Position numbers and translations under genes: made by a program. Positions 1 to 64,000 of a stretch of DNA of 64,000 nucleotides are shown in pieces (the stretch's first letter is position 1; every line of letters begins with the position of its first letter). The DNA is from Rudanella lutea DSM 19387 (GTDB lineage Bacteria > Bacteroidota > Bacteroidia > Cytophagales > Spirosomataceae): contig NZ_KB913013.1 of assembly GCF_000383955.1 (NCBI RefSeq), forward strand, positions 1,642,277-1,706,276, given 5' to 3'. The notes below the pieces were generated by a model. The model made no database searches. It was not told the origin of the DNA and worked only from the letters and a program-made list of their open reading frames with translations.

Positions 1-3
1 ATT

Positions 4-393
4 ATGCCCAGCATCTTTTCCCGCATAGTAGCCGGTGAAATTCCGGCCCACAAAATCGCCGAGACCGATCAGTTTCTGGCGTTTCTGGATGTGATGCCCA
101 CCACCACCGGGCATACACTGGTGATTCCGAAGAAAGAAGTAGATTACATTTTCGATCTGGACGATGAGCTGTACATGGGTCTGATGGCCTTTGCCAAGAC
201 CGTAGCCGCTGCCGTGGAGAAAGCCATTCTGTGCAAACGCGTGGGCGTAGCGGTGGTAGGCCTGGAGGTGCCACACGCTCACGTCCACCTGATTCCGCTC
301 AATTCGATGGCCGACATGAATTTCAACAACAAGATGAAACCGTCGGCCGAAGAACTGGCCGAAACAGCCGCCCAGATTCGGAAATATTTGTAA
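4..393 (+). CDS. HIT family (histidine triad) protein
   Basis: A 129-residue protein of the histidine triad superfamily, small nucleotide-binding hydrolases that act on nucleoside phosphoramidates or dinucleotides in the cytoplasm. The triad HAHVHLI at residues 91-97 matches the family signature H-x-H-x-H, and the N-terminal SIFSRIVAGEIPA stretch is typical of the HINT branch. Length is normal for the family. The ATG lies at the left edge of the window, so the promoter is not visible. A strong bidirectional terminator follows and is shared with the convergent esterase. The physiological substrate cannot be read from sequence. Confidence 0.95.
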   Translation: MPSIFSRIVAGEIPAHKIAETDQFLAFLDVMPTTTGHTLVIPKKEVDYIFDLDDELYMGLMAFAKTVAAAVEKAILCKRVGVAVVGLEVPHAHVHLIPLNSMADMNFNNKMKPSAEELAETAAQIRKYL

Positions 394-407
394 GACCCCT
401 TACCTAC

Positions 408-454
408 AAAACGGCATGGCCCCGTAACGCATCGTTACGGGGCCATGCCGTTTT
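408..454. terminator. Bidirectional terminator between the HIT gene and the esterase
   Basis: A perfect inverted repeat with 22-nt arms (408-429 and 433-454) and a 3-nt loop. The GC-rich core is flanked by AAAA on the left and TTTT on the right, so it can act in both directions between two convergent genes. The right arm overlaps the stop codon of the esterase. Confidence 0.9.
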
Positions 455-1739
455 ATTTCTTCAACTGCTCCATGAGCCAGGCGGTCATGCGTTCGGTTTG
501 TTCGGGATAGGTCCAATGCCCGGTATCCTGATACAGGGCGAGCGTTTTAGGTGCCGAAATCAGGTTGTAAGCGGCATACATCGAGGTAGGTGGGCACACT
601 TCGTCGTTGAAACCCCACGAATAGCGGCCCGGCACCTTCACCCGGCGGGCGAAATTGACCACGTCGTAATACGCAACGGCTTTCACTTTTTCAGGCTTAT
701 TCATCCAGTTAGTGGCCTGACCGGCAAACATATGCGGCCAACCACCCGCCCGGCCGTTGAGATAGCCCGTCACGTCGGACAGGGCCGGGTAATAAGCCCC
801 CAGGTATTTCACCCGCTCGTCGAGCCCGGCGGTCACCAAACTCAGCGCGCCCCCCTGCGAGCCGCCCGTTACGGCCATCCGGCTCGCATCCACCTGCGGC
901 AAACTGGCCAGAAAATCGAGGGATCGCACACAGCCCAGATACACCCGCTTGTAGTAGTACCGGTCGCGGTCGTCGAGGTTGAAATTCTGATACCCGGCTA
1001 AAGGCCCGGCGGCCAGGCTCGTGTACACCGATGGGTCAAGGTTGACCGGCACCCCGTGAATACCAACCTGAAACGTCACAACGCCCTGTTCGGCATTGGC
1101 CACATCACCCGCGTAAGGCCGGATACCCGCACCCGGCACCTGCAACAAGGCCGGAAACTTACCCTCCCCTTTGGGCACACACAGAATACCGTACCAGCGC
1201 GAAGGGGCACCGATTCCCCAGTTTTGCAGGTTCACATGGTAAACGTTTACTTTTTCAGTGCATCGTTCGGGCAGGAGCGTCAGGCGGGCATCGAGCGGAA
1301 TTTTGGCCAGGTCAGCCTTGGCGTTGCTCCAGAAGGTATCAAAGTCGGCCGGGTTCTCTACGGTGGGTTTAATCTCCGAAGGGCTAAATGCCGCCGTTCC
1401 TACGGCCCGGTACTCTTTGCCGTCGAGCTGCACTTTGGCCACGCAGCGTAAAAAGCCGGGATTACGCAGCGTGCCCCCGTCGACGGTAAGCCGTCCCTGC
1501 GCAATCGAGGCTGTTTCGGTTTTGGTAGCGGGCTGTAATTCCGGCCCGATTTCGTAGCGCACACTGGCGTTGGGCACCGGGTTGCCGTGTTGCATTACCT
1601 GAATGGTGAAGCGCACCGGGTCGCCGGTTTTGTACGTCCAGTCGGTGCGGTCGGGGGCAACAATCACTTTTACCAGCCGTTCGGCGGGTTGAGCCAGCAG
1701 GGTCACTGGCAAGAGAAATAAGAGCAGAAGCTTTTTCAA
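453..1739 (-). CDS. Secreted acetylxylan esterase-like alpha/beta hydrolase
   Basis: A secreted esterase of the acetylxylan esterase/cephalosporin deacetylase (AXE1, CE7-like) family, which removes acetyl groups from polysaccharides or other esters. After the signal peptide an Ig-like beta region (about residues 20-120) precedes the alpha/beta hydrolase domain. The nucleophile elbow is GGSQGG, with Ser at about residue 294, and a late DTGHW segment supplies the catalytic His. I chose the TTG at 1739 because it gives a textbook signal peptide, MKKLLLLFLL followed by LLAQ. An in-frame ATG at 1781 would add 14 uncharged residues in front. Its stop overlaps the shared terminator. It is divergent from the metallopeptidase gene. 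Confidence 0.88.
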   Translation of the reverse strand: MKKLLLLFLLPVTLLAQPAERLVKVIVAPDRTDWTYKTGDPVRFTIQVMQHGNPVPNASVRYEIGPELQPATKTETASIAQGRLTVDGGTLRNPGFLRCVAKVQLDGKEYRAVGTAAFSPSEIKPTVENPADFDTFWSNAKADLAKIPLDARLTLLPERCTEKVNVYHVNLQNWGIGAPSRWYGILCVPKGEGKFPALLQVPGAGIRPYAGDVANAEQGVVTFQVGIHGVPVNLDPSVYTSLAAGPLAGYQNFNLDDRDRYYYKRVYLGCVRSLDFLASLPQVDASRMAVTGGSQGGALSLVTAGLDERVKYLGAYYPALSDVTGYLNGRAGGWPHMFAGQATNWMNKPEKVKAVAYYDVVNFARRVKVPGRYSWGFNDEVCPPTSMYAAYNLISAPKTLALYQDTGHWTYPEQTERMTAWLMEQLKK

Positions 1740-1959
1740 TGAATAGGAAATAAGGGGTTGAAACGAAGCATTGAACAACAAGAGGAAAAGGCGATACGGG
1801 CCGGGTCTTAACCATGTGCCAGCCCCCCCCTCATCAAGAAGGCTTAAAACTGTTACCGGAAAATAAGCCTTGCTACCGATGAATGGTATCGGTTTGTGGC
1901 ACGCCCGCTATCTTCGGAACTTGGTTGGACAATCGGCGTCCGGGCCAACACCTCTGTTC

Positions 1960-4900
1960 ATGACATTCCGTTACCTGCTACTCCAATCACTTTTGCTTTT
2001 CGGACTCATTGGGGCCACTTCGGCCCAGGATGGGCTACCCTGCGGAGTCAATGATCGCGTTTTGCCCGACAGCACCATTCGGCTGATGGGCCAGCTCCCC
2101 CGTCTCATGCAGCAACAACGCGCCCGCATGGCCGCCAGCGAACGCAAAATCTGCCGGATTGCGCTGGAAGTCGACTCGGATACGTACGTCGAATTTGAGC
2201 GGGATACGAACCGCATCAAGCAGTTTTACCTGAACCGGGTAGAGCAGGCATCCCGGATATTCGAGCGTGAAATCAACACCCAGCTGGTGGTGGTGTACGT
2301 GCACATTTGGAAAGATACCGAACCCGATCCGTACCGGGGCGAAGGAAATCTGTACACGCTGTACTCGATCATGAACGGGGTTTGGTCCCGATTGTCTGTG
2401 CCGGTGCCGTACGATAAGCGGGTGTACATGCCCACCAAAAGCACCTCGGGGGCCGGGGGGCTGGGCGGAGGTAGCCAGGCTATTGCGGCCAACCGAACGT
2501 CGGTGGCTACACTCGCCCACGAACTGGGGCATTGCTTCGACTCACCCCACACGCACAACTGCGCGTGGCCGGGTGGCCCCATTGACTTTTGCTCCACCGT
2601 TGAGTCAAGCAATGGCGACTGCTACAGTGGTTCCCTTCAGAATGCCCCCGGTACGCTCATGAGCTACTGCACCGACACCCGGCTCACGTTTCACCCGCTA
2701 TGCCAGGCCCTGATGACCAACGCCACCGACCGGATGCTCGGCCGGATTACGCTCCCCTCGGCCCCTACCCTGCCGGCCAGCACAACGCTTACCCAAACGC
2801 CTTTTCTGAGCTGGTCCCCCGTACCCTCCGCCGACCGCTACGAAATCGACGTAGCCACCGATGCCCTTTTCACCCAGAAATTCCGAAGCGACACCAGTAG
2901 TCTGAATGGGTATCTGCTGGGATCGCTACCGTTTGGTACTACCTACTTTGTGCGGGTACGAGCCACCAACGCCCTGGGCACATCGGCCTGGTCGGCCACG
3001 GGGCAGCTTCAACGGCACCGGGCACCGGGTATGCAGGCACCGTTGCTGCTGCCACCACCCGCGAGCGGCTTTTATGCGGGTCAGACCGCGTTTCAGGCGG
3101 CAATCCAGCCCGTCGACGGAGCCTCAATGTACCAGATTCAGGTAACAAGCAGCGCCGATCTGCTCTTCCGGTCGGCTACGACCCTCACCATCAGCCGCCT
3201 TACTGACGCGTACAGTCCGCAGGTATTCGGTATGGTGCGGGCCAGAATTCGGGCCGTGGTCAATAACGTACCCGGCCCCTGGTCGGCCGAAAGCCTGTAC
3301 AGCATTAACCCACCCGATTACTACATAGGCCTGCCTTTTCAACCCCCACAGCCCGCCCCGCTGACGCTCCCCATTGCTTACTATAGCGTGACCGGGCGCG
3401 AGAGTCAGGTGGTGCTCACGGTGGCTACCGATACCTCGTTTGCCCGGCCGGTACATCGTCAGGCGTTTCAGTACGAACAGACATACGCTTTATTGCTCAA
3501 AAATCTGTTGCCTAATACCACGTATTACGTTCGTGCCGAAGAATACAATACAGCCAACCCACACCTGCCTCTGGGGTTGCTCACGCGGGTAAGGCGGTCA
3601 TTTCAGACCGGGGCAGCTCCTTTATCAGACCGGTGGTCGTTTGTCAACAACTCCACCCACCCCGACTGGCCGCAGGGGGGCGCGTACGGCCCGCTGTCGG
3701 TGGGCAACAACAGCCTTTGGTACAGCACTTCGAATGGGCTCACCCGCATCGGCCTCGACAGCTTACGGCTACGGGTGTACAACCAAAGCACCACCAACGG
3801 CCGGCTGGGCAACAGTGTGCTGTCCCACGGGGCCGATGCCAACGGAACCCTCTGGGTGACCAACCGGGTGTCGATCAACACGTTTAAGGATGGGTTTCCA
3901 GTACTGTACAATCAGTTGGGGCGGCTGGATGAGCAAACTGGCTCCCTGACCGACCGCTACACGTTCACCACCAACAGCTACAGCCCGCAATACCTGAACC
4001 CCAATCCGCTGGTATTGTCGGGGTCTAACCACGTTGGTGAGATAAACGATTTTTCACTGGGTTCGATATATACGCCCCCGTTTCCTGTCACCATCAACCA
4101 GCTACTGGTGCGGGCCGGGGCCGTCTGGATGCTCGTTTACAACACCAGCCTGGGGCAGAATGAAGTGCTCCGGCTCGACCCGGTCAGCCGGGCCGTACAA
4201 ACCTACAATTCGCTCAACACCCCACAGCTCGGTTCCTCTATCTACCGGATTGCGCTCAACGAACAGGGACACGTATGGGTTGCTCAGGCTACACGCTCAG
4301 CCAAATCGCCCCTTGTCCGGTTTGATGGGCAAGCCTGGACTGTGCCCCCAACCGGGCCTATCACGTCGGCTCAATTCCTCACCACCGACCCCTCCGGCCG
4401 ACTCTATGTGTTTACGGGTAGCCCGCCCTATGTGCTGTACCGGGCCAACGGCCTTAGCTGGGAAAAGCTCGGCGACGAGTTGCCTTTCAACACCAACCTG
4501 AACAACATGACTATCGATGGGCAGGGCAATGTGTGGTTCAGTGGGCTGTTTGGGCTTATGCGGTACGCTACCTGCATTAATGTACCCCGGCCCGAGCTAA
4601 CGGCCCGCCGGACAACGATCCAGTTTGGCGAGAGTACCACCCTGACAGCCAAAGGCTGCACCGATGTACTATGGTCCTGGGTGAGTGAGTCGGATACAGT
4701 GACAAACCGTCTTGTTCGGGGAACGAACGAGTTACCAATAAGCCCTGCCAGCACCACTTCCTTCCGCAGTCGGTGTGCAGAGAACGGATGTTCGGGATCC
4801 GAGGCAGTCCTGACCATTACGGTTCAGCCCAAACTGCTTGTGGGAACCGTAAACCAAAAGGTGTTTTGCCACGGTGATACGCTGGCACTCGATTATAGTC

Positions 4901-5655
4901 TGGCCGGAAAAGCAGACGCCGGCAACCAGTTCAGTCTGGTGCTGAAACGAGAGGGCGCGCCGAGTCCTGCCCTCTCCCTGACATCTGCATTGAGTACGCA
5001 GGGTCGGCAGACTACCGCAAAAAGTCTTCTGCCACCCACCGTGACACCCGGCCGGTACGTGCTGTACATCACCATGACCCAGCCGCAGCTTCGCTCGCCG
5101 GACTCGCTGCTGATCGACGTAGCCGACCGACCTTCGGCCGAGCTGGGTAGTAACAAACTCGCGTTTGTGCTCGGCGACAGCGCCCGCGTGAGCGTAGCAC
5201 TCACGGGAAGCCCGCCCTGGCGTTTCACGCGCTGGGACAGTCAGGTTGTCCAGACCAGTCAGAGCCCTTACCTGACCACCGTCACGGCGACTCAACCCAC
5301 CAATTATACCCTTGGACTGAGCAACCTGATCGACGCCAACTGCCCTAACGGCACCATCCGCAACAGTTTGGTCGTGAGTGCACTGGCGCTGGCCAGCGAA
5401 CCCCTACTCAACACGGGCATTCGGGTGTTTCCTAACCCCGTAGTCGGGTGGCTAACGATTGAGGCCGAACCCTCAGTGGCTCCGTTTTCCATCCTGCAAC
5501 TCACCGACGTTGGGGGCCGCATCGTGCGCCAAAAGGGACTAACAGGCCGCTCGCGCCGGGAACAGTGGGATATGAGCGATTTACCCACCGGGGTGTACCT
5601 GCTCACCATCGAAACCACCGACGGCCGCCGGATAACCTGGAGAGTGCTCAAATAA
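1960..5655 (+). CDS. T9SS-secreted reprolysin-like zinc metallopeptidase, multidomain
   Basis: A 1231-residue secreted protease. A signal peptide (MTFRYLLLQSLLLF... to SAQ) is followed by a metzincin catalytic domain. Its zinc motif HELGHCFDSPH lies at residues 187-197 (HExxHxxxxxH), with the Met-turn LMSYC downstream. Then come two or more fibronectin-III-like segments (about 290-540), a region of repeated blade-like motifs resembling two-component-regulator propellers (about 560-860), Ig-like modules, and a C-terminal T9SS type A sorting domain (VFPNPVVGW to WRVLK). It is therefore expected to be exported through T9SS and attached to the surface or released. The open frame extends to an ATG at 1870, but the ATG at 1960 places the signal peptide at the N-terminus. 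The substrate is unknown. Confidence 0.9.
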   Translation: MTFRYLLLQSLLLFGLIGATSAQDGLPCGVNDRVLPDSTIRLMGQLPRLMQQQRARMAASERKICRIALEVDSDTYVEFERDTNRIKQFYLNRVEQASRIFEREINTQLVVVYVHIWKDTEPDPYRGEGNLYTLYSIMNGVWSRLSVPVPYDKRVYMPTKSTSGAGGLGGGSQAIAANRTSVATLAHELGHCFDSPHTHNCAWPGGPIDFCSTVESSNGDCYSGSLQNAPGTLMSYCTDTRLTFHPLCQALMTNATDRMLGRITLPSAPTLPASTTLTQTPFLSWSPVPSADRYEIDVATDALFTQKFRSDTSSLNGYLLGSLPFGTTYFVRVRATNALGTSAWSATGQLQRHRAPGMQAPLLLPPPASGFYAGQTAFQAAIQPVDGASMYQIQVTSSADLLFRSATTLTISRLTDAYSPQVFGMVRARIRAVVNNVPGPWSAESLYSINPPDYYIGLPFQPPQPAPLTLPIAYYSVTGRESQVVLTVATDTSFARPVHRQAFQYEQTYALLLKNLLPNTTYYVRAEEYNTANPHLPLGLLTRVRRSFQTGAAPLSDRWSFVNNSTHPDWPQGGAYGPLSVGNNSLWYSTSNGLTRIGLDSLRLRVYNQSTTNGRLGNSVLSHGADANGTLWVTNRVSINTFKDGFPVLYNQLGRLDEQTGSLTDRYTFTTNSYSPQYLNPNPLVLSGSNHVGEINDFSLGSIYTPPFPVTINQLLVRAGAVWMLVYNTSLGQNEVLRLDPVSRAVQTYNSLNTPQLGSSIYRIALNEQGHVWVAQATRSAKSPLVRFDGQAWTVPPTGPITSAQFLTTDPSGRLYVFTGSPPYVLYRANGLSWEKLGDELPFNTNLNNMTIDGQGNVWFSGLFGLMRYATCINVPRPELTARRTTIQFGESTTLTAKGCTDVLWSWVSESDTVTNRLVRGTNELPISPASTTSFRSRCAENGCSGSEAVLTITVQPKLLVGTVNQKVFCHGDTLALDYSLAGKADAGNQFSLVLKREGAPSPALSLTSALSTQGRQTTAKSLLPPTVTPGRYVLYITMTQPQLRSPDSLLIDVADRPSAELGSNKLAFVLGDSARVSVALTGSPPWRFTRWDSQVVQTSQSPYLTTVTATQPTNYTLGLSNLIDANCPNGTIRNSLVVSALALASEPLLNTGIRVFPNPVVGWLTIEAEPSVAPFSILQLTDVGGRIVRQKGLTGRSRREQWDMSDLPTGVYLLTIETTDGRRITWRVLK

Positions 5656-5657
5656 AA

Positions 5658-5681
5658 AGGGCAGCCATGTGGCTGCCCTTC
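5658..5681. terminator. Terminator between the metallopeptidase and gpsA
   Basis: Perfect inverted repeat AAGGGCAGCCA / TGGCTGCCCTT with a 2-nt centre, lying between convergent stop codons. Confidence 0.85.
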
Positions 5682-5685
5682 GCTG

Positions 5686-6690
5686 TCAGGTAAGTTTGCC
5701 CTGCAAGATTTTCATCTCAGCTACCGGTGAGGCCCGTTCGTACAGAATATTGTAAACGGCGTCGGTAATAGGCATATCCACGTTGTGTTGCCGGTTGATA
5801 GCATGAATACTTTTCACGGCATAATACCCCTCGGCAATCATGTTCATTTCGGCCTGCGCCGACTGAATGGTGTAACCCCGCCCGATGAGCGTACCAAACG
5901 TGCGGTTACGGCTGAAAGGCGAATACGCCGTTACGAGCAGGTCACCGAGGTACGCCGACCCGCTCAGGTCGCGGTGTTGGGGGTACACGGCATCCACAAA
6001 CCGCTTGATTTCCTGCATGGCGTTGGAGACCAGCACGGCCTGAAAATTATCGCCGTAGCCAATGCCCCGCGTGATACCCGAGGCCAGCGCGATGATATTT
6101 TTCATAACGGCACTGTACTCAATGCCGTAAATGTCAGCTAAGGGCGACGCCTGTACAAACCGGCAGGTCAACAGCCGGGCTACTTCGGCGGCACAGGCCA
6201 GATCGGTGGAGCCAATGGTGAGGTACGATTGCTTTTCGAGGGCCACCTCCTCGGCATGGCAAGGCCCGGCAATAACGGCCATCCGACTATTGGGTACCCC
6301 AAACTGATCGGCGACCCAATCGGTTACAAGCTGATTTTTCTCGGGAATCATCCCCTTGATGGCCGAAATAATGCATTTGCCGGTAAAATCGCGTGTGTCG
6401 AGCCCGGCGAGGGCGTCGCTCACAAACGCGGCCGGCACTGCCAGAATCACGTATTCGCTCTCCCGGAAAGCATCGCGCACGCGGGTGCAGACTTTTACTT
6501 TTCGTGGGTTAATCTGTACATCGCTGAGGTAGCTCTTGTTGTGATGAAATGTTTTAATGTGGTTGGCGTCGGTCTTGCTCCGCATCCACCACTTAATACT
6601 AACATTGTTTTCGGACAGGATTTTGATGAGCGCTGTGGCCCAACTTCCCCCGCCCACCATAGTAATACGAACCGGCGAGTCGTGTTTCAT
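5686..6690 (-). CDS. gpsA: Glycerol-3-phosphate dehydrogenase [NAD(P)+]
   Basis: Reduces dihydroxyacetone phosphate to sn-glycerol 3-phosphate, the backbone precursor of phospholipids, in the cytoplasm. It has 334 residues, the usual length. The N-terminal Rossmann motif is GGGSWATAL (about residues 13-21). Family motifs follow: KGMIPEK, AGPCHAEEVA, the active-site region SAVMKNIIALASG containing the catalytic Lys, and GDLLVTAYSPFSRNRTFG. The start at 6690 is supported by a TAAGTTTG -7 box only 4 nt upstream (6695-6702), which implies a leaderless mRNA. It is convergent with the peptidase and divergent from the coiled-coil gene. Confidence 0.96.
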   Translation of the reverse strand: MKHDSPVRITMVGGGSWATALIKILSENNVSIKWWMRSKTDANHIKTFHHNKSYLSDVQINPRKVKVCTRVRDAFRESEYVILAVPAAFVSDALAGLDTRDFTGKCIISAIKGMIPEKNQLVTDWVADQFGVPNSRMAVIAGPCHAEEVALEKQSYLTIGSTDLACAAEVARLLTCRFVQASPLADIYGIEYSAVMKNIIALASGITRGIGYGDNFQAVLVSNAMQEIKRFVDAVYPQHRDLSGSAYLGDLLVTAYSPFSRNRTFGTLIGRGYTIQSAQAEMNMIAEGYYAVKSIHAINRQHNVDMPITDAVYNILYERASPVAEMKILQGKLT

Positions 6691-6694
6691 ACGG

Positions 6695-6702
6695 CAAACT
6701 TA
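6695..6702 (-). promoter_or_regulatory. TAnnTTTG -7 promoter box of gpsA
   Basis: TAAGTTTG on the minus strand matches the Bacteroidota -7 consensus TAnnTTTG. It ends 4 nt before the ATG of gpsA, so transcription probably starts at or next to the start codon. I see no clear -33 TTTG. Confidence 0.6.
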
Positions 6703-6846
6703 ACAGACTTTCGGTTGGTGATGATGGGTTAACCACGCCAGATATACGGTTTCGGTTTCGAAAGTAGCCCAATGAGCTGTATACTTACCCTACGAAACTG
6801 ATTCTGACGAACCGGGCTCACCCACCTACTTCACCTTCTGTTCACC

Positions 6847-7242
6847 ATGTCTCCCTCTGTTCAACCACCCGACAATACGGCCCAGCCGTTTGGGTCGCTG
6901 CCGCCAGGTGCCCAAAATGAAATACTCTGGCGTCATAACCGATGGCTCATGCAGCAGCTCATTGCCACAGAAAACAGCCTGAACCAGCTCCGCGAAAACG
7001 ACGAGAAACTGCGTCGATTAGCTTACCAGCATGACTTTTACCGGCAGTTCACCGCCGAGCTCGACCAGCTCAAAGACCGAACCACCCGCGACCTCCGACG
7101 GATTAAAGACCTGTACCAGACGAATCCGACGATTGCCGACCTGGCTGTGGATGAATTGATCGACTCGGTGCAGGAAATGGTCAAAACCATGCGACTGGAA
7201 GCCCGCGTCCAGTTTGGGATCTATCCCAAACCCAAACCCTAA
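6847..7242 (+). CDS. Hypothetical coiled-coil protein
   Basis: A 131-residue protein that I do not recognise. It is soluble with no signal peptide. A proline-rich N-terminus is followed by a strongly charged helical segment (about residues 28-85, rich in Leu, Gln, Glu, Arg) with heptad-like spacing that predicts a coiled coil, then a second amphipathic helix (about 95-120). Codon use is like its neighbours and the ATG is unambiguous. It ends at a strong terminator and stands alone between gpsA (divergent) and the hicBA cassette (convergent). Confidence 0.75.
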   Translation: MSPSVQPPDNTAQPFGSLPPGAQNEILWRHNRWLMQQLIATENSLNQLRENDEKLRRLAYQHDFYRQFTAELDQLKDRTTRDLRRIKDLYQTNPTIADLAVDELIDSVQEMVKTMRLEARVQFGIYPKPKP

Positions 7243-7244
7243 TA

Positions 7245-7282
7245 ACACGAACGCCCGGCCGATGTCGGCCGGGCGTTCGTGT
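7245..7282. terminator. Terminator, copy 1 of a duplicated palindrome
   Basis: Perfect inverted repeat with 18-nt arms (7245-7262, 7265-7282), between the convergent coiled-coil gene and hicA. The surrounding 49 bp (7234-7282) recur with one mismatch at 7856-7904, on the other side of the hicBA genes. Confidence 0.9.
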
Positions 7283-7296
7283 GTAGACCCATATCT

Positions 7297-7539
7297 TTAT
7301 CCAAACAGCTGATTGGCTAACTCATCTTTAGTGAGTCCGAAATGAGTGGCTATATTTTTCAAAATGGCATTGAGGGTTCCAATTTTGATCGGATCGTGAG
7401 CCGGAATGGTCTCAAAATGCAGCCCATTTTGCCATGTCTGGATACGAATATGGCTTCCGGTCTGCCGCACCACTTCGTAGCCAAACGGTTTCAAACATTT
7501 AATCAGCTGGAGACCAGTCAAATCACGGGGTATTTTCAT
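7297..7539 (-). CDS. hicA: HicA-type mRNA interferase toxin
   Basis: An 80-residue type II toxin of the HicA (YcfA) family, a small double-stranded-RNA-binding-fold ribonuclease that cleaves mRNA on the ribosome when not bound by HicB. The family signature G-S-H, with the catalytic His, is seen in RQTGSHIRI (about residues 25-33), and the ending LTKDEL is typical. Its start overlaps the end of hicB by 4 nt, so the two are translationally coupled. The gene order is antitoxin first, opposite to classical hicAB. Confidence 0.93.
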   Translation of the reverse strand: MKIPRDLTGLQLIKCLKPFGYEVVRQTGSHIRIQTWQNGLHFETIPAHDPIKIGTLNAILKNIATHFGLTKDELANQLFG

Positions 7540-7745
7540 AGACTGAATACCTCGTCTCTCACGAAATGGAGTCGAATTACCTGAGGCCAGGCCGATTGGT
7601 CATCAAAGTGACAATCAATGGCATCTCTGATCATTGCTTTTAACTCGGCTACTGTCTCTCCCTGCGTGAAAATAGTTTCACCCACGGCCTGCGCGGTGTA
7701 CCCGCCATCGGGGTCTTCCTCAACTAAAAAAACGAGCTCTTTCAT
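7536..7745 (-). CDS. hicB: HicB-type antitoxin, minimal form
   Basis: A 69-residue antitoxin of the HicB family. Only the partial RNase H-like fold that clamps the toxin is present: ELVFLVEEDPDGGYTAQAVG, then the helix carrying GETVAEL. No C-terminal ribbon-helix-helix or HTH domain follows, so DNA binding and autorepression are doubtful. I chose the ATG at 7745 because it is preceded by a strong ribosome-binding site (AGGAGTAGG) and matches the family N-terminus. The longer open frame from 7805 adds unrelated residues. Confidence 0.9.
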   Translation of the reverse strand: MKELVFLVEEDPDGGYTAQAVGETIFTQGETVAELKAMIRDAIDCHFDDQSAWPQVIRLHFVRDEVFSL

Positions 7746-7856
7746 CCTACTCCTGTTGTACCTGTTTCCCTTTCTAAACAAGGCCCATTCAGAAAAGATT
7801 ATCAATTTACAAAAGCTCCGCCATGTTTGGTTAGCCCTAAGTCAAAATCTTTGCTA

Positions 7857-7914
7857 AACCCTAATTACACGAACGCCCGGCCGATGTCGGCCGGGCGTTC
7901 GTGTAATTAGGGTT
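7857..7914. terminator. Terminator, copy 2, extended 58-bp perfect palindrome
   Basis: A perfect palindrome with 28-nt arms around a central TG. It contains the same core as the terminator at 7245-7282, extended by AACCCTAATT on each side. It overlaps the stop codon of the HlyD gene and separates that operon from the hicB promoter. Confidence 0.9.
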
Positions 7915-9310
7915 ATTCTTTATTCTTTTCTTTTTTCTCCTTCTCTTTGTTCGGGTCACGCTTCACAATCAGGTCGCCCTCCTTGAGCGTTTTCGAGACG
8001 GCCAGGAACGGCCCCGCTACTACCTGCTCACCCGCTTTCAGGCCCGATACAACCTGAATATTTTCGAAGTCGCTGATACCGGTCTTCACTACCCGTTGTA
8101 CGGCCTTTCCGCCCTGATTCACAAATACAATCTCTTTTACCTCCTCTTTCTTGGCGGGTTTGGCTTCGGGCGTTTGCACCGAGGTATTTTCTTCGTCGCC
8201 CGACTCTTCTTTCTCAGGCATACGGGTTGTCACGGCCGCGATAGGCACGGCCAGTACATTCGACTTGCGGTCGGTAATGATCTCAACCGATGCTGTCATG
8301 CCGGGCTTAAACGGAAACCCTTTGCTCTGACTGGCCAGTAGGTCGGAATACGACGAGTTCAGGATTTTCACTTTCACTTCAAACTCCGTCACGGCATCGT
8401 TCGACATGGCCGAGGCCGCCGAGTTGGTGTTGCCTGCCATACCGTTGGCCGTGTTCGAAATTTCGGTAACAATCCCTTTGAACCGGCGGCCGGTAGTCGT
8501 GTACGAGTCCACCTCAATGTCGGCTGTGTCGCCGAGAGTTACCCGCACAATATCGTTTTCGTTGACGTTGACCCGCACCTCCATGTTATTCAGGTTGGCC
8601 AATCGCATGATTTCGGTACCGGCCATCTGCGAGGTTCCTACCACGCGCTCACCGGCTTCTACGTTCAGCTTGGATACTGTACCATTGACGGGGGAGTAAA
8701 TGGTCGTTTTGCGGAGGTTCTCGCTCGCGTCGCGCAGACTGGCCTCGGCACTTTTGATGCTGAACTGAGCCGCCCGCACGTTGGCCCGCGCGGCTTCGAC
8801 CTCCTGCCGGGCTACGCTGTAGTTAGCCTCCGAAGTTTCAAAATCGGCCGACGAGATCACCTTGTCGGCCAGCAGCTTCCGATTCCGCTCATAATCGGCT
8901 TTGGCACGCAGCAGTCGGGCTTCGGCCTGGGCCACATTGGCTTTCGACTGTTCAAACTGCGCGCGGCTCTGATCGACCGTAGCGCGAGCCCGTGCCAGAA
9001 ACGACTCGTAGTTGTCGGGCCGAATCCGGCACAGCAACTGACCGGCTTTGACCGGGTCGCCTTCTTTCACGTACAGGCCGATAATTTCGCCAGACACGTC
9101 GGGGCTGATTTTTACCTCAACCTCGGGCTGAACACGTCCCGAAGCGCTGACGCGTTCGATGATGTCCGTTGTTTTGACGGCGGCAAAATCCACGTCGGTT
9201 GTTTTGGGTTTGCCGATCACCCCGGCCTGTTTGGCCGCTACCAGCCCACCAGCCAGCAAGACAACCAGCCCTCCTAAAATCCACCAGATACGGTTCGACT
9301 TCTTCTTCAT
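7913..9310 (-). CDS. HlyD/MacA-like periplasmic adaptor subunit
   Basis: A 465-residue membrane fusion protein that links an inner-membrane transporter to an outer-membrane TolC channel. An N-terminal membrane anchor (WWILGGLVVLLAGGLVAA, about residues 9-26) is followed by a biotinyl/lipoyl-like half (VKISPDVSGEI), a long alpha-helical hairpin rich in Ala, Glu, Gln and Arg (about 100-210), the second lipoyl half and a beta-barrel domain. The C-terminus is a highly charged Lys/Glu tail. It is the last gene of an ABC-TolC-HlyD series read leftwards and ends at the duplicated terminator. No permease lies in this operon. Confidence 0.9.
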   Translation of the reverse strand: MKKKSNRIWWILGGLVVLLAGGLVAAKQAGVIGKPKTTDVDFAAVKTTDIIERVSASGRVQPEVEVKISPDVSGEIIGLYVKEGDPVKAGQLLCRIRPDNYESFLARARATVDQSRAQFEQSKANVAQAEARLLRAKADYERNRKLLADKVISSADFETSEANYSVARQEVEAARANVRAAQFSIKSAEASLRDASENLRKTTIYSPVNGTVSKLNVEAGERVVGTSQMAGTEIMRLANLNNMEVRVNVNENDIVRVTLGDTADIEVDSYTTTGRRFKGIVTEISNTANGMAGNTNSAASAMSNDAVTEFEVKVKILNSSYSDLLASQSKGFPFKPGMTASVEIITDRKSNVLAVPIAAVTTRMPEKEESGDEENTSVQTPEAKPAKKEEVKEIVFVNQGGKAVQRVVKTGISDFENIQVVSGLKAGEQVVAGPFLAVSKTLKEGDLIVKRDPNKEKEKKEKNKE

Positions 9311-9440
9311 AATGAGCGAATGAGTGAATGAGTGAATGGGCGAATACGGAACAAACGAATCAGCAGATGGGCACCCGACCAGGCGGGCATTCGCTCATCG
9401 AAACGTCAGACGGTCGCACAAGCACGCATTCGCTTATTAA
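9311..9440. repeat. Word-repeat hairpin H1 (TolC-HlyD spacer)
   Basis: The left arm (9311-9346) consists of repeats of GAATGAGTGAAT-like words. The right side carries the complementary GCATTCGCTCAT (9387-9398) and GCATTCGCTTATT (9426-9438). It fills the spacer between two co-directional genes; the arm starts directly after the HlyD start codon and reaches the TolC stop codon. Confidence 0.7.
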
Positions 9441-10975
9441 AATGCAATTGGTTTATTCTGATAAAAATCTAAAATCTTGGTGCGGAACACGTAGTCGTAC
9501 TTAGCCTGCACCAAACTGGCGCGAGCCCGGTCAAGGTTTGTTTTGGCAATGTTGTAATCGGTTCCATTGAGGGCACCCGCGTTGAAGCGGCTCTCGGCCA
9601 CCCGCAACGCCTGCTCCAGAGCCGTCACCTGCACCTGCGTAGCCCGGTAGCGGTTGAGCGAAGCCGTCAGGTTGGTGTAGGCCGTTTCGATCTGCTGCCG
9701 GAGCTGCAACCGGATATTGTCGGCGTTGAGCTGTGCATTTTGCTGCTGCAACGTGGCATTCATAATCTGAGTCCGGCTCAGTCGCTGATTAAAAATAGGC
9801 ACGTTGAGCGAAATCTGTAACGAACGGTTCAGGTTATTGCCCAGCTGATCGAAGAAACTGTAATCCTCAAACCGGAAGTTGTTCTGCGAGAAAAAGATCT
9901 GCTGCGACGAGCCATCGGGCAGAATAACCGTTTGCGGAATCTGCACGGTACCGTCGGGAATCCGGCGCTGAAGTCCTACGCTCGAAAACAGCGACGACAG
10001 GGAGCCGTTGAGCGACAAGCGCGGGTACAAACCCGCCCGGGCAATGTCGATGGCCCGACGGGCACTCTGCGTCCGCAAGTCGGCACCCAGCACCTGCGGC
10101 TGCGAGGCTACGGCTATTTCGTAAATCTGCTGGGCCGTAGCTGAGTAGGTTTCCACACGCGGATCGGGCAGCTTCAGGTACTCGATTTCAAAGTTTTGTC
10201 CACCCGGCAAATTCATGGCCTGCAACAGGGCCAGTTTGGCGAGATCGACGTTGTTTTGGGCGTTTACGATTGCCAGCTCATCGTTGGCGAGTTGGGCCCG
10301 CAAATCGAACAAATTGGCTTCAGGCAATGAACCTGCATTGACCAGCCGCTGGGTGCGATCGAGCTGCGCCTGCGTAGCCTCCAGTTGTCGACGGGCAATT
10401 TCGAGCTGCTCGGCGCCAGTGAGTACATTCAGGTATTGCTGCACCACCAGCAGAGCAGCGTCGTTTTGCGTAGCCGATAGTTCTTTCGAAGCGGCCTGTA
10501 CGTTGGTCTGGTTCTGAAGAATTTGGTTTTTCAGCTGAAAGCCCTGAAAGATTGGGACGTTGGCACCCACCTGAAAGTTGTTGGACCGAACGGCCTGATC
10601 GACAAACGTGTTGGTACCGGGGTTGATGTTACGACCCGAGCTAAGTCCCTGCGACACAAACCCGTTGACCGTGGGGAGCTGGTTGAACTTCGACTGCCGA
10701 AGCTGCAATTCGGAACCACGTACCTGAATCTGCCCCTGCTGAACCCGAATATTGTTCTGCAACGCCAAATCAACACATTGTTGTAACGACAGTACCGGCA
10801 CCCCGTTGGCCGCACTCGATGTAGCGACACCCGGCGTGGCGACACCCGGCGTGGCGACGCCCGGCGAAACCGCGTTGGGGGCCTGGGTATTCTGCGCCCA
10901 TGTCGCCCCGACTCCAGCCTGTAAGCACAGGGCCCCGATCAAGGCAGCCTTTCTCCACTCCACTCGCATATTCAT
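9437..10975 (-). CDS. TolC family outer membrane efflux protein
   Basis: An outer membrane channel of the TolC family, forming the trans-envelope tunnel for an adaptor/pump pair. A signal peptide (ending near GATWAQ) is followed by a low-complexity linker containing the five-residue unit PGVAT three times in a row (15-bp DNA repeats near 10825-10865). Then come two OEP domains with long Ala/Gln/Asn-rich helices and short beta segments (NVPIFQGFQLKNQ; NVPIFNQRLSRTQ). The total is about 512 residues. I chose the ATG at 10975; 10969 is equally possible, and the frame is open to a TTG at 10993. It is the middle gene of the ABC-TolC-HlyD operon. Confidence 0.92.
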   Translation of the reverse strand: MNMRVEWRKAALIGALCLQAGVGATWAQNTQAPNAVSPGVATPGVATPGVATSSAANGVPVLSLQQCVDLALQNNIRVQQGQIQVRGSELQLRQSKFNQLPTVNGFVSQGLSSGRNINPGTNTFVDQAVRSNNFQVGANVPIFQGFQLKNQILQNQTNVQAASKELSATQNDAALLVVQQYLNVLTGAEQLEIARRQLEATQAQLDRTQRLVNAGSLPEANLFDLRAQLANDELAIVNAQNNVDLAKLALLQAMNLPGGQNFEIEYLKLPDPRVETYSATAQQIYEIAVASQPQVLGADLRTQSARRAIDIARAGLYPRLSLNGSLSSLFSSVGLQRRIPDGTVQIPQTVILPDGSSQQIFFSQNNFRFEDYSFFDQLGNNLNRSLQISLNVPIFNQRLSRTQIMNATLQQQNAQLNADNIRLQLRQQIETAYTNLTASLNRYRATQVQVTALEQALRVAESRFNAGALNGTDYNIAKTNLDRARASLVQAKYDYVFRTKILDFYQNKPIAF

Positions 10976-11048
10976 GACGTATTTTCGGTTCAATGTTAAG
11001 GATAAGCAGCAGGCAGTACCTACCGATTTGGGATAAACGGACGGAACA

Positions 11049-11130
<82 letters not shown>

Positions 11131-11140
<10 letters not shown>

Positions 11141-11796
11141 ATCCAGCCGTCTTTCAGGTTCAGCACCCGGTTGCCGTAGGCTGCGTTGCCCTCCGAATGG
11201 GTCACTTGCACAATGGTGACGCCATCTTCCTGATTCAGTTTTCGGAATAACTCCATGATTTCGCGTGCCTGATCGGAATGCAGGTTGCCCGTTGGTTCAT
11301 CGGCAAAAATGACGCGCGGCCTGGCCGCAATAGCGCGGGCAATGCCAACCAATTGCTGCTGCCCCCCCGATAGTTGGGCCGGAAACAGATCTTTTTTGGC
11401 CACTATATTAAAGCGGTCAAGCAGTTCGGCAACGCGGCTTTTCCGCTCCGACCCCGACAGGCCCTTGTACAGCAGCGGTGTCTCGATGTTTTCGTACACG
11501 GTCAGCTCATCAATCAGGTGGTAGGCCTGAAACACGAAACCGATCTGGGTTCGGTGCAGCTCGGTCCGTTTCTTCTCCGACAGTTTCTGCACCGGCTCGT
11601 TCAGCAACCGATACTCTCCCTCTGAGGGTTCTTCGAGCAACCCAAGAATATGCAATAGGGTCGATTTTCCCGACCCACTCGGCCCCATAATAGACACAAA
11701 CTCGCCCTCTTCAATCGAAAGCGAGATCTGGCGCAGGACGTATGTTTTTCCGAATCCGGTCGGATAATATTTGGCGACGTTGGTTAGCTGGATCAT
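11131..11796 (-). CDS. ABC transporter ATP-binding protein (LolD/MacB type)
   Basis: A 221-residue cytoplasmic ATPase of the LolD/MacB/FtsE group that powers FtsX-type permeases. Walker A is GPSGSGKST (about residues 39-47), the Q-loop is in [18 protein letters not shown], the signature is LSGGQQQ, Walker B is [10 protein letters not shown], and the H-loop is VTHSEG. An oddity is that the usual N-L-D after Walker B reads NLHSDQ, so the D-loop Asp is replaced by His. No permease gene is next to it; FtsX-type permeases occur at 55-64 kb. It is preceded by a sigma54-like promoter (11824-11838) and two upstream palindromes, so it is probably activated by an NtrC-type regulator. Confidence 0.92.
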
Positions 11797-11823
11797 ACAA
11801 CAAAACTAGATGATAACCCATGC

Positions 11824-11838
11824 GCAACGCGTATGCCA
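11824..11838 (-). promoter_or_regulatory. Sigma54-type promoter of the ABC-TolC-HlyD operon
   Basis: On the minus strand the sequence reads TGGCAT-N5-TTGC, against the sigma54 consensus TGGCAC-N5-TTGC: one mismatch, exact spacing. The expected transcription start lies about 15-20 nt before the ATG at 11796. The geometry to the upstream palindromes matches that of the second sigma54-type promoter at 52843. Confidence 0.65.
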
Positions 11839-11846
11839 GATACACA

Positions 11847-11880
11847 AAAAAGCCGCTCCCGGTGTAGAGAGCGGCTTTTT
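11847..11880. terminator. Terminator downstream of the fasciclin gene
   Basis: Inverted repeat AAAAAGCCGCTC / GAGCGGCTTTTT with a 10-nt loop. It stops leftward transcription from the fasciclin gene before the ABC operon promoter. Confidence 0.85.
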
Positions 11881-11892
11881 AAGAGGCTGCCT

Positions 11893-11927
11893 GTCCGTTT
11901 ACGGACGTCGGTTGTTCGGCAATGGAC
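11893..11927. promoter_or_regulatory. Paired enhancer-like palindromes upstream of the ABC operon
   Basis: GTCCG-TTTA-CGGAC (11893-11906, perfect) and a degenerate second copy GTTCG-GCAA-TGGAC (11914-11927), centres 21 bp apart. The proximal centre is 63 bp from the -24 GG of the promoter. The same motif and spacing occur at 52751-52786. These are probable binding sites of the NtrC-type regulator encoded at 51266-52651. Confidence 0.6.
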
Positions 11928-11939
11928 AAGCCCGCCGTT

Positions 11940-12539
11940 TTACTTGGCACCCGTGCTCAGGGCACCGGGCATGAGCACCGTATCGACTGAATGCACAATA
12001 CCGTTGGTGGCCGTAATGTCGCCCATGTTGACGGTCGAAGTGTTACCAGCCGCATCGGTTATGGCGAGCGTATTGCCTTCTTTCTTCACGGTCAGCTTGC
12101 CTCCCTGCACCGTGGTGAGGGTCTGATTGTTTTTGAGCGTAGCCGAGGTGTAGCGCCCCCGCACCACATGATAGGCCAGTAACTGCGACAGTTGCTGTCG
12201 ATTGGCGGGCTGCATGAGCGACTCAAGCGTAGCCGCATCAATTTTGGCAAAAGCCGCGTTGGTTGGCGCAAATACTGTGTAAGGGCCGCCTTTCTGCGCC
12301 ATGTCGGTCAGGCTGGCTGCCTGCAATGCCTGCAATAAAGTCGAATGATCCGATGACAGGGCTGCGCTGGCTGCCAGATCGGCATTGGTCGATACACCTG
12401 TGGTTGGGGCATTGGTCGTGGTACCGCTTTGGTCGCGACCCGAATTAGCCGCGGGGCTAGTTTGGGCCTGCACACCACCCGCCGTCACTACGGCTAAGCC
12501 AAGCACGAACATCCATTGCTTCTTCATACGTTTCATCAT
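11940..12539 (-). CDS. Secreted fasciclin (FAS1) domain protein
   Basis: A secreted protein of 199 residues with a signal peptide ending near GGVQAQ. A low-complexity Ser/Thr/Asn linker (about residues 27-55) is followed by one FAS1 domain, with the family motifs YTVFAPTNAAFAKI (about 83-96), LAYHVVRG and the terminal IVHSVDTVLMP. FAS1 domains mediate adhesion to cell surfaces or matrix; the partner is unknown. An alternative ATG at 12527 gives a more compact signal peptide. The gene is monocistronic and ends at its own terminator. Confidence 0.93.
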   Translation of the reverse strand: MMKRMKKQWMFVLGLAVVTAGGVQAQTSPAANSGRDQSGTTTNAPTTGVSTNADLAASAALSSDHSTLLQALQAASLTDMAQKGGPYTVFAPTNAAFAKIDAATLESLMQPANRQQLSQLLAYHVVRGRYTSATLKNNQTLTTVQGGKLTVKKEGNTLAITDAAGNTSTVNMGDITATNGIVHSVDTVLMPGALSTGAK

Positions 12540-13238
12540 GTTTTGAGTAAAAAGTACACCCGTCGGTATAAACCCCGGTACATGACCAACTGAGATAGTC
12601 GCCCAAAATTGTTTATACCCATAGAGCCAATGGAATAAATGATTGAATGGACCACGTCAAGCTTGTGCAGGCGCGAAACGAGCTAACTCTTCTTTTCGTG
12701 CGTATCCGACTAAGGGTATAGAGAATATAAAATTAAAATCAAATTTTAATTCAAGACCAAAAACGGCCAATGGCGATTGTAGGGGCCTATTTAGAAGAAA
12801 TTTCTGTGTATAAAACAGGACATTAAAAAAGTTTTTTAAACAATTTGAATGGCGAAATATAATTCCGCAAGAGTCTTATTGGTTACTTTTGAATCACGAA
12901 ACCAAGTAATGCAATTTTGATTCTGAGCAGTTTGATCATGCGTTTTAAACTTCACATTGCCTTTTTGGAGTACCTCTTTGAGGTAAAATCCTATTTGTTG
13001 CCAGATCCTACACTGGCCTACTCCCCTCTCGCTTCTGCGTAACACGCCCCCCTGTCTTTTGCCCTCCTGTGATCAATAGTGCCCTTACCCCTCCTCTGGG
13101 TTGTGCCTGATCTGTCAATGGCCGCGTACTCAATCTGGCCAGGCAGCATGCGAAGATCATCTACCTAACCGAACGTCATTGCCGGACACGACCGCCCGGA
13201 CAATCCGTTTCTACCCCCTTATTGTACCCCTTTAGTTC
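12540..13238. other. AT-rich, gene-poor stretch
   Basis: About 700 bp with no convincing gene, clearly more AT-rich than its surroundings at 12700-12950. It holds two simple palindromes: AATTAAAAT-CAA-ATTTTAATT at 12731-12751, and TTAAAAAA-G-TTTTTTAA at 12823-12839. The first half should contain the fasciclin promoter (minus strand) and the last 100 bp the promoter of the SGNH gene. A 69-codon minus-strand frame (12836-13045) is listed separately as doubtful. Confidence 0.6.
12836..13045 (-). CDS. Doubtful small hypothetical ORF
   Basis: A 69-codon frame in the AT-rich stretch that I do not recognise. Its composition differs from neighbouring genes and no clear ribosome-binding site or promoter is visible. 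The C-terminal part (WFRDSKVTNKTLAELYFAIQ) looks protein-like, so it may be a gene remnant rather than a random frame. It ends in the A-run/T-run palindrome at 12823-12839. Confidence 0.2.
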   Translation of the reverse strand: MLRRSERGVGQCRIWQQIGFYLKEVLQKGNVKFKTHDQTAQNQNCITWFRDSKVTNKTLAELYFAIQIV

Positions 13239-16200
13239 ATGAATAAATTTTCCTTGCTGTGGCTGCTGTTGTGGTGGCCCGGGATGGTATTGGCTCAGTT
13301 GAACCTTACCGCCCCCCAATCGCGCATTGTGTATCAGCGCAACGGGGCCAATCAGGCCAATATCGTAGTGATGGGCACAGCCCCACAAAATGCAACCCGC
13401 GTAGAAGCCCGGCTGGTGGCTCTGACCGGGGGCGCCACCACAGGCTGGTCGCCAATTGGGTTACTCAACGCCAACAAAGCCTTCCGGGGCTCTATCACGG
13501 GGTCGGGCGGCTGGTACCGGCTCGAAGTCCGGGCCTGGGCCGACGGTAACCTGGCCGCCGAAACGAGCATCGACCGGGTAGGTGTGGGCGAGGTATTTGT
13601 GATTGCCGGGCAGTCCAACGCCTTTGGCATTCAGGAGGCCGGTGGAGCCTCCGACGACCGGGTTTCGGTTGTCGATTTCCGCGATAATGATGTGAACGAA
13701 CAACTGTTGCCCATGCGATTTAGCCATGCCGATGGCGGTGGTAACGTAGGGCCGTCCAATCCACTTTATATCTGGGGTAAACTGGGCGATCAGCTTGTGA
13801 GCCGGTTACAAGTACCCGTACTGTTTCTGGGGGCTGCCCAGCCCGGTACCACGAGCGAAGAATGGCGCCGGTCGGCCGAGGGCGACGCCAGCCTGTCGGG
13901 TTCGCTGTTCCCGTACCGCCGGTTAGGTTCGGTGCTGTATCACTACATTGCCCGCACGGGTGTTCGGGCGGTGCTCTGGCATCAGGGCGAAGGCGATATT
14001 GACCGCAGTGGTCAGGCCTACATCGACAATGTGCGCTATGTGATCGACAAAAGCCGTCAGCAGGCCAACGCCGGATCTATGGCGTGGGTGGTTTCGCGGG
14101 TAAGCTACACGCAGGGCCGCAACAACCCCGGCATTATTCAGGCGCAGGAGCAAATCATCAACAGTGTCCCGAACGTATTTGCCGGACCTAATACCGACGT
14201 GCTGGTTGGCCCTGAAAACCGGTTCGACGATGTGCACTTTGGCGGATCGGGTCTGATTCAACTCATTGCCCTGTGGAACCTGAGCCTGTCCAACGATTTC
14301 TTCAGCCGTTCGCAGCCCGTTAGCCCCTCGGCCGACGCACCCGCCACAACGGCCGGTTACGTTCTGCCCAACACAACGGCTCCCGGTCGACAGATTTGGG
14401 TACCGTACCTCAACAACAGCCCCGGCAACTCGTTTAAAGCCCAGCTCCTCAACAGCGATGGCGGGGTGGTAACCGAGTCGTCGGCGGGTAACCAAAACCC
14501 CATTGCCCTCACTCTGCCGGGTAACCTGCCCGGCGGCAATTACCGCACCCGTGTGGTGTCGGCGCAATATTCAGTACCGGGTGCCACCGGCGAGGTGTTC
14601 CGGGTAGTGCCCGGTGCGGCCGAAACCGGCACACAAACACCGATTCAGCCCGCTACCATCAGTGGCACGGCCGACGCCAGCATCAGCCGTCTGGGTTACA
14701 GCTACGACATGCCCAGCCACGGTTTCCATTTGCTGGTGAGTTCATCGGGGCCGGTTGAAGTGCGGCTCGAACGCGTAGACGGTGGCTACTTTGGCGAAAC
14801 CAACTGGGCACCGGCAGGCGACAATGGCGAGCATCCGGGCTTCAACAAGGTGCGTTATTACAGCCCCATTGCCGGGGGTGTGGGTGGTGTAGAGCCGGGC
14901 CGCTACCGGTTGTCGGTACGGAAAGCCGGCGACTCGGGCAACGGTCTGCAAGTTGAAATCAACCTGCTTAATGGCCGTACTACGGTGTTCACTACCTCCG
15001 ACAGCACCCAGCCAAGCCCCACAACGCCTACTTCGCCATCGGTACCAACCACCCCGACATCGCCCCCCGTTACAACCACTCCTTCGGTTGATTACGTGAG
15101 CCAGTTGGGCTACAAATACGACAGACCTTCGCATGGGTTTCAGCTGCTGGTGATGGCGCAGGGCCCCGTAGACCTCAAACTCGAACGACTCGACGGACCG
15201 TTTGGCGAAACCAACTGGGCAAGTGGTGCCATTACAGCAAACTTTGGTGCGTTCAACTACTTCCGCAACTACTCACCCGCAGCACCGGGCGTGGGTGGGG
15301 TCGAGCCGGGTCGCTACCGTCTTTGGGCGCGCCGGGCAGGTACCGCCGGTACCGAAGTTTCGGTAGAAGTGACCTTGCAAAACGGGCAGTTTCAGGCCGG
15401 AGTTGGTACATCAACGCCCACCACAACGCCCATTCCGCAACAACCCACCGAAAATAGCGTAACCCCGCCCGCACCAACGCCAGCTCCCGTTACAGGCGGC
15501 TCAACGAGCGGCCAGATTCGACGGATTGGCTACAAATACGATATGCCTTCGCACGGGTTCCAGCTCCTGACCGATGCTACGGGTTCGGTAGAAGTACGGC
15601 TCGAACGGCTCGACGGCCCATTTGCCCAGACCAATTGGGGCGCTGTTACCGCGAGTGGCGAGTTTGGCAGTTACAACGGTTTCCGTAACTACGCACCGGT
15701 AGCACCGGGTGTGGGCGGTGTGGAAGCGGGTCGTTACCGGCTGTCGGCCCGGTTGGCAGGAGATACCGGCAATGGACAATCGGTCGAAATAACGCTGGGC
15801 AATGGCCTGTTTGAAGCCTGGGCCGGTAGCGTTACAAGCCCCGCACCAGCGCCTGCTCAGCCCGCTCCGCAACCAACCCAACCCGTCACGGAGGCTCAAC
15901 CTACCGCTCCGACTCCGACGGCTCCCACCGGACTTATTCAGTCGATTGGCTATAAGTACGATATGCCGACACATGGTTTCCAGCTGTTGTCTCTGGCTAC
16001 CGTAGCGGTACAAATGCGGCTGGAACGGCTCGACGGTTCGTTTGCCGACAGCAACTGGGGCAATGCAACCAGCAGCGGTCAATACAACGGCTACAACAAT
16101 TTCCGTAATTACTCGCCGGTAGCACCGGGAGTAGGCGGAGTTGTGCCCGGCCGGTACCGGTTGTCGGTTCGGCAGGTTGGCGACTCGGGCAACGGGCAGT

Positions 16201-16535
16201 CGATGGATGTCTTGCTCCAAAACGGTATCTTCAGCATTCCAACAGCCCCAAGTGCTCGCGTGGCAGCCAACCCCTCGGCCGAGGAGATTATCTGGCAGGC
16301 CTATCCCAACCCGGCCGAAGCCGAGGTGACGGTTGCCTATCCGGCAAGTCTGCCCCTGACCAACGTACGTACGCAACTTACTTCACTGGCAGGCATCAGC
16401 ACCGACGTACCGGTTCAACAGGCGCAACCGGGCAAACTCCGGGTGTCGCTGGGTAACCTCCCGGCAGGCCTGTACATTCTGCGCGTTCTCGACGGTAACC
16501 AGCCAGTTCAGGCGTTGAAGGTGATAAAACGATAA
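13239..16535 (+). CDS. SGNH/sialate O-acetylesterase-like protein with four tandem unknown domains and a T9SS signal
   Basis: A 1098-residue secreted protein. The signal peptide ends at VLAQ. An Ig-like segment is followed by an SGNH/GDSL-type carbohydrate esterase domain (about residues 120-360), with the Ser block VIAGQSNAFG and a late DDVHFGGSG block holding the catalytic Asp and His. An Ig-like module follows (about 365-465). Then come four copies of an unrecognised domain of about 100 residues (about 481-580, 618-718, 759-858, 901-998), joined by Pro/Thr-rich linkers. A C-terminal T9SS sorting domain (AYPNPAEAEV to ALKVIKR) ends the protein. The repeats share GYKYDMPSHGFQLL, LERLDGPF, PGVGGVEPGRYRLS and GDSGNGQ. 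They may bind carbohydrate, by inference from the attachment to an esterase. Confidence 0.88.
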   Translation: MNKFSLLWLLLWWPGMVLAQLNLTAPQSRIVYQRNGANQANIVVMGTAPQNATRVEARLVALTGGATTGWSPIGLLNANKAFRGSITGSGGWYRLEVRAWADGNLAAETSIDRVGVGEVFVIAGQSNAFGIQEAGGASDDRVSVVDFRDNDVNEQLLPMRFSHADGGGNVGPSNPLYIWGKLGDQLVSRLQVPVLFLGAAQPGTTSEEWRRSAEGDASLSGSLFPYRRLGSVLYHYIARTGVRAVLWHQGEGDIDRSGQAYIDNVRYVIDKSRQQANAGSMAWVVSRVSYTQGRNNPGIIQAQEQIINSVPNVFAGPNTDVLVGPENRFDDVHFGGSGLIQLIALWNLSLSNDFFSRSQPVSPSADAPATTAGYVLPNTTAPGRQIWVPYLNNSPGNSFKAQLLNSDGGVVTESSAGNQNPIALTLPGNLPGGNYRTRVVSAQYSVPGATGEVFRVVPGAAETGTQTPIQPATISGTADASISRLGYSYDMPSHGFHLLVSSSGPVEVRLERVDGGYFGETNWAPAGDNGEHPGFNKVRYYSPIAGGVGGVEPGRYRLSVRKAGDSGNGLQVEINLLNGRTTVFTTSDSTQPSPTTPTSPSVPTTPTSPPVTTTPSVDYVSQLGYKYDRPSHGFQLLVMAQGPVDLKLERLDGPFGETNWASGAITANFGAFNYFRNYSPAAPGVGGVEPGRYRLWARRAGTAGTEVSVEVTLQNGQFQAGVGTSTPTTTPIPQQPTENSVTPPAPTPAPVTGGSTSGQIRRIGYKYDMPSHGFQLLTDATGSVEVRLERLDGPFAQTNWGAVTASGEFGSYNGFRNYAPVAPGVGGVEAGRYRLSARLAGDTGNGQSVEITLGNGLFEAWAGSVTSPAPAPAQPAPQPTQPVTEAQPTAPTPTAPTGLIQSIGYKYDMPTHGFQLLSLATVAVQMRLERLDGSFADSNWGNATSSGQYNGYNNFRNYSPVAPGVGGVVPGRYRLSVRQVGDSGNGQSMDVLLQNGIFSIPTAPSARVAANPSAEEIIWQAYPNPAEAEVTVAYPASLPLTNVRTQLTSLAGISTDVPVQQAQPGKLRVSLGNLPAGLYILRVLDGNQPVQALKVIKR
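14681..16235 (+). repeat. Four in-gene tandem repeats encoding an unknown domain
   Basis: Coding repeats at about 14681-14980, 15091-15393, 15514-15813 and 15940-16235, separated by Pro/Thr-codon-rich linkers. Copies 2-4 are clearly closer to each other than to copy 1; for example, copies 2 and 3 share GGCTACAAATACGA and the glycine-rich PGVGGVE block. Confidence 0.85.
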
Positions 16536-16642
16536 AAGGAGAAGGAAAAAAGGAGGAAAAGAGAAGGGAGGAAGGAAGACTGCTTGCGGTTTTCCTTCCT
16601 CCCTTTTCCCTTTCTATCACCTTTTTCTCTTTCCTCCTTATT
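16534..16642. repeat. Word-repeat hairpin H3 (SGNH-GH3 spacer)
   Basis: A purine arm of GGAGAAGGAAAAAAGG-like words (16535-16579) faces a pyrimidine arm of CTTCCTCCCTTTTCCC-like words (16590-16640), with an 11-nt loop. It lies between two rightward genes, and the left arm begins at the SGNH stop codon. Confidence 0.8.
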
Positions 16643-16654
16643 GCCCTTTTTCCG

Positions 16655-16662
16655 TACTTTTG
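16655..16662 (+). promoter_or_regulatory. TAnnTTTG -7 box of the GH3 gene
   Basis: TACTTTTG, ending 7 nt before the ATG at 16670. The 15-mer TTCCGTACTTTTGCG recurs exactly before gcvT at 25550-25564 with the same distance to the ATG. A leader of only a few nucleotides is implied. Confidence 0.6.
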
Positions 16663-16669
16663 CGTATCT

Positions 16670-19600
16670 ATGGTACTTCCATCTGCCTTCGCAACGGTTC
16701 GGCGGGCGGTTCTCGCTCTGTCTTTAGTTTTTCTTTCGGTTTCCAGCTGGGCCCAGACCCCGGCCCCTCCACCCTCTTTCCTGGTTCCGACGCCCCGCGC
16801 CAAGCAATGGGCCGACTCGGTGTTTAACATGCTTACGCCCGATGAGCGCATTGCCCAGCTCATTATGGTGGCCGGATACTCCAACCGTAATCAGGCGTAC
16901 GAAGACTCGCTCTCCAACCTCGTTCGGGTGCACCGTCTCGGCGGAGTTGTGATGTTTCAGGGTGGCCCCGTCCGACACGCCAAGCTCGTCAACCGGTTGC
17001 AGGCTCTGTCGGCAGTGCCGTTGCTCATTGCTATCGACGGCGAGTGGGGCCTGGGTATGCGGCTCGACAGCACCGTGCGGTTTCCGTACCAGATGACCCT
17101 CGGTGGCATGGCCGGGCAAGATGACCTGATTTACCAGATGGGCGCCGACATGGCCCGGCAGTGCAAACGGCTGGGTATCCATGTCAACTTCGCCCCCGTT
17201 GTCGACGTCAACAACAACCCGAACAACCCGGTTATTAACTTCCGGGCCTTCGGTGAAGACAAATACGCCGTGACACGCAAAGGGCTGGCGTATATGCGCG
17301 GCATGCAGGACAACCGCCTGATGACCAGCATCAAACACTTCCCCGGCCACGGCGATACGGGTGTCGACTCTCACTACGACCTCCCCGTGATTGCCAAGTC
17401 GCGGGCGCAACTGGATAGTCTGGAACTATACCCATTTCGGCAGTTAATCAATGCCGGAGCGGCTGGCGTGATGGTGTCTCACCTGAGCATTCCGGCCCTC
17501 GACTCGGCCCGGAACTTCCCGGCTACCCTTTCGCCCAAAATCCTGACCAACCTCCTGCGTGATGAGCTGGGTTTTCAGGGGCTGACGTTCTCCGACGCCA
17601 TGAACATGAAAGGCCTGACCAAGTTTTATCCGGCGGGCGTTTCGGACCGGATGGCCGTAGAGGCCGGCATGGATGTACTCGAATTTACCGAAGATGTCCC
17701 CCGCGCCATTGCCGAAATCAAGCAGGCTATTGCAGAAGGGCGTATTACGCAGGCCAGCATCAATGCCCGCTGCATGAAGGTGCTTCTGGCTAAAGCGTGG
17801 GTGGGTCTGGATGCTTATAAGCCCACAGTGCTCGACAATCTGGTGGCCGACCTCAACCAGCCTCAGTCGGAGCTGATCAACCGCAAACTGATCGAAGCAT
17901 CGCTGACGGTGCTCAAAAACGACGAAAACCTGCTCCCTCTCCGCAACCTCGACTCGCTGCGTATTGCGACCGTTGCGCTCGAAGCTCCCACCCCCACGGC
18001 TTTCCAGCAAATGGCGGGCAACTATACCCAGGTCGACCATTTCAACCTGACATCGGCCATGGCCGACAGCACGCTCGCCCGGATTCAGGCGCAGCTTGCC
18101 AACTACAACCTCCTGCTGGTAGATGTACACCTGAGCAACATCCGGCCGGGCGCGCGATACGGTATGCAGGCCAAAACAGCCGCTCTCGTACAGCAACTGG
18201 CCGCTACGAATAAGGCCGTGATTACCGTTTTTGGCAATGCCTACGCCATCGACAAGCTACCCGGTATTGACCGGGCGCGGGCGTTGGTAATGCCTTACCA
18301 GCTTACTCCCCTGACCGAAGAACTCTCGGCCCAGCTGATTTTTGGGGCCATTGGGGCTTCGGGGCGACTGCCCGTAACGGTCAACAGCCAGTACAAATTG
18401 GGGGCCGGTATCACTACGTTCAGCCTCGGCCGGTTGAAGTACACCATTCCTGAAGAAGTCGGTATTTCGTCGGCTTACCTGACCCAGCAGGTCGATTCGG
18501 TGGTGAACGCCGGTTTGCAGGCCAAGGCGTATCCCGGTTGCGTGGTACAGATGGCAAAAGATGGCAAAGTGATATTCCGTAAAGCGTACGGGCAAACGGT
18601 TTTCTCCGAACCTTTGGGCCAACCGGCTGTGGCCGTAACACCCCGCCCCGTTCGGCTCGATGACTTGTACGACATGGCTTCGGTGACCAAAATCAGTACC
18701 TCGACGCCCGCCCTCATGCGGCTCGTAGACCTCGGCCTGTTCGATGTGGATGCGACCATGAGCGCGTACCTGCCGGATTACAAGCGGTCGAACAAGGCGA
18801 ATTTGGTTTGGCGCGATGTACTGACGCATCAGGCGCGCCTACGGGCCTGGATTCCGTTCTGGCGCGAAACCAAAAACGAAGACGGTTCTTTCAAGCCGAA
18901 AACGTTTAGTACCACCCGTTCGCGCCGGTACCCGATTGAAGTAACAGACAGCCTGTTTCTGCACCGCAGATACCCCGACCGGATTTTTGAGGAGATCAAA
19001 GACTCTCCGCTGAATGAGAAGAAAGCGGCCGGCGAATCGGAATATGTGTACAGCGACCTTTCGTTTTACCTCTACCCGCAGATCGTGAAGCGACTAACGG
19101 GCGAGGACTTTGAAGAATTCCTGAAGAAGACGTTTTACCGGCCCCTCGGTGCCACGACGCTCACCTACCGACCCCGGCTGTCGTATCCGCTCAACCGCAT
19201 TGTGCCAACAGAATACGACTCGCTGTTCCGTAAGACACTCATTTGGGGACGGGTACACGACGAAGGAGCCGCCATGCTTGATGGGCTGTCGGGCCACGCG
19301 GGCCTGTTTGGATCAGCCAACGACCTCATGAAGTTGATGGAGATGTACCGGCAACGGGGCTCATACGGTGGTCGCCAATACCTGAGCCCGGCCGTACTGA
19401 CGGAGTTTACCCGCTACCAATTCCCGGAATTGGGCAATCGGCGGGGGCTCGGCTTTGAGAAACCAGCGTACAAATACAACGCCAATGCGCCCCGTTCGGC
19501 CAGTGCGTCGAGCTTTGGCCATTCGGGTTTCACGGGTACCTTTACGTGGGTCGATCCGGCGTATAACCTGAGCTACGTGTTCCTGTCGAACCGGGTGTAC

Positions 19601-19690
19601 CCAACGCGGGAAAACAATAAGATCAGTTCGATGAATATCCGCACCAACGTGATGGAGGCCCTGTACAAAGCCATGAAGCGCGGTATCTAA
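16670..19690 (+). CDS. GH3 (NagZ-like) glycosidase fused to a class C beta-lactamase-like serine hydrolase
   Basis: A 1006-residue exported two-enzyme fusion. The signal peptide ends near SSWAQ. The N-terminal half (about residues 40-390) is a glycoside hydrolase family 3 domain with KHFPGHGDT and the NagZ-type DSH segment (general acid His, about 220-235) and the nucleophile region FSDAMNMKG. A GH3 C-terminal-like domain follows (about 400-590). The last 400 residues are a serine hydrolase of the beta-lactamase/PBP4-like family, with SVTK (SxxK, about 671), YSDLSFYL in place of the usual YxN, and HSGFTGT. Such fusions are known in Bacteroidota. Likely roles are beta-N-acetylhexosaminide cleavage and peptidoglycan or muropeptide processing. 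It is followed by an AGE-family gene on the other strand. Confidence 0.93.
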   Translation: MVLPSAFATVRRAVLALSLVFLSVSSWAQTPAPPPSFLVPTPRAKQWADSVFNMLTPDERIAQLIMVAGYSNRNQAYEDSLSNLVRVHRLGGVVMFQGGPVRHAKLVNRLQALSAVPLLIAIDGEWGLGMRLDSTVRFPYQMTLGGMAGQDDLIYQMGADMARQCKRLGIHVNFAPVVDVNNNPNNPVINFRAFGEDKYAVTRKGLAYMRGMQDNRLMTSIKHFPGHGDTGVDSHYDLPVIAKSRAQLDSLELYPFRQLINAGAAGVMVSHLSIPALDSARNFPATLSPKILTNLLRDELGFQGLTFSDAMNMKGLTKFYPAGVSDRMAVEAGMDVLEFTEDVPRAIAEIKQAIAEGRITQASINARCMKVLLAKAWVGLDAYKPTVLDNLVADLNQPQSELINRKLIEASLTVLKNDENLLPLRNLDSLRIATVALEAPTPTAFQQMAGNYTQVDHFNLTSAMADSTLARIQAQLANYNLLLVDVHLSNIRPGARYGMQAKTAALVQQLAATNKAVITVFGNAYAIDKLPGIDRARALVMPYQLTPLTEELSAQLIFGAIGASGRLPVTVNSQYKLGAGITTFSLGRLKYTIPEEVGISSAYLTQQVDSVVNAGLQAKAYPGCVVQMAKDGKVIFRKAYGQTVFSEPLGQPAVAVTPRPVRLDDLYDMASVTKISTSTPALMRLVDLGLFDVDATMSAYLPDYKRSNKANLVWRDVLTHQARLRAWIPFWRETKNEDGSFKPKTFSTTRSRRYPIEVTDSLFLHRRYPDRIFEEIKDSPLNEKKAAGESEYVYSDLSFYLYPQIVKRLTGEDFEEFLKKTFYRPLGATTLTYRPRLSYPLNRIVPTEYDSLFRKTLIWGRVHDEGAAMLDGLSGHAGLFGSANDLMKLMEMYRQRGSYGGRQYLSPAVLTEFTRYQFPELGNRRGLGFEKPAYKYNANAPRSASASSFGHSGFTGTFTWVDPAYNLSYVFLSNRVYPTRENNKISSMNIRTNVMEALYKAMKRGI

Positions 19691-19759
19691 GGCTAGACGG
19701 ACGGTTAGTTTGTATGCTGTTTATCAGTTAGCACATTACACATTTTATACTATTCACTA

Positions 19760-19800
19760 AGCAGACAGGCCCGGCGAAATCTCCGCCGGGCCTGTCTGCT
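19760..19800. terminator. Bidirectional terminator between the GH3 fusion and the epimerase
   Basis: Perfect inverted repeat with 17-nt arms (19760-19776, 19784-19800) and a 7-nt loop, between convergent genes. It directly abuts the stop codon of a 25-codon minus-strand frame. Confidence 0.9.
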
Positions 19801-19878
19801 TTATTCAACCTTGATGCCTTTCTTCGTAAAGTAGGCCCCGATATTGAACGTGCGGTCAGTAGTCAATATAATCGCCAT
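19801..19878 (-). CDS. Possible 25-codon small ORF
   Basis: ATG at 19878, 25 codons, stop at 19801-19803, immediately followed by the terminator. The peptide begins MAIILTTDRTFNIG and ends KKGIKVE. An in-frame stop lies just upstream of the ATG, so it is not the tail of the epimerase. It could be a small peptide in the 3' region of the epimerase transcript, or the eroded end of a lost gene. There is no homology I can name. Confidence 0.2.
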   Translation of the reverse strand: MAIILTTDRTFNIGAYFTKKGIKVE

Positions 19879-19935
19879 AGTCGTGTTGAGTCAGTCCTGT
19901 TTTTCAACTATACAAAACGGATACGGGCTTTTCGG

Positions 19936-21222
19936 CTATTTATCAATCAGTTTGCCGATGCGCTCGCTCATCTCAATACACGCACGGCCGTTGTGGTAGG
20001 GGCACTTCCAGGGGCTGATTTTAGTGTCGCCCCGTACCTGTCCTGCCGGATCGACGCCCATAAACCACTCACCATTTTTGAGATCAAGCAGGTGCTTCTT
20101 CGTGTAGGTCCAGCTCGCGGCCGATTGTTCCAGAAAAAGAGGGTCTTTGGTTAACTGGTAGGCATTCATAAACCCGACCATAGCTTCGGCCATCACCCAC
20201 CACGAGCGTTCACGGTTCCAGTGAGCCGCGTGCGGTTGCCCGGCCGCGCCCGGCTGATGACTCTGCGTGGGTTTATCTTCGTCGGGGCCTTCGTACTCGT
20301 AATTCATGCCGCCATCGGGGTCAACGCCCGACAAGGCGGCCCGCGCCATCAGGACCGATTCACGGCGCACTCGTGACAGCAATTCAGCCTCGTGCAGCAC
20401 CTCGGCCGCTTCGAGCAGAAGCCACGACGCTTCAATGTCGTGCCCGTAGCTGATGCCCGGTCGGCGGATTTCCCAGTTGTCGCCCTGAAACAGAATCATC
20501 CGGTGCGTGCGCGGATTAATAATCTGCCCCAGAAAATTGTTCAGCAGCCCCCGAACCTGCGTTTTCAGGCCCGCATCGGGCCACACGCGCAGCAAGCTCA
20601 CGTAAGCCTCCAGAATATGCAGATGCGTATTCATGGTCTTCGACTCGCCGTTGTCTTTGCGCGAAATGGCGTACTGCCGGGCTGGACCCCAGTCGCGGGC
20701 AAACCCCTCGAAATAACCGCCTTTGCGCGCCGGGTCCGTATCAAACGCATGTTTGACCATGGCGCGGTACACCTCCTGAGCAAACGCCAAAGCGGGCTCG
20801 TGTTTGGTAACGCGGTAGTATTCGCTCAGGCCGTACACCGCAAAAGCCTGCCCATAGAGCTGCTTGCTATCGTCGGTGCCGGGGTTGGGACCAACCTGAC
20901 CTTTCGCGTCGAGCATCCAGTACACACCCCCATACTGCCGATCGCGGAAGTACGTGTTCAGGTAGTCGAAGGCCCGTTTGGCCGTGGGCAAATAGTGCTC
21001 GTCGTGCCCCGTATGCCGGGCCGCTGCCGAAAACGTCCAGAGAATCCGGCTATTAAGCACCACGCCCTTCTCGGCCTTGGGCCGGGGCTGATTGTCGTAG
21101 CCTACGGCCCCGTAAAAACCGCCGTTGACGGGATCGGGCGCGTACCGTTGCCAGTACGACAGAATGGCTTTGAGCTCCTGCTCAAGTTCGTGCTGCCAAA
21201 GGCGCAGGTCGGGAGGGGTCAT
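19936..21222 (-). CDS. AGE family epimerase (N-acylglucosamine or cellobiose 2-epimerase)
   Basis: A 428-residue cytoplasmic (alpha/alpha)6-barrel epimerase, inverting C2 of N-acylglucosamine or of the reducing end of a beta-1,4-disaccharide. Family features are the WTFSAAARHTGHDEHY helix, TMNTHLHILEAY, GHDIEASWLLLEAAE (a conserved His) and late KISPWKCPYHNGRAC containing His. The length fits both sub-families. The presence of DDSKQLYGQAFAVYGLSEYY and the W-K-C-P-Y-H-N block leans towards cellobiose 2-epimerase, but this is not decisive. It is convergent with the GH3 fusion, which would fit amino-sugar or oligosaccharide salvage. Confidence 0.88.
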   Translation of the reverse strand: MTPPDLRLWQHELEQELKAILSYWQRYAPDPVNGGFYGAVGYDNQPRPKAEKGVVLNSRILWTFSAAARHTGHDEHYLPTAKRAFDYLNTYFRDRQYGGVYWMLDAKGQVGPNPGTDDSKQLYGQAFAVYGLSEYYRVTKHEPALAFAQEVYRAMVKHAFDTDPARKGGYFEGFARDWGPARQYAISRKDNGESKTMNTHLHILEAYVSLLRVWPDAGLKTQVRGLLNNFLGQIINPRTHRMILFQGDNWEIRRPGISYGHDIEASWLLLEAAEVLHEAELLSRVRRESVLMARAALSGVDPDGGMNYEYEGPDEDKPTQSHQPGAAGQPHAAHWNRERSWWVMAEAMVGFMNAYQLTKDPLFLEQSAASWTYTKKHLLDLKNGEWFMGVDPAGQVRGDTKISPWKCPYHNGRACIEMSERIGKLIDK

Positions 21223-21307
21223 GGCGTTGGGCGATAAGGGCTTTCAGCAGGCAAAAGCCAGAATCGGCCTAAATCTTGGTGTACCAGCGCCCGAACGGTC
21301 GGTATTT

Positions 21308-21541
21308 TTACTTTTTCCGGATCAGGGCAGCAAACGCAATGATCACCCAAACGACGTTGACCAGCGCCGATGGGTAAGCCCCGTGATGTACCGTGTTGAC
21401 TACAAAAAACAGCCCGCCGACAATGTTGCTCCAGATATAGCGCGGGTCGCTGGCGGCCAGGGTACCCCGTAGGTTCAGGGCGTACGAGCCCACAATCAGG
21501 ACGGAGGCAATCCACCCTAACGTTTCAATTAACAGATTCAT
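21308..21541 (-). CDS. Small membrane protein, CBU_0592-like
   Basis: A 77-residue protein with two or three hydrophobic segments (about 8-23, 38-52, 60-73). The pattern GWIASVLIVGSYALN, then NIVGGLFFVVNT, then a Ser-Ala-Leu-Val-Asn-Val-Val-Trp helix, resembles the small CBU_0592-type membrane domain seen across bacteria; its function is unknown. The start at 21541 is supported by a TACTTTTG -7 box ending 4 nt upstream. It lies divergent from deoC with a 63-bp gap, and 85 bp before the co-directional epimerase gene. The frame stays open far upstream, but that part is antisense to deoC. Confidence 0.75.
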   Translation of the reverse strand: MNLLIETLGWIASVLIVGSYALNLRGTLAASDPRYIWSNIVGGLFFVVNTVHHGAYPSALVNVVWVIIAFAALIRKK

Positions 21542-21545
21542 GCAA

Positions 21546-21553
21546 CAAAAGTA
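21546..21553 (-). promoter_or_regulatory. TAnnTTTG -7 box of the small membrane protein gene
   Basis: TACTTTTG on the minus strand, 4 nt before the ATG at 21541; this geometry implies a leaderless mRNA and equals that of gpsA. Confidence 0.55.
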
Positions 21554-21604
21554 GAGCATCCCGGTTGTAAAATTGCGTCTTCGATCACCTACCCCCGATC
21601 CGCC

Positions 21605-22249
21605 TTGAATCACCTGTTCCCCTATATCGAACGGACCCTGCTCCGGCCCGACATCCGCATCAACGAACAGTACGAAGCTCTCGACGAGGTTACCCAACTG
21701 GGCCTGGCGGGCCTGACGGTGGCTCCGTTCTGGGTAAAAAAATGGCGTCGGGAAATGGGTGATTACCACCCGGCGAGCCTTTCGGCCGTGATTGGCTACC
21801 CCTACGGATACGCCCGCACCGAGGCCAAACAGCTCGAACTGGAACTGGCCCTCCGCGACGGCGCGTCGGAGGTGGAGGTCGTGCTGAACACCTCGGCCCT
21901 GTTTTCGCCCACGTCGGTATGGCTCAAAATTGAGCTGGTAAAACTGGTGGCCGTAGCCCATGCCGCCGAAAAACCCCTCACGGTGATTCTGGAGTCGGGC
22001 CTGCTGACCGACGAGGAACTGGGCCGAATGCTAAAGACAGCCGCCGATGCCGGGGCCGATTTTGTCAAAAATGCCACGGGTATCCTACCCACCTCTTTTT
22101 CGGTGGAGCAAGCGCTGGCGTTTCGGCAGCAGGCGTCTAGTACGCTGGGAGTTAAGATCGTAGCCGATGGCGCAAGCCCCGACGAACTGGAACGGCTCAT
22201 CGACGCACGGGTCGACCGGATTACGTTGCATAACACCACCCCGCTGTAA
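21605..22249 (+). CDS. deoC: Deoxyribose-phosphate aldolase
   Basis: A 214-residue class I aldolase that splits 2-deoxyribose 5-phosphate into glyceraldehyde 3-phosphate and acetaldehyde in deoxynucleoside catabolism. It is a TIM barrel. Asp and Lys motifs include EVEVVLNTSAL, VILESGLL and the Schiff-base segment DFVKNATGI. In the family this segment is usually VKTSTG, so Thr-Ser is replaced by Asn-Ala. The start is a TTG at 21605; no in-frame ATG or GTG lies upstream within the divergent gap, and N-terminal homology fits this start. It has no neighbouring deoxyribonucleoside genes. Confidence 0.93.
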   Translation: MNHLFPYIERTLLRPDIRINEQYEALDEVTQLGLAGLTVAPFWVKKWRREMGDYHPASLSAVIGYPYGYARTEAKQLELELALRDGASEVEVVLNTSALFSPTSVWLKIELVKLVAVAHAAEKPLTVILESGLLTDEELGRMLKTAADAGADFVKNATGILPTSFSVEQALAFRQQASSTLGVKIVADGASPDELERLIDARVDRITLHNTTPL

Positions 22250-22385
22250 GTGTACAGCTTCGACAGCAGGGCCGACCGGTAGCGAGCCGGTTTGTACTGC
22301 CTGTTTATTTCCCTAAAAAGTATGCATATGATCTACGGAGAAACGAGAAATTGTTTACTTTTAAAGAAACGATAATTCACTATCC

Positions 22386-23885
22386 GTGCCTTACCGACTT
22401 ATTCTTTCTCTTTGCTTTTGCCTGATTCAAGGGGCAACGTTTGCCCAGTCGACTATTTACCCGGACTATGAAGTCGACCAGCCCACCGAGCCGCGTGGGG
22501 GGCAAATCTGGCTCGATAAGTTTATGAGCATCAACGTGCGTAAGCCGTTTATGGCGCAGGTGGCCAATGTCAAAGGCCTGGTAGTGGTACAGGGTATTGT
22601 CGAGCCCGACGGGCGCATCACCGAAGTCACGGTGCTTAAATCACTGCGGCCCGACTGTGACCGCGAGGCCGTGCGGGCTTTTTCGCTCTTCAACGCCTGG
22701 AAACCCGCCCTTAAAAACGGCCAACCCGTGCGGCAACGCGTCACGGGCCCCGTGTATTTCCACCCAAACGAACCCGTTGATTACCAAAACGGTCTGGCTA
22801 CCTGGCATTTCGACGCCAACCTGAATCGGGTGGCTCCCACCGACACGGAGGCCCTCTACCGCTCCGAAATCCCCACCGACACGTTGGGCCTGCCTACCGG
22901 CGACCTTCAGCTTTTCAAACGAAAGGAGGGTCAATGGAAAAAAGAGACCACCATTGCCTTATCGATAGAGCCGTTTCGGGGTGGTACACTGCTCATTCAT
23001 CGGATGCCTAACCAATCGGGGTTTGGGCCGGTGTATCAGTTGAGCAAAACCGGAGGCATCCTGGCCGAGTATGTACAGGGTCCCGACGGAACGATAGGCC
23101 TGCGGCTCGACCGCGACGACCGCGGGATGGTGGTCAAAAGTACCGAGCAACTGAGCGGGTATTACATCATCACGGAATGGTATCCGAGTGGGCAAATCAA
23201 GCAGATTTGGTCGCACACGGGGCTCGTCGGCCATGTACAGATCGTTTATGCCCCAAAGTCGCCTATCCTGCCTTCACAAGCGCAGCTACCATCGCAGCTG
23301 CTGGCTCTGTGGGACAGCACCGGCCATCAACAAGTTACAGAAGGCCGGGGTAAATTCAGTCGGCGAGTAAACGTAAATTCGGGGGTACGGTACCGGCAAC
23401 TGGTTGAGCTTGTTGAAGAGGGTGAGTACGAAAACGGCCGTATGCAGGGCTATTGGCAAATGTCCTATACCGATAGTTCCTGCTTCTACAGGCAGTACTA
23501 CGACAAGGGGTTGCTTCAGCACGAACTTCTCTGGGCTGCCGGGCAACCCGATACCCTCACGTTCCGCCCAACCGACCATCCCCCCATGCTCATGGGGGGC
23601 TTCGGCCGGCTGAACGGATTTCTGGCGCACGAGCTTCGGCCCCCAACCCGCGACCAAATGGGAGGTGTACAGGGGCATGTGCTGGTCAGCTTTGAGGTAA
23701 ACACCTACGGCCGGGCCACTAATATTCGGGTAACGAAAAGCCTCCACCCGGCCGCCGACCGCGAAGCCCTGCGGGTGGTCAGGCTCATGAACCGGCAGCG
23801 GGTGCCGTTCTGGCTAACGGCTTATCAGAACGGCCTGCCAGTCAAAGCCGCTTCTACACTCCCGATTCACTTTGTTACCGATTAG
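22386..23885 (+). CDS. Secreted protein with two TonB_C-like domains, paralogue 1
   Basis: A 499-residue protein with a cleavable signal peptide (ending TFAQ), starting at a GTG. The first TonB C-terminal-like domain (about residues 45-125; VKGLVVVQGIVEPDGRITEVTVLKSL, DREAVRAF) and the last (about 410-497; GGVQGHVLVSFEVNTYGRATNIRVTKSLHPAADREALRVV) flank a middle part with MORN_2/YwqK-type motifs (EWYPSGQIKQIW; GRMQGYWQMSYTDSSC). Classical TonB has one C-terminal domain and an N-terminal membrane anchor. Here there is no anchor and two domains, so a periplasmic TonB-like binding or structural role is more likely than energy transduction. It is followed after 62 bp by a paralogue. Confidence 0.85.
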   Translation: MPYRLILSLCFCLIQGATFAQSTIYPDYEVDQPTEPRGGQIWLDKFMSINVRKPFMAQVANVKGLVVVQGIVEPDGRITEVTVLKSLRPDCDREAVRAFSLFNAWKPALKNGQPVRQRVTGPVYFHPNEPVDYQNGLATWHFDANLNRVAPTDTEALYRSEIPTDTLGLPTGDLQLFKRKEGQWKKETTIALSIEPFRGGTLLIHRMPNQSGFGPVYQLSKTGGILAEYVQGPDGTIGLRLDRDDRGMVVKSTEQLSGYYIITEWYPSGQIKQIWSHTGLVGHVQIVYAPKSPILPSQAQLPSQLLALWDSTGHQQVTEGRGKFSRRVNVNSGVRYRQLVELVEEGEYENGRMQGYWQMSYTDSSCFYRQYYDKGLLQHELLWAAGQPDTLTFRPTDHPPMLMGGFGRLNGFLAHELRPPTRDQMGGVQGHVLVSFEVNTYGRATNIRVTKSLHPAADREALRVVRLMNRQRVPFWLTAYQNGLPVKAASTLPIHFVTD

Positions 23886-23947
23886 GCTGTTTCAACTATT
23901 TTTTTTGATTTATTTGTCCCCTAAAGTATCCAAACCAATACCCTGTT

Positions 23948-25411
23948 ATGAACCGCACCCTGCTGTTTTGTCTCTGTCTGCTGGCGGGCCTCACCGCGCA
24001 AGCCCAACAAACGGCCTACCGTGATTTTGAAGTCGAACGCCCGGCCGTACCCAAAGGCGGGGCCTCCATTCTCAACGAGTTTTTGACGGCCAATGTGCGC
24101 AAGCCGTTTATGGCCCAGATAGCCAACGTTAAAGGCATGGTAGTGGTGCAGGGCATCGTAGAACCCGACGGGCGCATTGCCGAAGTCACGGTAATTAAAC
24201 CCCTGCGCCCCGACTGCGACCGCGAAGCCGTACGGGCATTTCGGCTTTTCAACGCCTGGCAACCTGCCCTGAAAGACGGTAAGCCCGTGCGGCAGATTAT
24301 CACCCAACCCGTCTTCTTCCGGGCAACGACCCCGTTGCAGTACGAAAACGGCGTTGCCATTCAGTATTACGATAAACGGTTTCGCTCCATAGCGCCGTCG
24401 GATACAGCCGCTGTCCGGTCGGAAGTTCCGACCGACACGACAGGGCTGCCTACGGGCAACCTCGTGTTTTACGTGCGTTCGGGCAGTAAATGGAAAAAAG
24501 AAGCCGAAATGACGTATTACCGCGAACCCGTCAAAAACGCCCCGTCCTCCAATCTGGCGTTTCGGGTGGGTCACCGCGACGTGAACGAGCGCCCGTTTGG
24601 GTATCAGTACGAGATCACCAACGATGGGCAGGCGTTTGAAACGTACGTGTACGATCTGGATCGGAATCTTGTGCGCCAAACCGACCGGATGCCCAACGGG
24701 GCCGTACTCCGGCAGGACGCCTTCGACGGGGCTCGTATTGTCCAGAAGACCTGGTATCCCGATGGGCAGTTGAAGCAGATCCGGACGCGTCCCCGCGAAC
24801 AAGTTATGGTGAACATCGCCCCTGAATCGGAGCAGATGCTCGCTTACTGGGACAGCACCGGCACTCAACTGGTTAGCGAAGGCAGCGGCACCGTGGCCAT
24901 CTCCGAATCGGCCGCTTCCTATGCCGATACCAGCCGAAGAACGCTGTTTACCGAGCGCGGCACCTTTGAAAAGGGTATGAAAGTTGGCCGTTGGACAGGT
25001 CAATTTGCCGATGGCTCGTTTAGCTACGTGGAAGACTACGACAAAGGCAAGCTTACGCTCGGCAAGGCTACCTTTGCTAACCAACCCGATACGGTGCGGT
25101 ACACAATACCCCAACAGCAACCCGAGTTTAAGGGGGGTATGCAGGGGCTCTCGCAGTTTTTAGCCTCTACGCTCCGTTACCCTGCCTCTGCCCAACGGGC
25201 CGGGGTCGAGGGCCAGGTATTTGTGAGCTTCGTGGTCTGCACGGATGGCACACTTTGCGATTTTGAAGTGGTTAAGGGCGTTCACCCGGCTGTCGACGCC
25301 GAAGCCATGCGGGTGGTAAAAGCGATGAATGGTAACTGGAAACCGGGTATTCAGCGGGGGCGACCGGTACGGGTGAAGTACAAACTGCCGATCAACTTTG
25401 CATTGCGGTAA
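23948..25411 (+). CDS. Secreted protein with two TonB_C-like domains, paralogue 2
   Basis: A 487-residue tandem paralogue of the preceding gene with the same order: signal peptide (to AQAQ), TonB_C-like domain (about residues 40-120), MORN_2-like middle (TWYPDGQLKQIR; GTFEKGMKVGRWTGQFADGS), and a second TonB_C-like domain (about 390-487, GVEGQVFVSFVVCTDGTLCDFEVVKG). The N-terminal domains are the most similar part (for example KPFMAQ, then VVVQGIVEPDGRI in both). The middles have diverged, which indicates an old tandem duplication. It is probably co-transcribed with paralogue 1. Confidence 0.85.
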   Translation: MNRTLLFCLCLLAGLTAQAQQTAYRDFEVERPAVPKGGASILNEFLTANVRKPFMAQIANVKGMVVVQGIVEPDGRIAEVTVIKPLRPDCDREAVRAFRLFNAWQPALKDGKPVRQIITQPVFFRATTPLQYENGVAIQYYDKRFRSIAPSDTAAVRSEVPTDTTGLPTGNLVFYVRSGSKWKKEAEMTYYREPVKNAPSSNLAFRVGHRDVNERPFGYQYEITNDGQAFETYVYDLDRNLVRQTDRMPNGAVLRQDAFDGARIVQKTWYPDGQLKQIRTRPREQVMVNIAPESEQMLAYWDSTGTQLVSEGSGTVAISESAASYADTSRRTLFTERGTFEKGMKVGRWTGQFADGSFSYVEDYDKGKLTLGKATFANQPDTVRYTIPQQQPEFKGGMQGLSQFLASTLRYPASAQRAGVEGQVFVSFVVCTDGTLCDFEVVKGVHPAVDAEAMRVVKAMNGNWKPGIQRGRPVRVKYKLPINFALR

Positions 25412-25423
25412 TACATAGTGGGG

Positions 25424-25532
25424 ATTGGCACGCGGATGACGCAGATTGAACAGATTTTCGCGGATTAATAGCTAAAAGACTAATCTCCGTCCATCTGCCT
25501 GATCTGTGTCATCCGCGTTCCTGTTCAATCGT
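25424..25532. repeat. Word-repeat hairpin H4 (TonB-like-gcvT spacer)
   Basis: The left side (25424-25470), with CGCGGATGACGCAGAT, pairs with the right side (25481-25530), with ATCTGTGTCATCCGCG, 15 of 16 positions. The words GCAGATTGAACAGATT and CGCGGATT recur within the arm. It lies between co-directional genes. Confidence 0.8.
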
Positions 25533-25554
25533 GCGATCAAACCCCTAATTTCCG

Positions 25555-25562
25555 TACTTTTG
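25555..25562 (+). promoter_or_regulatory. TAnnTTTG -7 box of gcvT
   Basis: TACTTTTG, ending 7 nt before the ATG at 25570, within the same 15-mer that precedes the GH3 gene. It gives gcvT its own promoter although it follows the TonB-like pair. Confidence 0.6.
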
Positions 25563-25569
25563 CGGCACT

Positions 25570-26661
25570 ATGACCGTCAAACAGATACCGCTCCACTCCC
25601 TTCATCAACAGCTTGGAGCCAAGATAATCCCGTTCGCGGGCTTCGATATGCCCGTTCGTTACACGTCTGACCTCGACGAACACCACACCGTTCGCAACGG
25701 CGTTGGTATCTTCGATGTCTCGCACATGGGCGAGTTTATTGTCAAAGGCGACGATGCCTGCGCGCTCATCAGCCGCGTATCGGCCAATGACCCCACCCTG
25801 CTCTTCGACGGAAAAGTGCAGTACAGCTACCTGCCCAACGGCAAAGGCGGCATTGTCGATGACCTGCTCGTGTACCAAATTAGCCCGGTTGAGTTTATGC
25901 TTGTGGTCAATGCCTCCAACATCGACAAAGACTGGGCCTGGATCAACAGCCACGTGGGCGACCTGAACGTGGAGCTGGTGAATGTTTCAGATGGTATGTG
26001 TCTGTTTGCGGTGCAGGGCCCGTTGGCGGCTCAGGCGCTACAGCCGCTCACCAATGCCAGGCTCGACGCCATGTCGTACTACACGTTTGAGAAAACCGAC
26101 TTTGCCGGTCAGGCCAACGTGATTGTGTCGGCTACGGGCTACACGGGCGCGGGTGGCTTCGAGATTTATGTCTCCAACCATCAGGCTGAGGCCGTCTGGA
26201 ATGCCATTATGGAAGCCGGTGCCCCCCACGGTATCAAGCCCATCGGGCTGGGAGCCCGCGACACCCTGCGGCTCGAAATGGGTTACTGCCTGTACGGCAA
26301 CGACATCAGCGACGAGACCTCGCCTATCGAAGCGGGCCTCGGCTGGGTCACTAAATTCTCGCATGATTTTATCGACGCCGACGTGCTCAAAGCCCAGAAA
26401 GAGCAGGGCGTAACCCGCAAACTGGTGGGATTCGAGCTGCTCGACCGGGGCATTCCGCGGGCGCACTACCCCCTCTGCACGGCCGACGGCACGGTGGTGG
26501 GTGAGGTAACGTCGGGCACACAGTCGCCCACGCTCGGCAAGGGGATCGGTATGGGCTACGTACCCGCCGAACTAGCCAAACCCGGCACCGAACTCTTTGT
26601 GCAGGTACGCGACCGCCTGCTGAAAGCTCAGGTTGTTAAACTGCCATTTATCAAGAAATAA
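25570..26661 (+). CDS. gcvT: Glycine cleavage system T protein (aminomethyltransferase)
   Basis: A 363-residue cytoplasmic tetrahydrofolate-dependent aminomethyltransferase. It transfers the methylene carbon from the aminomethyl-lipoyl H protein to tetrahydrofolate and releases ammonia. Family blocks are visible: IPFAGFDMPVRY, GIFDVSHMGEF, QYSYLPNGKGGIVDDLLVY, GYTGAGGFEIY, GLGARDTLRLEMGYCLYGND and EVTSGTQSPTLGKGIGMGYV. It has full normal length. The gcvH and gcvP genes are not in the window, as is common in this phylum. It is followed by comB after a purine/pyrimidine hairpin. Confidence 0.97.
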   Translation: MTVKQIPLHSLHQQLGAKIIPFAGFDMPVRYTSDLDEHHTVRNGVGIFDVSHMGEFIVKGDDACALISRVSANDPTLLFDGKVQYSYLPNGKGGIVDDLLVYQISPVEFMLVVNASNIDKDWAWINSHVGDLNVELVNVSDGMCLFAVQGPLAAQALQPLTNARLDAMSYYTFEKTDFAGQANVIVSATGYTGAGGFEIYVSNHQAEAVWNAIMEAGAPHGIKPIGLGARDTLRLEMGYCLYGNDISDETSPIEAGLGWVTKFSHDFIDADVLKAQKEQGVTRKLVGFELLDRGIPRAHYPLCTADGTVVGEVTSGTQSPTLGKGIGMGYVPAELAKPGTELFVQVRDRLLKAQVVKLPFIKK

Positions 26662-26742
26662 AGGGAATGGGAAGAAGGGAACAAGGAGAAGGGTTATGTA
26701 CTCTTCACACCTTTTTCCCTTCTCCGGTTTTCCTTCTCCCCT
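26661..26742. repeat. Word-repeat hairpin H5 (gcvT-comB spacer)
   Basis: A purine arm of GGGAAGAAGGGAACAAGG-like words (26661-26694) and a complementary pyrimidine arm (26709-26742) fill the 81-bp spacer. The pyrimidine arm directly touches the comB ATG. Confidence 0.8.
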
Positions 26743-27453
26743 ATGAAAAACATTGACGTTTGTATTACCCCCGAACTACTCCACCTGCACAAGATCGACA
26801 ACACGATTGTGGTGGTAGCCGATGTGTTCCGGGCCACTTCGTGCATGGTTACGGCCTTTGCGTACGGTGTTGAGAGTATTATCCCCGTAGCAACGGTGGA
26901 TGAGTGCCGCGACCTGCAAAGCCGGGGGTTTCTGGCCGCAGCCGAGCGCAACGCCCAGAAAGTAGAAGGCTTCGACCTCGACAACTCGCCGTTTAGCTAC
27001 ATGGACGACCACATTCGGGGGGCGCAGGTAGCCATGACCACCACCAACGGCACGCTGGCCATCACCAAGTCGCGGTCGGCGGTGAAAGTACTGGTGGGGT
27101 CGTTTCTGAATCTGGATGCCATTGTGCGCTACCTCAAATCGCAACCGTACGACGTACTGGTGCTTTGCGCGGGCTGGAAAGGCCGGTTCAATCTGGAAGA
27201 CACCCTCTTTGCCGGGGCTTTGGTGGAGCGGCTCAAAGACACGTACATGATGGCCGAAGACAGCACCATTATGGCCTGGCGGCTGTACTGTCAGGGGCAG
27301 GATAACCTCATTCAGTACCTCGCCAACTCGTCGCACATCCGGCGGCTGCAACGTCTGGGTATTCAGAAAGACATTGCCTACTGCCTGCAACACGACCTGT
27401 ACGACGTAGTACCCGTACTGCGCGGCAATGCCCTGGTCAATATGGGACGGTAA
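26743..27453 (+). CDS. comB: 2-phosphosulfolactate phosphatase family protein
   Basis: A 236-residue enzyme of the ComB family. The characterised archaeal member hydrolyses 2-phosphosulfolactate to sulfolactate in coenzyme M biosynthesis; bacterial members may act in sulfonate metabolism. Recognisable blocks are VVVADVFRATSCMVTAFAYG, NGTLAITKS and LCAGWKGRFNLEDTLFAGA. No other coenzyme M or sulfolactate genes are nearby, so the reaction in this organism is uncertain. It probably shares a transcript with gcvT. Confidence 0.88.
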   Translation: MKNIDVCITPELLHLHKIDNTIVVVADVFRATSCMVTAFAYGVESIIPVATVDECRDLQSRGFLAAAERNAQKVEGFDLDNSPFSYMDDHIRGAQVAMTTTNGTLAITKSRSAVKVLVGSFLNLDAIVRYLKSQPYDVLVLCAGWKGRFNLEDTLFAGALVERLKDTYMMAEDSTIMAWRLYCQGQDNLIQYLANSSHIRRLQRLGIQKDIAYCLQHDLYDVVPVLRGNALVNMGR

Positions 27454-27471
27454 GGGGTAAGCTACTTATAA

Positions 27472-27509
27472 ACAACGGCCCGGTTCCTGTGCAGGAACCG
27501 GGCCGTTGT
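27472..27509. terminator. Bidirectional terminator between comB and the acyl carrier protein gene
   Basis: Perfect inverted repeat with 18-nt arms (27472-27489, 27492-27509), between convergent genes. Confidence 0.88.
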
Positions 27510-27530
27510 CGTATAGTCTCAAGACCGGAT

Positions 27531-27770
27531 TTAAACGGGCTGTTCGACCTGTTGTTCGGCTTCGAGGTAGTTGATAACCCCACTCAGGGTGGTGAGTTTC
27601 GAATAATCTTCGTCGGGAATTCGGATGCCAAACTCTTGTTCGAGTTGCATGATCAGATCAACCGTGTCGAGACTGTCGAGTCCGAGGTCACGCGTGAAGT
27701 GAACGTCGTCCGTGATGGCTGTTCGCTCCACCCCGAAACCGTTTAATATATCGATAATCTTCTCTTTCAT
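27531..27770 (-). CDS. Acyl carrier protein
   Basis: A 79-residue four-helix acyl carrier protein. The phosphopantetheine attachment motif is LGLDSLDTVDL, with the modified Ser at residue 33. Helix 2 (DTVDLIMQLEQEFGIRIPDEDY) is typical. The usual partner fabF is not adjacent and the gene stands alone, so it may be a second, specialised carrier rather than the housekeeping AcpP; this is inference from context only. The C-terminal tail EAEQQVEQPV is slightly longer than usual. Confidence 0.93.
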   Translation of the reverse strand: MKEKIIDILNGFGVERTAITDDVHFTRDLGLDSLDTVDLIMQLEQEFGIRIPDEDYSKLTTLSGVINYLEAEQQVEQPV

Positions 27771-27964
27771 ACCTGTTGTCGGGGTTTGTAATTTGTCGTG
27801 GTGTTATCTGGTTAAGTAACTGCCAGACAAGCTCATTTGTTGTTTTGAATTAGGAATTTTTATGAAACGAATGACCACCGGTTGCCAGGCAGGGATGAGT
27901 GGTTCAGAAGCCTCCGGCAACGGTTTTTTGGGCCATTCAGTCACCCACTTGCTTCGCACAAAGC

Positions 27965-29278
27965 TTATAAATTCTCGCCCAACAGTCGTTTTAATTCTAA
28001 CTGATTCAGCAATAATTGATACTGAAACGACAATTGGGCCAGGCGAGCCTCTTCAACGCCCGTTTCGGCGGCCTGCAACTCAACCGGCGTAATCACCCCA
28101 TTACGCAGGCGGGTCTGAGCCAGCGCGAGGGCCTTGTCGGCCTGGGCGACGGCGGTGCTCAGGTTCTGCAAACGAGCCGCGTTGGCCCGCATATCGGCCA
28201 GAGTTTGCTCAATATTCTGCCGCAGTTGGGCGTTGGCCGTTTCAACGGCATACCGGCTGGCTGTCAGGTTCACCTGCGCAGCCTGCTCCTGTAGTTTGTA
28301 CCGCTTGCCCGCGTAGAGCGGCACCGACAGATTTACCCCGGCCACCTCGTTGAACCGTAGCCGGTTGATCTCAGGCAAATACCCATTGCGGTAGCCCGCA
28401 GCCCCCGAAAACGAAAGGCTGGGTCGGGCAGCCAACTGTGTCGACCGAATGTCGGCCTCGGCCTGCCGTACCCGATCCTGCACCAGCACCAGTTCCCGGT
28501 TGGCTCCCTGCGCGGTTTGCGCGAGAGCATCGGTCTGGTCGGTTGCGGGCAGTGCCCCAAACCCGTCGAAACGGCGGGCGGCTTCGCCAATTGTCTGGGC
28601 CGCCGTGGGCACACCGGTCAGGTAAGTAAGCAGGGCGCGTTGCCGGTCGAGCTGGTTCTGTATGTCGATTTTGCGGTTTTTAGCCGTTTCGAGCCGTACC
28701 TGCTGGGTGAGCACGTCGAACTGGAGCGCATCCCCGTTGCGGAGCCGGTTTGCAATCACCTGAATATTGCCCGTTGCCGTTTTGATGACTGAGTCCTGCA
28801 CGGCCAGGCTACGTTGCAGAAACCCGATACCGTAGTAAGCCCCGGCCACCTGATACGCCAGATTGAAGCGGGTAAGTTCGAGGTTGTCTTTGGCCAGTTG
28901 CACATCGTCCTGCGCGCGGGCCACGTTGGCACGGGTGCGCCCCCAGTCATAGATCGGTACAGCCACGTTGAGCGACGCATTGCCGTTATGATTGGGCTGA
29001 AACTGCACCGATACATCGCGGCCGTTCACGGGGAGGTTCGCCTTGGGCACCGGGTTAATGTACTGGTACGACGCGTTGGCCGAAACGACCGGCTGTAGGG
29101 CCGTACGGGCAATATCGGTGCGCAGCTCACCAGCCTGAACCAGGGCCTGCTGCTCTTTGAGCCGGGGAAAATGGGTATTGGCCTGCCCAATCAGCACCCG
29201 CAATTCGTCGGGTAGGGCGGGCTGCGCCCAAACTGGCGCGGTCAGAAATAGAAAACAGATGAGTGAGGTGTATTTCAT
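27965..29278 (-). CDS. TolC family outer membrane efflux protein (Emr-type system)
   Basis: A 437-residue TolC-like outer membrane channel. The signal peptide MKYTSLICFLFLTAPVWAQ fixes the ATG at 29278, 2 nt after the MFS stop. An upstream in-frame TTG at 29284 would overlap the MFS gene. Two OEP repeats are visible (NVAVPIYDWGRTRANVARA; NLSVPLYAGKRYKLQEQA). It is the last gene of the emrA-emrB-tolC operon read leftwards and provides the outer membrane exit for the MFS pump. Confidence 0.92.
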   Translation of the reverse strand: MKYTSLICFLFLTAPVWAQPALPDELRVLIGQANTHFPRLKEQQALVQAGELRTDIARTALQPVVSANASYQYINPVPKANLPVNGRDVSVQFQPNHNGNASLNVAVPIYDWGRTRANVARAQDDVQLAKDNLELTRFNLAYQVAGAYYGIGFLQRSLAVQDSVIKTATGNIQVIANRLRNGDALQFDVLTQQVRLETAKNRKIDIQNQLDRQRALLTYLTGVPTAAQTIGEAARRFDGFGALPATDQTDALAQTAQGANRELVLVQDRVRQAEADIRSTQLAARPSLSFSGAAGYRNGYLPEINRLRFNEVAGVNLSVPLYAGKRYKLQEQAAQVNLTASRYAVETANAQLRQNIEQTLADMRANAARLQNLSTAVAQADKALALAQTRLRNGVITPVELQAAETGVEEARLAQLSFQYQLLLNQLELKRLLGENL

Positions 29279-29280
29279 GA

Positions 29281-30861
29281 TCAATGGGCGGCATCGGCGG
29301 CTGCTTTGGCGGCTACCGGGTCCATTTTTTTCTTTTTGAGCAAAAACAAAAGCGGAAACGACAAGGCGAAAAACAACCCGGCCAGCCGGAACGTGTCGAG
29401 ATACGAAATCATCAGGGCCTGTTTCTGAATAATCAGGTCCATGTTGCGTAGAGCGGCCGTACCGGCATCTACGGCGTTCATGCCCCGGGCCACCAGACCC
29501 TGGGTCATGGCGTTGAAACGCTCGGTCCAGAGGGGATTATCGGGCGAGATATGGGTAATCAGATCGCCCCGGTGCACCGCCGACCGCTGGGTGACGTAGG
29601 TGTTCGTAACGGCAATGCCAAACGCCCCGCCCAACTGCCGCATCATGTTGACAATGGCGATGCCGGTGGGCATCTGACGCGGCTCAAGCCCCGATACCGA
29701 TTGGTTGATGAGGGGTACGTTGACAAATGCCAGCCCAATACCCCGAATCACGAGCGCAAACACAAAGTCGCCGTTCGAGGTGTCGGCATTGTAGGTCGAC
29801 ATGATAAAGCAAAATGAGGCAAAGGCCACGTATCCGACAATAGCCACCGTTCGGGGCGAAACCCCTTTGGCCAGCAGCCGCCCGGTCAGGATAAACATGG
29901 GAAGGGTAGCCAGTCCCCCCGGAATAAGCAAAACACCCGTTTGGGTAGCTGTGAGGCCCACAATACGCTGCGCAAACAACGGAAACAGTAGCACCGAGGT
30001 AAACAGACCATAGCCTACCACCACCACCAGAATAGACCCGATGGCGAGGTTTCGGTTTTTGAGCGCCCGCAGGTCCACGACCGGTTCGGGGGTGCCGCGT
30101 AGCTCCCACCAGATAAAAAGCGGTATGGCAACCACGGCCAATCCGGTCAGGTACAGAATCACCCGGCTGTCAAACCAGTCATCGGCTTCGCCCCGCTCCA
30201 GTACGTACTGCAACGCGCCCACGCCCACGGCCAGCAACAGAATCCCCACCGTATCGATTTGAATAGCCCGGCGGTCGATGTTCAGCTCGTCGGCTTTTTT
30301 GTCGATGAAGAGTACGCTCATCAGCACCGCCACAATACCAATCGGTACGTTGATGTAGAACATCCAGCTCCAATGGTAATTGTCGATAATGTAGCCACCC
30401 AGCGTGGGGCCGAGCGTAGGGCCAAGCACAATGCCCATACCAAACAAGGCCGAAGCCGTTGCGCGTTGCGAAGGCGGAAACGAGTCGTACATAAGCCCCT
30501 GCGAGGTCGATAGCAGGGCCCCGCCCCCAATGCCCTGCAAGAACCGAAAGGCTACCAGCACCCAAAGGTTATCGGCAAAACCGCACCCCCACGACGCAAC
30601 GGTAAACAGAATGATGGAGCCGATGTAGTAGTTCTTGCGGCCAAAATACCGCTGCAAAAAACTCGTCATCGGAATCACGATCACGTTGGCAACGGCATAG
30701 GCCGTTACCACCCACGACACATCTTCGATGGTAACGCCGAGATTGCCCGCAATATCAGTCAGGCCCACGTTTACAATCGAGGTATCGATCAGTTCAATAA
30801 TGGCTGCCGTAATGGCCGTAATGACCACCACCCACCGGCGAAATCCCGTTTTTTGTTCCAT
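29281..30861 (-). CDS. DHA2 family MFS drug exporter (EmrB/QacA type)
   Basis: A 526-residue inner membrane H+ antiporter with 14 predicted helices. Signatures are IELIDTSIVNVGL in helix 1, WVVTAYAVANVIVIP in helix 2, GRKNYYIGSI in loop 2-3, FRFLQGIGGGALLSTSQ in helix 4, and the motif C segment GIVLGPTLGPTLGGYI. It expels hydrophobic drugs in concert with the EmrA-like adaptor and the TolC channel. It lies between them in a three-gene operon that is divergent from a MarR repressor. Confidence 0.94.
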   Translation of the reverse strand: MEQKTGFRRWVVVITAITAAIIELIDTSIVNVGLTDIAGNLGVTIEDVSWVVTAYAVANVIVIPMTSFLQRYFGRKNYYIGSIILFTVASWGCGFADNLWVLVAFRFLQGIGGGALLSTSQGLMYDSFPPSQRATASALFGMGIVLGPTLGPTLGGYIIDNYHWSWMFYINVPIGIVAVLMSVLFIDKKADELNIDRRAIQIDTVGILLLAVGVGALQYVLERGEADDWFDSRVILYLTGLAVVAIPLFIWWELRGTPEPVVDLRALKNRNLAIGSILVVVVGYGLFTSVLLFPLFAQRIVGLTATQTGVLLIPGGLATLPMFILTGRLLAKGVSPRTVAIVGYVAFASFCFIMSTYNADTSNGDFVFALVIRGIGLAFVNVPLINQSVSGLEPRQMPTGIAIVNMMRQLGGAFGIAVTNTYVTQRSAVHRGDLITHISPDNPLWTERFNAMTQGLVARGMNAVDAGTAALRNMDLIIQKQALMISYLDTFRLAGLFFALSFPLLFLLKKKKMDPVAAKAAADAAH

Positions 30862-30865
30862 AATT

Positions 30866-30942
30866 TTTCAGTGAACAATGAGCAGCGAACAACGAACAGT
30901 TAACTGCCTACCGCTAACTGTTAGCTGTTCATTATTCACTGC
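30866..30942. repeat. Word-repeat hairpin H6 (emrA-emrB spacer)
   Basis: The left arm (30868-30904; AACAATGAGCAGCGAACAA-type words) is complementary to the right arm (30913-30942; GCTAACTGTTAGCTGTTC and similar). The right arm contains the stop codon of the emrA-like gene. Both genes run leftwards. Confidence 0.8.
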
Positions 30943-32021
30943 ACTTTAACGGCCACGTCGGTGCTCAGGCCGGCCCGGAGTTGCTCGCGGTATGTTTCGG
31001 GATTCAGGATTTCAATTTTCACGGGCACCCGCTGGGTGATCTTCACAAAGTTGCCCGATGCATTGTCGGGCGGCAGCAGGGCAAACCGGGCTCCGGTAGC
31101 TTCCGACAACGAGGCCACACGGCCTTTTACGGTCAGGTTCGGGTACGCGTCGATCTTGATGTCGACCTCCTGCCCTACCCGCATGTGTTCGAGCTGGGTC
31201 TCTTTGAAATTGGCGACTACCCAAAACGTAGAGTCGGCAATGACGGTCATCAGGTTCTGACCGGGTTGCACGTATTGCCCCACCACCACACTCTTCCGGC
31301 CAATTTTGCCCGCAATCGGGGCCGACACCTGCGCGTAGCTCAACCGCAGCCGGGCGTTATCGATAGCCGTTTGCTTTACCTTTAGCACGGCCTCCATTTT
31401 CTTTATCGTCGCCTGCGCGCGGGCAATAGCCGCCCCAGCCACACCCTGCCCCGTACGGGCAAGGGCTACCTGCTCCTGACTGGTCTGGAGCTGCCGCTCC
31501 TGCACGTCGGCATTATTGCGCGAATCGTCGAGCTGCCGCCGGGTCAGCGACTGATCGTTGAACAGATTCTGGTCGCGCTGCAAATCCTGCCGGGCTTTGT
31601 CGCGCCGGAGGGCCTGTACCCCGGCTGATGCCTGTGCTACGTTCAGATTCTGCGCTACGTTGCGGGCGTTGGCTTGTGCGGTTTGCAGATCAGCCCGGGC
31701 GGTTTGCAGGTCGGCTTCGGTTTGCAGATAATCGGCTTCGGCCTGTTGCAACGCCAACTGGTATTCCTGCGGGTCGATGGTCAGCAACGGCACCCCTTTT
31801 TGTACACTCGCGTAGTCGCTCACATTCACGGCCTGCACGTACCCGGCCACCCGCGCCAATACCGGTGCCGAGCTTGTTTCGATCTGCGCATTGTCGGTTG
31901 TTTCATACTGCTGGTTGTGCCGATACGCATTGAACCCGTAAAAACCACCGGTAGCCACTACCACCACCCCCAGCAGGGGCGCTACCAACCGCTTGCCCCA
32001 ATTTGATGAATCCGTTGCCAT
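30936..32021 (-). CDS. HlyD/EmrA-like membrane fusion protein
   Basis: A 361-residue periplasmic adaptor with one N-terminal membrane helix (LVAPLLGVVVVATGGFYGF). A lipoyl half motif (SSAPVLARVAGYVQAVNVSD), a long alpha-hairpin (about residues 75-200) and a second lipoyl/beta-barrel part (VSAPIAGKIGRKSVVVGQYVQPGQNLMTVI) follow. It couples the EmrB-like pump to TolC. It is the first gene of the operon, and its promoter region carries the MarR-type operator array. Confidence 0.93.
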   Translation of the reverse strand: MATDSSNWGKRLVAPLLGVVVVATGGFYGFNAYRHNQQYETTDNAQIETSSAPVLARVAGYVQAVNVSDYASVQKGVPLLTIDPQEYQLALQQAEADYLQTEADLQTARADLQTAQANARNVAQNLNVAQASAGVQALRRDKARQDLQRDQNLFNDQSLTRRQLDDSRNNADVQERQLQTSQEQVALARTGQGVAGAAIARAQATIKKMEAVLKVKQTAIDNARLRLSYAQVSAPIAGKIGRKSVVVGQYVQPGQNLMTVIADSTFWVVANFKETQLEHMRVGQEVDIKIDAYPNLTVKGRVASLSEATGARFALLPPDNASGNFVKITQRVPVKIEILNPETYREQLRAGLSTDVAVKVQ

Positions 32022-32061
32022 CCCTCTTCGTAACCGTTCTAAAGTTTCCTACAACAAAGCT

Positions 32062-32134
32062 TATAGTCAACTCGTTTGACTATAGATGGCAAATGTAAAC
32101 CCGGTTGACTATTAAAGTCAAGCAAGTTGACTAT
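32062..32134. promoter_or_regulatory. Operator array in the emrA/marR divergent promoter
   Basis: Five copies of the half-site AGTCAA/TTGACT, at 32065, 32076, 32105, 32116 and 32127. They form palindromes of the type AGTCAA-N5-TTGACT, extended at the first site to a perfect 9-5-9 palindrome (32062-32084). Neighbouring half-sites are spaced 11 bp, one helical turn. These are probable binding sites of the MarR protein encoded at 32184. Confidence 0.8.
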
Positions 32135-32183
32135 CTTTCGGGAAATATTTTTGAATGCCCTCCGAAACGGCTATTTTTAGGAC

Positions 32184-32702
32184 ATGGTCACCCAATCAGA
32201 CAACGTAACTTTTGATTTTAACCGCTTCCATACGATTCGGATGCGGTCATTAGGCCGGATTTCGTGGCGTCTGAAACGATTTATTGACGGCTTTTTGGAA
32301 CCGCGTATTCAGGCCCGGGGATTTGCCGATTTTAAGCTGAGCTATCTGGGCGTACTGGCCAATATTGAAGAGGCCGGCACCACCAACAACGAATTGGCCA
32401 AGCGGGCGTGCGTTACCAAGCAGATGATGAGCAAAACGGTCAGTCTGCTAGAAAAAGAAGGATATATCTATCTGGAAAAAAACGCCAGCGACTCACGGTC
32501 CAATGTCATCTACCTCAACAAACGCGGCAAGGAGCTGTTTTTGAACCTGCACGAGTGCGTCACCGAAATGAACGAACACTTCCGGCAAATTCTGGGCACC
32601 GACCGGCTGGAAGAGCTAATCGACACGATGAAATTTCTGGTCGATGAACTCGACAAGCTACCCACCGCCTTCCCCGGCTGCCCCGGTACAGAAGGGTCAT
32701 AG
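32184..32702 (+). CDS. MarR family transcriptional regulator
   Basis: A 172-residue winged-helix regulator. The core is LGVLANIEEAGTTNNELAKRACVTKQMMSKTVSLLEKEGYIYLEKNASDSRSNVIYLNKRG, i.e. helix-turn-helix plus the wing with the conserved D-x-R-S-x. It is divergently placed from the emrA-emrB-tolC operon with the AGTCAA operator array between, so it is probably a repressor of that pump and of itself, relieved by drug-like ligands. Its end overlaps the convergent NarL-type regulator by 6 nt. Confidence 0.93.
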   Translation: MVTQSDNVTFDFNRFHTIRMRSLGRISWRLKRFIDGFLEPRIQARGFADFKLSYLGVLANIEEAGTTNNELAKRACVTKQMMSKTVSLLEKEGYIYLEKNASDSRSNVIYLNKRGKELFLNLHECVTEMNEHFRQILGTDRLEELIDTMKFLVDELDKLPTAFPGCPGTEGS

Positions 32703-33335
32703 CTGCACCAAACCAAGCCGCAGGGCTTCGAGCACCATACCGGTCCGGCTTTTGACGTTGAGCTTCTGAAAAAGCGATTCACGGTAGCCATCTACGGTAC
32801 GGGTACTGACACACATACGGTCGGCAATTTCGGCGTAGGTCAGGTCGCTGCAAGCCAGTTTGAGAAATTCCTGTTCGCGGGCATTCAGCTGAACGGCGGG
32901 CGGTGTGGCTGGCTTCCGCAGCGATTGCAACAGGTATCGGGTGAGGTATTCGGAGTAGTAGAAGCCTTTGGTACGTACCTCGTCGAGGGCGTTTCGCAGC
33001 TCCGACGGGCGGCAGCCTTTGAGCAAATAACCCCGCACGCCGTAGCGTACCATCTGCGCGATATGGTCTTCCCGATCCATCATGGAGAGGGTCAGAATTT
33101 TCAGGTCGGCGTAGTGCTGCTGCAGGTAGGCCGCCGTTTCGAACCCATCCATCTCGGGCATATTCACATCGAGCAACAAAATATCGGGGATATTCTGTTG
33201 CTCCAGCCGCTCGATTAGCTCACGTCCATTGCCCACCGTGTACAGCACCTGATAGCCCTCAAATTTGTGAATAAGTTCGGCCAGAGCTTGCGCTAATAAC
33301 TGATGATCATCGGCGATGGCAATAGTCGTAGTCAT
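32697..33335 (-). CDS. NarL/FixJ family response regulator, orphan
   Basis: A 212-residue two-domain regulator. The receiver domain (about 1-120) has IADDHQLL, the phosphoacceptor Asp in ILLLDVNMPEMDGF (about residue 56) and a switch Lys in YLLKGC. The LuxR-type HTH (about 145-205) is in LNAREQEFLKLACSDLTYAEIADRMCVSTRTVDGYRESLFQKLNVKSRTGMV. No histidine kinase is adjacent, so its signal is unknown. It ends in a convergent overlap with marR. Confidence 0.94.
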   Translation of the reverse strand: MTTTIAIADDHQLLAQALAELIHKFEGYQVLYTVGNGRELIERLEQQNIPDILLLDVNMPEMDGFETAAYLQQHYADLKILTLSMMDREDHIAQMVRYGVRGYLLKGCRPSELRNALDEVRTKGFYYSEYLTRYLLQSLRKPATPPAVQLNAREQEFLKLACSDLTYAEIADRMCVSTRTVDGYRESLFQKLNVKSRTGMVLEALRLGLVQL

Positions 33336-33432
33336 GGAAAGAGTTACTTTACTGGGAAAGATAAGCCGAAGTGAAAATCATCTCAAATCTTTAGCGGTTC
33401 CAGCCCACGATTTTTATGTAACTGGTCGTAAA

Positions 33433-33464
33433 AAAACCGGGAGCCGTGTGTGTCTCCCGGTTTT
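33433..33464. terminator. Terminator-like hairpin
   Basis: AAAACCGGGAG / CTCCCGGTTTT with a 10-nt loop, symmetrical A and T runs. It probably stops leftward transcription before the response regulator. Confidence 0.75.
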
Positions 33465-33476
33465 GGGGGTTGGTTT

Positions 33477-33707
33477 ACCACCCCCTGCCCCCCCTCCTGA
33501 AAAACAGGAGGGGGTATCTTACCAGACCAATAACTAACCTCTGGATAACCAGCTTAATAGGGTATTGAAACTTAATAGGGTATTTAAAAGAGATGCCATG
33601 GAAGAGACTTACCAGCACAACAACTGTCTTTAAAAGCCTTCTGCTATTTATCAGGATAGACGTTTTTGTTCCCCCTCCTGTTTTTCAGGAGGGGGTTAGG
33701 GGGTGGT
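33477..33707. repeat. 231-bp element with 38-bp inverted ends, each a nested hairpin
   Basis: Positions 33477-33515 and 33670-33707 are inverted copies of each other: ACCACCCCCT, then a C-run, then the self-complementary CCTCCTG-AAAAA-CAGGAGG. They differ at only a few positions. Each end is itself a small hairpin. There is no ORF between them. The arrangement resembles a REP pair or a small non-autonomous element. Confidence 0.75.
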
Positions 33708-33713
33708 CCCCCC

Positions 33714-35411
33714 CTACTTTGCCAATACCGTGGCCGTCTGATCCGTGAGCACCAGACGCGAGCCAGCGGGTGTCGTTTCGAACAGGCCGATCTCATACCG
33801 GCCGGGAGGTAGCAGATCTTTGGGCATCGACGTGAGCCAGCCATTGGGCCGTGCCAACGGGTTCTTGCCGGTTGGCTTGCGGGGCTCGGCAAACATCACG
33901 TAGGCCGACTTACGCCCACCCGATGGCCAGAACACCACGTAGGTGCCCTTATTCATACCAACCCGGTAACCGGGCACATCGCTTTCGAGGTTGAAATAGC
34001 CCGGCTGATCGAGCAAACGGAACGGCGCGGCAATCCGGGGGCCAAGCTGCGCCCGCCCGGCCGAATCGAGCAGTAAACGGGTTTCGTCGGGCGTGATGGC
34101 CGGATTGGGCAGGGTGTGCCATTGCCGCACCCGCATGGTGCTGTCGAGTTCAATAATCCAGCGGGCCAAGGGCGAGTTATGTGTACCGCCCAGGCCAATC
34201 TGATTGTGTTGCTGATTGAACGTGAGCCCCTGCATATGTTTCCGACGCACCACGGCCTCGGGCACGTAAGTCACGTAGGTCAGCACGTTGACAAACAGGA
34301 AAAGCCCCCACAGAACCGGCACCAGCCGCTGCCGGGTTTGGGGTTTCAGCAGGCTAAGCAACGCCAGATACCCCACCGCCCAGAGCACCATGGAGTAGGT
34401 CCGGTACGAGCTGTGCAGTACCATACCGAAGTAAAACCGTATCCGGAAAAACGCAATCAGGGCCATATTGGCCAGCAAAAACAGGGCAACCCCGGTCAAA
34501 AACGTCTCAAAATGCGAGCGGTTTGCTTCTTTCCGAAACACCACCCGAACCAGCCACCAGGCCAGCACGCCCACCACCGCCAGACCGGCCAGTAATGGAA
34601 GGGCCGACCGTCGTTCGATGGTCCAGGCCGGGAAAAAATCAAACAGACTACCCGCAAAAATGAAGAAACCCGCCAGGGTCTGAATCGGGTGAGCCAGCAC
34701 GTACGCAAAGCCCTCGGCATTACCCTGTTGCACGGGGTAATTAAGGAAATACAGCCAGATACACACAGCCCCAAATACCAGCCAGACACCCAGCCACAAC
34801 CACCGCCGACGAATCAGGAGCATAGCGGCCCCAGCAGGCCAGAGCAAAATGCCGTTACCCATACTAAACGTAGCCAGCGCGCCCAGCCCCAGTGCCCCCA
34901 CAAACGAACCGGGCCGGTTGTAGGCCAGCACGAAAAAGGTGAGCAGCACCAGCACAATAATGGCTAAATATTGCAGGGTGTAAATGGCCGTGAAGGTGAG
35001 CAGGTAGTTCTGCGCCATAAAGAGCATGAGCGGCACCGGAAGCAGCCAGAATCGCGGATTCGCCCCCTCCAGCGAACTCGTACTGCGGTAAAGAAGCCCG
35101 AAAATGAGTACCAGACCCAGATTACCCCACAGCATAAGACCCGAAAACGAAAGCCCACCCGTGAGCAGATACTGACCATATACCACCAGCCGGGCGTACA
35201 GAACCCGGTGCTCGTTATTGGGCTTCAGCAGGGCGTCGAGGCCCTCAGAAACCGAACGGGCATCCACAAAACGCTGGAGAAAATACGGGATGTTTTCGTA
35301 CTCATCGAACCACGGTATGTTGTACCGAAGCGCAAAGAAATACACGAAGAAAACGGCAATGGGAAGAAGCAGTAAGGCCGTCTGGACGTATCGGTTTGTG
35401 AATAGTTTCAA
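33714..35411 (-). CDS. Polytopic membrane protein, possible GT-C glycosyltransferase
   Basis: A 565-residue protein with about 10-12 predicted membrane helices in the first 400 residues and a soluble C-terminal part of about 150 residues. After helix 1 the first external loop carries an acidic pair (PWFDEYENIPYF, about residues 33-44). This is the position of the catalytic acidic motif in GT-C enzymes that use polyprenyl-phosphate sugars. I cannot name a family. The neighbouring GT2 gene, which should make such a lipid-linked sugar, supports the assignment by context only. Confidence 0.6.
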   Translation of the reverse strand: MKLFTNRYVQTALLLLPIAVFFVYFFALRYNIPWFDEYENIPYFLQRFVDARSVSEGLDALLKPNNEHRVLYARLVVYGQYLLTGGLSFSGLMLWGNLGLVLIFGLLYRSTSSLEGANPRFWLLPVPLMLFMAQNYLLTFTAIYTLQYLAIIVLVLLTFFVLAYNRPGSFVGALGLGALATFSMGNGILLWPAGAAMLLIRRRWLWLGVWLVFGAVCIWLYFLNYPVQQGNAEGFAYVLAHPIQTLAGFFIFAGSLFDFFPAWTIERRSALPLLAGLAVVGVLAWWLVRVVFRKEANRSHFETFLTGVALFLLANMALIAFFRIRFYFGMVLHSSYRTYSMVLWAVGYLALLSLLKPQTRQRLVPVLWGLFLFVNVLTYVTYVPEAVVRRKHMQGLTFNQQHNQIGLGGTHNSPLARWIIELDSTMRVRQWHTLPNPAITPDETRLLLDSAGRAQLGPRIAAPFRLLDQPGYFNLESDVPGYRVGMNKGTYVVFWPSGGRKSAYVMFAEPRKPTGKNPLARPNGWLTSMPKDLLPPGRYEIGLFETTPAGSRLVLTDQTATVLAK

Positions 35412-35497
35412 ATCGGAAAGTTTTTTGTTCGATACATGGGACGGATTCGTTCGCGGCTAATCAGGGAAGATGTGGCCACGAGCCTTTACCGCCCTTT

Positions 35498-35660
35498 AGA
35501 AGCTGTTTGAGTTAGCGATTTGAGACCGTAGGGAGCGAATTTTGGTTGCTGACAAGCCAGTTTTTGCCGGTCGTAGCGGTTGCTACGACCCAAAAAAGTG
35601 GCGCAGACAGCGACCAAAAGCTGCCCTTACGGGCCAAAGGGATTAACTCAAACAGCTTCT
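35498..35660. repeat. 163-bp MITE-like palindrome
   Basis: The ends are perfect 17-bp inverted repeats starting AGAAGCTGTTTG (35498-35514, 35644-35660). The interior is also imperfectly palindromic and the apex is a perfect hairpin GGTCGTAGC-GGTT-GCTACGACC (35569-35590). It encodes no ORF of note and I see no target-site duplication. The right end shares one base with the stop codon of the GT2 gene. Confidence 0.75.
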
Positions 35661-36388
35661 CACTTATATGCCTGCCCGATTCGGTACAACTCGAACCAGA
35701 GCTTGAGGTAATACGACATTTTGATCCGCGACTCATCTTTTTCGATCCACTGCCGCAGGGGCATCTCAACCACCCGCGCCCGGATACCATCGCGGCCGTA
35801 CTGCCGGATCAGCCGGGCCAGAATCTCGACGTCGAACAGCCACGGGCTCAGAAAAGGCTCACCAAAAAGACCCGCAATTGTTTCGCGCCGAAAGAGCTTG
35901 GCCCCGCACTGGGTGTCGTACACGCCCAGTTTCAGAATATTACTGATAAACGTGGCCACCACCCGGCCGGCGTAGTGCCGAAAGGGGTTCCGGCGGATGT
36001 CGGTACCCAAAAACTTGATTCGCGACCCCATCACCAGATCCAGTTCCGGCTGTGGACTCATCCGGGCTTCCAGATCCTGAATAGCCGCCAGGGGCGTAGC
36101 CAGATCGGCATCCAGAAATCCCACAAAATCGGCTTGGCCCTGTTCCGCTACGTGCAGCATACCCGCCCGCACCGCCCCGGCTTTACCCCGATTTTGCGGT
36201 AAAATCAGGGCCTCAACCTGCGCCGGATGCTCGGCTTGTAGCCGTTCGAGCAGGGCGCGGGTTTGGTCGGTGCTGCCATCGTCGACAAAGCAAAAGCGCA
36301 CCTCGGGGTACTGCTGCCAATACGCTTCAAAATCGGCAACCGGCAACCGTGTGGCTTCGTTGTAACAGGGGATAATGATGGCGGTCAT
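35660..36388 (-). CDS. Family 2 glycosyltransferase, dolichyl/polyprenyl-phosphate glucosyltransferase-like
   Basis: A 242-residue GT2 enzyme of the ALG5/DPM1-like group, transferring a hexose from a nucleotide sugar to a polyprenyl phosphate at the cytoplasmic membrane face. Motifs are AIIIPCYNEATRL (residues 3-15), CFVDDGSTDQT, QNRGKAGAVRAGM, the metal-binding FLDADLATP and VMGSRIKFLG. No C-terminal membrane helices follow. Its stop codon abuts a MITE-like palindrome, so the last residues may have been set by that insertion. It lies between two polytopic GT-C-like proteins. Confidence 0.9.
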   Translation of the reverse strand: MTAIIIPCYNEATRLPVADFEAYWQQYPEVRFCFVDDGSTDQTRALLERLQAEHPAQVEALILPQNRGKAGAVRAGMLHVAEQGQADFVGFLDADLATPLAAIQDLEARMSPQPELDLVMGSRIKFLGTDIRRNPFRHYAGRVVATFISNILKLGVYDTQCGAKLFRRETIAGLFGEPFLSPWLFDVEILARLIRQYGRDGIRARVVEMPLRQWIEKDESRIKMSYYLKLWFELYRIGQAYK

Positions 36389-36484
36389 GATTATGAATTG
36401 AGTGATGAACGATAAGTGATGAGTGATGAACGTGGCTTACGCGTTAGCAAGCTCATCAATCATCGTTTATCATTCATCATTAGC
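36388..36484. repeat. Word-repeat hairpin H7 (membrane protein-GT2 spacer)
   Basis: The left arm (36388-36432; GAGTGATGAACGATAAGTGA-type words) pairs with the right arm (36451-36481; CATCAATCATCG, TTTATCATTCATCATT). The right arm encodes the last residues (LMMNDKR) of the upstream membrane protein. Both genes run leftwards. Confidence 0.8.
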
Positions 36485-37884
36485 AAAATGGTTTTGTGCT
36501 TGTAATACCCCGCCTGACACTTATTCCAGAGGTGCTGTGGATTGGGGTTGATGTCTTCGACAAACAGACTCGGCGGGTACACGCTGATTGGCCGAATACG
36601 CAGCGACTCACCCGAAGCCAGCAACTGCTCGCGCCGGGCGTTCATTTCGCGGTTATAGGTAGCCGCGTGGCCTCGCAGCAGATCGTTGTACACCAGCCGA
36701 ATAGGTCGGCTAAAGTACAGGCTCGTCAGCATCCAGACACCCGCCAGCGCGGGTGCCCACATGGGTACCTGCAACCGCTCGGAATGAATCACCCCCTGCC
36801 GTGCCAACGTATTCACCCAAACGGTGAGGGTGAACAACCACCCCACCAGGGCCATGTCGTAAAACACATTCATGGTTCGGAAAGCCGGGGGCAGTCCGAT
36901 GCCGTAGTACGACGGAAAAATCATGGCAGCCAGCAGACCCACATACGCTATCGACACCAGCCAGGCCGGTAACTGAAACAGATGCCGCACAGGGCTCCCC
37001 GACCGGGTGAGCCGCAAGGCCACGGGCACAAACAACAGTGACAACGGAATCAGGGGCGACTTGAGCAGCAACGTTCCGACCGACTGGGCCAGCCAGCCAA
37101 ACGAACCCAGAAACGAAGCCACAAAATCGCCACTGTGCGGATTGCCGCCCATCCGGACGGCATTGCCCGGTGCCCGGAACAGGAGCCAGCTCGATATCAG
37201 GGCAGCCAGCACCAGCCCCGCCAGAAACGGATCAAACGTGCGCTGAAACAGCAATCGATACCCCGCAATAGCCAGCAGTAATAAAACGAGTAAAATAAGG
37301 TTGGTTTCGCCCGAGCCGACGATAGCAAACACCAGAAACGACGCCCAGACAACCGTCAGCGGCCGAATGAGACCGGCAGCCGGTAGCCGGTACCAGCGGA
37401 TCATCACAGCCAGCAGGTAAAACGTCAGGGCTGTCGGAACGGTGTACGAGGCCACGGCCGCTGTCCAGAAAAACGCTTCGACGGTGCTTTGTTGGGCCAC
37501 CATCATCGAGAAAAACAGCAGGGCCGTTGTGAGCAGAATCGTCGTGATTCGCTGCCCGCGCAAGAGCTCGCTCATCAGACTGAATACCGACCCCAGCAAG
37601 CCCAGTATCGACAGGGCCGGAATGAGCCGAAAGCCATCGTACCAGCCCCATACCAGCGGGTTGCCGTGTACCAGAAAGTTAGAAAAGTACCGGCCCGTCC
37701 ACCAGTCGTAGTAGTAGACCTGTGCCTGCCAGAACCCTTCACGTACGGCGGTATCGGCAAAACAGTAGTCGTCGGCAGCCGAGGGATGGTTAAAAAACGA
37801 CAGAATGAACAGGGGCACGAACACCGCCAAAAAGAAACCGAATCCGGCCAGTTTGGTGGCGATTGGAATGATGGGTGACTTCAT
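36460..37884 (-). CDS. Polytopic membrane protein, DUF6056-like, possible GT-C enzyme
   Basis: A 474-residue integral membrane protein with about 10-12 helices. The first loop after helix 1 contains HPSAADDYCFAD (about residues 33-44), with an Asp-Asp pair at the place of GT-C catalytic acids, followed by YYYDWWTGRYFSNFLVH. This pattern resembles DUF6056-type proteins; that is recollection, not a search result. The last seven residues are encoded by the word-repeat hairpin H7, so the natural stop was probably elsewhere. It forms a likely sugar-transfer cluster with the GT2 gene and the protein at 33714. Confidence 0.65.
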   Translation of the reverse strand: MKSPIIPIATKLAGFGFFLAVFVPLFILSFFNHPSAADDYCFADTAVREGFWQAQVYYYDWWTGRYFSNFLVHGNPLVWGWYDGFRLIPALSILGLLGSVFSLMSELLRGQRITTILLTTALLFFSMMVAQQSTVEAFFWTAAVASYTVPTALTFYLLAVMIRWYRLPAAGLIRPLTVVWASFLVFAIVGSGETNLILLVLLLLAIAGYRLLFQRTFDPFLAGLVLAALISSWLLFRAPGNAVRMGGNPHSGDFVASFLGSFGWLAQSVGTLLLKSPLIPLSLLFVPVALRLTRSGSPVRHLFQLPAWLVSIAYVGLLAAMIFPSYYGIGLPPAFRTMNVFYDMALVGWLFTLTVWVNTLARQGVIHSERLQVPMWAPALAGVWMLTSLYFSRPIRLVYNDLLRGHAATYNREMNARREQLLASGESLRIRPISVYPPSLFVEDINPNPQHLWNKCQAGYYKHKTILLMMNDKR

Positions 37885-37991
37885 ACAGAGAATAGACCGA
37901 AACGAGGCAACTCACTCGTACTGAACAAGCTACTCTCGCCTATCCGGTCGGCAAGAAACCGAATCGTCGGCCGCTATAAACTAAAAACCAC

Positions 37992-38891
37992 TTATTTTTC
38001 TTTGTTTGCCAGAAACGGAAACCCGATCACCGCAACCAGAATAACCAGTGTACCCAGGTAAAACCCAGTGGTCATGCGCTCGGTATCCCCGAAAATGAGT
38101 ACGGCAAGCAAGATTCCATAAACTGGCTCCAAATTTACAGTTAATATGGCCAGATACGCCGAAAACTTACGCAACAGTCGTACACCCGCCGTGTAGGCAT
38201 ATACGGTACACACCCAGGCAAGCAGTAAAAGCCACCCCCACTGCGCCCCCGATTGCGGCAAGAACACATCGGTCGGTTGGCCCCAAATAAGGCTGTACAG
38301 CCCCACCAGCGGCACCGATGTTAGAAAAGCCCCGGCCATCTCGTGCGTCGAAATAACCAGAGCCTCGTACCGGTGCGTAAACTGACTGTTGATGATCGTA
38401 AACAGGGCGCCCAGCATAGCCGACAGTATGGCGGCCAGCAACCCGCCCACCTTATCGAACTCAAACCGAAAAATCAGGTACAGACCACCCATCACCACAG
38501 CCCCCAGCAGCACCTCAACCGGTCGCACCCGTCGGCGCAACAGCAACGGCTCCAGCACGCTCGCCCAGAGCGAACTCGTAGCCATGCCCGCCAGACATAC
38601 CGACACATTGGCCAGCCGGGCGGCCGCAAAAAACGCCATCCAATGCACGGCAATAATAGCCCCCACACCCAGCAAACGCCAGCGGTCGCGGCTCGACACG
38701 GGCGCCACCGGGTTCCCGTTCCGGTGTCCGTACCACAGCACCGCGCCCATGCCGATCACGGCCAGCAAGGTCCGATACAGCACCACCGCCAGGGGCGACA
38801 GTGGATCCAGCAGCTTCCCCAAAATAGCCGTAAAGCCCCAGATCAGTACAATAAAATGGAGATGTAGATAATCGGCAGTACGGGTTTGCAT
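37992..38891 (-). CDS. DMT superfamily (EamA) transporter
   Basis: A 299-residue inner membrane protein with 10 predicted helices in two EamA repeats. The first starts LHFIVLIWGFTAILGKL, the second has ALFTIINSQFTHRYEAL. Late features are YTAGVRLLRKFSAYLAILTVNLEPVYGILLAVLIFGD and E-R-M-T. Members export or import small metabolites such as amino acids; the substrate is not deducible. I chose the ATG at 38891. The longer frame (from 38939) starts inside hairpin H8 and would add residues encoded by it. Confidence 0.9.
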   Translation of the reverse strand: MQTRTADYLHLHFIVLIWGFTAILGKLLDPLSPLAVVLYRTLLAVIGMGAVLWYGHRNGNPVAPVSSRDRWRLLGVGAIIAVHWMAFFAAARLANVSVCLAGMATSSLWASVLEPLLLRRRVRPVEVLLGAVVMGGLYLIFRFEFDKVGGLLAAILSAMLGALFTIINSQFTHRYEALVISTHEMAGAFLTSVPLVGLYSLIWGQPTDVFLPQSGAQWGWLLLLAWVCTVYAYTAGVRLLRKFSAYLAILTVNLEPVYGILLAVLIFGDTERMTTGFYLGTLVILVAVIGFPFLANKEK

Positions 38892-38894
38892 GGT

Positions 38895-38990
38895 TTGGGG
38901 AGAAGGGAGGAAAGGGAGGAGGGAAGAAAGGAGAATCAACTACCGCTGGGGCGCTTTTCGCACTCCTCACTCCTATCTCCTCACTCCTTA
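38895..38990. repeat. Word-repeat hairpin H8 (LptG-DMT spacer)
   Basis: A purine arm of GGGAGGAAAGGGAGGAGGG-like words (38897-38933) and a pyrimidine arm of CACTCCTCACTCCTATCTCC-like words (38961-38989), between two leftward genes. Confidence 0.8.
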
Positions 38991-38999
38991 AAAACACAC

Positions 39000-40076
39000 T
39001 TACCTCGGAATTGTATGGTACAAAATCACGCCAATGCCGGCAAAGAGGATGTTGGGCATCCAGACCGCCAGCAGGGGGTTCAGGTTGCCCGATTCGGCAA
39101 TGCCTTTGCCGAGCATGAAAAACAAGAGGTACGTAAACGCCAGAAAGAAACCCAGCGCTACCTGCCACCCCACCCCGCGCCGACTCTTGCGGGCCGATAC
39201 AATCACCCCGATGACCGTCAGAATGATAATGGCAAACGGGCGGGTATCGCGTGAATATTTCTCAAGCAGGTACACCTCTATGCCATCGGCTCCCCGGCTA
39301 CGGAGCAGGTCGATGTAATTGTTCAGCTCGGGGAGGGTAAAGGTTTCAAACAGATTGAAATCACTCTCAAAATCGGAGGGCTTCATGTTGAGCGTCGTAT
39401 CGATCCGGGTGCCGGGCTGCAACGTCTCATTCTGTCCGTTAATCGTCCGAATTTTATAGTCAACAATAGCCCATTTACGGCGGGTGCTGTCCCACTCAAT
39501 CCGGTCAGCCGAGAGTTTCTGCTGCAACTGATTGCCCTGCATACGCTCCAGGGTAAACTTATAGCCGGTACGGGTCGTGTTGTTATAGCTTTCGAGGTAA
39601 GCGTACACATCGGGCGCAATTTTGAGGTGTACGTTACGCCCGTTGAACGTGTAGGCGTCTTTGGTGTATTTCAGCTCAAAAGCAATGCGGGTTTTGTTGG
39701 CCCGTGGAATGATGTAATTCACCATGAAATACGTGAACACGGCCAGAATACCCGCCCCAACGGCATAGGGCAACAGAAGCCGCATAAAACTGACCCCGCT
39801 GCTCAGAATAGCGATAATCTCGGTACGGGCCGCCAGCCGCGATGTCAGAAACACCGTGGCAATAAATACCATCAGCGGACTGATGTAGTTGGCCCAATAC
39901 GGAATAAAATTGAGGTAGTAATCGAACAGAACCGCGTTGGTAGGCGCGTTGTGTTTTCTGAAATCTTCGATTTTTTCGGTGTAGTCGATCATCACGACCA
40001 CCAGCACGATCACGGCCACCACAAAGACGTAGGTTTGCAGAAATCGCTTGAGAATATACCAGTCTAAAAGTTTCAT
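39000..40076 (-). CDS. LptF/LptG family lipopolysaccharide export permease
   Basis: A 358-residue YjgP/YjgQ family permease, the inner membrane part of the Lpt ABC exporter that extracts lipopolysaccharide for transport to the outer membrane. It starts with the conserved LLDWYILKRFLQTYVFV. Six membrane helices (three N-terminal, three C-terminal) flank a periplasmic beta-jellyroll (about residues 130-270). In this phylum such genes often sit beside an EamA transporter, as here. I cannot separate LptF from LptG with certainty. Confidence 0.93.
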   Translation of the reverse strand: MKLLDWYILKRFLQTYVFVVAVIVLVVVMIDYTEKIEDFRKHNAPTNAVLFDYYLNFIPYWANYISPLMVFIATVFLTSRLAARTEIIAILSSGVSFMRLLLPYAVGAGILAVFTYFMVNYIIPRANKTRIAFELKYTKDAYTFNGRNVHLKIAPDVYAYLESYNNTTRTGYKFTLERMQGNQLQQKLSADRIEWDSTRRKWAIVDYKIRTINGQNETLQPGTRIDTTLNMKPSDFESDFNLFETFTLPELNNYIDLLRSRGADGIEVYLLEKYSRDTRPFAIIILTVIGVIVSARKSRRGVGWQVALGFFLAFTYLLFFMLGKGIAESGNLNPLLAVWMPNILFAGIGVILYHTIPR

Positions 40077-40123
40077 AGAATAGGCGAAAGACCTACAAGC
40101 CGGGGGATACAGCGTTTAATTTC

Positions 40124-40786
40124 TTATTGTTCTCCCTCTACGAGCAGGTTGCGGGCCACGTCGTGGCTTACAAACAACGTGCTTTCGGATTGAATCTGCA
40201 CCAGCAGCGACTTATCAAACGCGTTAATTTCTCTTAACGTAATAGAACAACCGAGCGTGAGCCCCGTCCGGTTCAGGTGTTGTAGAAATTCGGGCGAGTG
40301 TTCGAGCACACCCATCACACAAACCGACTCACCAGCCGCCACCTCCGAGAGCTTGCGATAGCCGGTCTGCGGCATAGCCCCGGCCGTAGTCGGAATGGGA
40401 TCACCGTGGGGGTCAAACTGCGGATGCTCCAGAAACTTGTCGAGCCGCTCCACCAGCTCGTCGGACCGGATATGTTCCAGCTCCTCGGCCATGTCGTGCA
40501 CTTCGTCCCAGCCGAAGCCGAGTTTATCGACCAGAAAAACCTCCCAGAGCCGGTGCCGCCGGATAATTTTCAGGGCCAGCCGCTCGCCTTCGCTCGTGAG
40601 CCGCACGCCCTGATACTTGCGATAATGAATCAACTGTTTGTCGGCCAGCTTACGCAGCATGTCCGTTACCGAAGCCGCCTTGGTGGCCGTCATTTCGGCT
40701 AAGGCGTTGGTCGTCACCTCGCCCTGTTGCCGGGTGGCGAGGTAATAGATGGTCTTGAGATAATTTTCTTCGGTGAACGAATGCAT
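40124..40786 (-). CDS. DtxR/MntR family metal-dependent regulator
   Basis: A 220-residue iron/manganese-dependent repressor. The N-terminal winged helix (TEENYLKTIYYLATRQQGEVTTNALAEMTATKAASVTDMLRKLADKQLI) is followed by the metal-binding dimerisation domain (RRHRLWEVFLVDKLGFGWDEVHDMAEELEHI, with His, Glu and Asp ligands) and a C-terminal SH3/FeoA-like domain (about 150-220). The ATG at 40786 matches the family N-terminus; the frame extends to 40822. It is divergent from the Nramp transporter with palindromes between, so it probably represses the transporter when metal is replete. Confidence 0.93.
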   Translation of the reverse strand: MHSFTEENYLKTIYYLATRQQGEVTTNALAEMTATKAASVTDMLRKLADKQLIHYRKYQGVRLTSEGERLALKIIRRHRLWEVFLVDKLGFGWDEVHDMAEELEHIRSDELVERLDKFLEHPQFDPHGDPIPTTAGAMPQTGYRKLSEVAAGESVCVMGVLEHSPEFLQHLNRTGLTLGCSITLREINAFDKSLLVQIQSESTLFVSHDVARNLLVEGEQ

Positions 40787-40884
40787 AAGCGAAACCGGAA
40801 TGCCCCTCTCCCCCCCGAACATTTCGGTGGTTGAGCCCGAACATTTCTTCCGTAAAAATAGTTTTTAATCATGACGAACAAAAA

Positions 40885-40934
40885 ATTTAGGCAAGTCTAA
40901 ATTTTAGATGTATACTTGCCGTAAATCTAGATTT
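40885..40934. promoter_or_regulatory. Candidate DtxR/MntR operators
   Basis: A palindrome ATTTAG-GCAAGT-CTAAAT (40885-40902, perfect 6-6-6) and a perfect 12-bp palindrome AAATCTAGATTT (40923-40934). A wider pair GGCAAGT/ACTTGCC at 40890-40896 and 40914-40920 overlaps both. They lie between the divergent DtxR-type regulator and Nramp genes and upstream of the chosen Nramp start. Confidence 0.6.
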
Positions 40935-41003
40935 GGCGAACAAAAACTCAAATTCAGCTTATCTGTACTCAATGGACGCTTTATCTTTTACCGAATACGT
41001 AGC

Positions 41004-42326
41004 ATGAAACCCTGGCGACAGCCCAACGCAACGAACTCACTGCCCGAAGTTCACAGTAGTATTCATGTGCCGCTCAACAAGGGGTTTTGGCGCACGCTGG
41101 CTGCGTATGCGGGGCCGGGTCTGCTGGTAGCCGTGGGGTATATGGATCCCGGCAACTGGGCTACCGACATTGCCGGAGGCTCGCAGTTTGGGTACAAGCT
41201 CCTGTCGGTCATCCTCATTTCGAACCTGTTTGCCATGCTCTTGCAGCATCTGTCGCTCAAGCTGGGTATTGCTACCGGCCGCGACCTGGCCCAGGCCTGC
41301 CGCGACAGTTACTCGCGCCCGGTTTCGCTCGTGTTGTGGGCCCTGGCCGAAATTGCCATTGCCGCCACCGACCTGGCCGAAGTGATTGGGTCGGCTATTG
41401 CGCTCAATCTGCTGTTTGGTCTGCCCCTGCCCGTTGGCGTGGCCCTCACGGTGCTCGATGTGTTTGTGCTCCTGTACCTGCAACAGCGGGGCTTCCGACT
41501 GATCGAAAGTATAGTGGGTAGCCTGATTCTGATCATCGTGTTGTGCTTCGCCTACGAGTTGCTGCTGGCACAACCCGAGGTATCGGCCCTGCTCGGTGGG
41601 TTGGTGCCCCGCGCCCAGGTGGTCACCACACCGGGGATGCTGTACGTAGCCATCGGGATTCTGGGCGCTACTGTGATGCCGCATAACCTGTACCTGCACT
41701 CCAGCATTGTACAGACCCGCAATTACGCCCGCAACGACGAAGGACGCGCGCAGGCCATCCGGTTTGCCACGATCGACTCGACGGCCTCGCTTTTTCTGGC
41801 TTTTTTCATCAACGCGGCTATTCTGATTTTGGCGGCCGCTACGTTTCACTACTCGGGCAACCAGCAGGTCGCCGATATTAATGATGCCTACAAACTGTTG
41901 ACTCCCCTGCTCGGCTCCACCGTTGCCAGTATTGTATTTGGCGTGGCCCTGCTGGCATCTGGCCAAAACTCAACCCTTACGGGCACTATTGCCGGCCAGA
42001 TTGTGATGGAGGGTTTTCTGAACCTGAAACTAAAGCCCTGGGTTCGGCGGCTGGTAACCCGGCTGCTGGCAGTGGTGCCGGCTATGATTGTAGCCATTTT
42101 GTACGGTGAGCGCGGCACGGCCGAGCTGCTGGTGCTGAGTCAGGTGATTTTGTCCCTGCAACTAAGCTTTGCGGTGGTGCCACTGGTGCGGTTCACCAGT
42201 AATCGGCTCAAGATGGGCCGGTTTGTTAACCCCCGCTGGGTGACCATCACGGCATGGGCCGTAGCGGTTATCATCATCGCCCTCAATGCGTACCTACTCT
42301 GGAATACGCTTAACTGGCTGGGGTAG
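41004..42326 (+). CDS. mntH: Nramp family divalent metal transporter
   Basis: A 440-residue inner membrane, proton-coupled Mn2+/Fe2+ importer with 11 predicted helices. The metal-binding motif of helix 1 is [13 protein letters not shown] (about residues 50-62) and that of helix 6 is [15 protein letters not shown] chose the ATG at 41004 (MKPWRQPN), since the frame from 40908 would translate the operator region. It is divergent from the DtxR-type regulator, which most likely controls it. Confidence 0.95.
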
Positions 42327-42789
42327 CGTAATTATGTGTGATTGCTCTTTTCCGTGCTACTCAGGGGCCTGGCTTATGTATGGCCAGGCCTTTTTACTAC
42401 TGGCCTGATAAGGTCTCCAATTTTAATCACTATACCCATTCTATTAAAATTACTTCAGCATTTCACCTTTATTTCTACAGAAAAACTATATAACATATAC
42501 TAAGTATATATGATCAAATATAAGTTATTTTAATTAGTTAGAATCAGTACGTCATGTAATCAGAACAGCATCGTCTGTCCACAAACGGCATCAATTTTCA
42601 TATATTATTTATCAATTGAATTATATATTTATTTATAAAAGTCACTAAAATATTTACTACTGATTCTGTAAGATTAAAAAAACGGCATTAAAATACCGTT
42701 TAATAAACTTGGCTTTTCTCTTAAGCACTTCTACTTACTTTCGTATCACTCTTACAAACGGAGTCCAAAACACTTAATAAAAAACACCA
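42327..42789. other. AT-rich non-coding stretch before the lipoprotein gene
   Basis: 463 bp, of which about 42410-42770 is strikingly AT-rich for this genome, with runs such as TATATTATTTATCAA. No ORF is supported. A TACTTTCG box at about 42735-42742 (one mismatch to TAnnTTTG) lies about 48 nt before the lipoprotein ATG and is a plausible promoter. The base composition suggests acquired DNA or a strongly curved regulatory region. Confidence 0.6.
42366..42395 (+). terminator. Terminator of mntH
   Basis: GGCCTGGC / GCCAGGCC stem with a 9-nt loop, followed by five T on the + strand, 40 nt after the mntH stop. Confidence 0.8.
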
Positions 42790-43746
42790 ATGAAAAAGTC
42801 TATCTTATCAGTTTGCGTTGCGGCAAGCCTCGCAGCTGCCCTCTCAGCTTGTAAAGATCCCGCCATCAGCGAGTCAATGAGTCCAGCAGGTGCCAAAGAA
42901 GCATCATCTACATCCACAGGTCAGGGTATCATGGCTGACCTTAACGTAACTGATGTTGTGATTACTGAAGAGGCTACTTACAGCTTTGATCAAAATGCCG
43001 CCAAAGCTGCTTATACCACATCAGCACCATATGGCTTAGTAATTACAACTGGAAGTGGTGCCACTCAGGCTACGCCTTCCGCCCCTGCTGCTGACCCTAT
43101 TGGGAACAACACTGTCAACCAGGACAAGTGTGTATTCTTTAACGGAGGTGATCTGCCTAACTTTACATACACGAAAACAGTAAATGGCACACGGGGATGG
43201 AAATGGACATGGAAATACAATGTTACCGGGGCAGTTGTAGCGCCTAAAACAGCCTGGAATTATCAGGTGACGGTACCGGGCGTAGACCCTGAAGTACCCA
43301 TCAACGCCACATTGGCTGGTTTGTCGGCTATGTCTTCAAAGCAACACCCACTGAAGTTCTCGTTTAGCCTGCTTGCAGATGATGGTATAACCAGCCGCAT
43401 CGAAAATGTGAAGATCACGGTAGATGGAACTGAGTACCCTTTGGGTCATACCGTAATCAGTGGCACAGACTTCAAATACAATAGCAATGCAGGTACGTTC
43501 GGTACCGCGTCATTGTTAAGCGGCACAGACGGTCAGTACGCTTCATCAATATTGCTGAATGACTCTTTCACTGGTAACGATGCAATCAGCAATGCGATCT
43601 GCGCTAAAGTTGACGAAATCAAACCTACTTTGGGCGTAGGTACCCACACGATTACCCTGACCGCTACGGTAAAAGGCAACAGCGGTGTAGCCTCAACAGA
43701 TGTATCGGTAACGAAAACCGTAATCATCAGTGGCGGTTGCAACTAA
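42790..43746 (+). CDS. Hypothetical surface lipoprotein
   Basis: A 318-residue protein with a lipoprotein signal peptide: lipobox LSAC, Cys at residue 21, followed by Lys-Asp. Lys and acidic residues right after the Cys resemble the Bacteroidota surface-export signal. A Ser/Thr-rich spacer is followed by a beta-rich body with no domain I recognise (for example RGWKWTWKYNVTG and GTHTITLTATVKG). Only two further Cys occur before the C-terminal Cys-Asn, so disulphides are possible. Codon use is visibly more AT-rich than in neighbouring genes. It is flanked by its own AT-rich promoter region and its own terminator, which suggests separate acquisition. Confidence 0.8.
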   Translation: MKKSILSVCVAASLAAALSACKDPAISESMSPAGAKEASSTSTGQGIMADLNVTDVVITEEATYSFDQNAAKAAYTTSAPYGLVITTGSGATQATPSAPAADPIGNNTVNQDKCVFFNGGDLPNFTYTKTVNGTRGWKWTWKYNVTGAVVAPKTAWNYQVTVPGVDPEVPINATLAGLSAMSSKQHPLKFSFSLLADDGITSRIENVKITVDGTEYPLGHTVISGTDFKYNSNAGTFGTASLLSGTDGQYASSILLNDSFTGNDAISNAICAKVDEIKPTLGVGTHTITLTATVKGNSGVASTDVSVTKTVIISGGCN

Positions 43747-43791
43747 TCAAATATCCGTTTACTGAACGGGCCTGATTTAGTACAGAATACC

Positions 43792-43835
43792 GAAGGGGTC
43801 AATGTCAGAGCTTATCTCGTGACATTGACCCCTTC
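43792..43835. terminator. Bidirectional terminator between the lipoprotein and the receptor
   Basis: Perfect inverted repeat with 16-nt arms (43792-43807, 43820-43835), between convergent genes. Confidence 0.88.
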
Positions 43836-43862
43836 TCATTTGGGTGCTACGTACGCCCTCTC

Positions 43863-46739
43863 CTACGACTTAAACTGCCGCAGGTTGTAGGTGAAGGTCA
43901 GCATAAAATAGCGGTTGAGCACCAGCGAGCGGGTATCTTCGAGGTAGGTTTCCGAAAACGTCCGGCTGATGCTGTTGTTCTGGTTCAGCAAATCGAAAAC
44001 CGACAGCCGGATCTCGCCATTCTGGTTTTTGAACAACCGCTGGGCAATACTCGCGTTCCAGAGCGCAAACTGCTGGTTGAACCCACCCGACAAGCCCGCG
44101 TACTGCTGGTAGTTGAGGTCAGAGCGAATGACCAGCCCTTTCCAGGGGTTCCAGGTCAGGTTGGCCCCCGCCGATTGCGTGCTGTAATCGTTGTCGAGCT
44201 GCGGGCGTAGCGTATTGGTGACCCGGTTGTAGCCGAAGGTGTACGAAAGGGCAAAGTCGATTTTTTCGCTGATGTTGCTACTCAGCACCACACCCTGACT
44301 CAGCCCGTAGGCATGGGCGCGGTTTACGGCGTTGTTGATCAGGCTCGGCGTGCGGTTGTACGTGAGCGAGGTATTCAGATTCAGGTTGCTTTTGATAAAC
44401 GACACCGGTGTACCGAACGAAACAAACGCCCGCCCATTCACGGCATCCTCGGTGTTGATGGGCCGCGTGAGTCGGGTGCCTTTTTGCAGAAACACGCCCT
44501 GCCCCGTCGACGCGACCACGCCCGGTACAAACTGGGCACTGTCGGCAATGAACAGCGACGAGCCGATGGGGTCGTTGAGGTAGCCAAAATTGAGCAGCGC
44601 CACCAGATTATTCGCTTTTTCGACCGAGGTATGGGTCAGGCGGGTGGTAAGTGTATGGGTATAGCTCTGTTTCAGACCGGGATTCCCGATAGATTGTTGC
44701 AGGGGATTCGTGTTGTCGAGTACATTTTGCAACTGGTTGATACCCGGTGCCTGCGTACCGGTGCGGTAGGTCAGGCGCAGACGCAGGTCGTCGGTAAATC
44801 GGTAATCGGCCGTCAGTGAAGGCAGCACGTTGGTAAACACCCGGCGCACTTCGCCCACGCGCGGAAACAACTGCTGGCTGAGCAGATCGGCCCGTTGCAG
44901 GTCGAGCCCGACCGAAATCCGCACCGTTTTGTTCGCCAGATTGTAGCCAAGGCCAGCCCGCTGCGTAAGGTAATCGTTGTCGAATCGGTTGCTCAGCAGG
45001 GAGTCGAGCCGGTCGTAGCGGTCAGAGGCTGGATTGAGCCGGTACGTATATCGATCAGCGTTACTCCGGTTGATACCCGCATTGTACGAAACCTGCAGGA
45101 TTCCTTTGCCAATGGGCTCAGTATAGGTCGCATTGGCCGACACCTGATAACTGTTTGAGCGGTTGGTAGTTTGCTGGTTCTGAAGCTGCCGCACGGTTGT
45201 ATCGATCTCGAAAAACTCGTTGCGTGATGCCAGCATACTCAGCCCGTCGCGGTCGTTGAGCGCCGTATTGAGGTTGATGGAAAACGTCCGGCCGCGTTTG
45301 TCGAACCGGTGCCGAAACAGGAGCCCGTTGTTAAACGAATACCCATTGTTGCGGGCCGAAAAGGTATTATCCGACCTATTGAGCAAGCTACTACCAAGCC
45401 GGGTTTCGCTGTTGGTGAGCGAGTTAGCCGTGTTGGTCTGAAAGCTCAGCCGGGGCGTCAGAATCAGCGAATTCTTTTTGTCGATGGTATATTCGAGCCG
45501 GGCGTTGAGCCGGTGATTCAGGTTGGAGCCATTATCGCCCGATTGTTCACGGTACCGCTGCGTCGAGTCGCCGATGTTCTGGTAATACTCCCGCAGTTGC
45601 GACTGCTCATTTCGGTTGCGGCTCTGATTCAGAAAATAACTCCCGCGAATGGCCAGCTTCGTCCCCCATGTATCGGTGTAGTTGATACCAAAAGCGTTAG
45701 TGGTGTTGATACCACTTTGTTGCCCCACCAGAAAATTATCGGTGCTGCCGCCCCCGTTACTGCCACCGCCACCACCGTTGCCACGGCCACCCCGGCCTCC
45801 ACCATTGCCACGGCCACCCCGCCGGGCATTGCCACCACCACCGCCCCCACCCAGCACTCCGAGCAGATCCTGATTGGAGAAGTTTTGCTGGTTGATGTTG
45901 TTGCTTTGCCCGATAATCGAGATACGTCGGTCGCCGTTGAACAGGTTCACACTCCCCCCAGCCGCGTAGGTCTCGTTGGTACCTGCTCCGGCGTACACCT
46001 TACCAAATTGACCGTTCCGGCGGTCGGGGCGGGTAACGATATTGATGGTTTTTAGCGTGTTGCCATCGTTGACGCCCGTAAACTGCGACTGATCGCTCAG
46101 CCGGTCGAACACTTCAATTTTGTCGATTACCTCGGCCGGCAGATTCCGAAGGGCTACGGTCGGGTCGTCACCAAAAAACGGTTTGCCATCTACCAGCACC
46201 TCCCGCACGTTTTCGCCCTGTACTTTCAACTGCCCACCGCTCATATCAATACCTGGTAGTTTGCGCACAAGGTCTTCGGCCTGCGCATCGCGGTTTACCT
46301 TAAATGCATTCGCATTGAATTGAAGCGTATCCCCTTTCTGCTCAGCTGTAAGGGTTTTTCCCTTCACCACCACTTCGTTCAGCTCACGGGCCGTTTCGCT
46401 CAACTGAATAGTCGGTAGTTGTACCCGTCCCGAATCAACCTGAACCGTTTGTGAAACGGGGGTGAATCCGATAAACGTAGCCAGTAGCCGATAGGCCCCC
46501 GTCGGCACATTTTCGACCAGAAACTGACCACTCACGTCGGTCACGGCTCCGCGTTGCAGGCTACTGTCGGTTTGGGCCACCAGCCGAACGGTCACGCCAA
46601 TGAGGGCTTCCCCCTTGGGATCGGTGACGGTGCCACGTACCGATCCGATTTGCTGGGCCAAGCTTAGGTGCGTGGTCAGTAGCAGAAACAGGAAGGCGTA
46701 ACCCAGTTGGCAACGGGTTTGAATGAGGAAGGCGTGCAT
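43863..46739 (-). CDS. TonB-dependent receptor-like outer membrane beta-barrel protein
   Basis: A 958-residue outer membrane protein. The signal peptide ends at LSLAQ. A carboxypeptidase-regulatory-like beta-sandwich (about residues 30-115; GSVRGTVTDPKGEALIGVTV) is followed by a plug domain (about 125-225; EDLVRKLPGIDMSGGQLKVQGENVREVLVDGKPFFGDDP) and a barrel of the outer-membrane-beta-barrel-3 kind. A Gly/Arg/Asn-rich low-complexity insert sits at about residues 296-335, early in the barrel. No SusD partner is adjacent, so a polysaccharide-uptake role is not indicated. The ligand is unknown. It follows the histidine kinase gene in the same direction. Confidence 0.92.
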   Translation of the reverse strand: MHAFLIQTRCQLGYAFLFLLLTTHLSLAQQIGSVRGTVTDPKGEALIGVTVRLVAQTDSSLQRGAVTDVSGQFLVENVPTGAYRLLATFIGFTPVSQTVQVDSGRVQLPTIQLSETARELNEVVVKGKTLTAEQKGDTLQFNANAFKVNRDAQAEDLVRKLPGIDMSGGQLKVQGENVREVLVDGKPFFGDDPTVALRNLPAEVIDKIEVFDRLSDQSQFTGVNDGNTLKTINIVTRPDRRNGQFGKVYAGAGTNETYAAGGSVNLFNGDRRISIIGQSNNINQQNFSNQDLLGVLGGGGGGGNARRGGRGNGGGRGGRGNGGGGGSNGGGSTDNFLVGQQSGINTTNAFGINYTDTWGTKLAIRGSYFLNQSRNRNEQSQLREYYQNIGDSTQRYREQSGDNGSNLNHRLNARLEYTIDKKNSLILTPRLSFQTNTANSLTNSETRLGSSLLNRSDNTFSARNNGYSFNNGLLFRHRFDKRGRTFSINLNTALNDRDGLSMLASRNEFFEIDTTVRQLQNQQTTNRSNSYQVSANATYTEPIGKGILQVSYNAGINRSNADRYTYRLNPASDRYDRLDSLLSNRFDNDYLTQRAGLGYNLANKTVRISVGLDLQRADLLSQQLFPRVGEVRRVFTNVLPSLTADYRFTDDLRLRLTYRTGTQAPGINQLQNVLDNTNPLQQSIGNPGLKQSYTHTLTTRLTHTSVEKANNLVALLNFGYLNDPIGSSLFIADSAQFVPGVVASTGQGVFLQKGTRLTRPINTEDAVNGRAFVSFGTPVSFIKSNLNLNTSLTYNRTPSLINNAVNRAHAYGLSQGVVLSSNISEKIDFALSYTFGYNRVTNTLRPQLDNDYSTQSAGANLTWNPWKGLVIRSDLNYQQYAGLSGGFNQQFALWNASIAQRLFKNQNGEIRLSVFDLLNQNNSISRTFSETYLEDTRSLVLNRYFMLTFTYNLRQFKS

Positions 46740-46954
46740 AGATCAGGATCGAGAAGGCGGTGAACAACAACCCAACGGATTGGTGGTGTTTGTGTATGGA
46801 CTAATAATCATTCCGAAGGTTTATTTATACCCAACGGATTTGTCCCGATCCTCTTTTGAGGTCTTTTGTGGATGAGGTGCTGGCGAGGAACAAGCGTAGA
46901 TTTCAGCTACTTACAAAAAGCCCCTCATGCTCAACTATTCTTACCCGACTCTTC

Positions 46955-48313
46955 CTAAAACACCAGCCGAAACGTACTGCCTTTGCCCGGTTCGGAGGCT
47001 ACCGTGAGCGAGCCACCATGCTGCTGCATGATCTGACGCGACAAACTGAGCCCAATGCCCGAGCCGGTTTTCTTGGTGGTGTAAAACGGAATAAAAATCT
47101 GTTCGATAGCCTCGGGCTCGATACCGGGCCCATTGTCGATCACGGCGAGAATCGTGTGGGTATCTACCACTGAGGCTTCGAGCCGGATGGCCGCACCGGG
47201 CGTAGGTTTGGCAAAGGATTCGAGTGCGTTACGCAGCAGGTTGAGCAGAATCATCTCAACCTGCCCGGCGTCGGCCAGCAACATGGGTACGGGCGAGGGC
47301 ACTACCACCGTCAGTTTGACCCCCTCCCGGTTCAGATCGGGCTGGGCCAGGTTGGCTACCCCCATCAGCAACTCCCGCGCCGACACTTCCGTCAGCTTTG
47401 GCTGTGGAATAGACGTAAAACTCCGGTAGGCATCCACAAACCGCATGATGCTCTGCCCCCGGTTTTCGATCGTACTGAGGGCATCGCGCAGGTCGTTGAG
47501 TGCGCCCAACGCTGTGGGCGACAGGTCTTCGGCCGGGGCGTCGTCCTTTCCCAGCAGATCAACCTCGATAATATCGCGCATGGTGCCCGTGAGCGACACA
47601 ATCGGCGTAATGGAGTTCATGATTTCGTGCCGAAGCACCTTGGTCAGGTTCTGCCACGACTCAAGCTCTTTCTGCTGTAGTTCGCTTCGGATGTTTTGCA
47701 ACGATATTACCGATACCAACCGCCCCCGCAGGCGCACACTCGTGCAGCGCACGGTCAGTTCGCCCTGCGGCCCACCCTGATAGGTAGCTACGGCCGCCCC
47801 GGCATTGGCCAGAAGCCAACTGTGTAAATCGGGCTGAGTAGCCTGCAAATCGGCAAGGGTACGGAGCCGGTACACCCCCAACAGCCGCAGGGCCGTTTGG
47901 TTGACCAACTCGACCCGGCCGCTACTTTCAAACGAAAGCAGCCCCACATTCACGTGCTGAACCAGTGTGTTGAGATAGTGCAGATTGGCTTCTTTTTCGG
48001 CCCGTGCCTGCCGAAAAGCCTCCAGCACGGTGTTGAACTGCCCGTTGAGGTCGCGGAACGTTGGGCCCAGGGTGTTGTCGGACCGAAACGAAATAGCGAA
48101 ATCGGAATATTGTACCGACTCCAGAAACCGGATCAGTTTCCGGTTGGTATTGGTACAGTACAGGTAGAGATTGGCAGCCAGCAGAAGCCCTACCACCCCG
48201 CCAAGTACGGGCAACAGCCGCGGGTATGGCCCCCAAACGGCGTACCCAGTGGCCATGGCTACCCCTAAGAGCACCACCACCCGCCAGCCAATACCCATCA
48301 CAAAACGGTTCAT
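46955..48313 (-). CDS. NtrY-like sensor histidine kinase
   Basis: A 452-residue membrane kinase. Two N-terminal helices (about 8-27 and 31-52) are followed by a coiled linker, a PAS-like domain (about 105-205) and the kinase core. The H-box is LRHEIMNSITPI, the N-box ILLNLLRNALES, G1 DNGPGI and G2 GSGIGLSLS. The H-E-I-M-N phosphoacceptor motif is typical of kinases that partner sigma54-dependent NtrC-type regulators. No regulator is adjacent, but one lies 3 kb away at 51266-52651, making it the likely partner. The ATG start is followed by a plausible topology. Confidence 0.93.
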   Translation of the reverse strand: MNRFVMGIGWRVVVLLGVAMATGYAVWGPYPRLLPVLGGVVGLLLAANLYLYCTNTNRKLIRFLESVQYSDFAISFRSDNTLGPTFRDLNGQFNTVLEAFRQARAEKEANLHYLNTLVQHVNVGLLSFESSGRVELVNQTALRLLGVYRLRTLADLQATQPDLHSWLLANAGAAVATYQGGPQGELTVRCTSVRLRGRLVSVISLQNIRSELQQKELESWQNLTKVLRHEIMNSITPIVSLTGTMRDIIEVDLLGKDDAPAEDLSPTALGALNDLRDALSTIENRGQSIMRFVDAYRSFTSIPQPKLTEVSARELLMGVANLAQPDLNREGVKLTVVVPSPVPMLLADAGQVEMILLNLLRNALESFAKPTPGAAIRLEASVVDTHTILAVIDNGPGIEPEAIEQIFIPFYTTKKTGSGIGLSLSRQIMQQHGGSLTVASEPGKGSTFRLVF

Positions 48314-48339
48314 GCGGTAAGGGTTTAGGAGTTACGGCC

Positions 48340-48535
48340 GACGTCTTGGTTTGTTGTTTTTGGTTTATGGTTTTGGGTTTTTGGAGGGGCAGTTGGCGAC
48401 CCGGCTTCGGACTTGAGCGGAAATAAGTATACACCACTCACCATCAAAACCATTCCCTTTCAAAGGCCAGGAACCGGAACACAAACCGCAAAACCCAAAC
48501 CAAAAACGATAAACCAAAAACGATAAACCCAGCAC
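48340..48535. repeat. Word-repeat hairpin H9 (desaturase-kinase spacer)
   Basis: The left arm (48343-48383; GTTTTTGGTTTATGG-type words) and the right arm (48483-48531; AAACCAAAAACGATAAACC-type words) are complementary, with a loop of about 100 nt. Both flanking genes run leftwards. Confidence 0.75.
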
Positions 48536-48562
48536 CGGAACGCCGGCCGCCATAAACCTTTC

Positions 48563-49537
48563 TTAAGCAATCCAGCTGAACTCGTAGGCCAGGTTGGGCA
48601 CCTTGGTCCGTTCGGCTACCCGACGTAAGCGGTTGGGCAAGGCCATGAGGTAATCGCGGGCGCGCTGACCGGCATCGTTGAGGTCGGTAACAGCCCCAAT
48701 ATTCCAATCTTCGAGGAGCGAATCGAGCAAGGTAATATAGTCCTGAGTGGTGTACACGCCGAGTCGCTGAGCCGCGTCGGAGAAATGACTGAACGTTTGC
48801 CCGATTTTCACGCCGGTTTCGCGCAGGAAGTGGGCCGGCATTACGATCTTCTTCTTCATCATGTCCTCAAAGGCAAGCATCATCTCCGACGGATCGACGG
48901 CCATGATATGGCTCACAAACGCTTTGTAGGCTTTGGCATGACGCATTTCATCGGCCGCAATAACCCCGCAGATTTTCGACAGCTGCGTACAACCTGCCTG
49001 CTTAGCGAGGGTGGCCGTCCGGCGGTGCGAGAGGTTGGTGGCCAACTCCTGAAACGAAGTATAGATAAAGTTACGGTAAGGATCTTTGCCTGTACCAATG
49101 TCAAACCCGTCGGCAATCAGGTACTGAGTCGAAACTTCCATGGCGCGCATGTTAACACGGCCCGAGAGGTACAGAAACTTGTTCAGCAGGTCGCCATGGC
49201 GGTTTTCTTCGGCGGTCCAGGCCCGAATCCAGCGCATCCAGCCGTCGGCTTTTTCCTGTTCCACCCCAATCATATCCACCAGCCACGATTCATACGTTGG
49301 CAGGGCTTCTTCGGTAATGGTATCGCCAACGAGCACGGCCATGTAGTCGTACGAGAGTTCGCGGGTGCTTTCCTGCAACTGCTTCACCTCATCGAAAAAC
49401 GTCTCGCGCGTAGCATCAGGCAGCAGGTCGGCGGGTTGCCAGTTTGTATCAATGGGCTTCAGATATTCTTCAAGAAATGAGTCCATTTTTTCGCCGACGA
49501 AGCGCATCACATCCAAACGTGAACCAGAAAGTGTCAT
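48563..49537 (-). CDS. Acyl-ACP desaturase (ferritin-like di-iron)
   Basis: A 324-residue soluble desaturase that introduces a cis double bond into acyl-ACP using O2 and a di-iron centre. The iron ligands are in the two motifs EENRHGD (about residue 110-116) and DEMRHAK (about 196-202), the EExxH/DExxH pair of the plant-type stearoyl-ACP desaturase family. The ATG at 49537 (MTLSGSRL) was chosen over the TTG at 49543. It is divergent from an acyltransferase gene, which fits membrane-lipid remodelling. Confidence 0.93.
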   Translation of the reverse strand: MTLSGSRLDVMRFVGEKMDSFLEEYLKPIDTNWQPADLLPDATRETFFDEVKQLQESTRELSYDYMAVLVGDTITEEALPTYESWLVDMIGVEQEKADGWMRWIRAWTAEENRHGDLLNKFLYLSGRVNMRAMEVSTQYLIADGFDIGTGKDPYRNFIYTSFQELATNLSHRRTATLAKQAGCTQLSKICGVIAADEMRHAKAYKAFVSHIMAVDPSEMMLAFEDMMKKKIVMPAHFLRETGVKIGQTFSHFSDAAQRLGVYTTQDYITLLDSLLEDWNIGAVTDLNDAGQRARDYLMALPNRLRRVAERTKVPNLAYEFSWIA

Positions 49538-49586
49538 AATCAACCTACAGATAAAGACCTTATTGTTTGAACCAAAACCAGGTGAA

Positions 49587-49712
49587 CGTGTGCAACTACT
49601 TCAGTAATGGACATTCAGACTTCAGATACCAGACATTAGACTTACTACCATTCTGTAGAGAAGTCTAACGTCTAATGTCCAACATCTAATGTCTAGTACT
49701 GAGTGCAACTAC
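49587..49712. repeat. Word-repeat hairpin H10 (desaturase-acyltransferase gap)
   Basis: The left arm (49589-49647; AGACATTAGACTTACTA and variants) pairs with the right arm (49658-49711; AGTCTAACGTCTAATGTCC and variants), including the outer words GTGCAACTAC near both ends. This is the only member of the group between divergent genes. Confidence 0.75.
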
Positions 49713-49828
49713 CCTATTGAGTGTTCAGACAGACAAAGCATGTTTTCAAATAAATACAAAAGAACGAAGATTTTAGGGGGCTTACCACACATTCCGGGCT
49801 TTTTCTGCCGAACAAATGGGAAGGACGT

Positions 49829-49836
49829 TAATTTTG
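49829..49836 (+). promoter_or_regulatory. TAnnTTTG -7 box of the acyltransferase gene
   Basis: TAATTTTG, ending 7 nt before the ATG at 49844, the same spacing as for the GH3 gene and gcvT. Confidence 0.6.
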
Positions 49837-49843
49837 CACCCCA

Positions 49844-50581
49844 ATGAAACGACTGCTCGATTACGTACTAAGCGGTGTGTACCTGCTTTATTTCTTTTTG
49901 CTGCTGCTGGTCTTCCATGTCCTGCAAGTGCTCTCATTTCGCCTATTGGGCCGACCGGCTCACAAACGGGTAGTCGACTGGATGAATGCGGGCATTGCCT
50001 ACGGCTGGTACCTCACGGGGAGCACCATCCGGTTTCGGCAGGAGGCCCCCCTCCCCACCGACCGGCCGCTTATTTTCGTGGCCAACCATCAGAGCATGTT
50101 CGACATCTCGCCCATCATCTGGTTTCTGCGGGCCCACACCCCCACGTTTGTCTCTAAAATCGAGCTGGCCCACGGCACCCCGGCCATTTCGTACAATCTC
50201 CGTAAAAGCGGAGCCGCCCTCATTGACCGCAGCAACCCCAAACAGGCCGTTGTCGAGATTGCCCGGCTGGGGAAACAGATTAGCGACCGTAACGAGTCGG
50301 CAGTGATTTTTCCGGAAGGCACCCGGTCGGCGTCGGGCAAACTTAAACCATTCGCTACTGCCGGTGTAGGGGTGCTCCTCAAAAAAGCCCCCAAGGCGCT
50401 GGTAGTGCCGATTGTGATTGAGCATACGGGGTGGTTCAACCCGAAGGGTGTCTTCCCACTGCGTTCGTTTACACCGATGTCGTGGACGGTTCTGGCGCCC
50501 ATCGACCCCGCCGGGCAACCCGCCGAAGCGGTCGTTAAACTGGCCGAAGACGCCATCAGGGAGCGGCTGGGCGTGTCTTAA
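49844..50581 (+). CDS. 1-acyl-sn-glycerol-3-phosphate acyltransferase (PlsC family)
   Basis: A 245-residue membrane-bound acyltransferase that makes phosphatidic acid from lysophosphatidic acid. A hydrophobic N-terminal segment (GVYLLYFFLLLLVFHVLQVLSF) is followed by the catalytic NHQSMFD (HX4D, about residues 80-86), the KIELA segment, and the substrate motif FPEGTRS (about 156-162). The length is standard. It is preceded by its own promoter box and faces the acyl-ACP desaturase divergently. Confidence 0.94.
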   Translation: MKRLLDYVLSGVYLLYFFLLLLVFHVLQVLSFRLLGRPAHKRVVDWMNAGIAYGWYLTGSTIRFRQEAPLPTDRPLIFVANHQSMFDISPIIWFLRAHTPTFVSKIELAHGTPAISYNLRKSGAALIDRSNPKQAVVEIARLGKQISDRNESAVIFPEGTRSASGKLKPFATAGVGVLLKKAPKALVVPIVIEHTGWFNPKGVFPLRSFTPMSWTVLAPIDPAGQPAEAVVKLAEDAIRERLGVS

Positions 50582-50796
50582 CAAAGCCATTTTGAGACAT
50601 TCAGGGAGCAAAAAAAGACCGTCAAAAACTAATTTGGTCTACCCTCAACTTATTTTAGTTAGATACGGTTCTTTATCTAAAGGACCGGTATATTCTCCGT
50701 AACTATCCGGTCGTTTTAGCCGTAAAGGGGTATCACTCTCGAACCAAAATCATGCTGTACGCATCCATGATCCACCCGCGAGAAAAAACAGTTATC

Positions 50797-51237
50797 ATGG
50801 AAACCTTCAGCAAAAAGGAAAAAGAAAAACAACGCCAGAAACGGCAAAAAGACAAGCAGGAAAAGAGAGAAAACCGGAAAGCCAACGCGCAGAAAGGCCA
50901 GTCTCTGGACCAGATGATGGCGTATGTTGACGAAAACGGCAACATCACCTCTACCCCACCCGATCCTACCAAGAAGCGGCAAATCAACGAAGCTGATATT
51001 CAGATTGGTGTACCCAAGCAAACCGAGGCCGATGCCCAACCGACCACCCGTCAGGGCGTAGTGACGTTCTTTAACGCATCGAAAGGTTACGGCTTCATTC
51101 GCGACAAACAAACGCAGGAGAGCATTTTTGTGCACATCAACGCGTTGGCCGGTCCACTCAATGAAAACGACAAAGTAAGCTTCATGACCACCATGACCCC
51201 CAAAGGGCTCAACGCGGTGAACGTCGAAAAGCTGTAG
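50797..51237 (+). CDS. Cold-shock domain protein with charged N-terminal extension
   Basis: A 146-residue protein. The C-terminal 65 residues form a cold-shock domain with RNA-binding motifs RNP1 (KGYGFI) and RNP2 (IFVHI), starting at QGVVTFFNASKGYGFIRD. The N-terminal 40 residues (METFSKKEKEKQRQKRQKDK and on) are an almost purely Lys/Arg/Glu/Gln helix, followed by a linker. Such extended forms occur in Bacteroidota and probably give extra RNA or ribosome contact. I chose the ATG at 50797; the frame extends upstream to 50752. It is convergent with the NtrC-type regulator. Confidence 0.93.
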   Translation: METFSKKEKEKQRQKRQKDKQEKRENRKANAQKGQSLDQMMAYVDENGNITSTPPDPTKKRQINEADIQIGVPKQTEADAQPTTRQGVVTFFNASKGYGFIRDKQTQESIFVHINALAGPLNENDKVSFMTTMTPKGLNAVNVEKL

Positions 51238-51265
51238 TCGACTCCGGGGTTACCCACCCCCCTCT

Positions 51266-52651
51266 TTACATTCCGTATTTTTCAAGCCGCCGGTACAGGG
51301 CCTGTCTTGACAGGCCCAGTTCACGGGCTACATCGGTAATGTTCCCGCCGTATTTCTGCATAGCCTGCTGAATCATGCGCCGTTCCATGTCGTCGAGCTG
51401 CATGGATTCGGTTGCGGCACTGACGGGCGAAACCATACACGACGTAGACCCACCCAACCCACCGAAAAAGTCGCCCGGCTCCAGCACCGACTCGCCCGCC
51501 AGAATTACAGCCCGCTCTACAGCATGCTGCAACTCGCGCACGTTGCCCGGCCACCGGTGTTGTTTCAGATGCCGCACCAAAGCTGGACTCAGGCCCGTAA
51601 CGGTCCGCCCGTACTGCTTGCGGTAGATATTCAGAAAATGCTCAGCCAGCGGCACAATATCGTCGGGGCGGTCGCGGAGGGGCGGCAGATGCACCTCAAT
51701 GGTATTAATCCGGTACAGCAAATCCTGCCGAAACTCGCGGTTGGCGATGCGTTCGGCCAGGTTGGCGTTGGTGGCGCAAATAAGCCGGACGTCGATGGGC
51801 CGGGGTTTGTTGCTACCCAGTCGGGTCACCTGCCGCTGTTGCAGTACCGTGAGCAAGCGAGCCTGTTGGGGCAGCGTGATATTCCCCACTTCGTCCAGAA
51901 AAATAGTACCACCCTGCGCTTCTTCAAAACGGCCGCTGCGGTCGTCGCGGGCATCGGTAAAGGCCCCCTTCACGTAGCCAAACAGCTCACTCTCAAACAG
52001 AGACTCACTCAGCGCCCCCACATCAACTGAAACGAACGGTCCTGTTTTCCGGCCTGACTGTTCGTGAATCATACGGGCAATAAGGTCTTTACCCGTGCCG
52101 TTTTCGCCCAGAATGAGCACGTTGGCGTCAGTATTGGCCACACGGCTCACCGTGTCGAGCACCTGCCGCATAGCCGGGCTTTGGGCAATAAACGAGGAAG
52201 CAGTGCCAGAAGCGGCTGTTTTTGACCGGCCACCCCGGCTTGCCGAGTTACTCCGTTCCTCTTTTTCGGCATCGTCTTTCCCGCCTAAATTTCCCCGGAG
52301 CGTAGCCAGCAGTTTATCGTTCTGCCAGGGTTTTAGTACAAAGTCTTTGGCGCCTACTTTCATGGCTCGCACGGCCATTTCAACGTCGCCGTAGGCCGTA
52401 ATCAGCACCACCGAAGCCGAGGGGTCGATGTCGAGGATTCGGTCGAGCCAGAAAAAACCTTCGCGACCGCTACTCAGGTCGCGCTGAAAATTCATATCGA
52501 GCAGAATAGCATCGTAACGGCCGTTGGTAACCAAAAACGGGATCCGTTCGGGATTTTTCTCAATGTCGACATGGCCGAAATGCCGTTTGAGCAGCAGCTT
52601 GGCAGCCATGAGTACATCAGGGTCGTCGTCGATAATCAGGATACGGGCCAT
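51266..52651 (-). CDS. Sigma54-dependent NtrC family response regulator
   Basis: A 461-residue enhancer-binding activator. The receiver domain (about 1-120) has IIDDDPDV, the phosphoacceptor Asp in ILLDMNF and the switch Lys in FVLKPW. The AAA+ domain has Walker A GENGTGKD. The sigma54-contact loop reads GAFTDA instead of the classical GAFTGA, a form I recall in related Bacteroidota regulators. A Walker B-like GTIFLDEVG follows. The C-terminal Fis-type HTH (NITDVARELGLSRQALYRRL) binds DNA. The ATG at 52651 fits the receiver start. It is divergent from the HlyD/ABC/FtsX cluster with sigma54-type promoter elements between. The partner kinase is probably at 46955-48313. Confidence 0.95.
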   Translation of the reverse strand: MARILIIDDDPDVLMAAKLLLKRHFGHVDIEKNPERIPFLVTNGRYDAILLDMNFQRDLSSGREGFFWLDRILDIDPSASVVLITAYGDVEMAVRAMKVGAKDFVLKPWQNDKLLATLRGNLGGKDDAEKEERSNSASRGGRSKTAASGTASSFIAQSPAMRQVLDTVSRVANTDANVLILGENGTGKDLIARMIHEQSGRKTGPFVSVDVGALSESLFESELFGYVKGAFTDARDDRSGRFEEAQGGTIFLDEVGNITLPQQARLLTVLQQRQVTRLGSNKPRPIDVRLICATNANLAERIANREFRQDLLYRINTIEVHLPPLRDRPDDIVPLAEHFLNIYRKQYGRTVTGLSPALVRHLKQHRWPGNVRELQHAVERAVILAGESVLEPGDFFGGLGGSTSCMVSPVSAATESMQLDDMERRMIQQAMQKYGGNITDVARELGLSRQALYRRLEKYGM

Positions 52652-52750
52652 AACTAATGTGTAATGCGTAATGACCATCGCTGAGGCTATCGGCAAATAC
52701 GCGTTGTCAGTTGTTGTTTACAGCTGCAATATACACCGGTTGTCAAGGCT

Positions 52751-52786
52751 GTCCGCTTTCGGACGAAAGCTTGTCCGTGGCCGGAC
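52751..52786. promoter_or_regulatory. Paired enhancer-like palindromes upstream of the HlyD gene
   Basis: GTCCG-CTTT-CGGAC (52751-52764) and GTCCG-TGGC-CGGAC (52773-52786), both perfect, centres 22 bp apart (two helical turns). The proximal centre is 65 bp from the -24 GG of the promoter. The motif also occurs before the ABC operon at 11.9 kb. Confidence 0.7.
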
Positions 52787-52842
52787 GTAAAACACAGCCC
52801 ACACCACCACTATATCCCTGACAATTAATAACTTACCCAACT

Positions 52843-52857
52843 TGGCACGACACTTGA
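52843..52857 (+). promoter_or_regulatory. Sigma54-type promoter of the HlyD/ABC/FtsX cluster
   Basis: TGGCAC-N5-TTGA, matching the -24/-12 consensus TGGCAC-N5-TTGC except for the last base. The expected transcription start is about 45 nt before the ATG at 52912. The neighbouring NtrC-type gene and the upstream palindromes support it. Confidence 0.7.
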
Positions 52858-52911
52858 AATGAATAAGACACCGGACGAAAACCTCGTTCGCAGTTTCATT
52901 CGTTTGCTATT

Positions 52912-54174
52912 ATGGATCGCGCCTTACCTAAACGTTTCTGGACCCAACAGCGCCTGGCAATGGCCGCGGGGGGTACGTTGTTGCTCGGACTACTCGCCTA
53001 CACTCTACTCTTTGCCGATCACCGCTCCCGGCTGAACGTCGACCGGCAAAAACTGACCGTCTCCGCTGTTTCGACGGGTTCGTTTGAAGAGTTTATTGTC
53101 GTAACGGGCGTTGTACAACCGCTTAAAACCATCCGGCTCGACGCCATCGAAGGCGGCTACGTGACCGAGAAGCTGGTTGAGGGCGGGGTGCAGGTAAGCA
53201 AGGGGCAGGTACTGCTCAAATTGGAAAATCAGAACCTTAAACTGAGTTTTCTGCAATCCGAAACGGAAGCGAACCGACTGGTCAACGAACTGCAAAACAC
53301 CCGGCAACGGCTGCGTGTAGAGCGGTTTGCCCTCCGCAAAACCCTGGCCGACCTCGACGCTCAGATTGAGCAGGCCAAAGACACCTACGACCGGCAGACT
53401 AAGTTAATCAAAGACAAGGTAGTATCGGAAGAGGATTTCCTGAAAGCCAAGCGTGCTTACGAGCGGCTGCTGAAACAGCGGGAAATTGAGGCCGAGTCGC
53501 AGCGGTATCAGGAAGAAAACGCCAAACTCCAGATTCAGCAACTGGAAGGTACCCTCAACCGGACACAACGCAACGTGACCCTCTGGCAACAAACGCTCGA
53601 TAACCTGGTGGTGAAGGCGCCCGTATCGGGCCAATTGTCGAGTATCGACGTGGAGGTGGGTAGCAACATCAACCGGGGGCAGAACATCGGTCAGATCGAC
53701 GACCTGAACGGGTTCAAGATGCGCGTCGGGGTCGATGAGCACTACATCAGCCGGGTGTACGCCGGCCTGAACGGCTCATTTGAGTTCAACGGCCAAACAT
53801 ACCCGCTCACCATCAGCCGGGTGTACCCGGAGGTGCGCAACGGTCGGTTCGAAATTGACATGACGTTTGTGAAAGAGGCCAACAAAGGCGGGTTGCCGCA
53901 GGGCATCAAGCGGGGGCAATCGTCGCCGATCCGGCTGGAGCTGGGCAAAGCTGCCAAAGCGACCTTATTGCCGGTGGGGGGCTTTTTCTCCGACACGGGC
54001 GGCAACTGGGTCTATGTGCTCGATAATACGGGTAAGCGGGCGAGCAAGCGCACCATCACCCTCGGCCGCAAGAATCCTGAGTACTATGAAGTACTGGAAG
54101 GTCTCCAACCCGGCGAGCAGGTGATTACAAGCAGCTACGAGAACTTCGGCGATAACGAGGTGTTGGAGTTTTAG
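52912..54174 (+). CDS. HlyD/MacA-like periplasmic adaptor subunit
   Basis: A 420-residue adaptor with an N-terminal membrane helix (LAMAAGGTLLLGLLAYTLLFA). A first lipoyl half (VVTGVVQPLKTIRLDAIEGGYVTEKLVEGGVQVSKGQVLLKL) is followed by a long coiled alpha-hairpin (about residues 110-215), a second half (VVKAPVSGQLSSIDVEVGSNINRGQNIGQI) and a beta-barrel/proximal domain ending VITSSYENFGDNEVLEF. It leads the export cluster with an ABC ATPase and FtsX-type permeases downstream. No TolC gene lies in this cluster; TolC-like genes are at 9.4 kb and 28 kb. Confidence 0.93.
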   Translation: MDRALPKRFWTQQRLAMAAGGTLLLGLLAYTLLFADHRSRLNVDRQKLTVSAVSTGSFEEFIVVTGVVQPLKTIRLDAIEGGYVTEKLVEGGVQVSKGQVLLKLENQNLKLSFLQSETEANRLVNELQNTRQRLRVERFALRKTLADLDAQIEQAKDTYDRQTKLIKDKVVSEEDFLKAKRAYERLLKQREIEAESQRYQEENAKLQIQQLEGTLNRTQRNVTLWQQTLDNLVVKAPVSGQLSSIDVEVGSNINRGQNIGQIDDLNGFKMRVGVDEHYISRVYAGLNGSFEFNGQTYPLTISRVYPEVRNGRFEIDMTFVKEANKGGLPQGIKRGQSSPIRLELGKAAKATLLPVGGFFSDTGGNWVYVLDNTGKRASKRTITLGRKNPEYYEVLEGLQPGEQVITSSYENFGDNEVLEF

Positions 54175-54179
54175 GAAAA

Positions 54180-54278
54180 TTGGTACGCAGAGATGCACTG
54201 AGGGAAAAGAGATACGCAGAGAACCACTAAAACCTCTCTGTGAATCTCCTTTATTCTCTGCGAATCTCTGTGTAATAA
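54180..54278. repeat. Word-repeat hairpin H11 (HlyD-ABC spacer)
   Basis: The left arm (54184-54222; ACGCAGAGATGCACTGAGG, GAGATACGCAGAGA) pairs with the right arm (54233-54274; CTCTCTGTGAATCTCC, TCTCTGCGAATCTCTGTGT). It lies between two rightward genes. Confidence 0.8.
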
Positions 54279-54301
54279 ACCAGTGAATCAACCAAAAAAT
54301 C

Positions 54302-54979
54302 ATGATCCAAACCATCAACCTACAAAAACTCTTCGCGACGGAAGAGGTAGAAACCACGGCCCTCAACGGGATTACGATGGATGTGCGCGACGGGGAGTTC
54401 GTCGCCATTATGGGGCCGTCGGGTTGCGGCAAGTCGACCCTGCTCAACATTCTGGGCCTGCTCGACAACCCCACCGATGGGGAGTACAATTTCTACGGAA
54501 CCCCCGTAGCCCGCATGACCGAGCGGCAGCGGGCCCAGCTCCGCAAGGGCTCTATCGGGTTTGTATTTCAGAGCTTTAACCTGATCGACGAGCTGACCGT
54601 GTACGAGAACGTGGAGCTACCACTGCTCTACCTCAAAACCCCCGCCGACGAGCGTAAAGTCCGGGTAGAAGAAGCCCTCACCCGCATGAACATCATGCAC
54701 CGGCGCAATCACTTTCCGCAGCAACTTTCGGGCGGGCAACAGCAACGCACGGCCATTGCCCGCGCCGTGGTGGCCCGCCCCAAACTGATTCTGGCCGACG
54801 AACCTACCGGTAACCTCGACTCGACCAACGGCGAAGAAGTGATGAAGCTACTGAGCGAATTGAACGACGAAGGCACCACGATTATCATGGTAACCCACTC
54901 CCCCTACGACGCAGGGTTTGCCCACCGGATTGTGAACCTGTTCGACGGCCGGGTGGTGACCGAAAATTTCCACGTGTAG
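54302..54979 (+). CDS. ABC transporter ATP-binding protein (MacB/LolD type)
   Basis: A 225-residue ATPase. Walker A is GPSGCGKST, the Q-loop is in [23 protein letters not shown], the signature is LSGGQQQR, Walker B is [13 protein letters not shown] and the H-loop VTHSPYD. It is paralogous to the ATPase at 11131-11796 but keeps the canonical NLDS D-loop. It should energise the FtsX-type permeases encoded downstream. An antisense Uma2 gene now separates it from the first permease. Confidence 0.95.
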   Translation: MIQTINLQKLFATEEVETTALNGITMDVRDGEFVAIMGPSGCGKSTLLNILGLLDNPTDGEYNFYGTPVARMTERQRAQLRKGSIGFVFQSFNLIDELTVYENVELPLLYLKTPADERKVRVEEALTRMNIMHRRNHFPQQLSGGQQQRTAIARAVVARPKLILADEPTGNLDSTNGEEVMKLLSELNDEGTTIIMVTHSPYDAGFAHRIVNLFDGRVVTENFHV

Positions 54980-54981
54980 GA

Positions 54982-55425
54982 CTACAAAAACCCGTTCAGA
55001 TCCAGATTCAGGACTTCGGAGAAGGCGGTTTCGGTGGTGAGGCCGCCATCGCCCAGCCGGTAACGGAGCCATCGACCGGTTCGATAGTCATACAGGAATC
55101 CCTCCCGAATACCATACAGTTCATCATCAATGAGTTGTATGATTTTTCGTAAATCCCCTTTTAGTCCGTCAGTGTGACAAACTTCGATGATAACGGGTGT
55201 CTGTGCGGCTTCATTATCGCGGAGTAGAAGGTCTGGGACCTGGCTGGCTTTACCCTGATCGAGCATCGTTTCAGGTAGTGGCTCCAACCGAATGCATTGC
55301 TCCCGATAATACAAGACCCCCAAACCAACCGTCAGCCTGGCAATTACACGCTGATGCTCAATGGGCGCCCAAACGCCAAGGTCTTCGTGAGCAAACGTCG
55401 GTTGCGTTGTAGATGGGAAATACAT
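54982..55425 (-). CDS. Uma2 family (DUF820) putative endonuclease, copy 1
   Basis: A 147-residue protein of the Uma2 family, predicted PD-(D/E)XK nucleases of unknown role that are multiplied in Cyanobacteria and some Bacteroidota. The core VPDLLLRDNEAAQ, then TPVIIEVCHTDGLKGDLRKI, holds the Asp, Glu and Lys expected of the fold, although the usual E-V-x-S reads E-V-C-H. FLYDYRTGRWLRY is the typical strand after the core. It lies antisense inside the export cluster, 3 bp from the ABC ATPase stop, and so looks like an insertion between ATPase and permease. Confidence 0.8.
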   Translation of the reverse strand: MYFPSTTQPTFAHEDLGVWAPIEHQRVIARLTVGLGVLYYREQCIRLEPLPETMLDQGKASQVPDLLLRDNEAAQTPVIIEVCHTDGLKGDLRKIIQLIDDELYGIREGFLYDYRTGRWLRYRLGDGGLTTETAFSEVLNLDLNGFL

Positions 55426-55461
55426 AAGACATCGCTTTTTACAAACTTAACTAACTCCAGT

Positions 55462-57891
55462 ATGTTCCACAACTTCCTCAAAATCGCCTGCCGCACTCTG
55501 TGGCGTAGCCGGGGGTATGCCGCTATTCACATGCTGGGGTTAGCCGTGGCGTTTTGCATCAGCCTGTTCCTGACCCTGATTGCCTATCAGCAACTTACTT
55601 TCGATTCGTTTCACGCCGACAGTGACCGGATTTATCAGACCTACCTGTTTGCCAACGACCCCGAAAAGCCGCTCAGAACCGGAGCCATGCCCATGCCCGT
55701 TGTACCGGCCCTCAAGGCTGATTTTCCGGAGGCAGAGGCCGTTACCCGCGTGATGACCGGCCGCAAGAGCCTGGTCGAGTCGGAGGGTACGTATTACGAA
55801 AAGCTTATCAATTATACCGACGCCGACTTTCTAAACGTGTTTTCGTTCCCGCTGCGGGCGGGTCACCGGGCCTCGGCCCTGCGCGACCCCGGCAGTGTGG
55901 TCATCAGCGAAAACATGGCGCAGGATGTGTTCGGAACGGCCAACCCGATTGGGAAGCGCCTGCGCCTTGGACAGGATGGCCAACTAACCGACTTTACGGT
56001 AACGGGCGTTTTGGCCGATGCCCCCACCAACTCAACCATTCAGTACGACGCCCTGGTTCGGATTGAGCGCTCGCCCAATTACGCGGCCCGCCTGAACAAC
56101 TGGAACGACGGCGGACCAATGGTTTTCGTGAAGCTACCGGCTCATGTCGACAAGGCCAGCTTTGAGGCCCGGCTGAAACCGTTCTCGCTGAAGTATTTTA
56201 CCACCCGACTCGACGACCTGATTCAGAAAAAGGCCCAACCCGATGACCGGGGCGATAAGCTGGCGATTCGGCTGCAACCACTCCGCGATGTGCACTTCAA
56301 CCGCGAAATCAACGACGGCAAAGGCACGCCTATCGCCATTGTTTACGTGTTGCTGGGGCTGGCGTTTTTTATCCTGCTTATTGCCTGCATCAACTTCATC
56401 AACCTGAGCATTGCCCGCTCAGTGACGCGGGCGCGAGAGGTGGGCGTTCGGAAATCGCTCGGTGCGCCTTCTCGGAGCTTATTTGCGCAGTTGTGGGGCG
56501 AATCGGCGTTGTTGTGCGGGCTCGGTTTCGTAGCTGGTCTGACGCTCGCCGTCATACTCCTGCCAACATTCAATGCCACATTTGGGGCGCACCTAACGCT
56601 TGCTCAGGCCTACCAGCCTGGTTTTATTGGCCTGATTCTGGCCCTTTTTCTGCTCGTAACGCTCATGGCGGGCGGCTACCCAGCCTGGCAAATGACCCGG
56701 CTCCAAACCGTTCAGGTACTTAAAGGCAACCTCGCAACCGGCCGACCAAGCCGCCTGCGCAACGCCCTGCTCATCACTCAGTTTACGCTCTCATGCCTGC
56801 TCACCTGTTGTACCCTGATTGCCTTTGAACAGGTCGATTTTCTGCGTCAAATGCCGCTTGGTTTCGACAAAGAGCAGGTTATCAGCATCCCGGTAGGAAC
56901 ACAGGTCGACGGGCGGCAGGTGCTCGGGCGGCTACGTCAGGTACTGGCCCACGACCCCACAATTCTGTCGCTGACAGGAGCGAGCGTAAATTTGGGCAAA
57001 GGTAAAGACCGGGTCACCTCGCGGACTACGTTTGGGTTTACCAGCAACGGCAAAGATATTGTCTCGGATGTACTGTTTGTCGATTACGACTACCTCCAGA
57101 CCTTACGCATCAAACCCACGGCCGGCCGCGATTTTAGCCGGACCTTTGCCACCGACTCTGCCAACCGGGTAGTCATTACCGAGAGCATGGCCCGGTTGCT
57201 GGGCAAGCCCAATCCGGTGGGAATGCTACTCGGCGACGATGCCGACACCACCGGCAACAAAGCGCAGATTATCGGCGTGGTGCCCGACTTTCAGCTGTAC
57301 TCAGTAGCCGACGAAACGCGCCCTATCACACTCTATCTGTCCAACAGCCAGCCACTGCATTATATTTTTGTTCGGGTGTTGCCCCAACACCTACCGGTCG
57401 CGATGGACAAGCTAAAGGCAACCTGGGCGACGGTAGCCCCGCAGTCGCCGTTTATGGGCTCCTTTCTGGACGAGAACGTAGACGCCTGGTACCAGAACGA
57501 GACCGTTTTTTCGCAGGTTCTGAGTCTGGCGTCGGGGATTGCCGTGGTCTTGTCGTGCATCGGTTTGTTTGCCATTGCGTTGCTGACGGTTGAGCAGCGA
57601 ACCAAGGAAATAGGCATTCGCAAGGTGATGGGAGCTACCGTTCCCGGTATTGTTCTGTTGCTCTCGCGGCATTTCATCCGGCTGGCGCTCATGGGCCTTT
57701 GTTTAGCCGTTCCCATCGCGTGGTTTGGCATGCATCAGTGGCTCGACAAGTACGCGTACCGGATCGAAATCAGCCCGTGGCTCTTCGTGACAGTCGGCAT
57801 GGGTGCCTTATTGATTACCCTTGTCACGGTTAGCTACCAAAGCATTCGGGCCGCCCTCATGAACCCTGCCAAATCACTAAAAACGGAGTAA
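55462..57891 (+). CDS. FtsX-type ABC transporter permease 1
   Basis: A 809-residue permease of the MacB/FtsX class with two repeats. Each has a leading membrane helix, a large periplasmic MacB_PCD domain and three FtsX helices. The first helix is MLGLAVAFCISLFLTLIAY. The first FtsX block begins LLGLAFFILLIACINFINLSIARS with the coupling segment RAREVGVRKSLGA; the second has the coupling segment EQRTKEIGIRKVMGA. Such proteins work as mechanotransmitters or exporters with a MacB-like ATPase. I chose the ATG at 55462, at the conserved N-terminus MFHNFLKIACRTLWR; the open frame starts earlier, inside the antisense Uma2 gene. Confidence 0.93.
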   Translation: MFHNFLKIACRTLWRSRGYAAIHMLGLAVAFCISLFLTLIAYQQLTFDSFHADSDRIYQTYLFANDPEKPLRTGAMPMPVVPALKADFPEAEAVTRVMTGRKSLVESEGTYYEKLINYTDADFLNVFSFPLRAGHRASALRDPGSVVISENMAQDVFGTANPIGKRLRLGQDGQLTDFTVTGVLADAPTNSTIQYDALVRIERSPNYAARLNNWNDGGPMVFVKLPAHVDKASFEARLKPFSLKYFTTRLDDLIQKKAQPDDRGDKLAIRLQPLRDVHFNREINDGKGTPIAIVYVLLGLAFFILLIACINFINLSIARSVTRAREVGVRKSLGAPSRSLFAQLWGESALLCGLGFVAGLTLAVILLPTFNATFGAHLTLAQAYQPGFIGLILALFLLVTLMAGGYPAWQMTRLQTVQVLKGNLATGRPSRLRNALLITQFTLSCLLTCCTLIAFEQVDFLRQMPLGFDKEQVISIPVGTQVDGRQVLGRLRQVLAHDPTILSLTGASVNLGKGKDRVTSRTTFGFTSNGKDIVSDVLFVDYDYLQTLRIKPTAGRDFSRTFATDSANRVVITESMARLLGKPNPVGMLLGDDADTTGNKAQIIGVVPDFQLYSVADETRPITLYLSNSQPLHYIFVRVLPQHLPVAMDKLKATWATVAPQSPFMGSFLDENVDAWYQNETVFSQVLSLASGIAVVLSCIGLFAIALLTVEQRTKEIGIRKVMGATVPGIVLLLSRHFIRLALMGLCLAVPIAWFGMHQWLDKYAYRIEISPWLFVTVGMGALLITLVTVSYQSIRAALMNPAKSLKTE

Positions 57892-57983
57892 AGGAGAAAG
57901 GAGGAGAGGAAACGCAAGCGCGGCCATTCCTTCCACCCTTCTGCCTTCCTCCCTTCTGCCTTCCTCCGTTTCTCCCTTTCATC
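57889..57983. repeat. Word-repeat hairpin H12 (permease 1-permease 2 spacer)
   Basis: The purine arm (57892-57913) and a longer pyrimidine arm (57928-57979; CTTCTGCCTTCCTCC repeated) are joined by the loop ACGCAAGCGCGGCCA. Nearly the same loop occurs in H13, which indicates common descent of the two spacers. Confidence 0.8.
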
Positions 57984-57985
57984 CC

Positions 57986-60421
57986 ATGTTAACAAACTAT
58001 CTGAAAATCGCCTGGCGGAATCTGATGCGCCACAAGGGTATCTCGGCCATCAACCTGGTAGGGCTGGCTCTTGGCCTGGCTACCTGCCTGCTCATCAGCC
58101 TGTTTGTATTCGATGAACTGAGCTACGACCGGTTCAACACCAAAGCGGACCGGATTGTGCGGGTCATTTTCCGGGCCTCGATCAACAACGAGAAAATTCG
58201 GGAGGCCACCGTGATGCCCCCCGTGGCCCAGACCCTCAAAGCCGAATACCCGGAGGTGCTCGAAGCCACCCGGATTCGGGATGCCGGTACGCCCGTTGTG
58301 GCCTATGCCGACAAAGCGTTTCGGGAGGAGAATATCGCCTATGTGGATTCCAATTTTTTCGAGGTGTTTACGCTGCCCTTCCGGCAGGGCAACCCCCAAA
58401 CGGCCCTCAACGCGCCCAACACGGCTGTGATTACGACCACCCTGGCGCAGAAATACTTCGGTACCACCAACCCCATGGGTAAGGTGCTCACGTTTAAGGG
58501 CTGGAACCGTGCCTTTCGGGTTACGGGCGTGATAGAACCCATACCAACCAACGCCCATTTTCATTTCGATATGCTCGCTTCCATGGCGGGCCTCGACGAA
58601 GCCCGGGAGCCAACCTGGATGGCCAGCAATTTCTTTACCTACCTCGTACTACCTGAAGGGTACGACCATCACCAATTGGAAGCCAAACTCCCGCAGGTGA
58701 TCGAAAAATACATGGGCCCGCAACTCAAACAGTCTATGGGTATGAGCCTGAGTCAGTTCCGGCAAAAAGGCAATGAGGTCGGGCTGTTTCTGCAACCCCT
58801 CACCGACATTCACCTGCGGTCCGACATCCCGTTTGACCTTGAGCCGGGCAGCGATATCCGGTATGTGTACATGTTCGGGGCTATTGCGCTCTTTATGCTG
58901 CTTATTGCCTGCATCAACTTCATGAATCTGAGCACAGCGGGGTCGTCGAAGCGAGCGCGGGAGGTGGGTATTCGCAAGGTGATGGGCTCTCTGAAGCAGG
59001 AATTGGTCGGCCAGTTTTTGTGCGAATCGATTCTGCTGACGCTGCTGGCGCTATCGCTCGGGCTGGTGTTAGCCTACGCGGCCCTGCCCTATTTCAACAG
59101 CCTCTCGGGCAAAACATTAACGCTTTCGTTTCAATCGGTTCCCTGGCTGGTGCCGGGTCTGCTGGTGTTCGGGCTGCTGGTGGGCTTGCTGGCGGGCAGC
59201 TATCCGGCCTTTTTTCTGTCGGCATTTCGGCCGGTCAACGTACTGAAGGGTGGTTCGTCAGCCGGCAAATTGGCGGGGGGTAGCCAAAGCATCGGATTGC
59301 GCCGGGGGCTGGTTGTATTTCAGTTTTTTGTTTCTATCTGCCTCATCATGTGCACCACGGTGGTGTACCAACAACTTCAGTTTATCCAGCACAAAAAGCT
59401 CGGTTACGACAAAGAGCAGGTGCTGGTTATGCGCGAAACGTGGCGACTGGGGGCCAAAGAAGAACAGTTTCGGCAGGCACTTCTGCGCGATGCCCGCGTG
59501 ACCAACGCAACCGTATCGGGGTATGTACCTGCGGGGCCTTCCAACTCCAACAACTTCACGGTGTACCCCGACAACAGCCCCATGCAACTGTTCAAAACGC
59601 TGGCCTACGAGGTCGATGAGCGGTACATCCCGACATTGGGGATGCAGATTCGGCAGGGGCGCAACTTTTCGCGGGCGTTCGGTACCGACTCAACGGCCGT
59701 TATTCTGAACCAAACGGCCGCCCGGGTGCTGGGCTGGGGCGACGCAGCGCTTGGTCATACGCTTTCGCGCACCGACCACAACGGCCGCAAAGCCACGTAC
59801 CACGTGATCGGTATTGTCAACGATTTTCATTTCCGGTCGCTACACGAGCCCATTTCGCCCTTAGTGATGCTCTACGGACACAATGGCGGCTCGGTGATTG
59901 CCAAGGTTAAAACCCCGGAGGTTACCGCCCTGCTCGCCAGTCTGCAAAAACAGTGGACGGCCTACGGCACCGAAGCGCCCTTTCTGTACACTTTTCTGAA
60001 CGAAAGCTATAACAACACCTACCGCGCCGAGCAAAAAACCGGTCAGATTCTGGGCCTGTTTGCGGGGCTGACCATTTTTGTGGCCTGTCTGGGTCTGTTT
60101 GGGCTGGCCATGTTTACCGCTGAGCAGCGTACGAAGGAAATCGGTGTGCGGAAGGTGCTTGGAGCGTCGGTACTCGGCATTGTGGCCCTGCTCTCGCGCG
60201 ACTTTCTCAAGCTCGTGGCCATCGCCATTCTGCTGGCTTCGCCGGTGGCCTGGTGGGCCATGCAGCACTGGCTACAGGGATTTGCCTACAAAATCGACAT
60301 GAGTATCGGGGTCTTTGTGGGGGCGGGCGGCCTGGCCATCCTCATCGCTCTGCTCACCGTCAGCTACCAAAGCATCAGGGCTGCCCGAGTAAACCCGGTG
60401 AAGAGTTTGCGAAGTGAGTAA
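57986..60421 (+). CDS. FtsX-type ABC transporter permease 2
   Basis: An 811-residue paralogue of permease 1. The N-terminus is MLTNYLKIAWRNLMRHKGISAINLVGLALGLATCLLI. The first coupling segment is RAREVGIRKVMGS and the second EQRTKEIGVRKVLGA; the protein ends with SYQSIRAARVNPVKSLRSE. It has the same two-repeat arrangement with eight helices. It is the second of at least four tandem permeases and is closer to permease 3 than to permease 1 by motif. The repeated duplication suggests either heteromeric complexes or several alternative permeases for one ATPase. Confidence 0.94.
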   Translation: MLTNYLKIAWRNLMRHKGISAINLVGLALGLATCLLISLFVFDELSYDRFNTKADRIVRVIFRASINNEKIREATVMPPVAQTLKAEYPEVLEATRIRDAGTPVVAYADKAFREENIAYVDSNFFEVFTLPFRQGNPQTALNAPNTAVITTTLAQKYFGTTNPMGKVLTFKGWNRAFRVTGVIEPIPTNAHFHFDMLASMAGLDEAREPTWMASNFFTYLVLPEGYDHHQLEAKLPQVIEKYMGPQLKQSMGMSLSQFRQKGNEVGLFLQPLTDIHLRSDIPFDLEPGSDIRYVYMFGAIALFMLLIACINFMNLSTAGSSKRAREVGIRKVMGSLKQELVGQFLCESILLTLLALSLGLVLAYAALPYFNSLSGKTLTLSFQSVPWLVPGLLVFGLLVGLLAGSYPAFFLSAFRPVNVLKGGSSAGKLAGGSQSIGLRRGLVVFQFFVSICLIMCTTVVYQQLQFIQHKKLGYDKEQVLVMRETWRLGAKEEQFRQALLRDARVTNATVSGYVPAGPSNSNNFTVYPDNSPMQLFKTLAYEVDERYIPTLGMQIRQGRNFSRAFGTDSTAVILNQTAARVLGWGDAALGHTLSRTDHNGRKATYHVIGIVNDFHFRSLHEPISPLVMLYGHNGGSVIAKVKTPEVTALLASLQKQWTAYGTEAPFLYTFLNESYNNTYRAEQKTGQILGLFAGLTIFVACLGLFGLAMFTAEQRTKEIGVRKVLGASVLGIVALLSRDFLKLVAIAILLASPVAWWAMQHWLQGFAYKIDMSIGVFVGAGGLAILIALLTVSYQSIRAARVNPVKSLRSE

Positions 60422-60439
60422 AAAGGGGGAAGAGTCACC

Positions 60440-60919
60440 TCACCGTCGAATATGCCGAAATATTTGTTTGAAGGGAATTTGAATATGCGTTACAGGATCT
60501 TCAATAATTCCTTCGGTAAATGTCCGCTGTTTTCCGTCGGGAGTACGGATAAGTATGGTTTGTACTAACGGCATCACGATCCAAACCGACTGTACACCCG
60601 AGGGGAAGTAGATCGTATTCATTTTATCAGTTATCTCTTTCATCCCCTGTTTGGGTGAAAGAACTTCCACAGCAATGATAGGCGGCTCAGTCAGAAAAAT
60701 AATGTCGCTGTCCCAATCTTCGGGTAGGTTATGAAACACAGCCACATCAGGCTTAACGGGTTTGCCATTCAGCTTCAGTTCCAGTTCGGGGAAGGTATCG
60801 TACACTTCGTCATACTGCTCAAAATGAACGCTGATACGCTGAATGGTTCGTGAGTGATTTACAGACATAATGTCTTCAGAAATGAACTCCTCAATTGTAT
60901 CGACCGAATTAGCTTCCAT
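60440..60919 (-). CDS. Uma2 family (DUF820) putative endonuclease, copy 2
   Basis: A 159-residue Uma2-type protein. The core KPDVAVFHN, then PPIIAVEVLSPKQGMKEITDKMNTIYFPSGVQSVWIVMP, contains the classical Asp, E-V-L-S and Lys arrangement of the family, so its active site looks intact, unlike copy 1. I chose the ATG at 60919; the frame opens at 60964. It lies antisense between permeases 2 and 3, with gaps of only 18 and 45 bp, and replaces the hairpin spacer found in the other permease gaps. Confidence 0.85.
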   Translation of the reverse strand: MEANSVDTIEEFISEDIMSVNHSRTIQRISVHFEQYDEVYDTFPELELKLNGKPVKPDVAVFHNLPEDWDSDIIFLTEPPIIAVEVLSPKQGMKEITDKMNTIYFPSGVQSVWIVMPLVQTILIRTPDGKQRTFTEGIIEDPVTHIQIPFKQIFRHIRR

Positions 60920-60964
60920 AACCGAACGAGATTTTTTCAAAGATACCCAAAAACCAGTCAACAA

Positions 60965-63424
60965 ATGCTAACGAATTACCTCAAAATCGCCCTCCGCAAC
61001 CTGCGAAAACAGCCCGGCTTAACGTTCATCAACGTCTTTGGGCTGGCTCTGGGACTGGCCTGTTGCCTGCTTATTATGCTCTATGTGACCGACGAGCTGA
61101 GCTACGACCGGTTTCACGCCAAAGCCGACCGCATCTACCGGTTGGGCATTGATGTTAAATTCAACGGGATTGATGCTCAGATGGCCACCGTTCCCGATCC
61201 GCTCGGCCCCACGCTGAAACAGGATTACCCGCAGGTTGAGCAGTTTGTGCGCCTGCATCCGCAGGGAACGTGGCAAGTGAAACGACCCGAATCGGCAGTA
61301 GCTATCCGTGAGCAGAATGTTCTCTTTGCCGACTCCACAGTATTCGATGTTTTTACGCTGCCGCTCTTATCGGGCAACCCCAAAAAGGCGCTGAGTCAGG
61401 CCAATACGATCGTCATCAGTGAGACAGCAGCCCGGCGGCACTTCGGCAATGCTGACCCCGTGGGCAAAACGCTTAGCCTCGACAACCGACTGACGTTTAC
61501 GATCACGGGCGTGATGCGCGACCTGCCCTCAAACAGCCATTTCAAAGCCGATTTTCTGGTCACCATGCTCAGTGATGGATCACCCGTTGGTGAGTGGCTG
61601 GGCAACAACTACTACACTTACATTGTGTTGAAGGAAGGGCGCTCCGGCGAACCGGCCAACCCCGATACCTTCGTTAAAAACCTCGAAGCCGTCACAAAGA
61701 AATACGTTGGTCCTCAGCTGCAGAGTGTACTGGGGCTGTCGCTGGCGAAACTCCGGGCGGGTGGCAACCAGCTTCGGTACACCATGATGCCCATGACCGA
61801 CATTCATCTGCGCTCCAAACATCAAAATGAGCTACTCCCCAGTGGCGACATTCAGTACATCTATATCTTCTCGGCCGTAGCCCTGTTTATCCTGCTCATC
61901 GCCTGCATCAACTTCATGAACCTGGCTACGGCCCGCTCGGCCAAACGCGCGCGCGAAGTGGGTGTCAGAAAAGTGCTGGGTTCGGAGCGGGGGCAGTTGG
62001 TGAGTCAGTTCATGGCCGAGTCGGTACTCACCACGGTGCTGGCTATGGGACTGGCCCTGCTGCTAGTGAGCCTCGCGTTGCCGCTGTTCAACAGGCTGGC
62101 CGCTAAAGAAATTGGTTTGGGGCAGTTGCTAAGCCCGCACTGGCTACTCGCGCTAACGGTGTTCCCGATAGTGGTAGGCCTGCTGGCCGGTAGTTACCCC
62201 GCTTTTTTCCTGTCGGGTTTCCGACCCATCAGCGTACTCAAAGGCGGCATACCCACCATTGGGAAGGATGGGTTTCAGCTGGGCAAATTGAGTCTGCGGA
62301 GTGGTCTGGTGGTGTTTCAGTTCATGATGTCGGTGGCGCTCATGGTAAGCACTATTGTCGTGTACCGGCAAATCACCTACATACAGACCAAAAACCTCGG
62401 CTTTCAACGCGATCAGGTCCTGATTATCAACGATACCTACGCGCTGGATAGACAGACCGAAGCCTTTCGGCAGGAGGTTCTGAAATTACCGGGCGTGGTG
62501 AGCGGGTCGGTGTCGGGCTACCTGCCTACACCCTCTAACCGCTCCAACACGATATTTTTCGTGGAAGGTGAGGTAAATAAAAACAAAGGGGTGACGATGC
62601 AAAACTGGGGTGTAGACCACGACTACATCAAAACGCTGGGTATGCAGATGGTGGCTGGGCGCGATTTTGCACGAACGTTTGGCACCGACTCGCTGGGCAT
62701 CATTTTGAACGAAACAGCCGCCAAACTCTTTGGCGGGCCAAGTGTGCTGGGCAAACGCATTGTCCGGCTCAACGACGCTTCGCTGGGGACCCAAAAGGTG
62801 TACACGGTGATTGGCATTGTGAAGAATTTCCACTACGAATCGCTCCGCTCCACCATCGGTGCCGTATCGCTCTCCCTCGACCGAAACACAGGTGCCACCA
62901 CGTTCCGGCTGCACGATGCGAATATCTCCACGCTGGTGAGTCAGATTGAAGCCAAATGGAAGCAAATGACCCCCGGTATGCCGTTCAACTACGAGTTCAT
63001 GAACGCGAGTTTCGAGCAGACGTACCGCGCCGAGCAACGTGTTGCCACGCTCGCCCTGACGTTTGCGGGCCTGGCTATTTTCATCGCCTGCCTCGGTCTG
63101 TTCGGGCTGGCAACCTTTACCGCTGAGCAGCGTACCAAAGAAATCGGCGTGCGAAAAGTACTCGGAGCCAGCGTTACCAGCATCGTGGCGCTGCTGTCGA
63201 AAGACTTTCTCAAACTGGTGCTGATTGCCATTATTATGGCCTCGCCCGTGGCCTGGTACGTCATGGACCGCTGGCTGCAGGATTTCGCCTACAAAGTCGA
63301 CATCGAGTGGTGGGTATTTGCCGGGGCGGGTGTGTTGGCGGTAGGCATTGCGCTTTTGACGGTGAGTTTCCAGAGTATCAAAGCGGCACTTGTCAATCCG
63401 GTGAAATCACTAAAAACGGAGTAA
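60965..63424 (+). CDS. FtsX-type ABC transporter permease 3
   Basis: An 819-residue paralogue of permeases 1 and 2. The start at 60965 (MLTNYLKIALRNLRKQPGLTFINVFGLALGLACCLLI) matches permease 2; the open frame begins earlier but overlaps the antisense Uma2 gene. The coupling segments are RAREVGVRKVLGS and EQRTKEIGVRKVLGA, and the C-terminus is ALVNPVKSLKTE. It has the normal two-repeat MacB_PCD/FtsX arrangement. Confidence 0.94.
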   Translation: MLTNYLKIALRNLRKQPGLTFINVFGLALGLACCLLIMLYVTDELSYDRFHAKADRIYRLGIDVKFNGIDAQMATVPDPLGPTLKQDYPQVEQFVRLHPQGTWQVKRPESAVAIREQNVLFADSTVFDVFTLPLLSGNPKKALSQANTIVISETAARRHFGNADPVGKTLSLDNRLTFTITGVMRDLPSNSHFKADFLVTMLSDGSPVGEWLGNNYYTYIVLKEGRSGEPANPDTFVKNLEAVTKKYVGPQLQSVLGLSLAKLRAGGNQLRYTMMPMTDIHLRSKHQNELLPSGDIQYIYIFSAVALFILLIACINFMNLATARSAKRAREVGVRKVLGSERGQLVSQFMAESVLTTVLAMGLALLLVSLALPLFNRLAAKEIGLGQLLSPHWLLALTVFPIVVGLLAGSYPAFFLSGFRPISVLKGGIPTIGKDGFQLGKLSLRSGLVVFQFMMSVALMVSTIVVYRQITYIQTKNLGFQRDQVLIINDTYALDRQTEAFRQEVLKLPGVVSGSVSGYLPTPSNRSNTIFFVEGEVNKNKGVTMQNWGVDHDYIKTLGMQMVAGRDFARTFGTDSLGIILNETAAKLFGGPSVLGKRIVRLNDASLGTQKVYTVIGIVKNFHYESLRSTIGAVSLSLDRNTGATTFRLHDANISTLVSQIEAKWKQMTPGMPFNYEFMNASFEQTYRAEQRVATLALTFAGLAIFIACLGLFGLATFTAEQRTKEIGVRKVLGASVTSIVALLSKDFLKLVLIAIIMASPVAWYVMDRWLQDFAYKVDIEWWVFAGAGVLAVGIALLTVSFQSIKAALVNPVKSLKTE

Positions 63425-63516
63425 AGGAGGAAGGAGTAAAGGGAGAAAGGAAACGCAGGCGCGGCCATCCCCTTCTCCCTTTACTCACCTTCCCCCCTCT
63501 CCTCCCTCTCCTCCTA
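63421..63516. repeat. Word-repeat hairpin H13 (permease 3-permease 4 spacer)
   Basis: A purine arm (63423-63448; GGAGGAAGGAGTAAAGGG) and a pyrimidine arm (63469-63515; CTTCTCCCTTTACTCACC and CTCCTCCCTCTCCTCC), with the loop ACGCAGGCGCGGCCA shared with H12 except for one base. Confidence 0.8.
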
Positions 63517-63518
63517 TT

Positions 63519-64000
63519 ATGTTAAAATCCTACTTCTTGCTCGCGTGGCGAAACCTGCTCGCCAACAAACTGACTTCCACCATCAACATGGTGGGACTGT
63601 CTATTGCGGTGGCGTGTAGCATCACGGTGTTTCTGGTGCTGAGAAACTTCTGGACACTCGATGATTTCCATGTCAATGGCGACCGGATATACATGCTCGA
63701 GTATGTACAGAAACATCAGGACGAAACCCGCACCTTCGGCGATGCCCCCGCGCTCATGGCCGACGCGCTCAAAACAGACTTCCCACAGGTGAAGCAAACC
63801 GTGCGGATCAAGCGCGAAAATGTGACGGTCTATCGGAACGAGAGCGTCATTGGCGAGATGATTACCTATACCGACACTACCTTCTTCGATGTCTTTACGT
63901 TTCCGCTCGCACAGGGCAGCCCGGCCGCCCTCCGCGATCCGTCGGCCCTGATTCTGAGTGACGACATGGCCCGGAAATACTTTCCCGGTCAGAATCCTAT
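63519..64000 (+). CDS. FtsX-type ABC transporter permease 4, partial
   Basis: The ATG at 63519 opens a frame that continues past the window end. The first 160 residues start MLKSYFLLAWRNLLANKLTS, then a membrane helix (INMVGLSIAVACSITVFLVL) and the beginning of a MacB_PCD periplasmic domain (for example NGDRIYMLEYV, DTTFFDVFTFPL and LSDDMARKYFPG). This is the same N-terminal layout as permeases 1-3, though divergent in sequence. It directly follows the pyrimidine arm of hairpin H13. Confidence 0.92.
   Translation, partial: MLKSYFLLAWRNLLANKLTSTINMVGLSIAVACSITVFLVLRNFWTLDDFHVNGDRIYMLEYVQKHQDETRTFGDAPALMADALKTDFPQVKQTVRIKRENVTVYRNESVIGEMITYTDTTFFDVFTFPLAQGSPAALRDPSALILSDDMARKYFPGQNP

What the first reader, a model, noticed from the sequence alone, without database searches (positions are those of the whole stretch)
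9311..63516. Thirteen word-repeat intergenic hairpins with a shared design but different sequences
Spacers at 9311, 11049, 16534, 25424, 26661, 30866, 36388, 38895, 48340, 49587, 54180, 57889 and 63421 have one architecture. A short degenerate word (for example GGCAGTG, GAATGAGT, GGAGAAGG, GATGAGTGAT, AGACATTAG) is repeated several times in the left arm, and its reverse complement is repeated in the right arm, around a loop of about 10-100 nt. The word is different at almost every locus, so the structure is conserved and the sequence is not. Twelve of the 13 lie between co-directional genes; convergent pairs instead carry compact perfect terminators. This points to an intra-operon role (mRNA processing, attenuation, differential stability) or to a self-propagating hairpin process such as template switching plus slippage. 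I know no named element with these properties.
Basis: partly seen in the sequence, partly recalled or inferred. Interest (0 to 1): 0.82.

Follow-up and report, generated by a model that had tools for sequence, protein, structure and literature searches.

The report
Rapidly swapped word-repeat hairpins after genes
Just after the stop codons of many genes, this bacterium and its relatives carry long hairpins built from repeated 7-9-letter words, and sister species can hold hairpins made of different words at the same spot, so the fold may be kept or renewed while its sequence is replaced.

Summary
The class is real. In 664 kb of this Rudanella-like genome I count 62 word-repeat hairpins. They lie almost only in gaps: 48/217 co-directional, 13/50 convergent, 1/67 divergent; they hug stop codons (median 4 nt) and lack a T-run. 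Words are not unique per locus: about ten families recur. One of the 13, at 49587, is a MITE. Against R. paleaurantiibacter, 14 of 24 hairpin gaps were replaced versus 23 of 95 others. Four gaps hold different words; an outgroup shows that one, GGCAGT to purine, replaced an existing hairpin. Of five window hairpins with an orthologous outgroup gap, four are missing there, two at ATGA or TAATG overlaps. After gcvT in 80 Bacteroidota loci, 32 carry a long stem (0.2 expected), by eye about 25 word hairpins with words differing by lineage. One inverted loop, arms re-made together and 7/8-nt indels point to template switching plus slippage. Closest known: cyanobacterial STRR hairpins. Compensatory changes are nearly absent, so a selected 3'-UTR role is plausible but unproven.

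The parts
9310..9439 (-). decayed GAATGAGTG (8-nt word) hairpin
   Evidence: stem 15/17, 1/500 shuffles; MFE z only -0.2; orthologous gap of equal length in R. paleaurantiibacter
11050..11128 (-). GGCAGT-word hairpin, 35/36 paired
   Evidence: 0/500, z -7.7; absent from R. paleaurantiibacter, other sequence there
16526..16650 (+). purine-word (GGAGAAGG) hairpin, followed by a TACTTTTG promoter-like sequence
   Evidence: 47/55 paired, 0/500, z -6.8; sequence
25427..25521 (+). CGCGGAT/GCAGATG (9-nt word) hairpin
   Evidence: 0/500, z -6.1; word repetition weak (27/500); two tandem hairpins in R. paleaurantiibacter; none in outgroup SUN052, gap 42 nt
26669..26741 (+). purine-word hairpin between gcvT and the 2-phosphosulpholactate phosphatase gene
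   Evidence: 1/500, z -3.0; outgroup has an ATGA gene overlap instead
30869..30941 (-). AACAATG/AACAGC-word hairpin
   Evidence: 0/500, z -6.2; outgroup gap 7 nt
36408..36467 (-). GATGA-word hairpin that includes the stop codon and last codons of the upstream gene
   Evidence: 1/500, z -3.4; similar words present in the outgroup
38901..38988 (-). weak hairpin whose arms carry different purine words (GGAGTGAGGAGATA vs GGGAGGA); GATGAGT words in R. paleaurantiibacter
   Evidence: 31/500, z -2.9; word swap; outgroup TAATG overlap
48345..48532 (-). GGTTTAT/GGTTTTTG-word hairpin, long
   Evidence: 58/79 paired, 0/500, z -3.9
49600..49702 (.). MITE (not the same class): TTCAGTAATGGACATT...TAGTACTGA flanked by GTGCAACTAC on both sides
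   Evidence: absent from R. paleaurantiibacter
54184..54274 (+). CGCAGAGA-word hairpin
   Evidence: 0/500, z -4.9; word repetition weak (53/500); kept in sister species
57882..57970 (+). purine-word hairpin with loop AAACGCAAGCGCGGCCAT
   Evidence: 0/500, z -2.5; loop related to that of 63418
63418..63505 (+). purine-word hairpin with loop AAACGCAGGCGCGGCCATC
   Evidence: 0/500, z -4.2; shorter in sister species

Best explanation
These are STRR-like word-repeat hairpins: non-coding inserts (median span 91 nt) gained at or just after stop codons, in at least two cases between genes whose stop and start overlap in an outgroup. Each is made of 7-9-nt words from a vocabulary of about ten families in this genome, mostly G-rich in the 5' arm. 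Shown: they are gained, lost and swapped at the same gap between close species; gaps with them change by 7- and 8-nt steps, as slippage gives; in some the arms are re-made together and in one the loop is inverted, as replication template switching inside an inverted repeat would do. Inferred: the DNA process keeps producing near-perfect hairpins, and those landing behind a stop codon persist because the mRNA folds there into a strong 3'-UTR hairpin (blocking 3'-to-5' decay, or separating and tuning neighbouring genes), or at least because they do no harm there. How a new word enters a gap is not shown.
For: Excess over shuffles; 77 word stems in 109 kb non-coding against 1 in 555 kb coding (MITE copies included); post-stop placement and divergent depletion; recurring words; own arms pair better than every cross partner of the family in 29 of 51 hairpins, with higher mean in all 7 families tested; turnover 14/24 against 23/95, p = 0.0025, MITE-bearing gaps removed; different words at 1578681, 1642153, 1770711, 1681168, with 1770711 polarised by an outgroup; hairpins at places where the outgroup has ATGA and TAATG overlaps; inverted loop at 1560560; indels of 7/8 multiples 6/12 against 2/31, p = 0.003; stems 4.2% diverged against 9.2% in hairpin-free gaps, p = 7e-8 (one of the 11 kept gaps also holds a MITE); 32/80 gcvT 3' gaps across Bacteroidota.
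Against: In hairpins kept between the two species changed pairs are mostly broken (14 broken, 3 G-U, 1 compensatory), so pair-by-pair selection is not visible. Only one inverted loop among the 30 loop pairs compared, word and other stems together. Of nine other-genome loci fetched for the GGCAGT word, a word hairpin shows only at L138; most matches elsewhere are direct repeats or coding. Loops of same-word hairpins are mostly unrelated, so how words spread is unexplained. No RNA data; the insertion event was not observed.
Confidence: 0.55

Rival explanations
1. Each word family is a degenerate transposase-mobilised palindrome (MITE or REPIN-like) that inserts behind genes; words are the eroded body of the element.
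For: 49587 is a MITE with duplicated flanks; the AATGTAT and purine families share loops (4/15 and 6/36 pairs); one AATGTAT hairpin sits between CACTTA repeats with a shorter site in the sister species (1790763, by inspection); Y1_Tnp genes are present, 4 in G000.
Against: 0 of 51 loop pairs related in five other families; no target duplication seen beyond the stop/start overlap at 26662 and 38892; G132 has 28 GGCAGT matches but no Y1_Tnp.
Confidence: 0.2
2. They are ordinary transcription terminators or other RNA hairpins under selection, each invented locally; the words are only a by-product of slippage.
For: Post-stop position, presence in convergent gaps, near absence in divergent gaps; slow stem divergence; a hairpin swapped for another at 1770711.
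Against: No T-run: 3 of 48 have 6 or more T in the 10 nt after the stem; 30 of 48 end under 30 nt before the next start; hardly any compensatory change; the same words recur across loci and genera, not expected of local invention.
Confidence: 0.2
3. A reverse transcriptase or telomerase-like enzyme writes G-rich word repeats from an RNA template.
For: 7-9-nt period and G-rich strand running towards the loop in 55 of 62, 44 of 51 without the purine family.
Against: No RVT_1 match in G000 or G001, and in only 1 of 10 genomes searched.
Confidence: 0.02
4. Chance pairings in compositionally biased spacers.
For: Single spacers such as 38892 are weak (31/500) and 9311 has MFE z -0.2; shuffled AT-rich loci of other Bacteroidota gave 4 stems of 16 or more against 55 real.
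Against: Summed shuffle expectation 0.03 at stem score 16 or more over co-directional plus convergent gaps, against 69 of 169 observed (its 'co' row includes convergent gaps).
Confidence: 0.01

Closest known systems
STRR (short tandemly repeated repetitive) sequences of filamentous cyanobacteria
   Same: Usually 7-bp repeats between genes, able to form a hairpin, one example near the 3' end of a preceding gene; transcript stability, translational coupling or termination proposed (passages of PMC2670836).
   Different: Here in Bacteroidota, with about ten vocabularies in one genome, word repeats in both arms, exchange of vocabulary at the same gap between sister species, and placement at once after the stop codon. 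The cyanobacterial words were not compared.
TAACTGA heptamer direct repeats (MacGregor 2015, PMC4679880)
   Same: Heptamer repeats between genes in Beggiatoaceae, cyanobacteria and five Bacteroidetes (abstract and sections 9 and 10 read).
   Different: One word, direct repeats not predicted to fold, in the main species mostly just before start codons.
Template-switch-made RNA hairpins (PMC8794818) and arm homogenisation with spacer inversion (PMC8604942)
   Same: Arms re-made as a unit, inverted loops, perfect stems in one step; G-C pairs more frequent than C-G (abstracts of both and passages of the first).
   Different: Described there for microRNA, rRNA and yeast coding sequences, not as a dispersed class behind bacterial genes.
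REP/REPIN elements with RAYT transposases (start of abstract of PMC3733652; RAYT link recalled)
   Same: Dispersed palindromes between genes; Y1_Tnp genes are in the genome.
   Different: REPs are 20-40 bp with a tag at one end; these are 55 nt or longer with variable words.
MITEs (definition recalled)
   Same: 49587 is one.
   Different: Most word families show unrelated loops, and no target duplication was seen at the two overlap sites examined.

Membership tests
STRR hairpins | tandem repeats of about 7 nt | tested here: met
   lag 7 or 14 in 48 of 70 strongly repeated word stems, 8 or 15 in 20, 13 and 9 in one each (sister species and MITE copies included)
STRR hairpins | non-coding, able to form a hairpin | tested here: met
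STRR hairpins | cyanobacterial host | tested here: not met
   host is related to Rudanella, Spirosomataceae
STRR hairpins | the named STRR heptamers | not tested
   cyanobacterial words not compared
Intrinsic terminator | T-run after the stem | tested here: not met
   3 of 48 with 6 or more T in 10 nt; mean 3.04 against 2.79 from gap composition
MITE | conserved terminal inverted repeats and target duplications | tested here: inconclusive
   met for 49587; CACTTA at one AATGTAT hairpin; not seen at 26662 and 38892
REP/REPIN-RAYT | 20-40 bp palindrome | tested here: not met
   median span 91 nt, minimum 55
REP/REPIN-RAYT | associated Y1_Tnp transposase | tested here: inconclusive
   present in 9 of 10 genomes, absent from G132, which has the words
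TAACTGA repeats | TAACTGA direct repeats before start codons, no predicted hairpin | tested here: not met
   other words, hairpins, post-stop
Any Rfam family | match above the gathering score | tested here: not met
   0 matches in the window
Template-switch hairpins | loop inversion or concerted arm change between relatives | tested here: met
   1 inverted loop of 30 pairs; concerted arms at 1639205 and 1800788 by inspection

The most novel reading that the evidence does not exclude
Behind bacterial stop codons there are 'hairpin slots': natural selection keeps a hairpin there but not its sequence, and a continuous supply of ready-made word hairpins from a genome-specific vocabulary swaps one for another, so the fold outlives every sequence that builds it. 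The vocabulary changes from genus to genus across Bacteroidota, and the same process made the cyanobacterial STRRs.
Probability: 0.3. Interest if true: 0.82.

Novelty: new variant of a known kind. Interest (0 to 1): 0.64.

Why it matters
By extrapolation from 62 in 664 kb, about 600 gaps in this one genome, and many genera of a major phylum, would carry 3' hairpins that homology searches cannot follow because the sequence turns over faster than the genes. If the fold is selected, this is a natural case of structure kept while sequence is exchanged wholesale; if it is not, it is an abundant self-renewing mutational product that reshapes operon junctions. It would also tie together scattered reports of heptamer repeats in cyanobacteria, Beggiatoaceae and Bacteroidetes.

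Tried and rejected
Reverse-transcriptase origin: no RVT_1 in G000 or G001. A shared loop core as proof of a common element: the heptamer CGCAAGC is enriched (6 of 61 loops against 0.1-0.2 expected), but partly from neighbouring paralogous MacB loci, and loop likeness is limited to three families. Compensatory change as proof of selection: not found in word hairpins (1 of 18 changed pairs; 10 of 35 in other stems; p = 0.07 with the one doubly broken pair left out). Pattern matches in other genomes as proof of hairpins: not borne out, since of the nine loci of other genomes fetched with the GGCAGT word only L138 shows a word hairpin. Similar hairpins on plasmids: no match for three queries (BLAST filters simple repeats, so this is weak). 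Paper search for six of the words as letter strings: 0 papers. Extending the outgroup: only 15 gaps of the 264-kb region had an orthologous gap in the SUN052 stretches taken.

Limits: the gene caller, the stem score and the 'word' threshold are my own. Gaps outside 40-500 nt, 30-700 nt and 30-600 nt were not scanned. MITE-like stems were removed by motif before the counts but not; one search repeats the turnover count without them. The purine family was partly picked by its purine content, which helps the G-rich count; without it 44 of 51 remain. 'Replaced' means gap similarity below 0.8; 5 of 128 gaps had no orthologue and 2 of 123 were left out as too long. Target duplications, concerted arms and the 25-to-7 split after gcvT are by inspection. 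The 'co' row printed includes convergent gaps.

Full report
What is there. The window lies in a 6.55-Mb Rudanella-like genome (Spirosomataceae; one search gives the genome, a GcvT protein 100% identical to that of R. paleaurantiibacter). The 13 spacers were read and tested against 500 dinucleotide shuffles each. Twelve have a stem that at most one shuffle reaches; 38892 is weaker (31/500). Folding energies lie 2.4 to 7.7 standard deviations below shuffles except at 9311 (z -0.2). The spacer at 49587 is different in kind: its ends (TTCAGTACTGGACATT, up to 1 mismatch) match 69 times in the genome against 0 for the reversed pattern. It is flanked by GTGCAACTAC on both sides, and among the 12 loci printed (several rows cut off) I see duplicated flanks of 8-9 bp at L155, L157 and L162. 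It is a MITE.

The class in the genome. In 464 kb, 69 of 169 co-directional plus convergent gaps of 40-500 nt hold a stem scoring 16 or more against an expectation of 0.03 (that is 45 of 136 co-directional and 24 of 33 convergent), and 4 of 51 divergent gaps do. After separating word-repeat stems from compact ones and removing MITE-like copies, 62 word hairpins remain in 664 kb: in 48 of 217 co-directional, 13 of 50 convergent and 1 of 67 divergent gaps of 30-700 nt. Scanning whole stretches gives 77 word stems in 109 kb of non-coding and 1 in 555 kb of coding sequence (MITE copies not removed). The co-directional hairpins start a median of 4 nt after the stop codon and end a median of 15.5 nt before the next start; in gaps with more than 60 nt to spare 14 of 17 lie nearer the stop (p = 0.013); only 3 of 48 are followed by a T-run. 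The 5' arm is G-rich in 55 of 62 (p = 2e-10) against 42 of 83 other stems, and in 44 of 51 if the purine family, partly picked by composition, is left out.

Words. The period is 7 (or 14) in 48 of 70 strongly repeated stems and 8 (or 15) in 20 (before removal of MITE copies and with the sister species included). By a motif sorting of my own the 62 fall into about ten families: purine GGAGAAA 11, GAGTGAAT 8, GGTTTTTG 8, AATGTAT 7, GAACAACG 7, CAGTTTAC 5, GGCAGT 5, GATGAGT 3, ACAGGATT 3, two families of one and 3 unsorted. The two arms of one hairpin fit each other better than arms taken from other hairpins of the family: own arms beat every cross partner in 29 of 51, and the own mean exceeds the cross mean in all seven families tested. 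Loops are related (z above 3) in 6 of 36 purine, 4 of 15 AATGTAT and 1 of 21 GAACAACG pairs and in none of 51 pairs of five other families; across families 0.2% of 1151 pairs reach this.

Turnover between sister species. In 264 kb aligned with R. paleaurantiibacter (flanking DNA 85-99%, typically 92% alike), 123 of 128 gaps had an orthologue and 121 were used. Of 24 with a word hairpin in our genome and no MITE motif, 14 were replaced (similarity below 0.8), against 23 of 95 of the others (p = 0.0025; with two MITE-bearing gaps 15 of 26, p = 0.002). Four gaps carry different words: 1578681 (AACAATG against GGCAGT), 1642153 (AACAACG against CAGTTTAC), 1770711 (GGCAGT against purine) and 1681168, which is window 38892 (purine against GATGAGT). 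The first three keep no more likeness than shuffles; 1681168 keeps a purine remnant, and its stem in our genome is the weak one. The outgroup 'Flavobacterium' sp. SUN052, by protein identity a close relative, carries a GGCAGT hairpin at 1770711, so the sister species exchanged an existing GGCAGT hairpin for a purine one. At other places the same words were re-made: in the sister species 1639205 is a perfect palindrome with a changed base mirrored in both arms; 1800788 differs in both arms together (by inspection); at 1560560 the loop is inverted (inverted score 28, direct 6, null maximum 10), the only inverted one of 30 loop pairs. In the kept gaps indels are multiples of 7 or 8 in 6 of 12 with word hairpins against 2 of 31 with other stems. 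In the 11 kept word-hairpin gaps stems differ at 4.2% of sites against 9.2% in hairpin-free gaps and 18.5% at third codon positions beside them, but changed pairs are mostly broken: 14 broken, 3 G-U, 1 compensatory.

Gain. Five window hairpin gaps have an orthologous gap in SUN052; eight have none. Four lack the hairpin there: 26662 is an ATGA overlap of gcvT and the next gene, 38892 a TAATG overlap, 30862 a 7-nt gap, 25412 a 42-nt gap that keeps the promoter-like part. The fifth, 36389, has related GATGA words in the outgroup, and its stem reaches into the coding sequence. So I read the hairpins as inserts between stop and start. Loss in SUN052 is possible but would have had to restore exact overlaps.

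Across the phylum. In 80 Bacteroidota loci around gcvT, 32 have a stem of 15 or more within 170 nt of the stop codon (0.2 expected); by eye about 25 are word hairpins and 7 compact. The words differ by lineage: CACAGAGA in Fibrivirga, three vocabularies in three Fibrella species, TTTACGG or CGGATTG in Larkinella, AGACATTAG-like or TTGAATGG in Pontibacter, GTCATTG in Mucilaginibacter. A stricter scan of whole loci found 6 word stems in the 25 Spirosomataceae and 13 in the 55 other loci; one shuffle of each gave 0 and 4 stems of any kind. The pattern GGCAGTNGGCAGTNGGCAGT (up to 2 mismatches) occurs in 34 of 148 genomes of the phylum, in several with tens of copies; the reversed control is mostly 0, yet some genomes are rich in the reversed word, so vocabularies differ between genomes. 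These matches are not all hairpins: of nine loci of other genomes looked at, only L138 shows one. GATGAGT words occur in 20 of 148.

Function. The hairpins behave as 3' features: next to stop codons, in convergent gaps too, almost never in divergent ones. They are not canonical terminators, and 30 of 48 leave under 30 nt before the next start, so the next gene probably depends on read-through in many cases (inference). I think the most likely role is that of a 3'-UTR hairpin that blocks decay or separates neighbouring genes, with the hairpins supplied by a mutational process. Mere tolerance in a place without promoters is not excluded, and the near absence of compensatory changes counts against strict selection.

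Known kinds. Cyanobacterial STRRs are usually 7-bp repeats that can fold into hairpins between genes, for which transcript stability or translational coupling has been proposed (passages of PMC2670836). TAACTGA repeats are heptamers without predicted hairpin (PMC4679880, abstract and two sections). Template switching is reported to create stems, homogenise arms and invert spacers (PMC8794818, abstract and passages; PMC8604942, abstract). In the listings of my paper searches I saw no description of word-swapping hairpins in Bacteroidota; this library lacks most subscription journals.

Noticed in passing
35498-35660: Long imperfect inverted repeat (arms about 80 nt, AGAAGCTGTTTGAGTTAGCG...) resembling stems at L101 18736 and L096 14308; looks like a second MITE family, not word-built.
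   Followed up: no
25422-42326: DNA identity to R. paleaurantiibacter is 95.5% over this block, with flanks up to 99%, against about 86-92% in most neighbouring blocks, which suggests a recently exchanged stretch.
   Followed up: no
7247 and 7869: Two copies of a compact terminator core ACGAACGCCCGGCCGATGTCGGCCGGGCGTTCGT about 620 nt apart.
   Followed up: no
33336-33713: Gap with inverted copies of a CCCCCTCCTGTTTTTCAGGAGGGGG unit.
   Followed up: no
L098 8801, L100 17166, L106 3165, L093 14669: A recurring GAGATGACATCTC...GAGATGTCATCTC palindrome in convergent and other gaps.
   Followed up: no
L156 (G000:C1:1614332): The MITE sits inside the loop of a GAATGAGTG word hairpin, in both sister species.
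   Followed up: partly
L011: Record named Flavobacterium sp. SUN052 encodes two proteins 87% and 95% identical to this Rudanella-like genome; the name looks wrong.
   Followed up: no
55297-63424: Three MacB/FtsX-type permease genes with purine hairpins after two of them; R. paleaurantiibacter has at least eight such matches in the same region. Copies in G000 beyond the window were not counted.
   Followed up: no
G123, G138, G115, G035 (control columns): Genomes rich in the reversed heptamer (TGACGGN repeats), the control word for GGCAGT.
   Followed up: no
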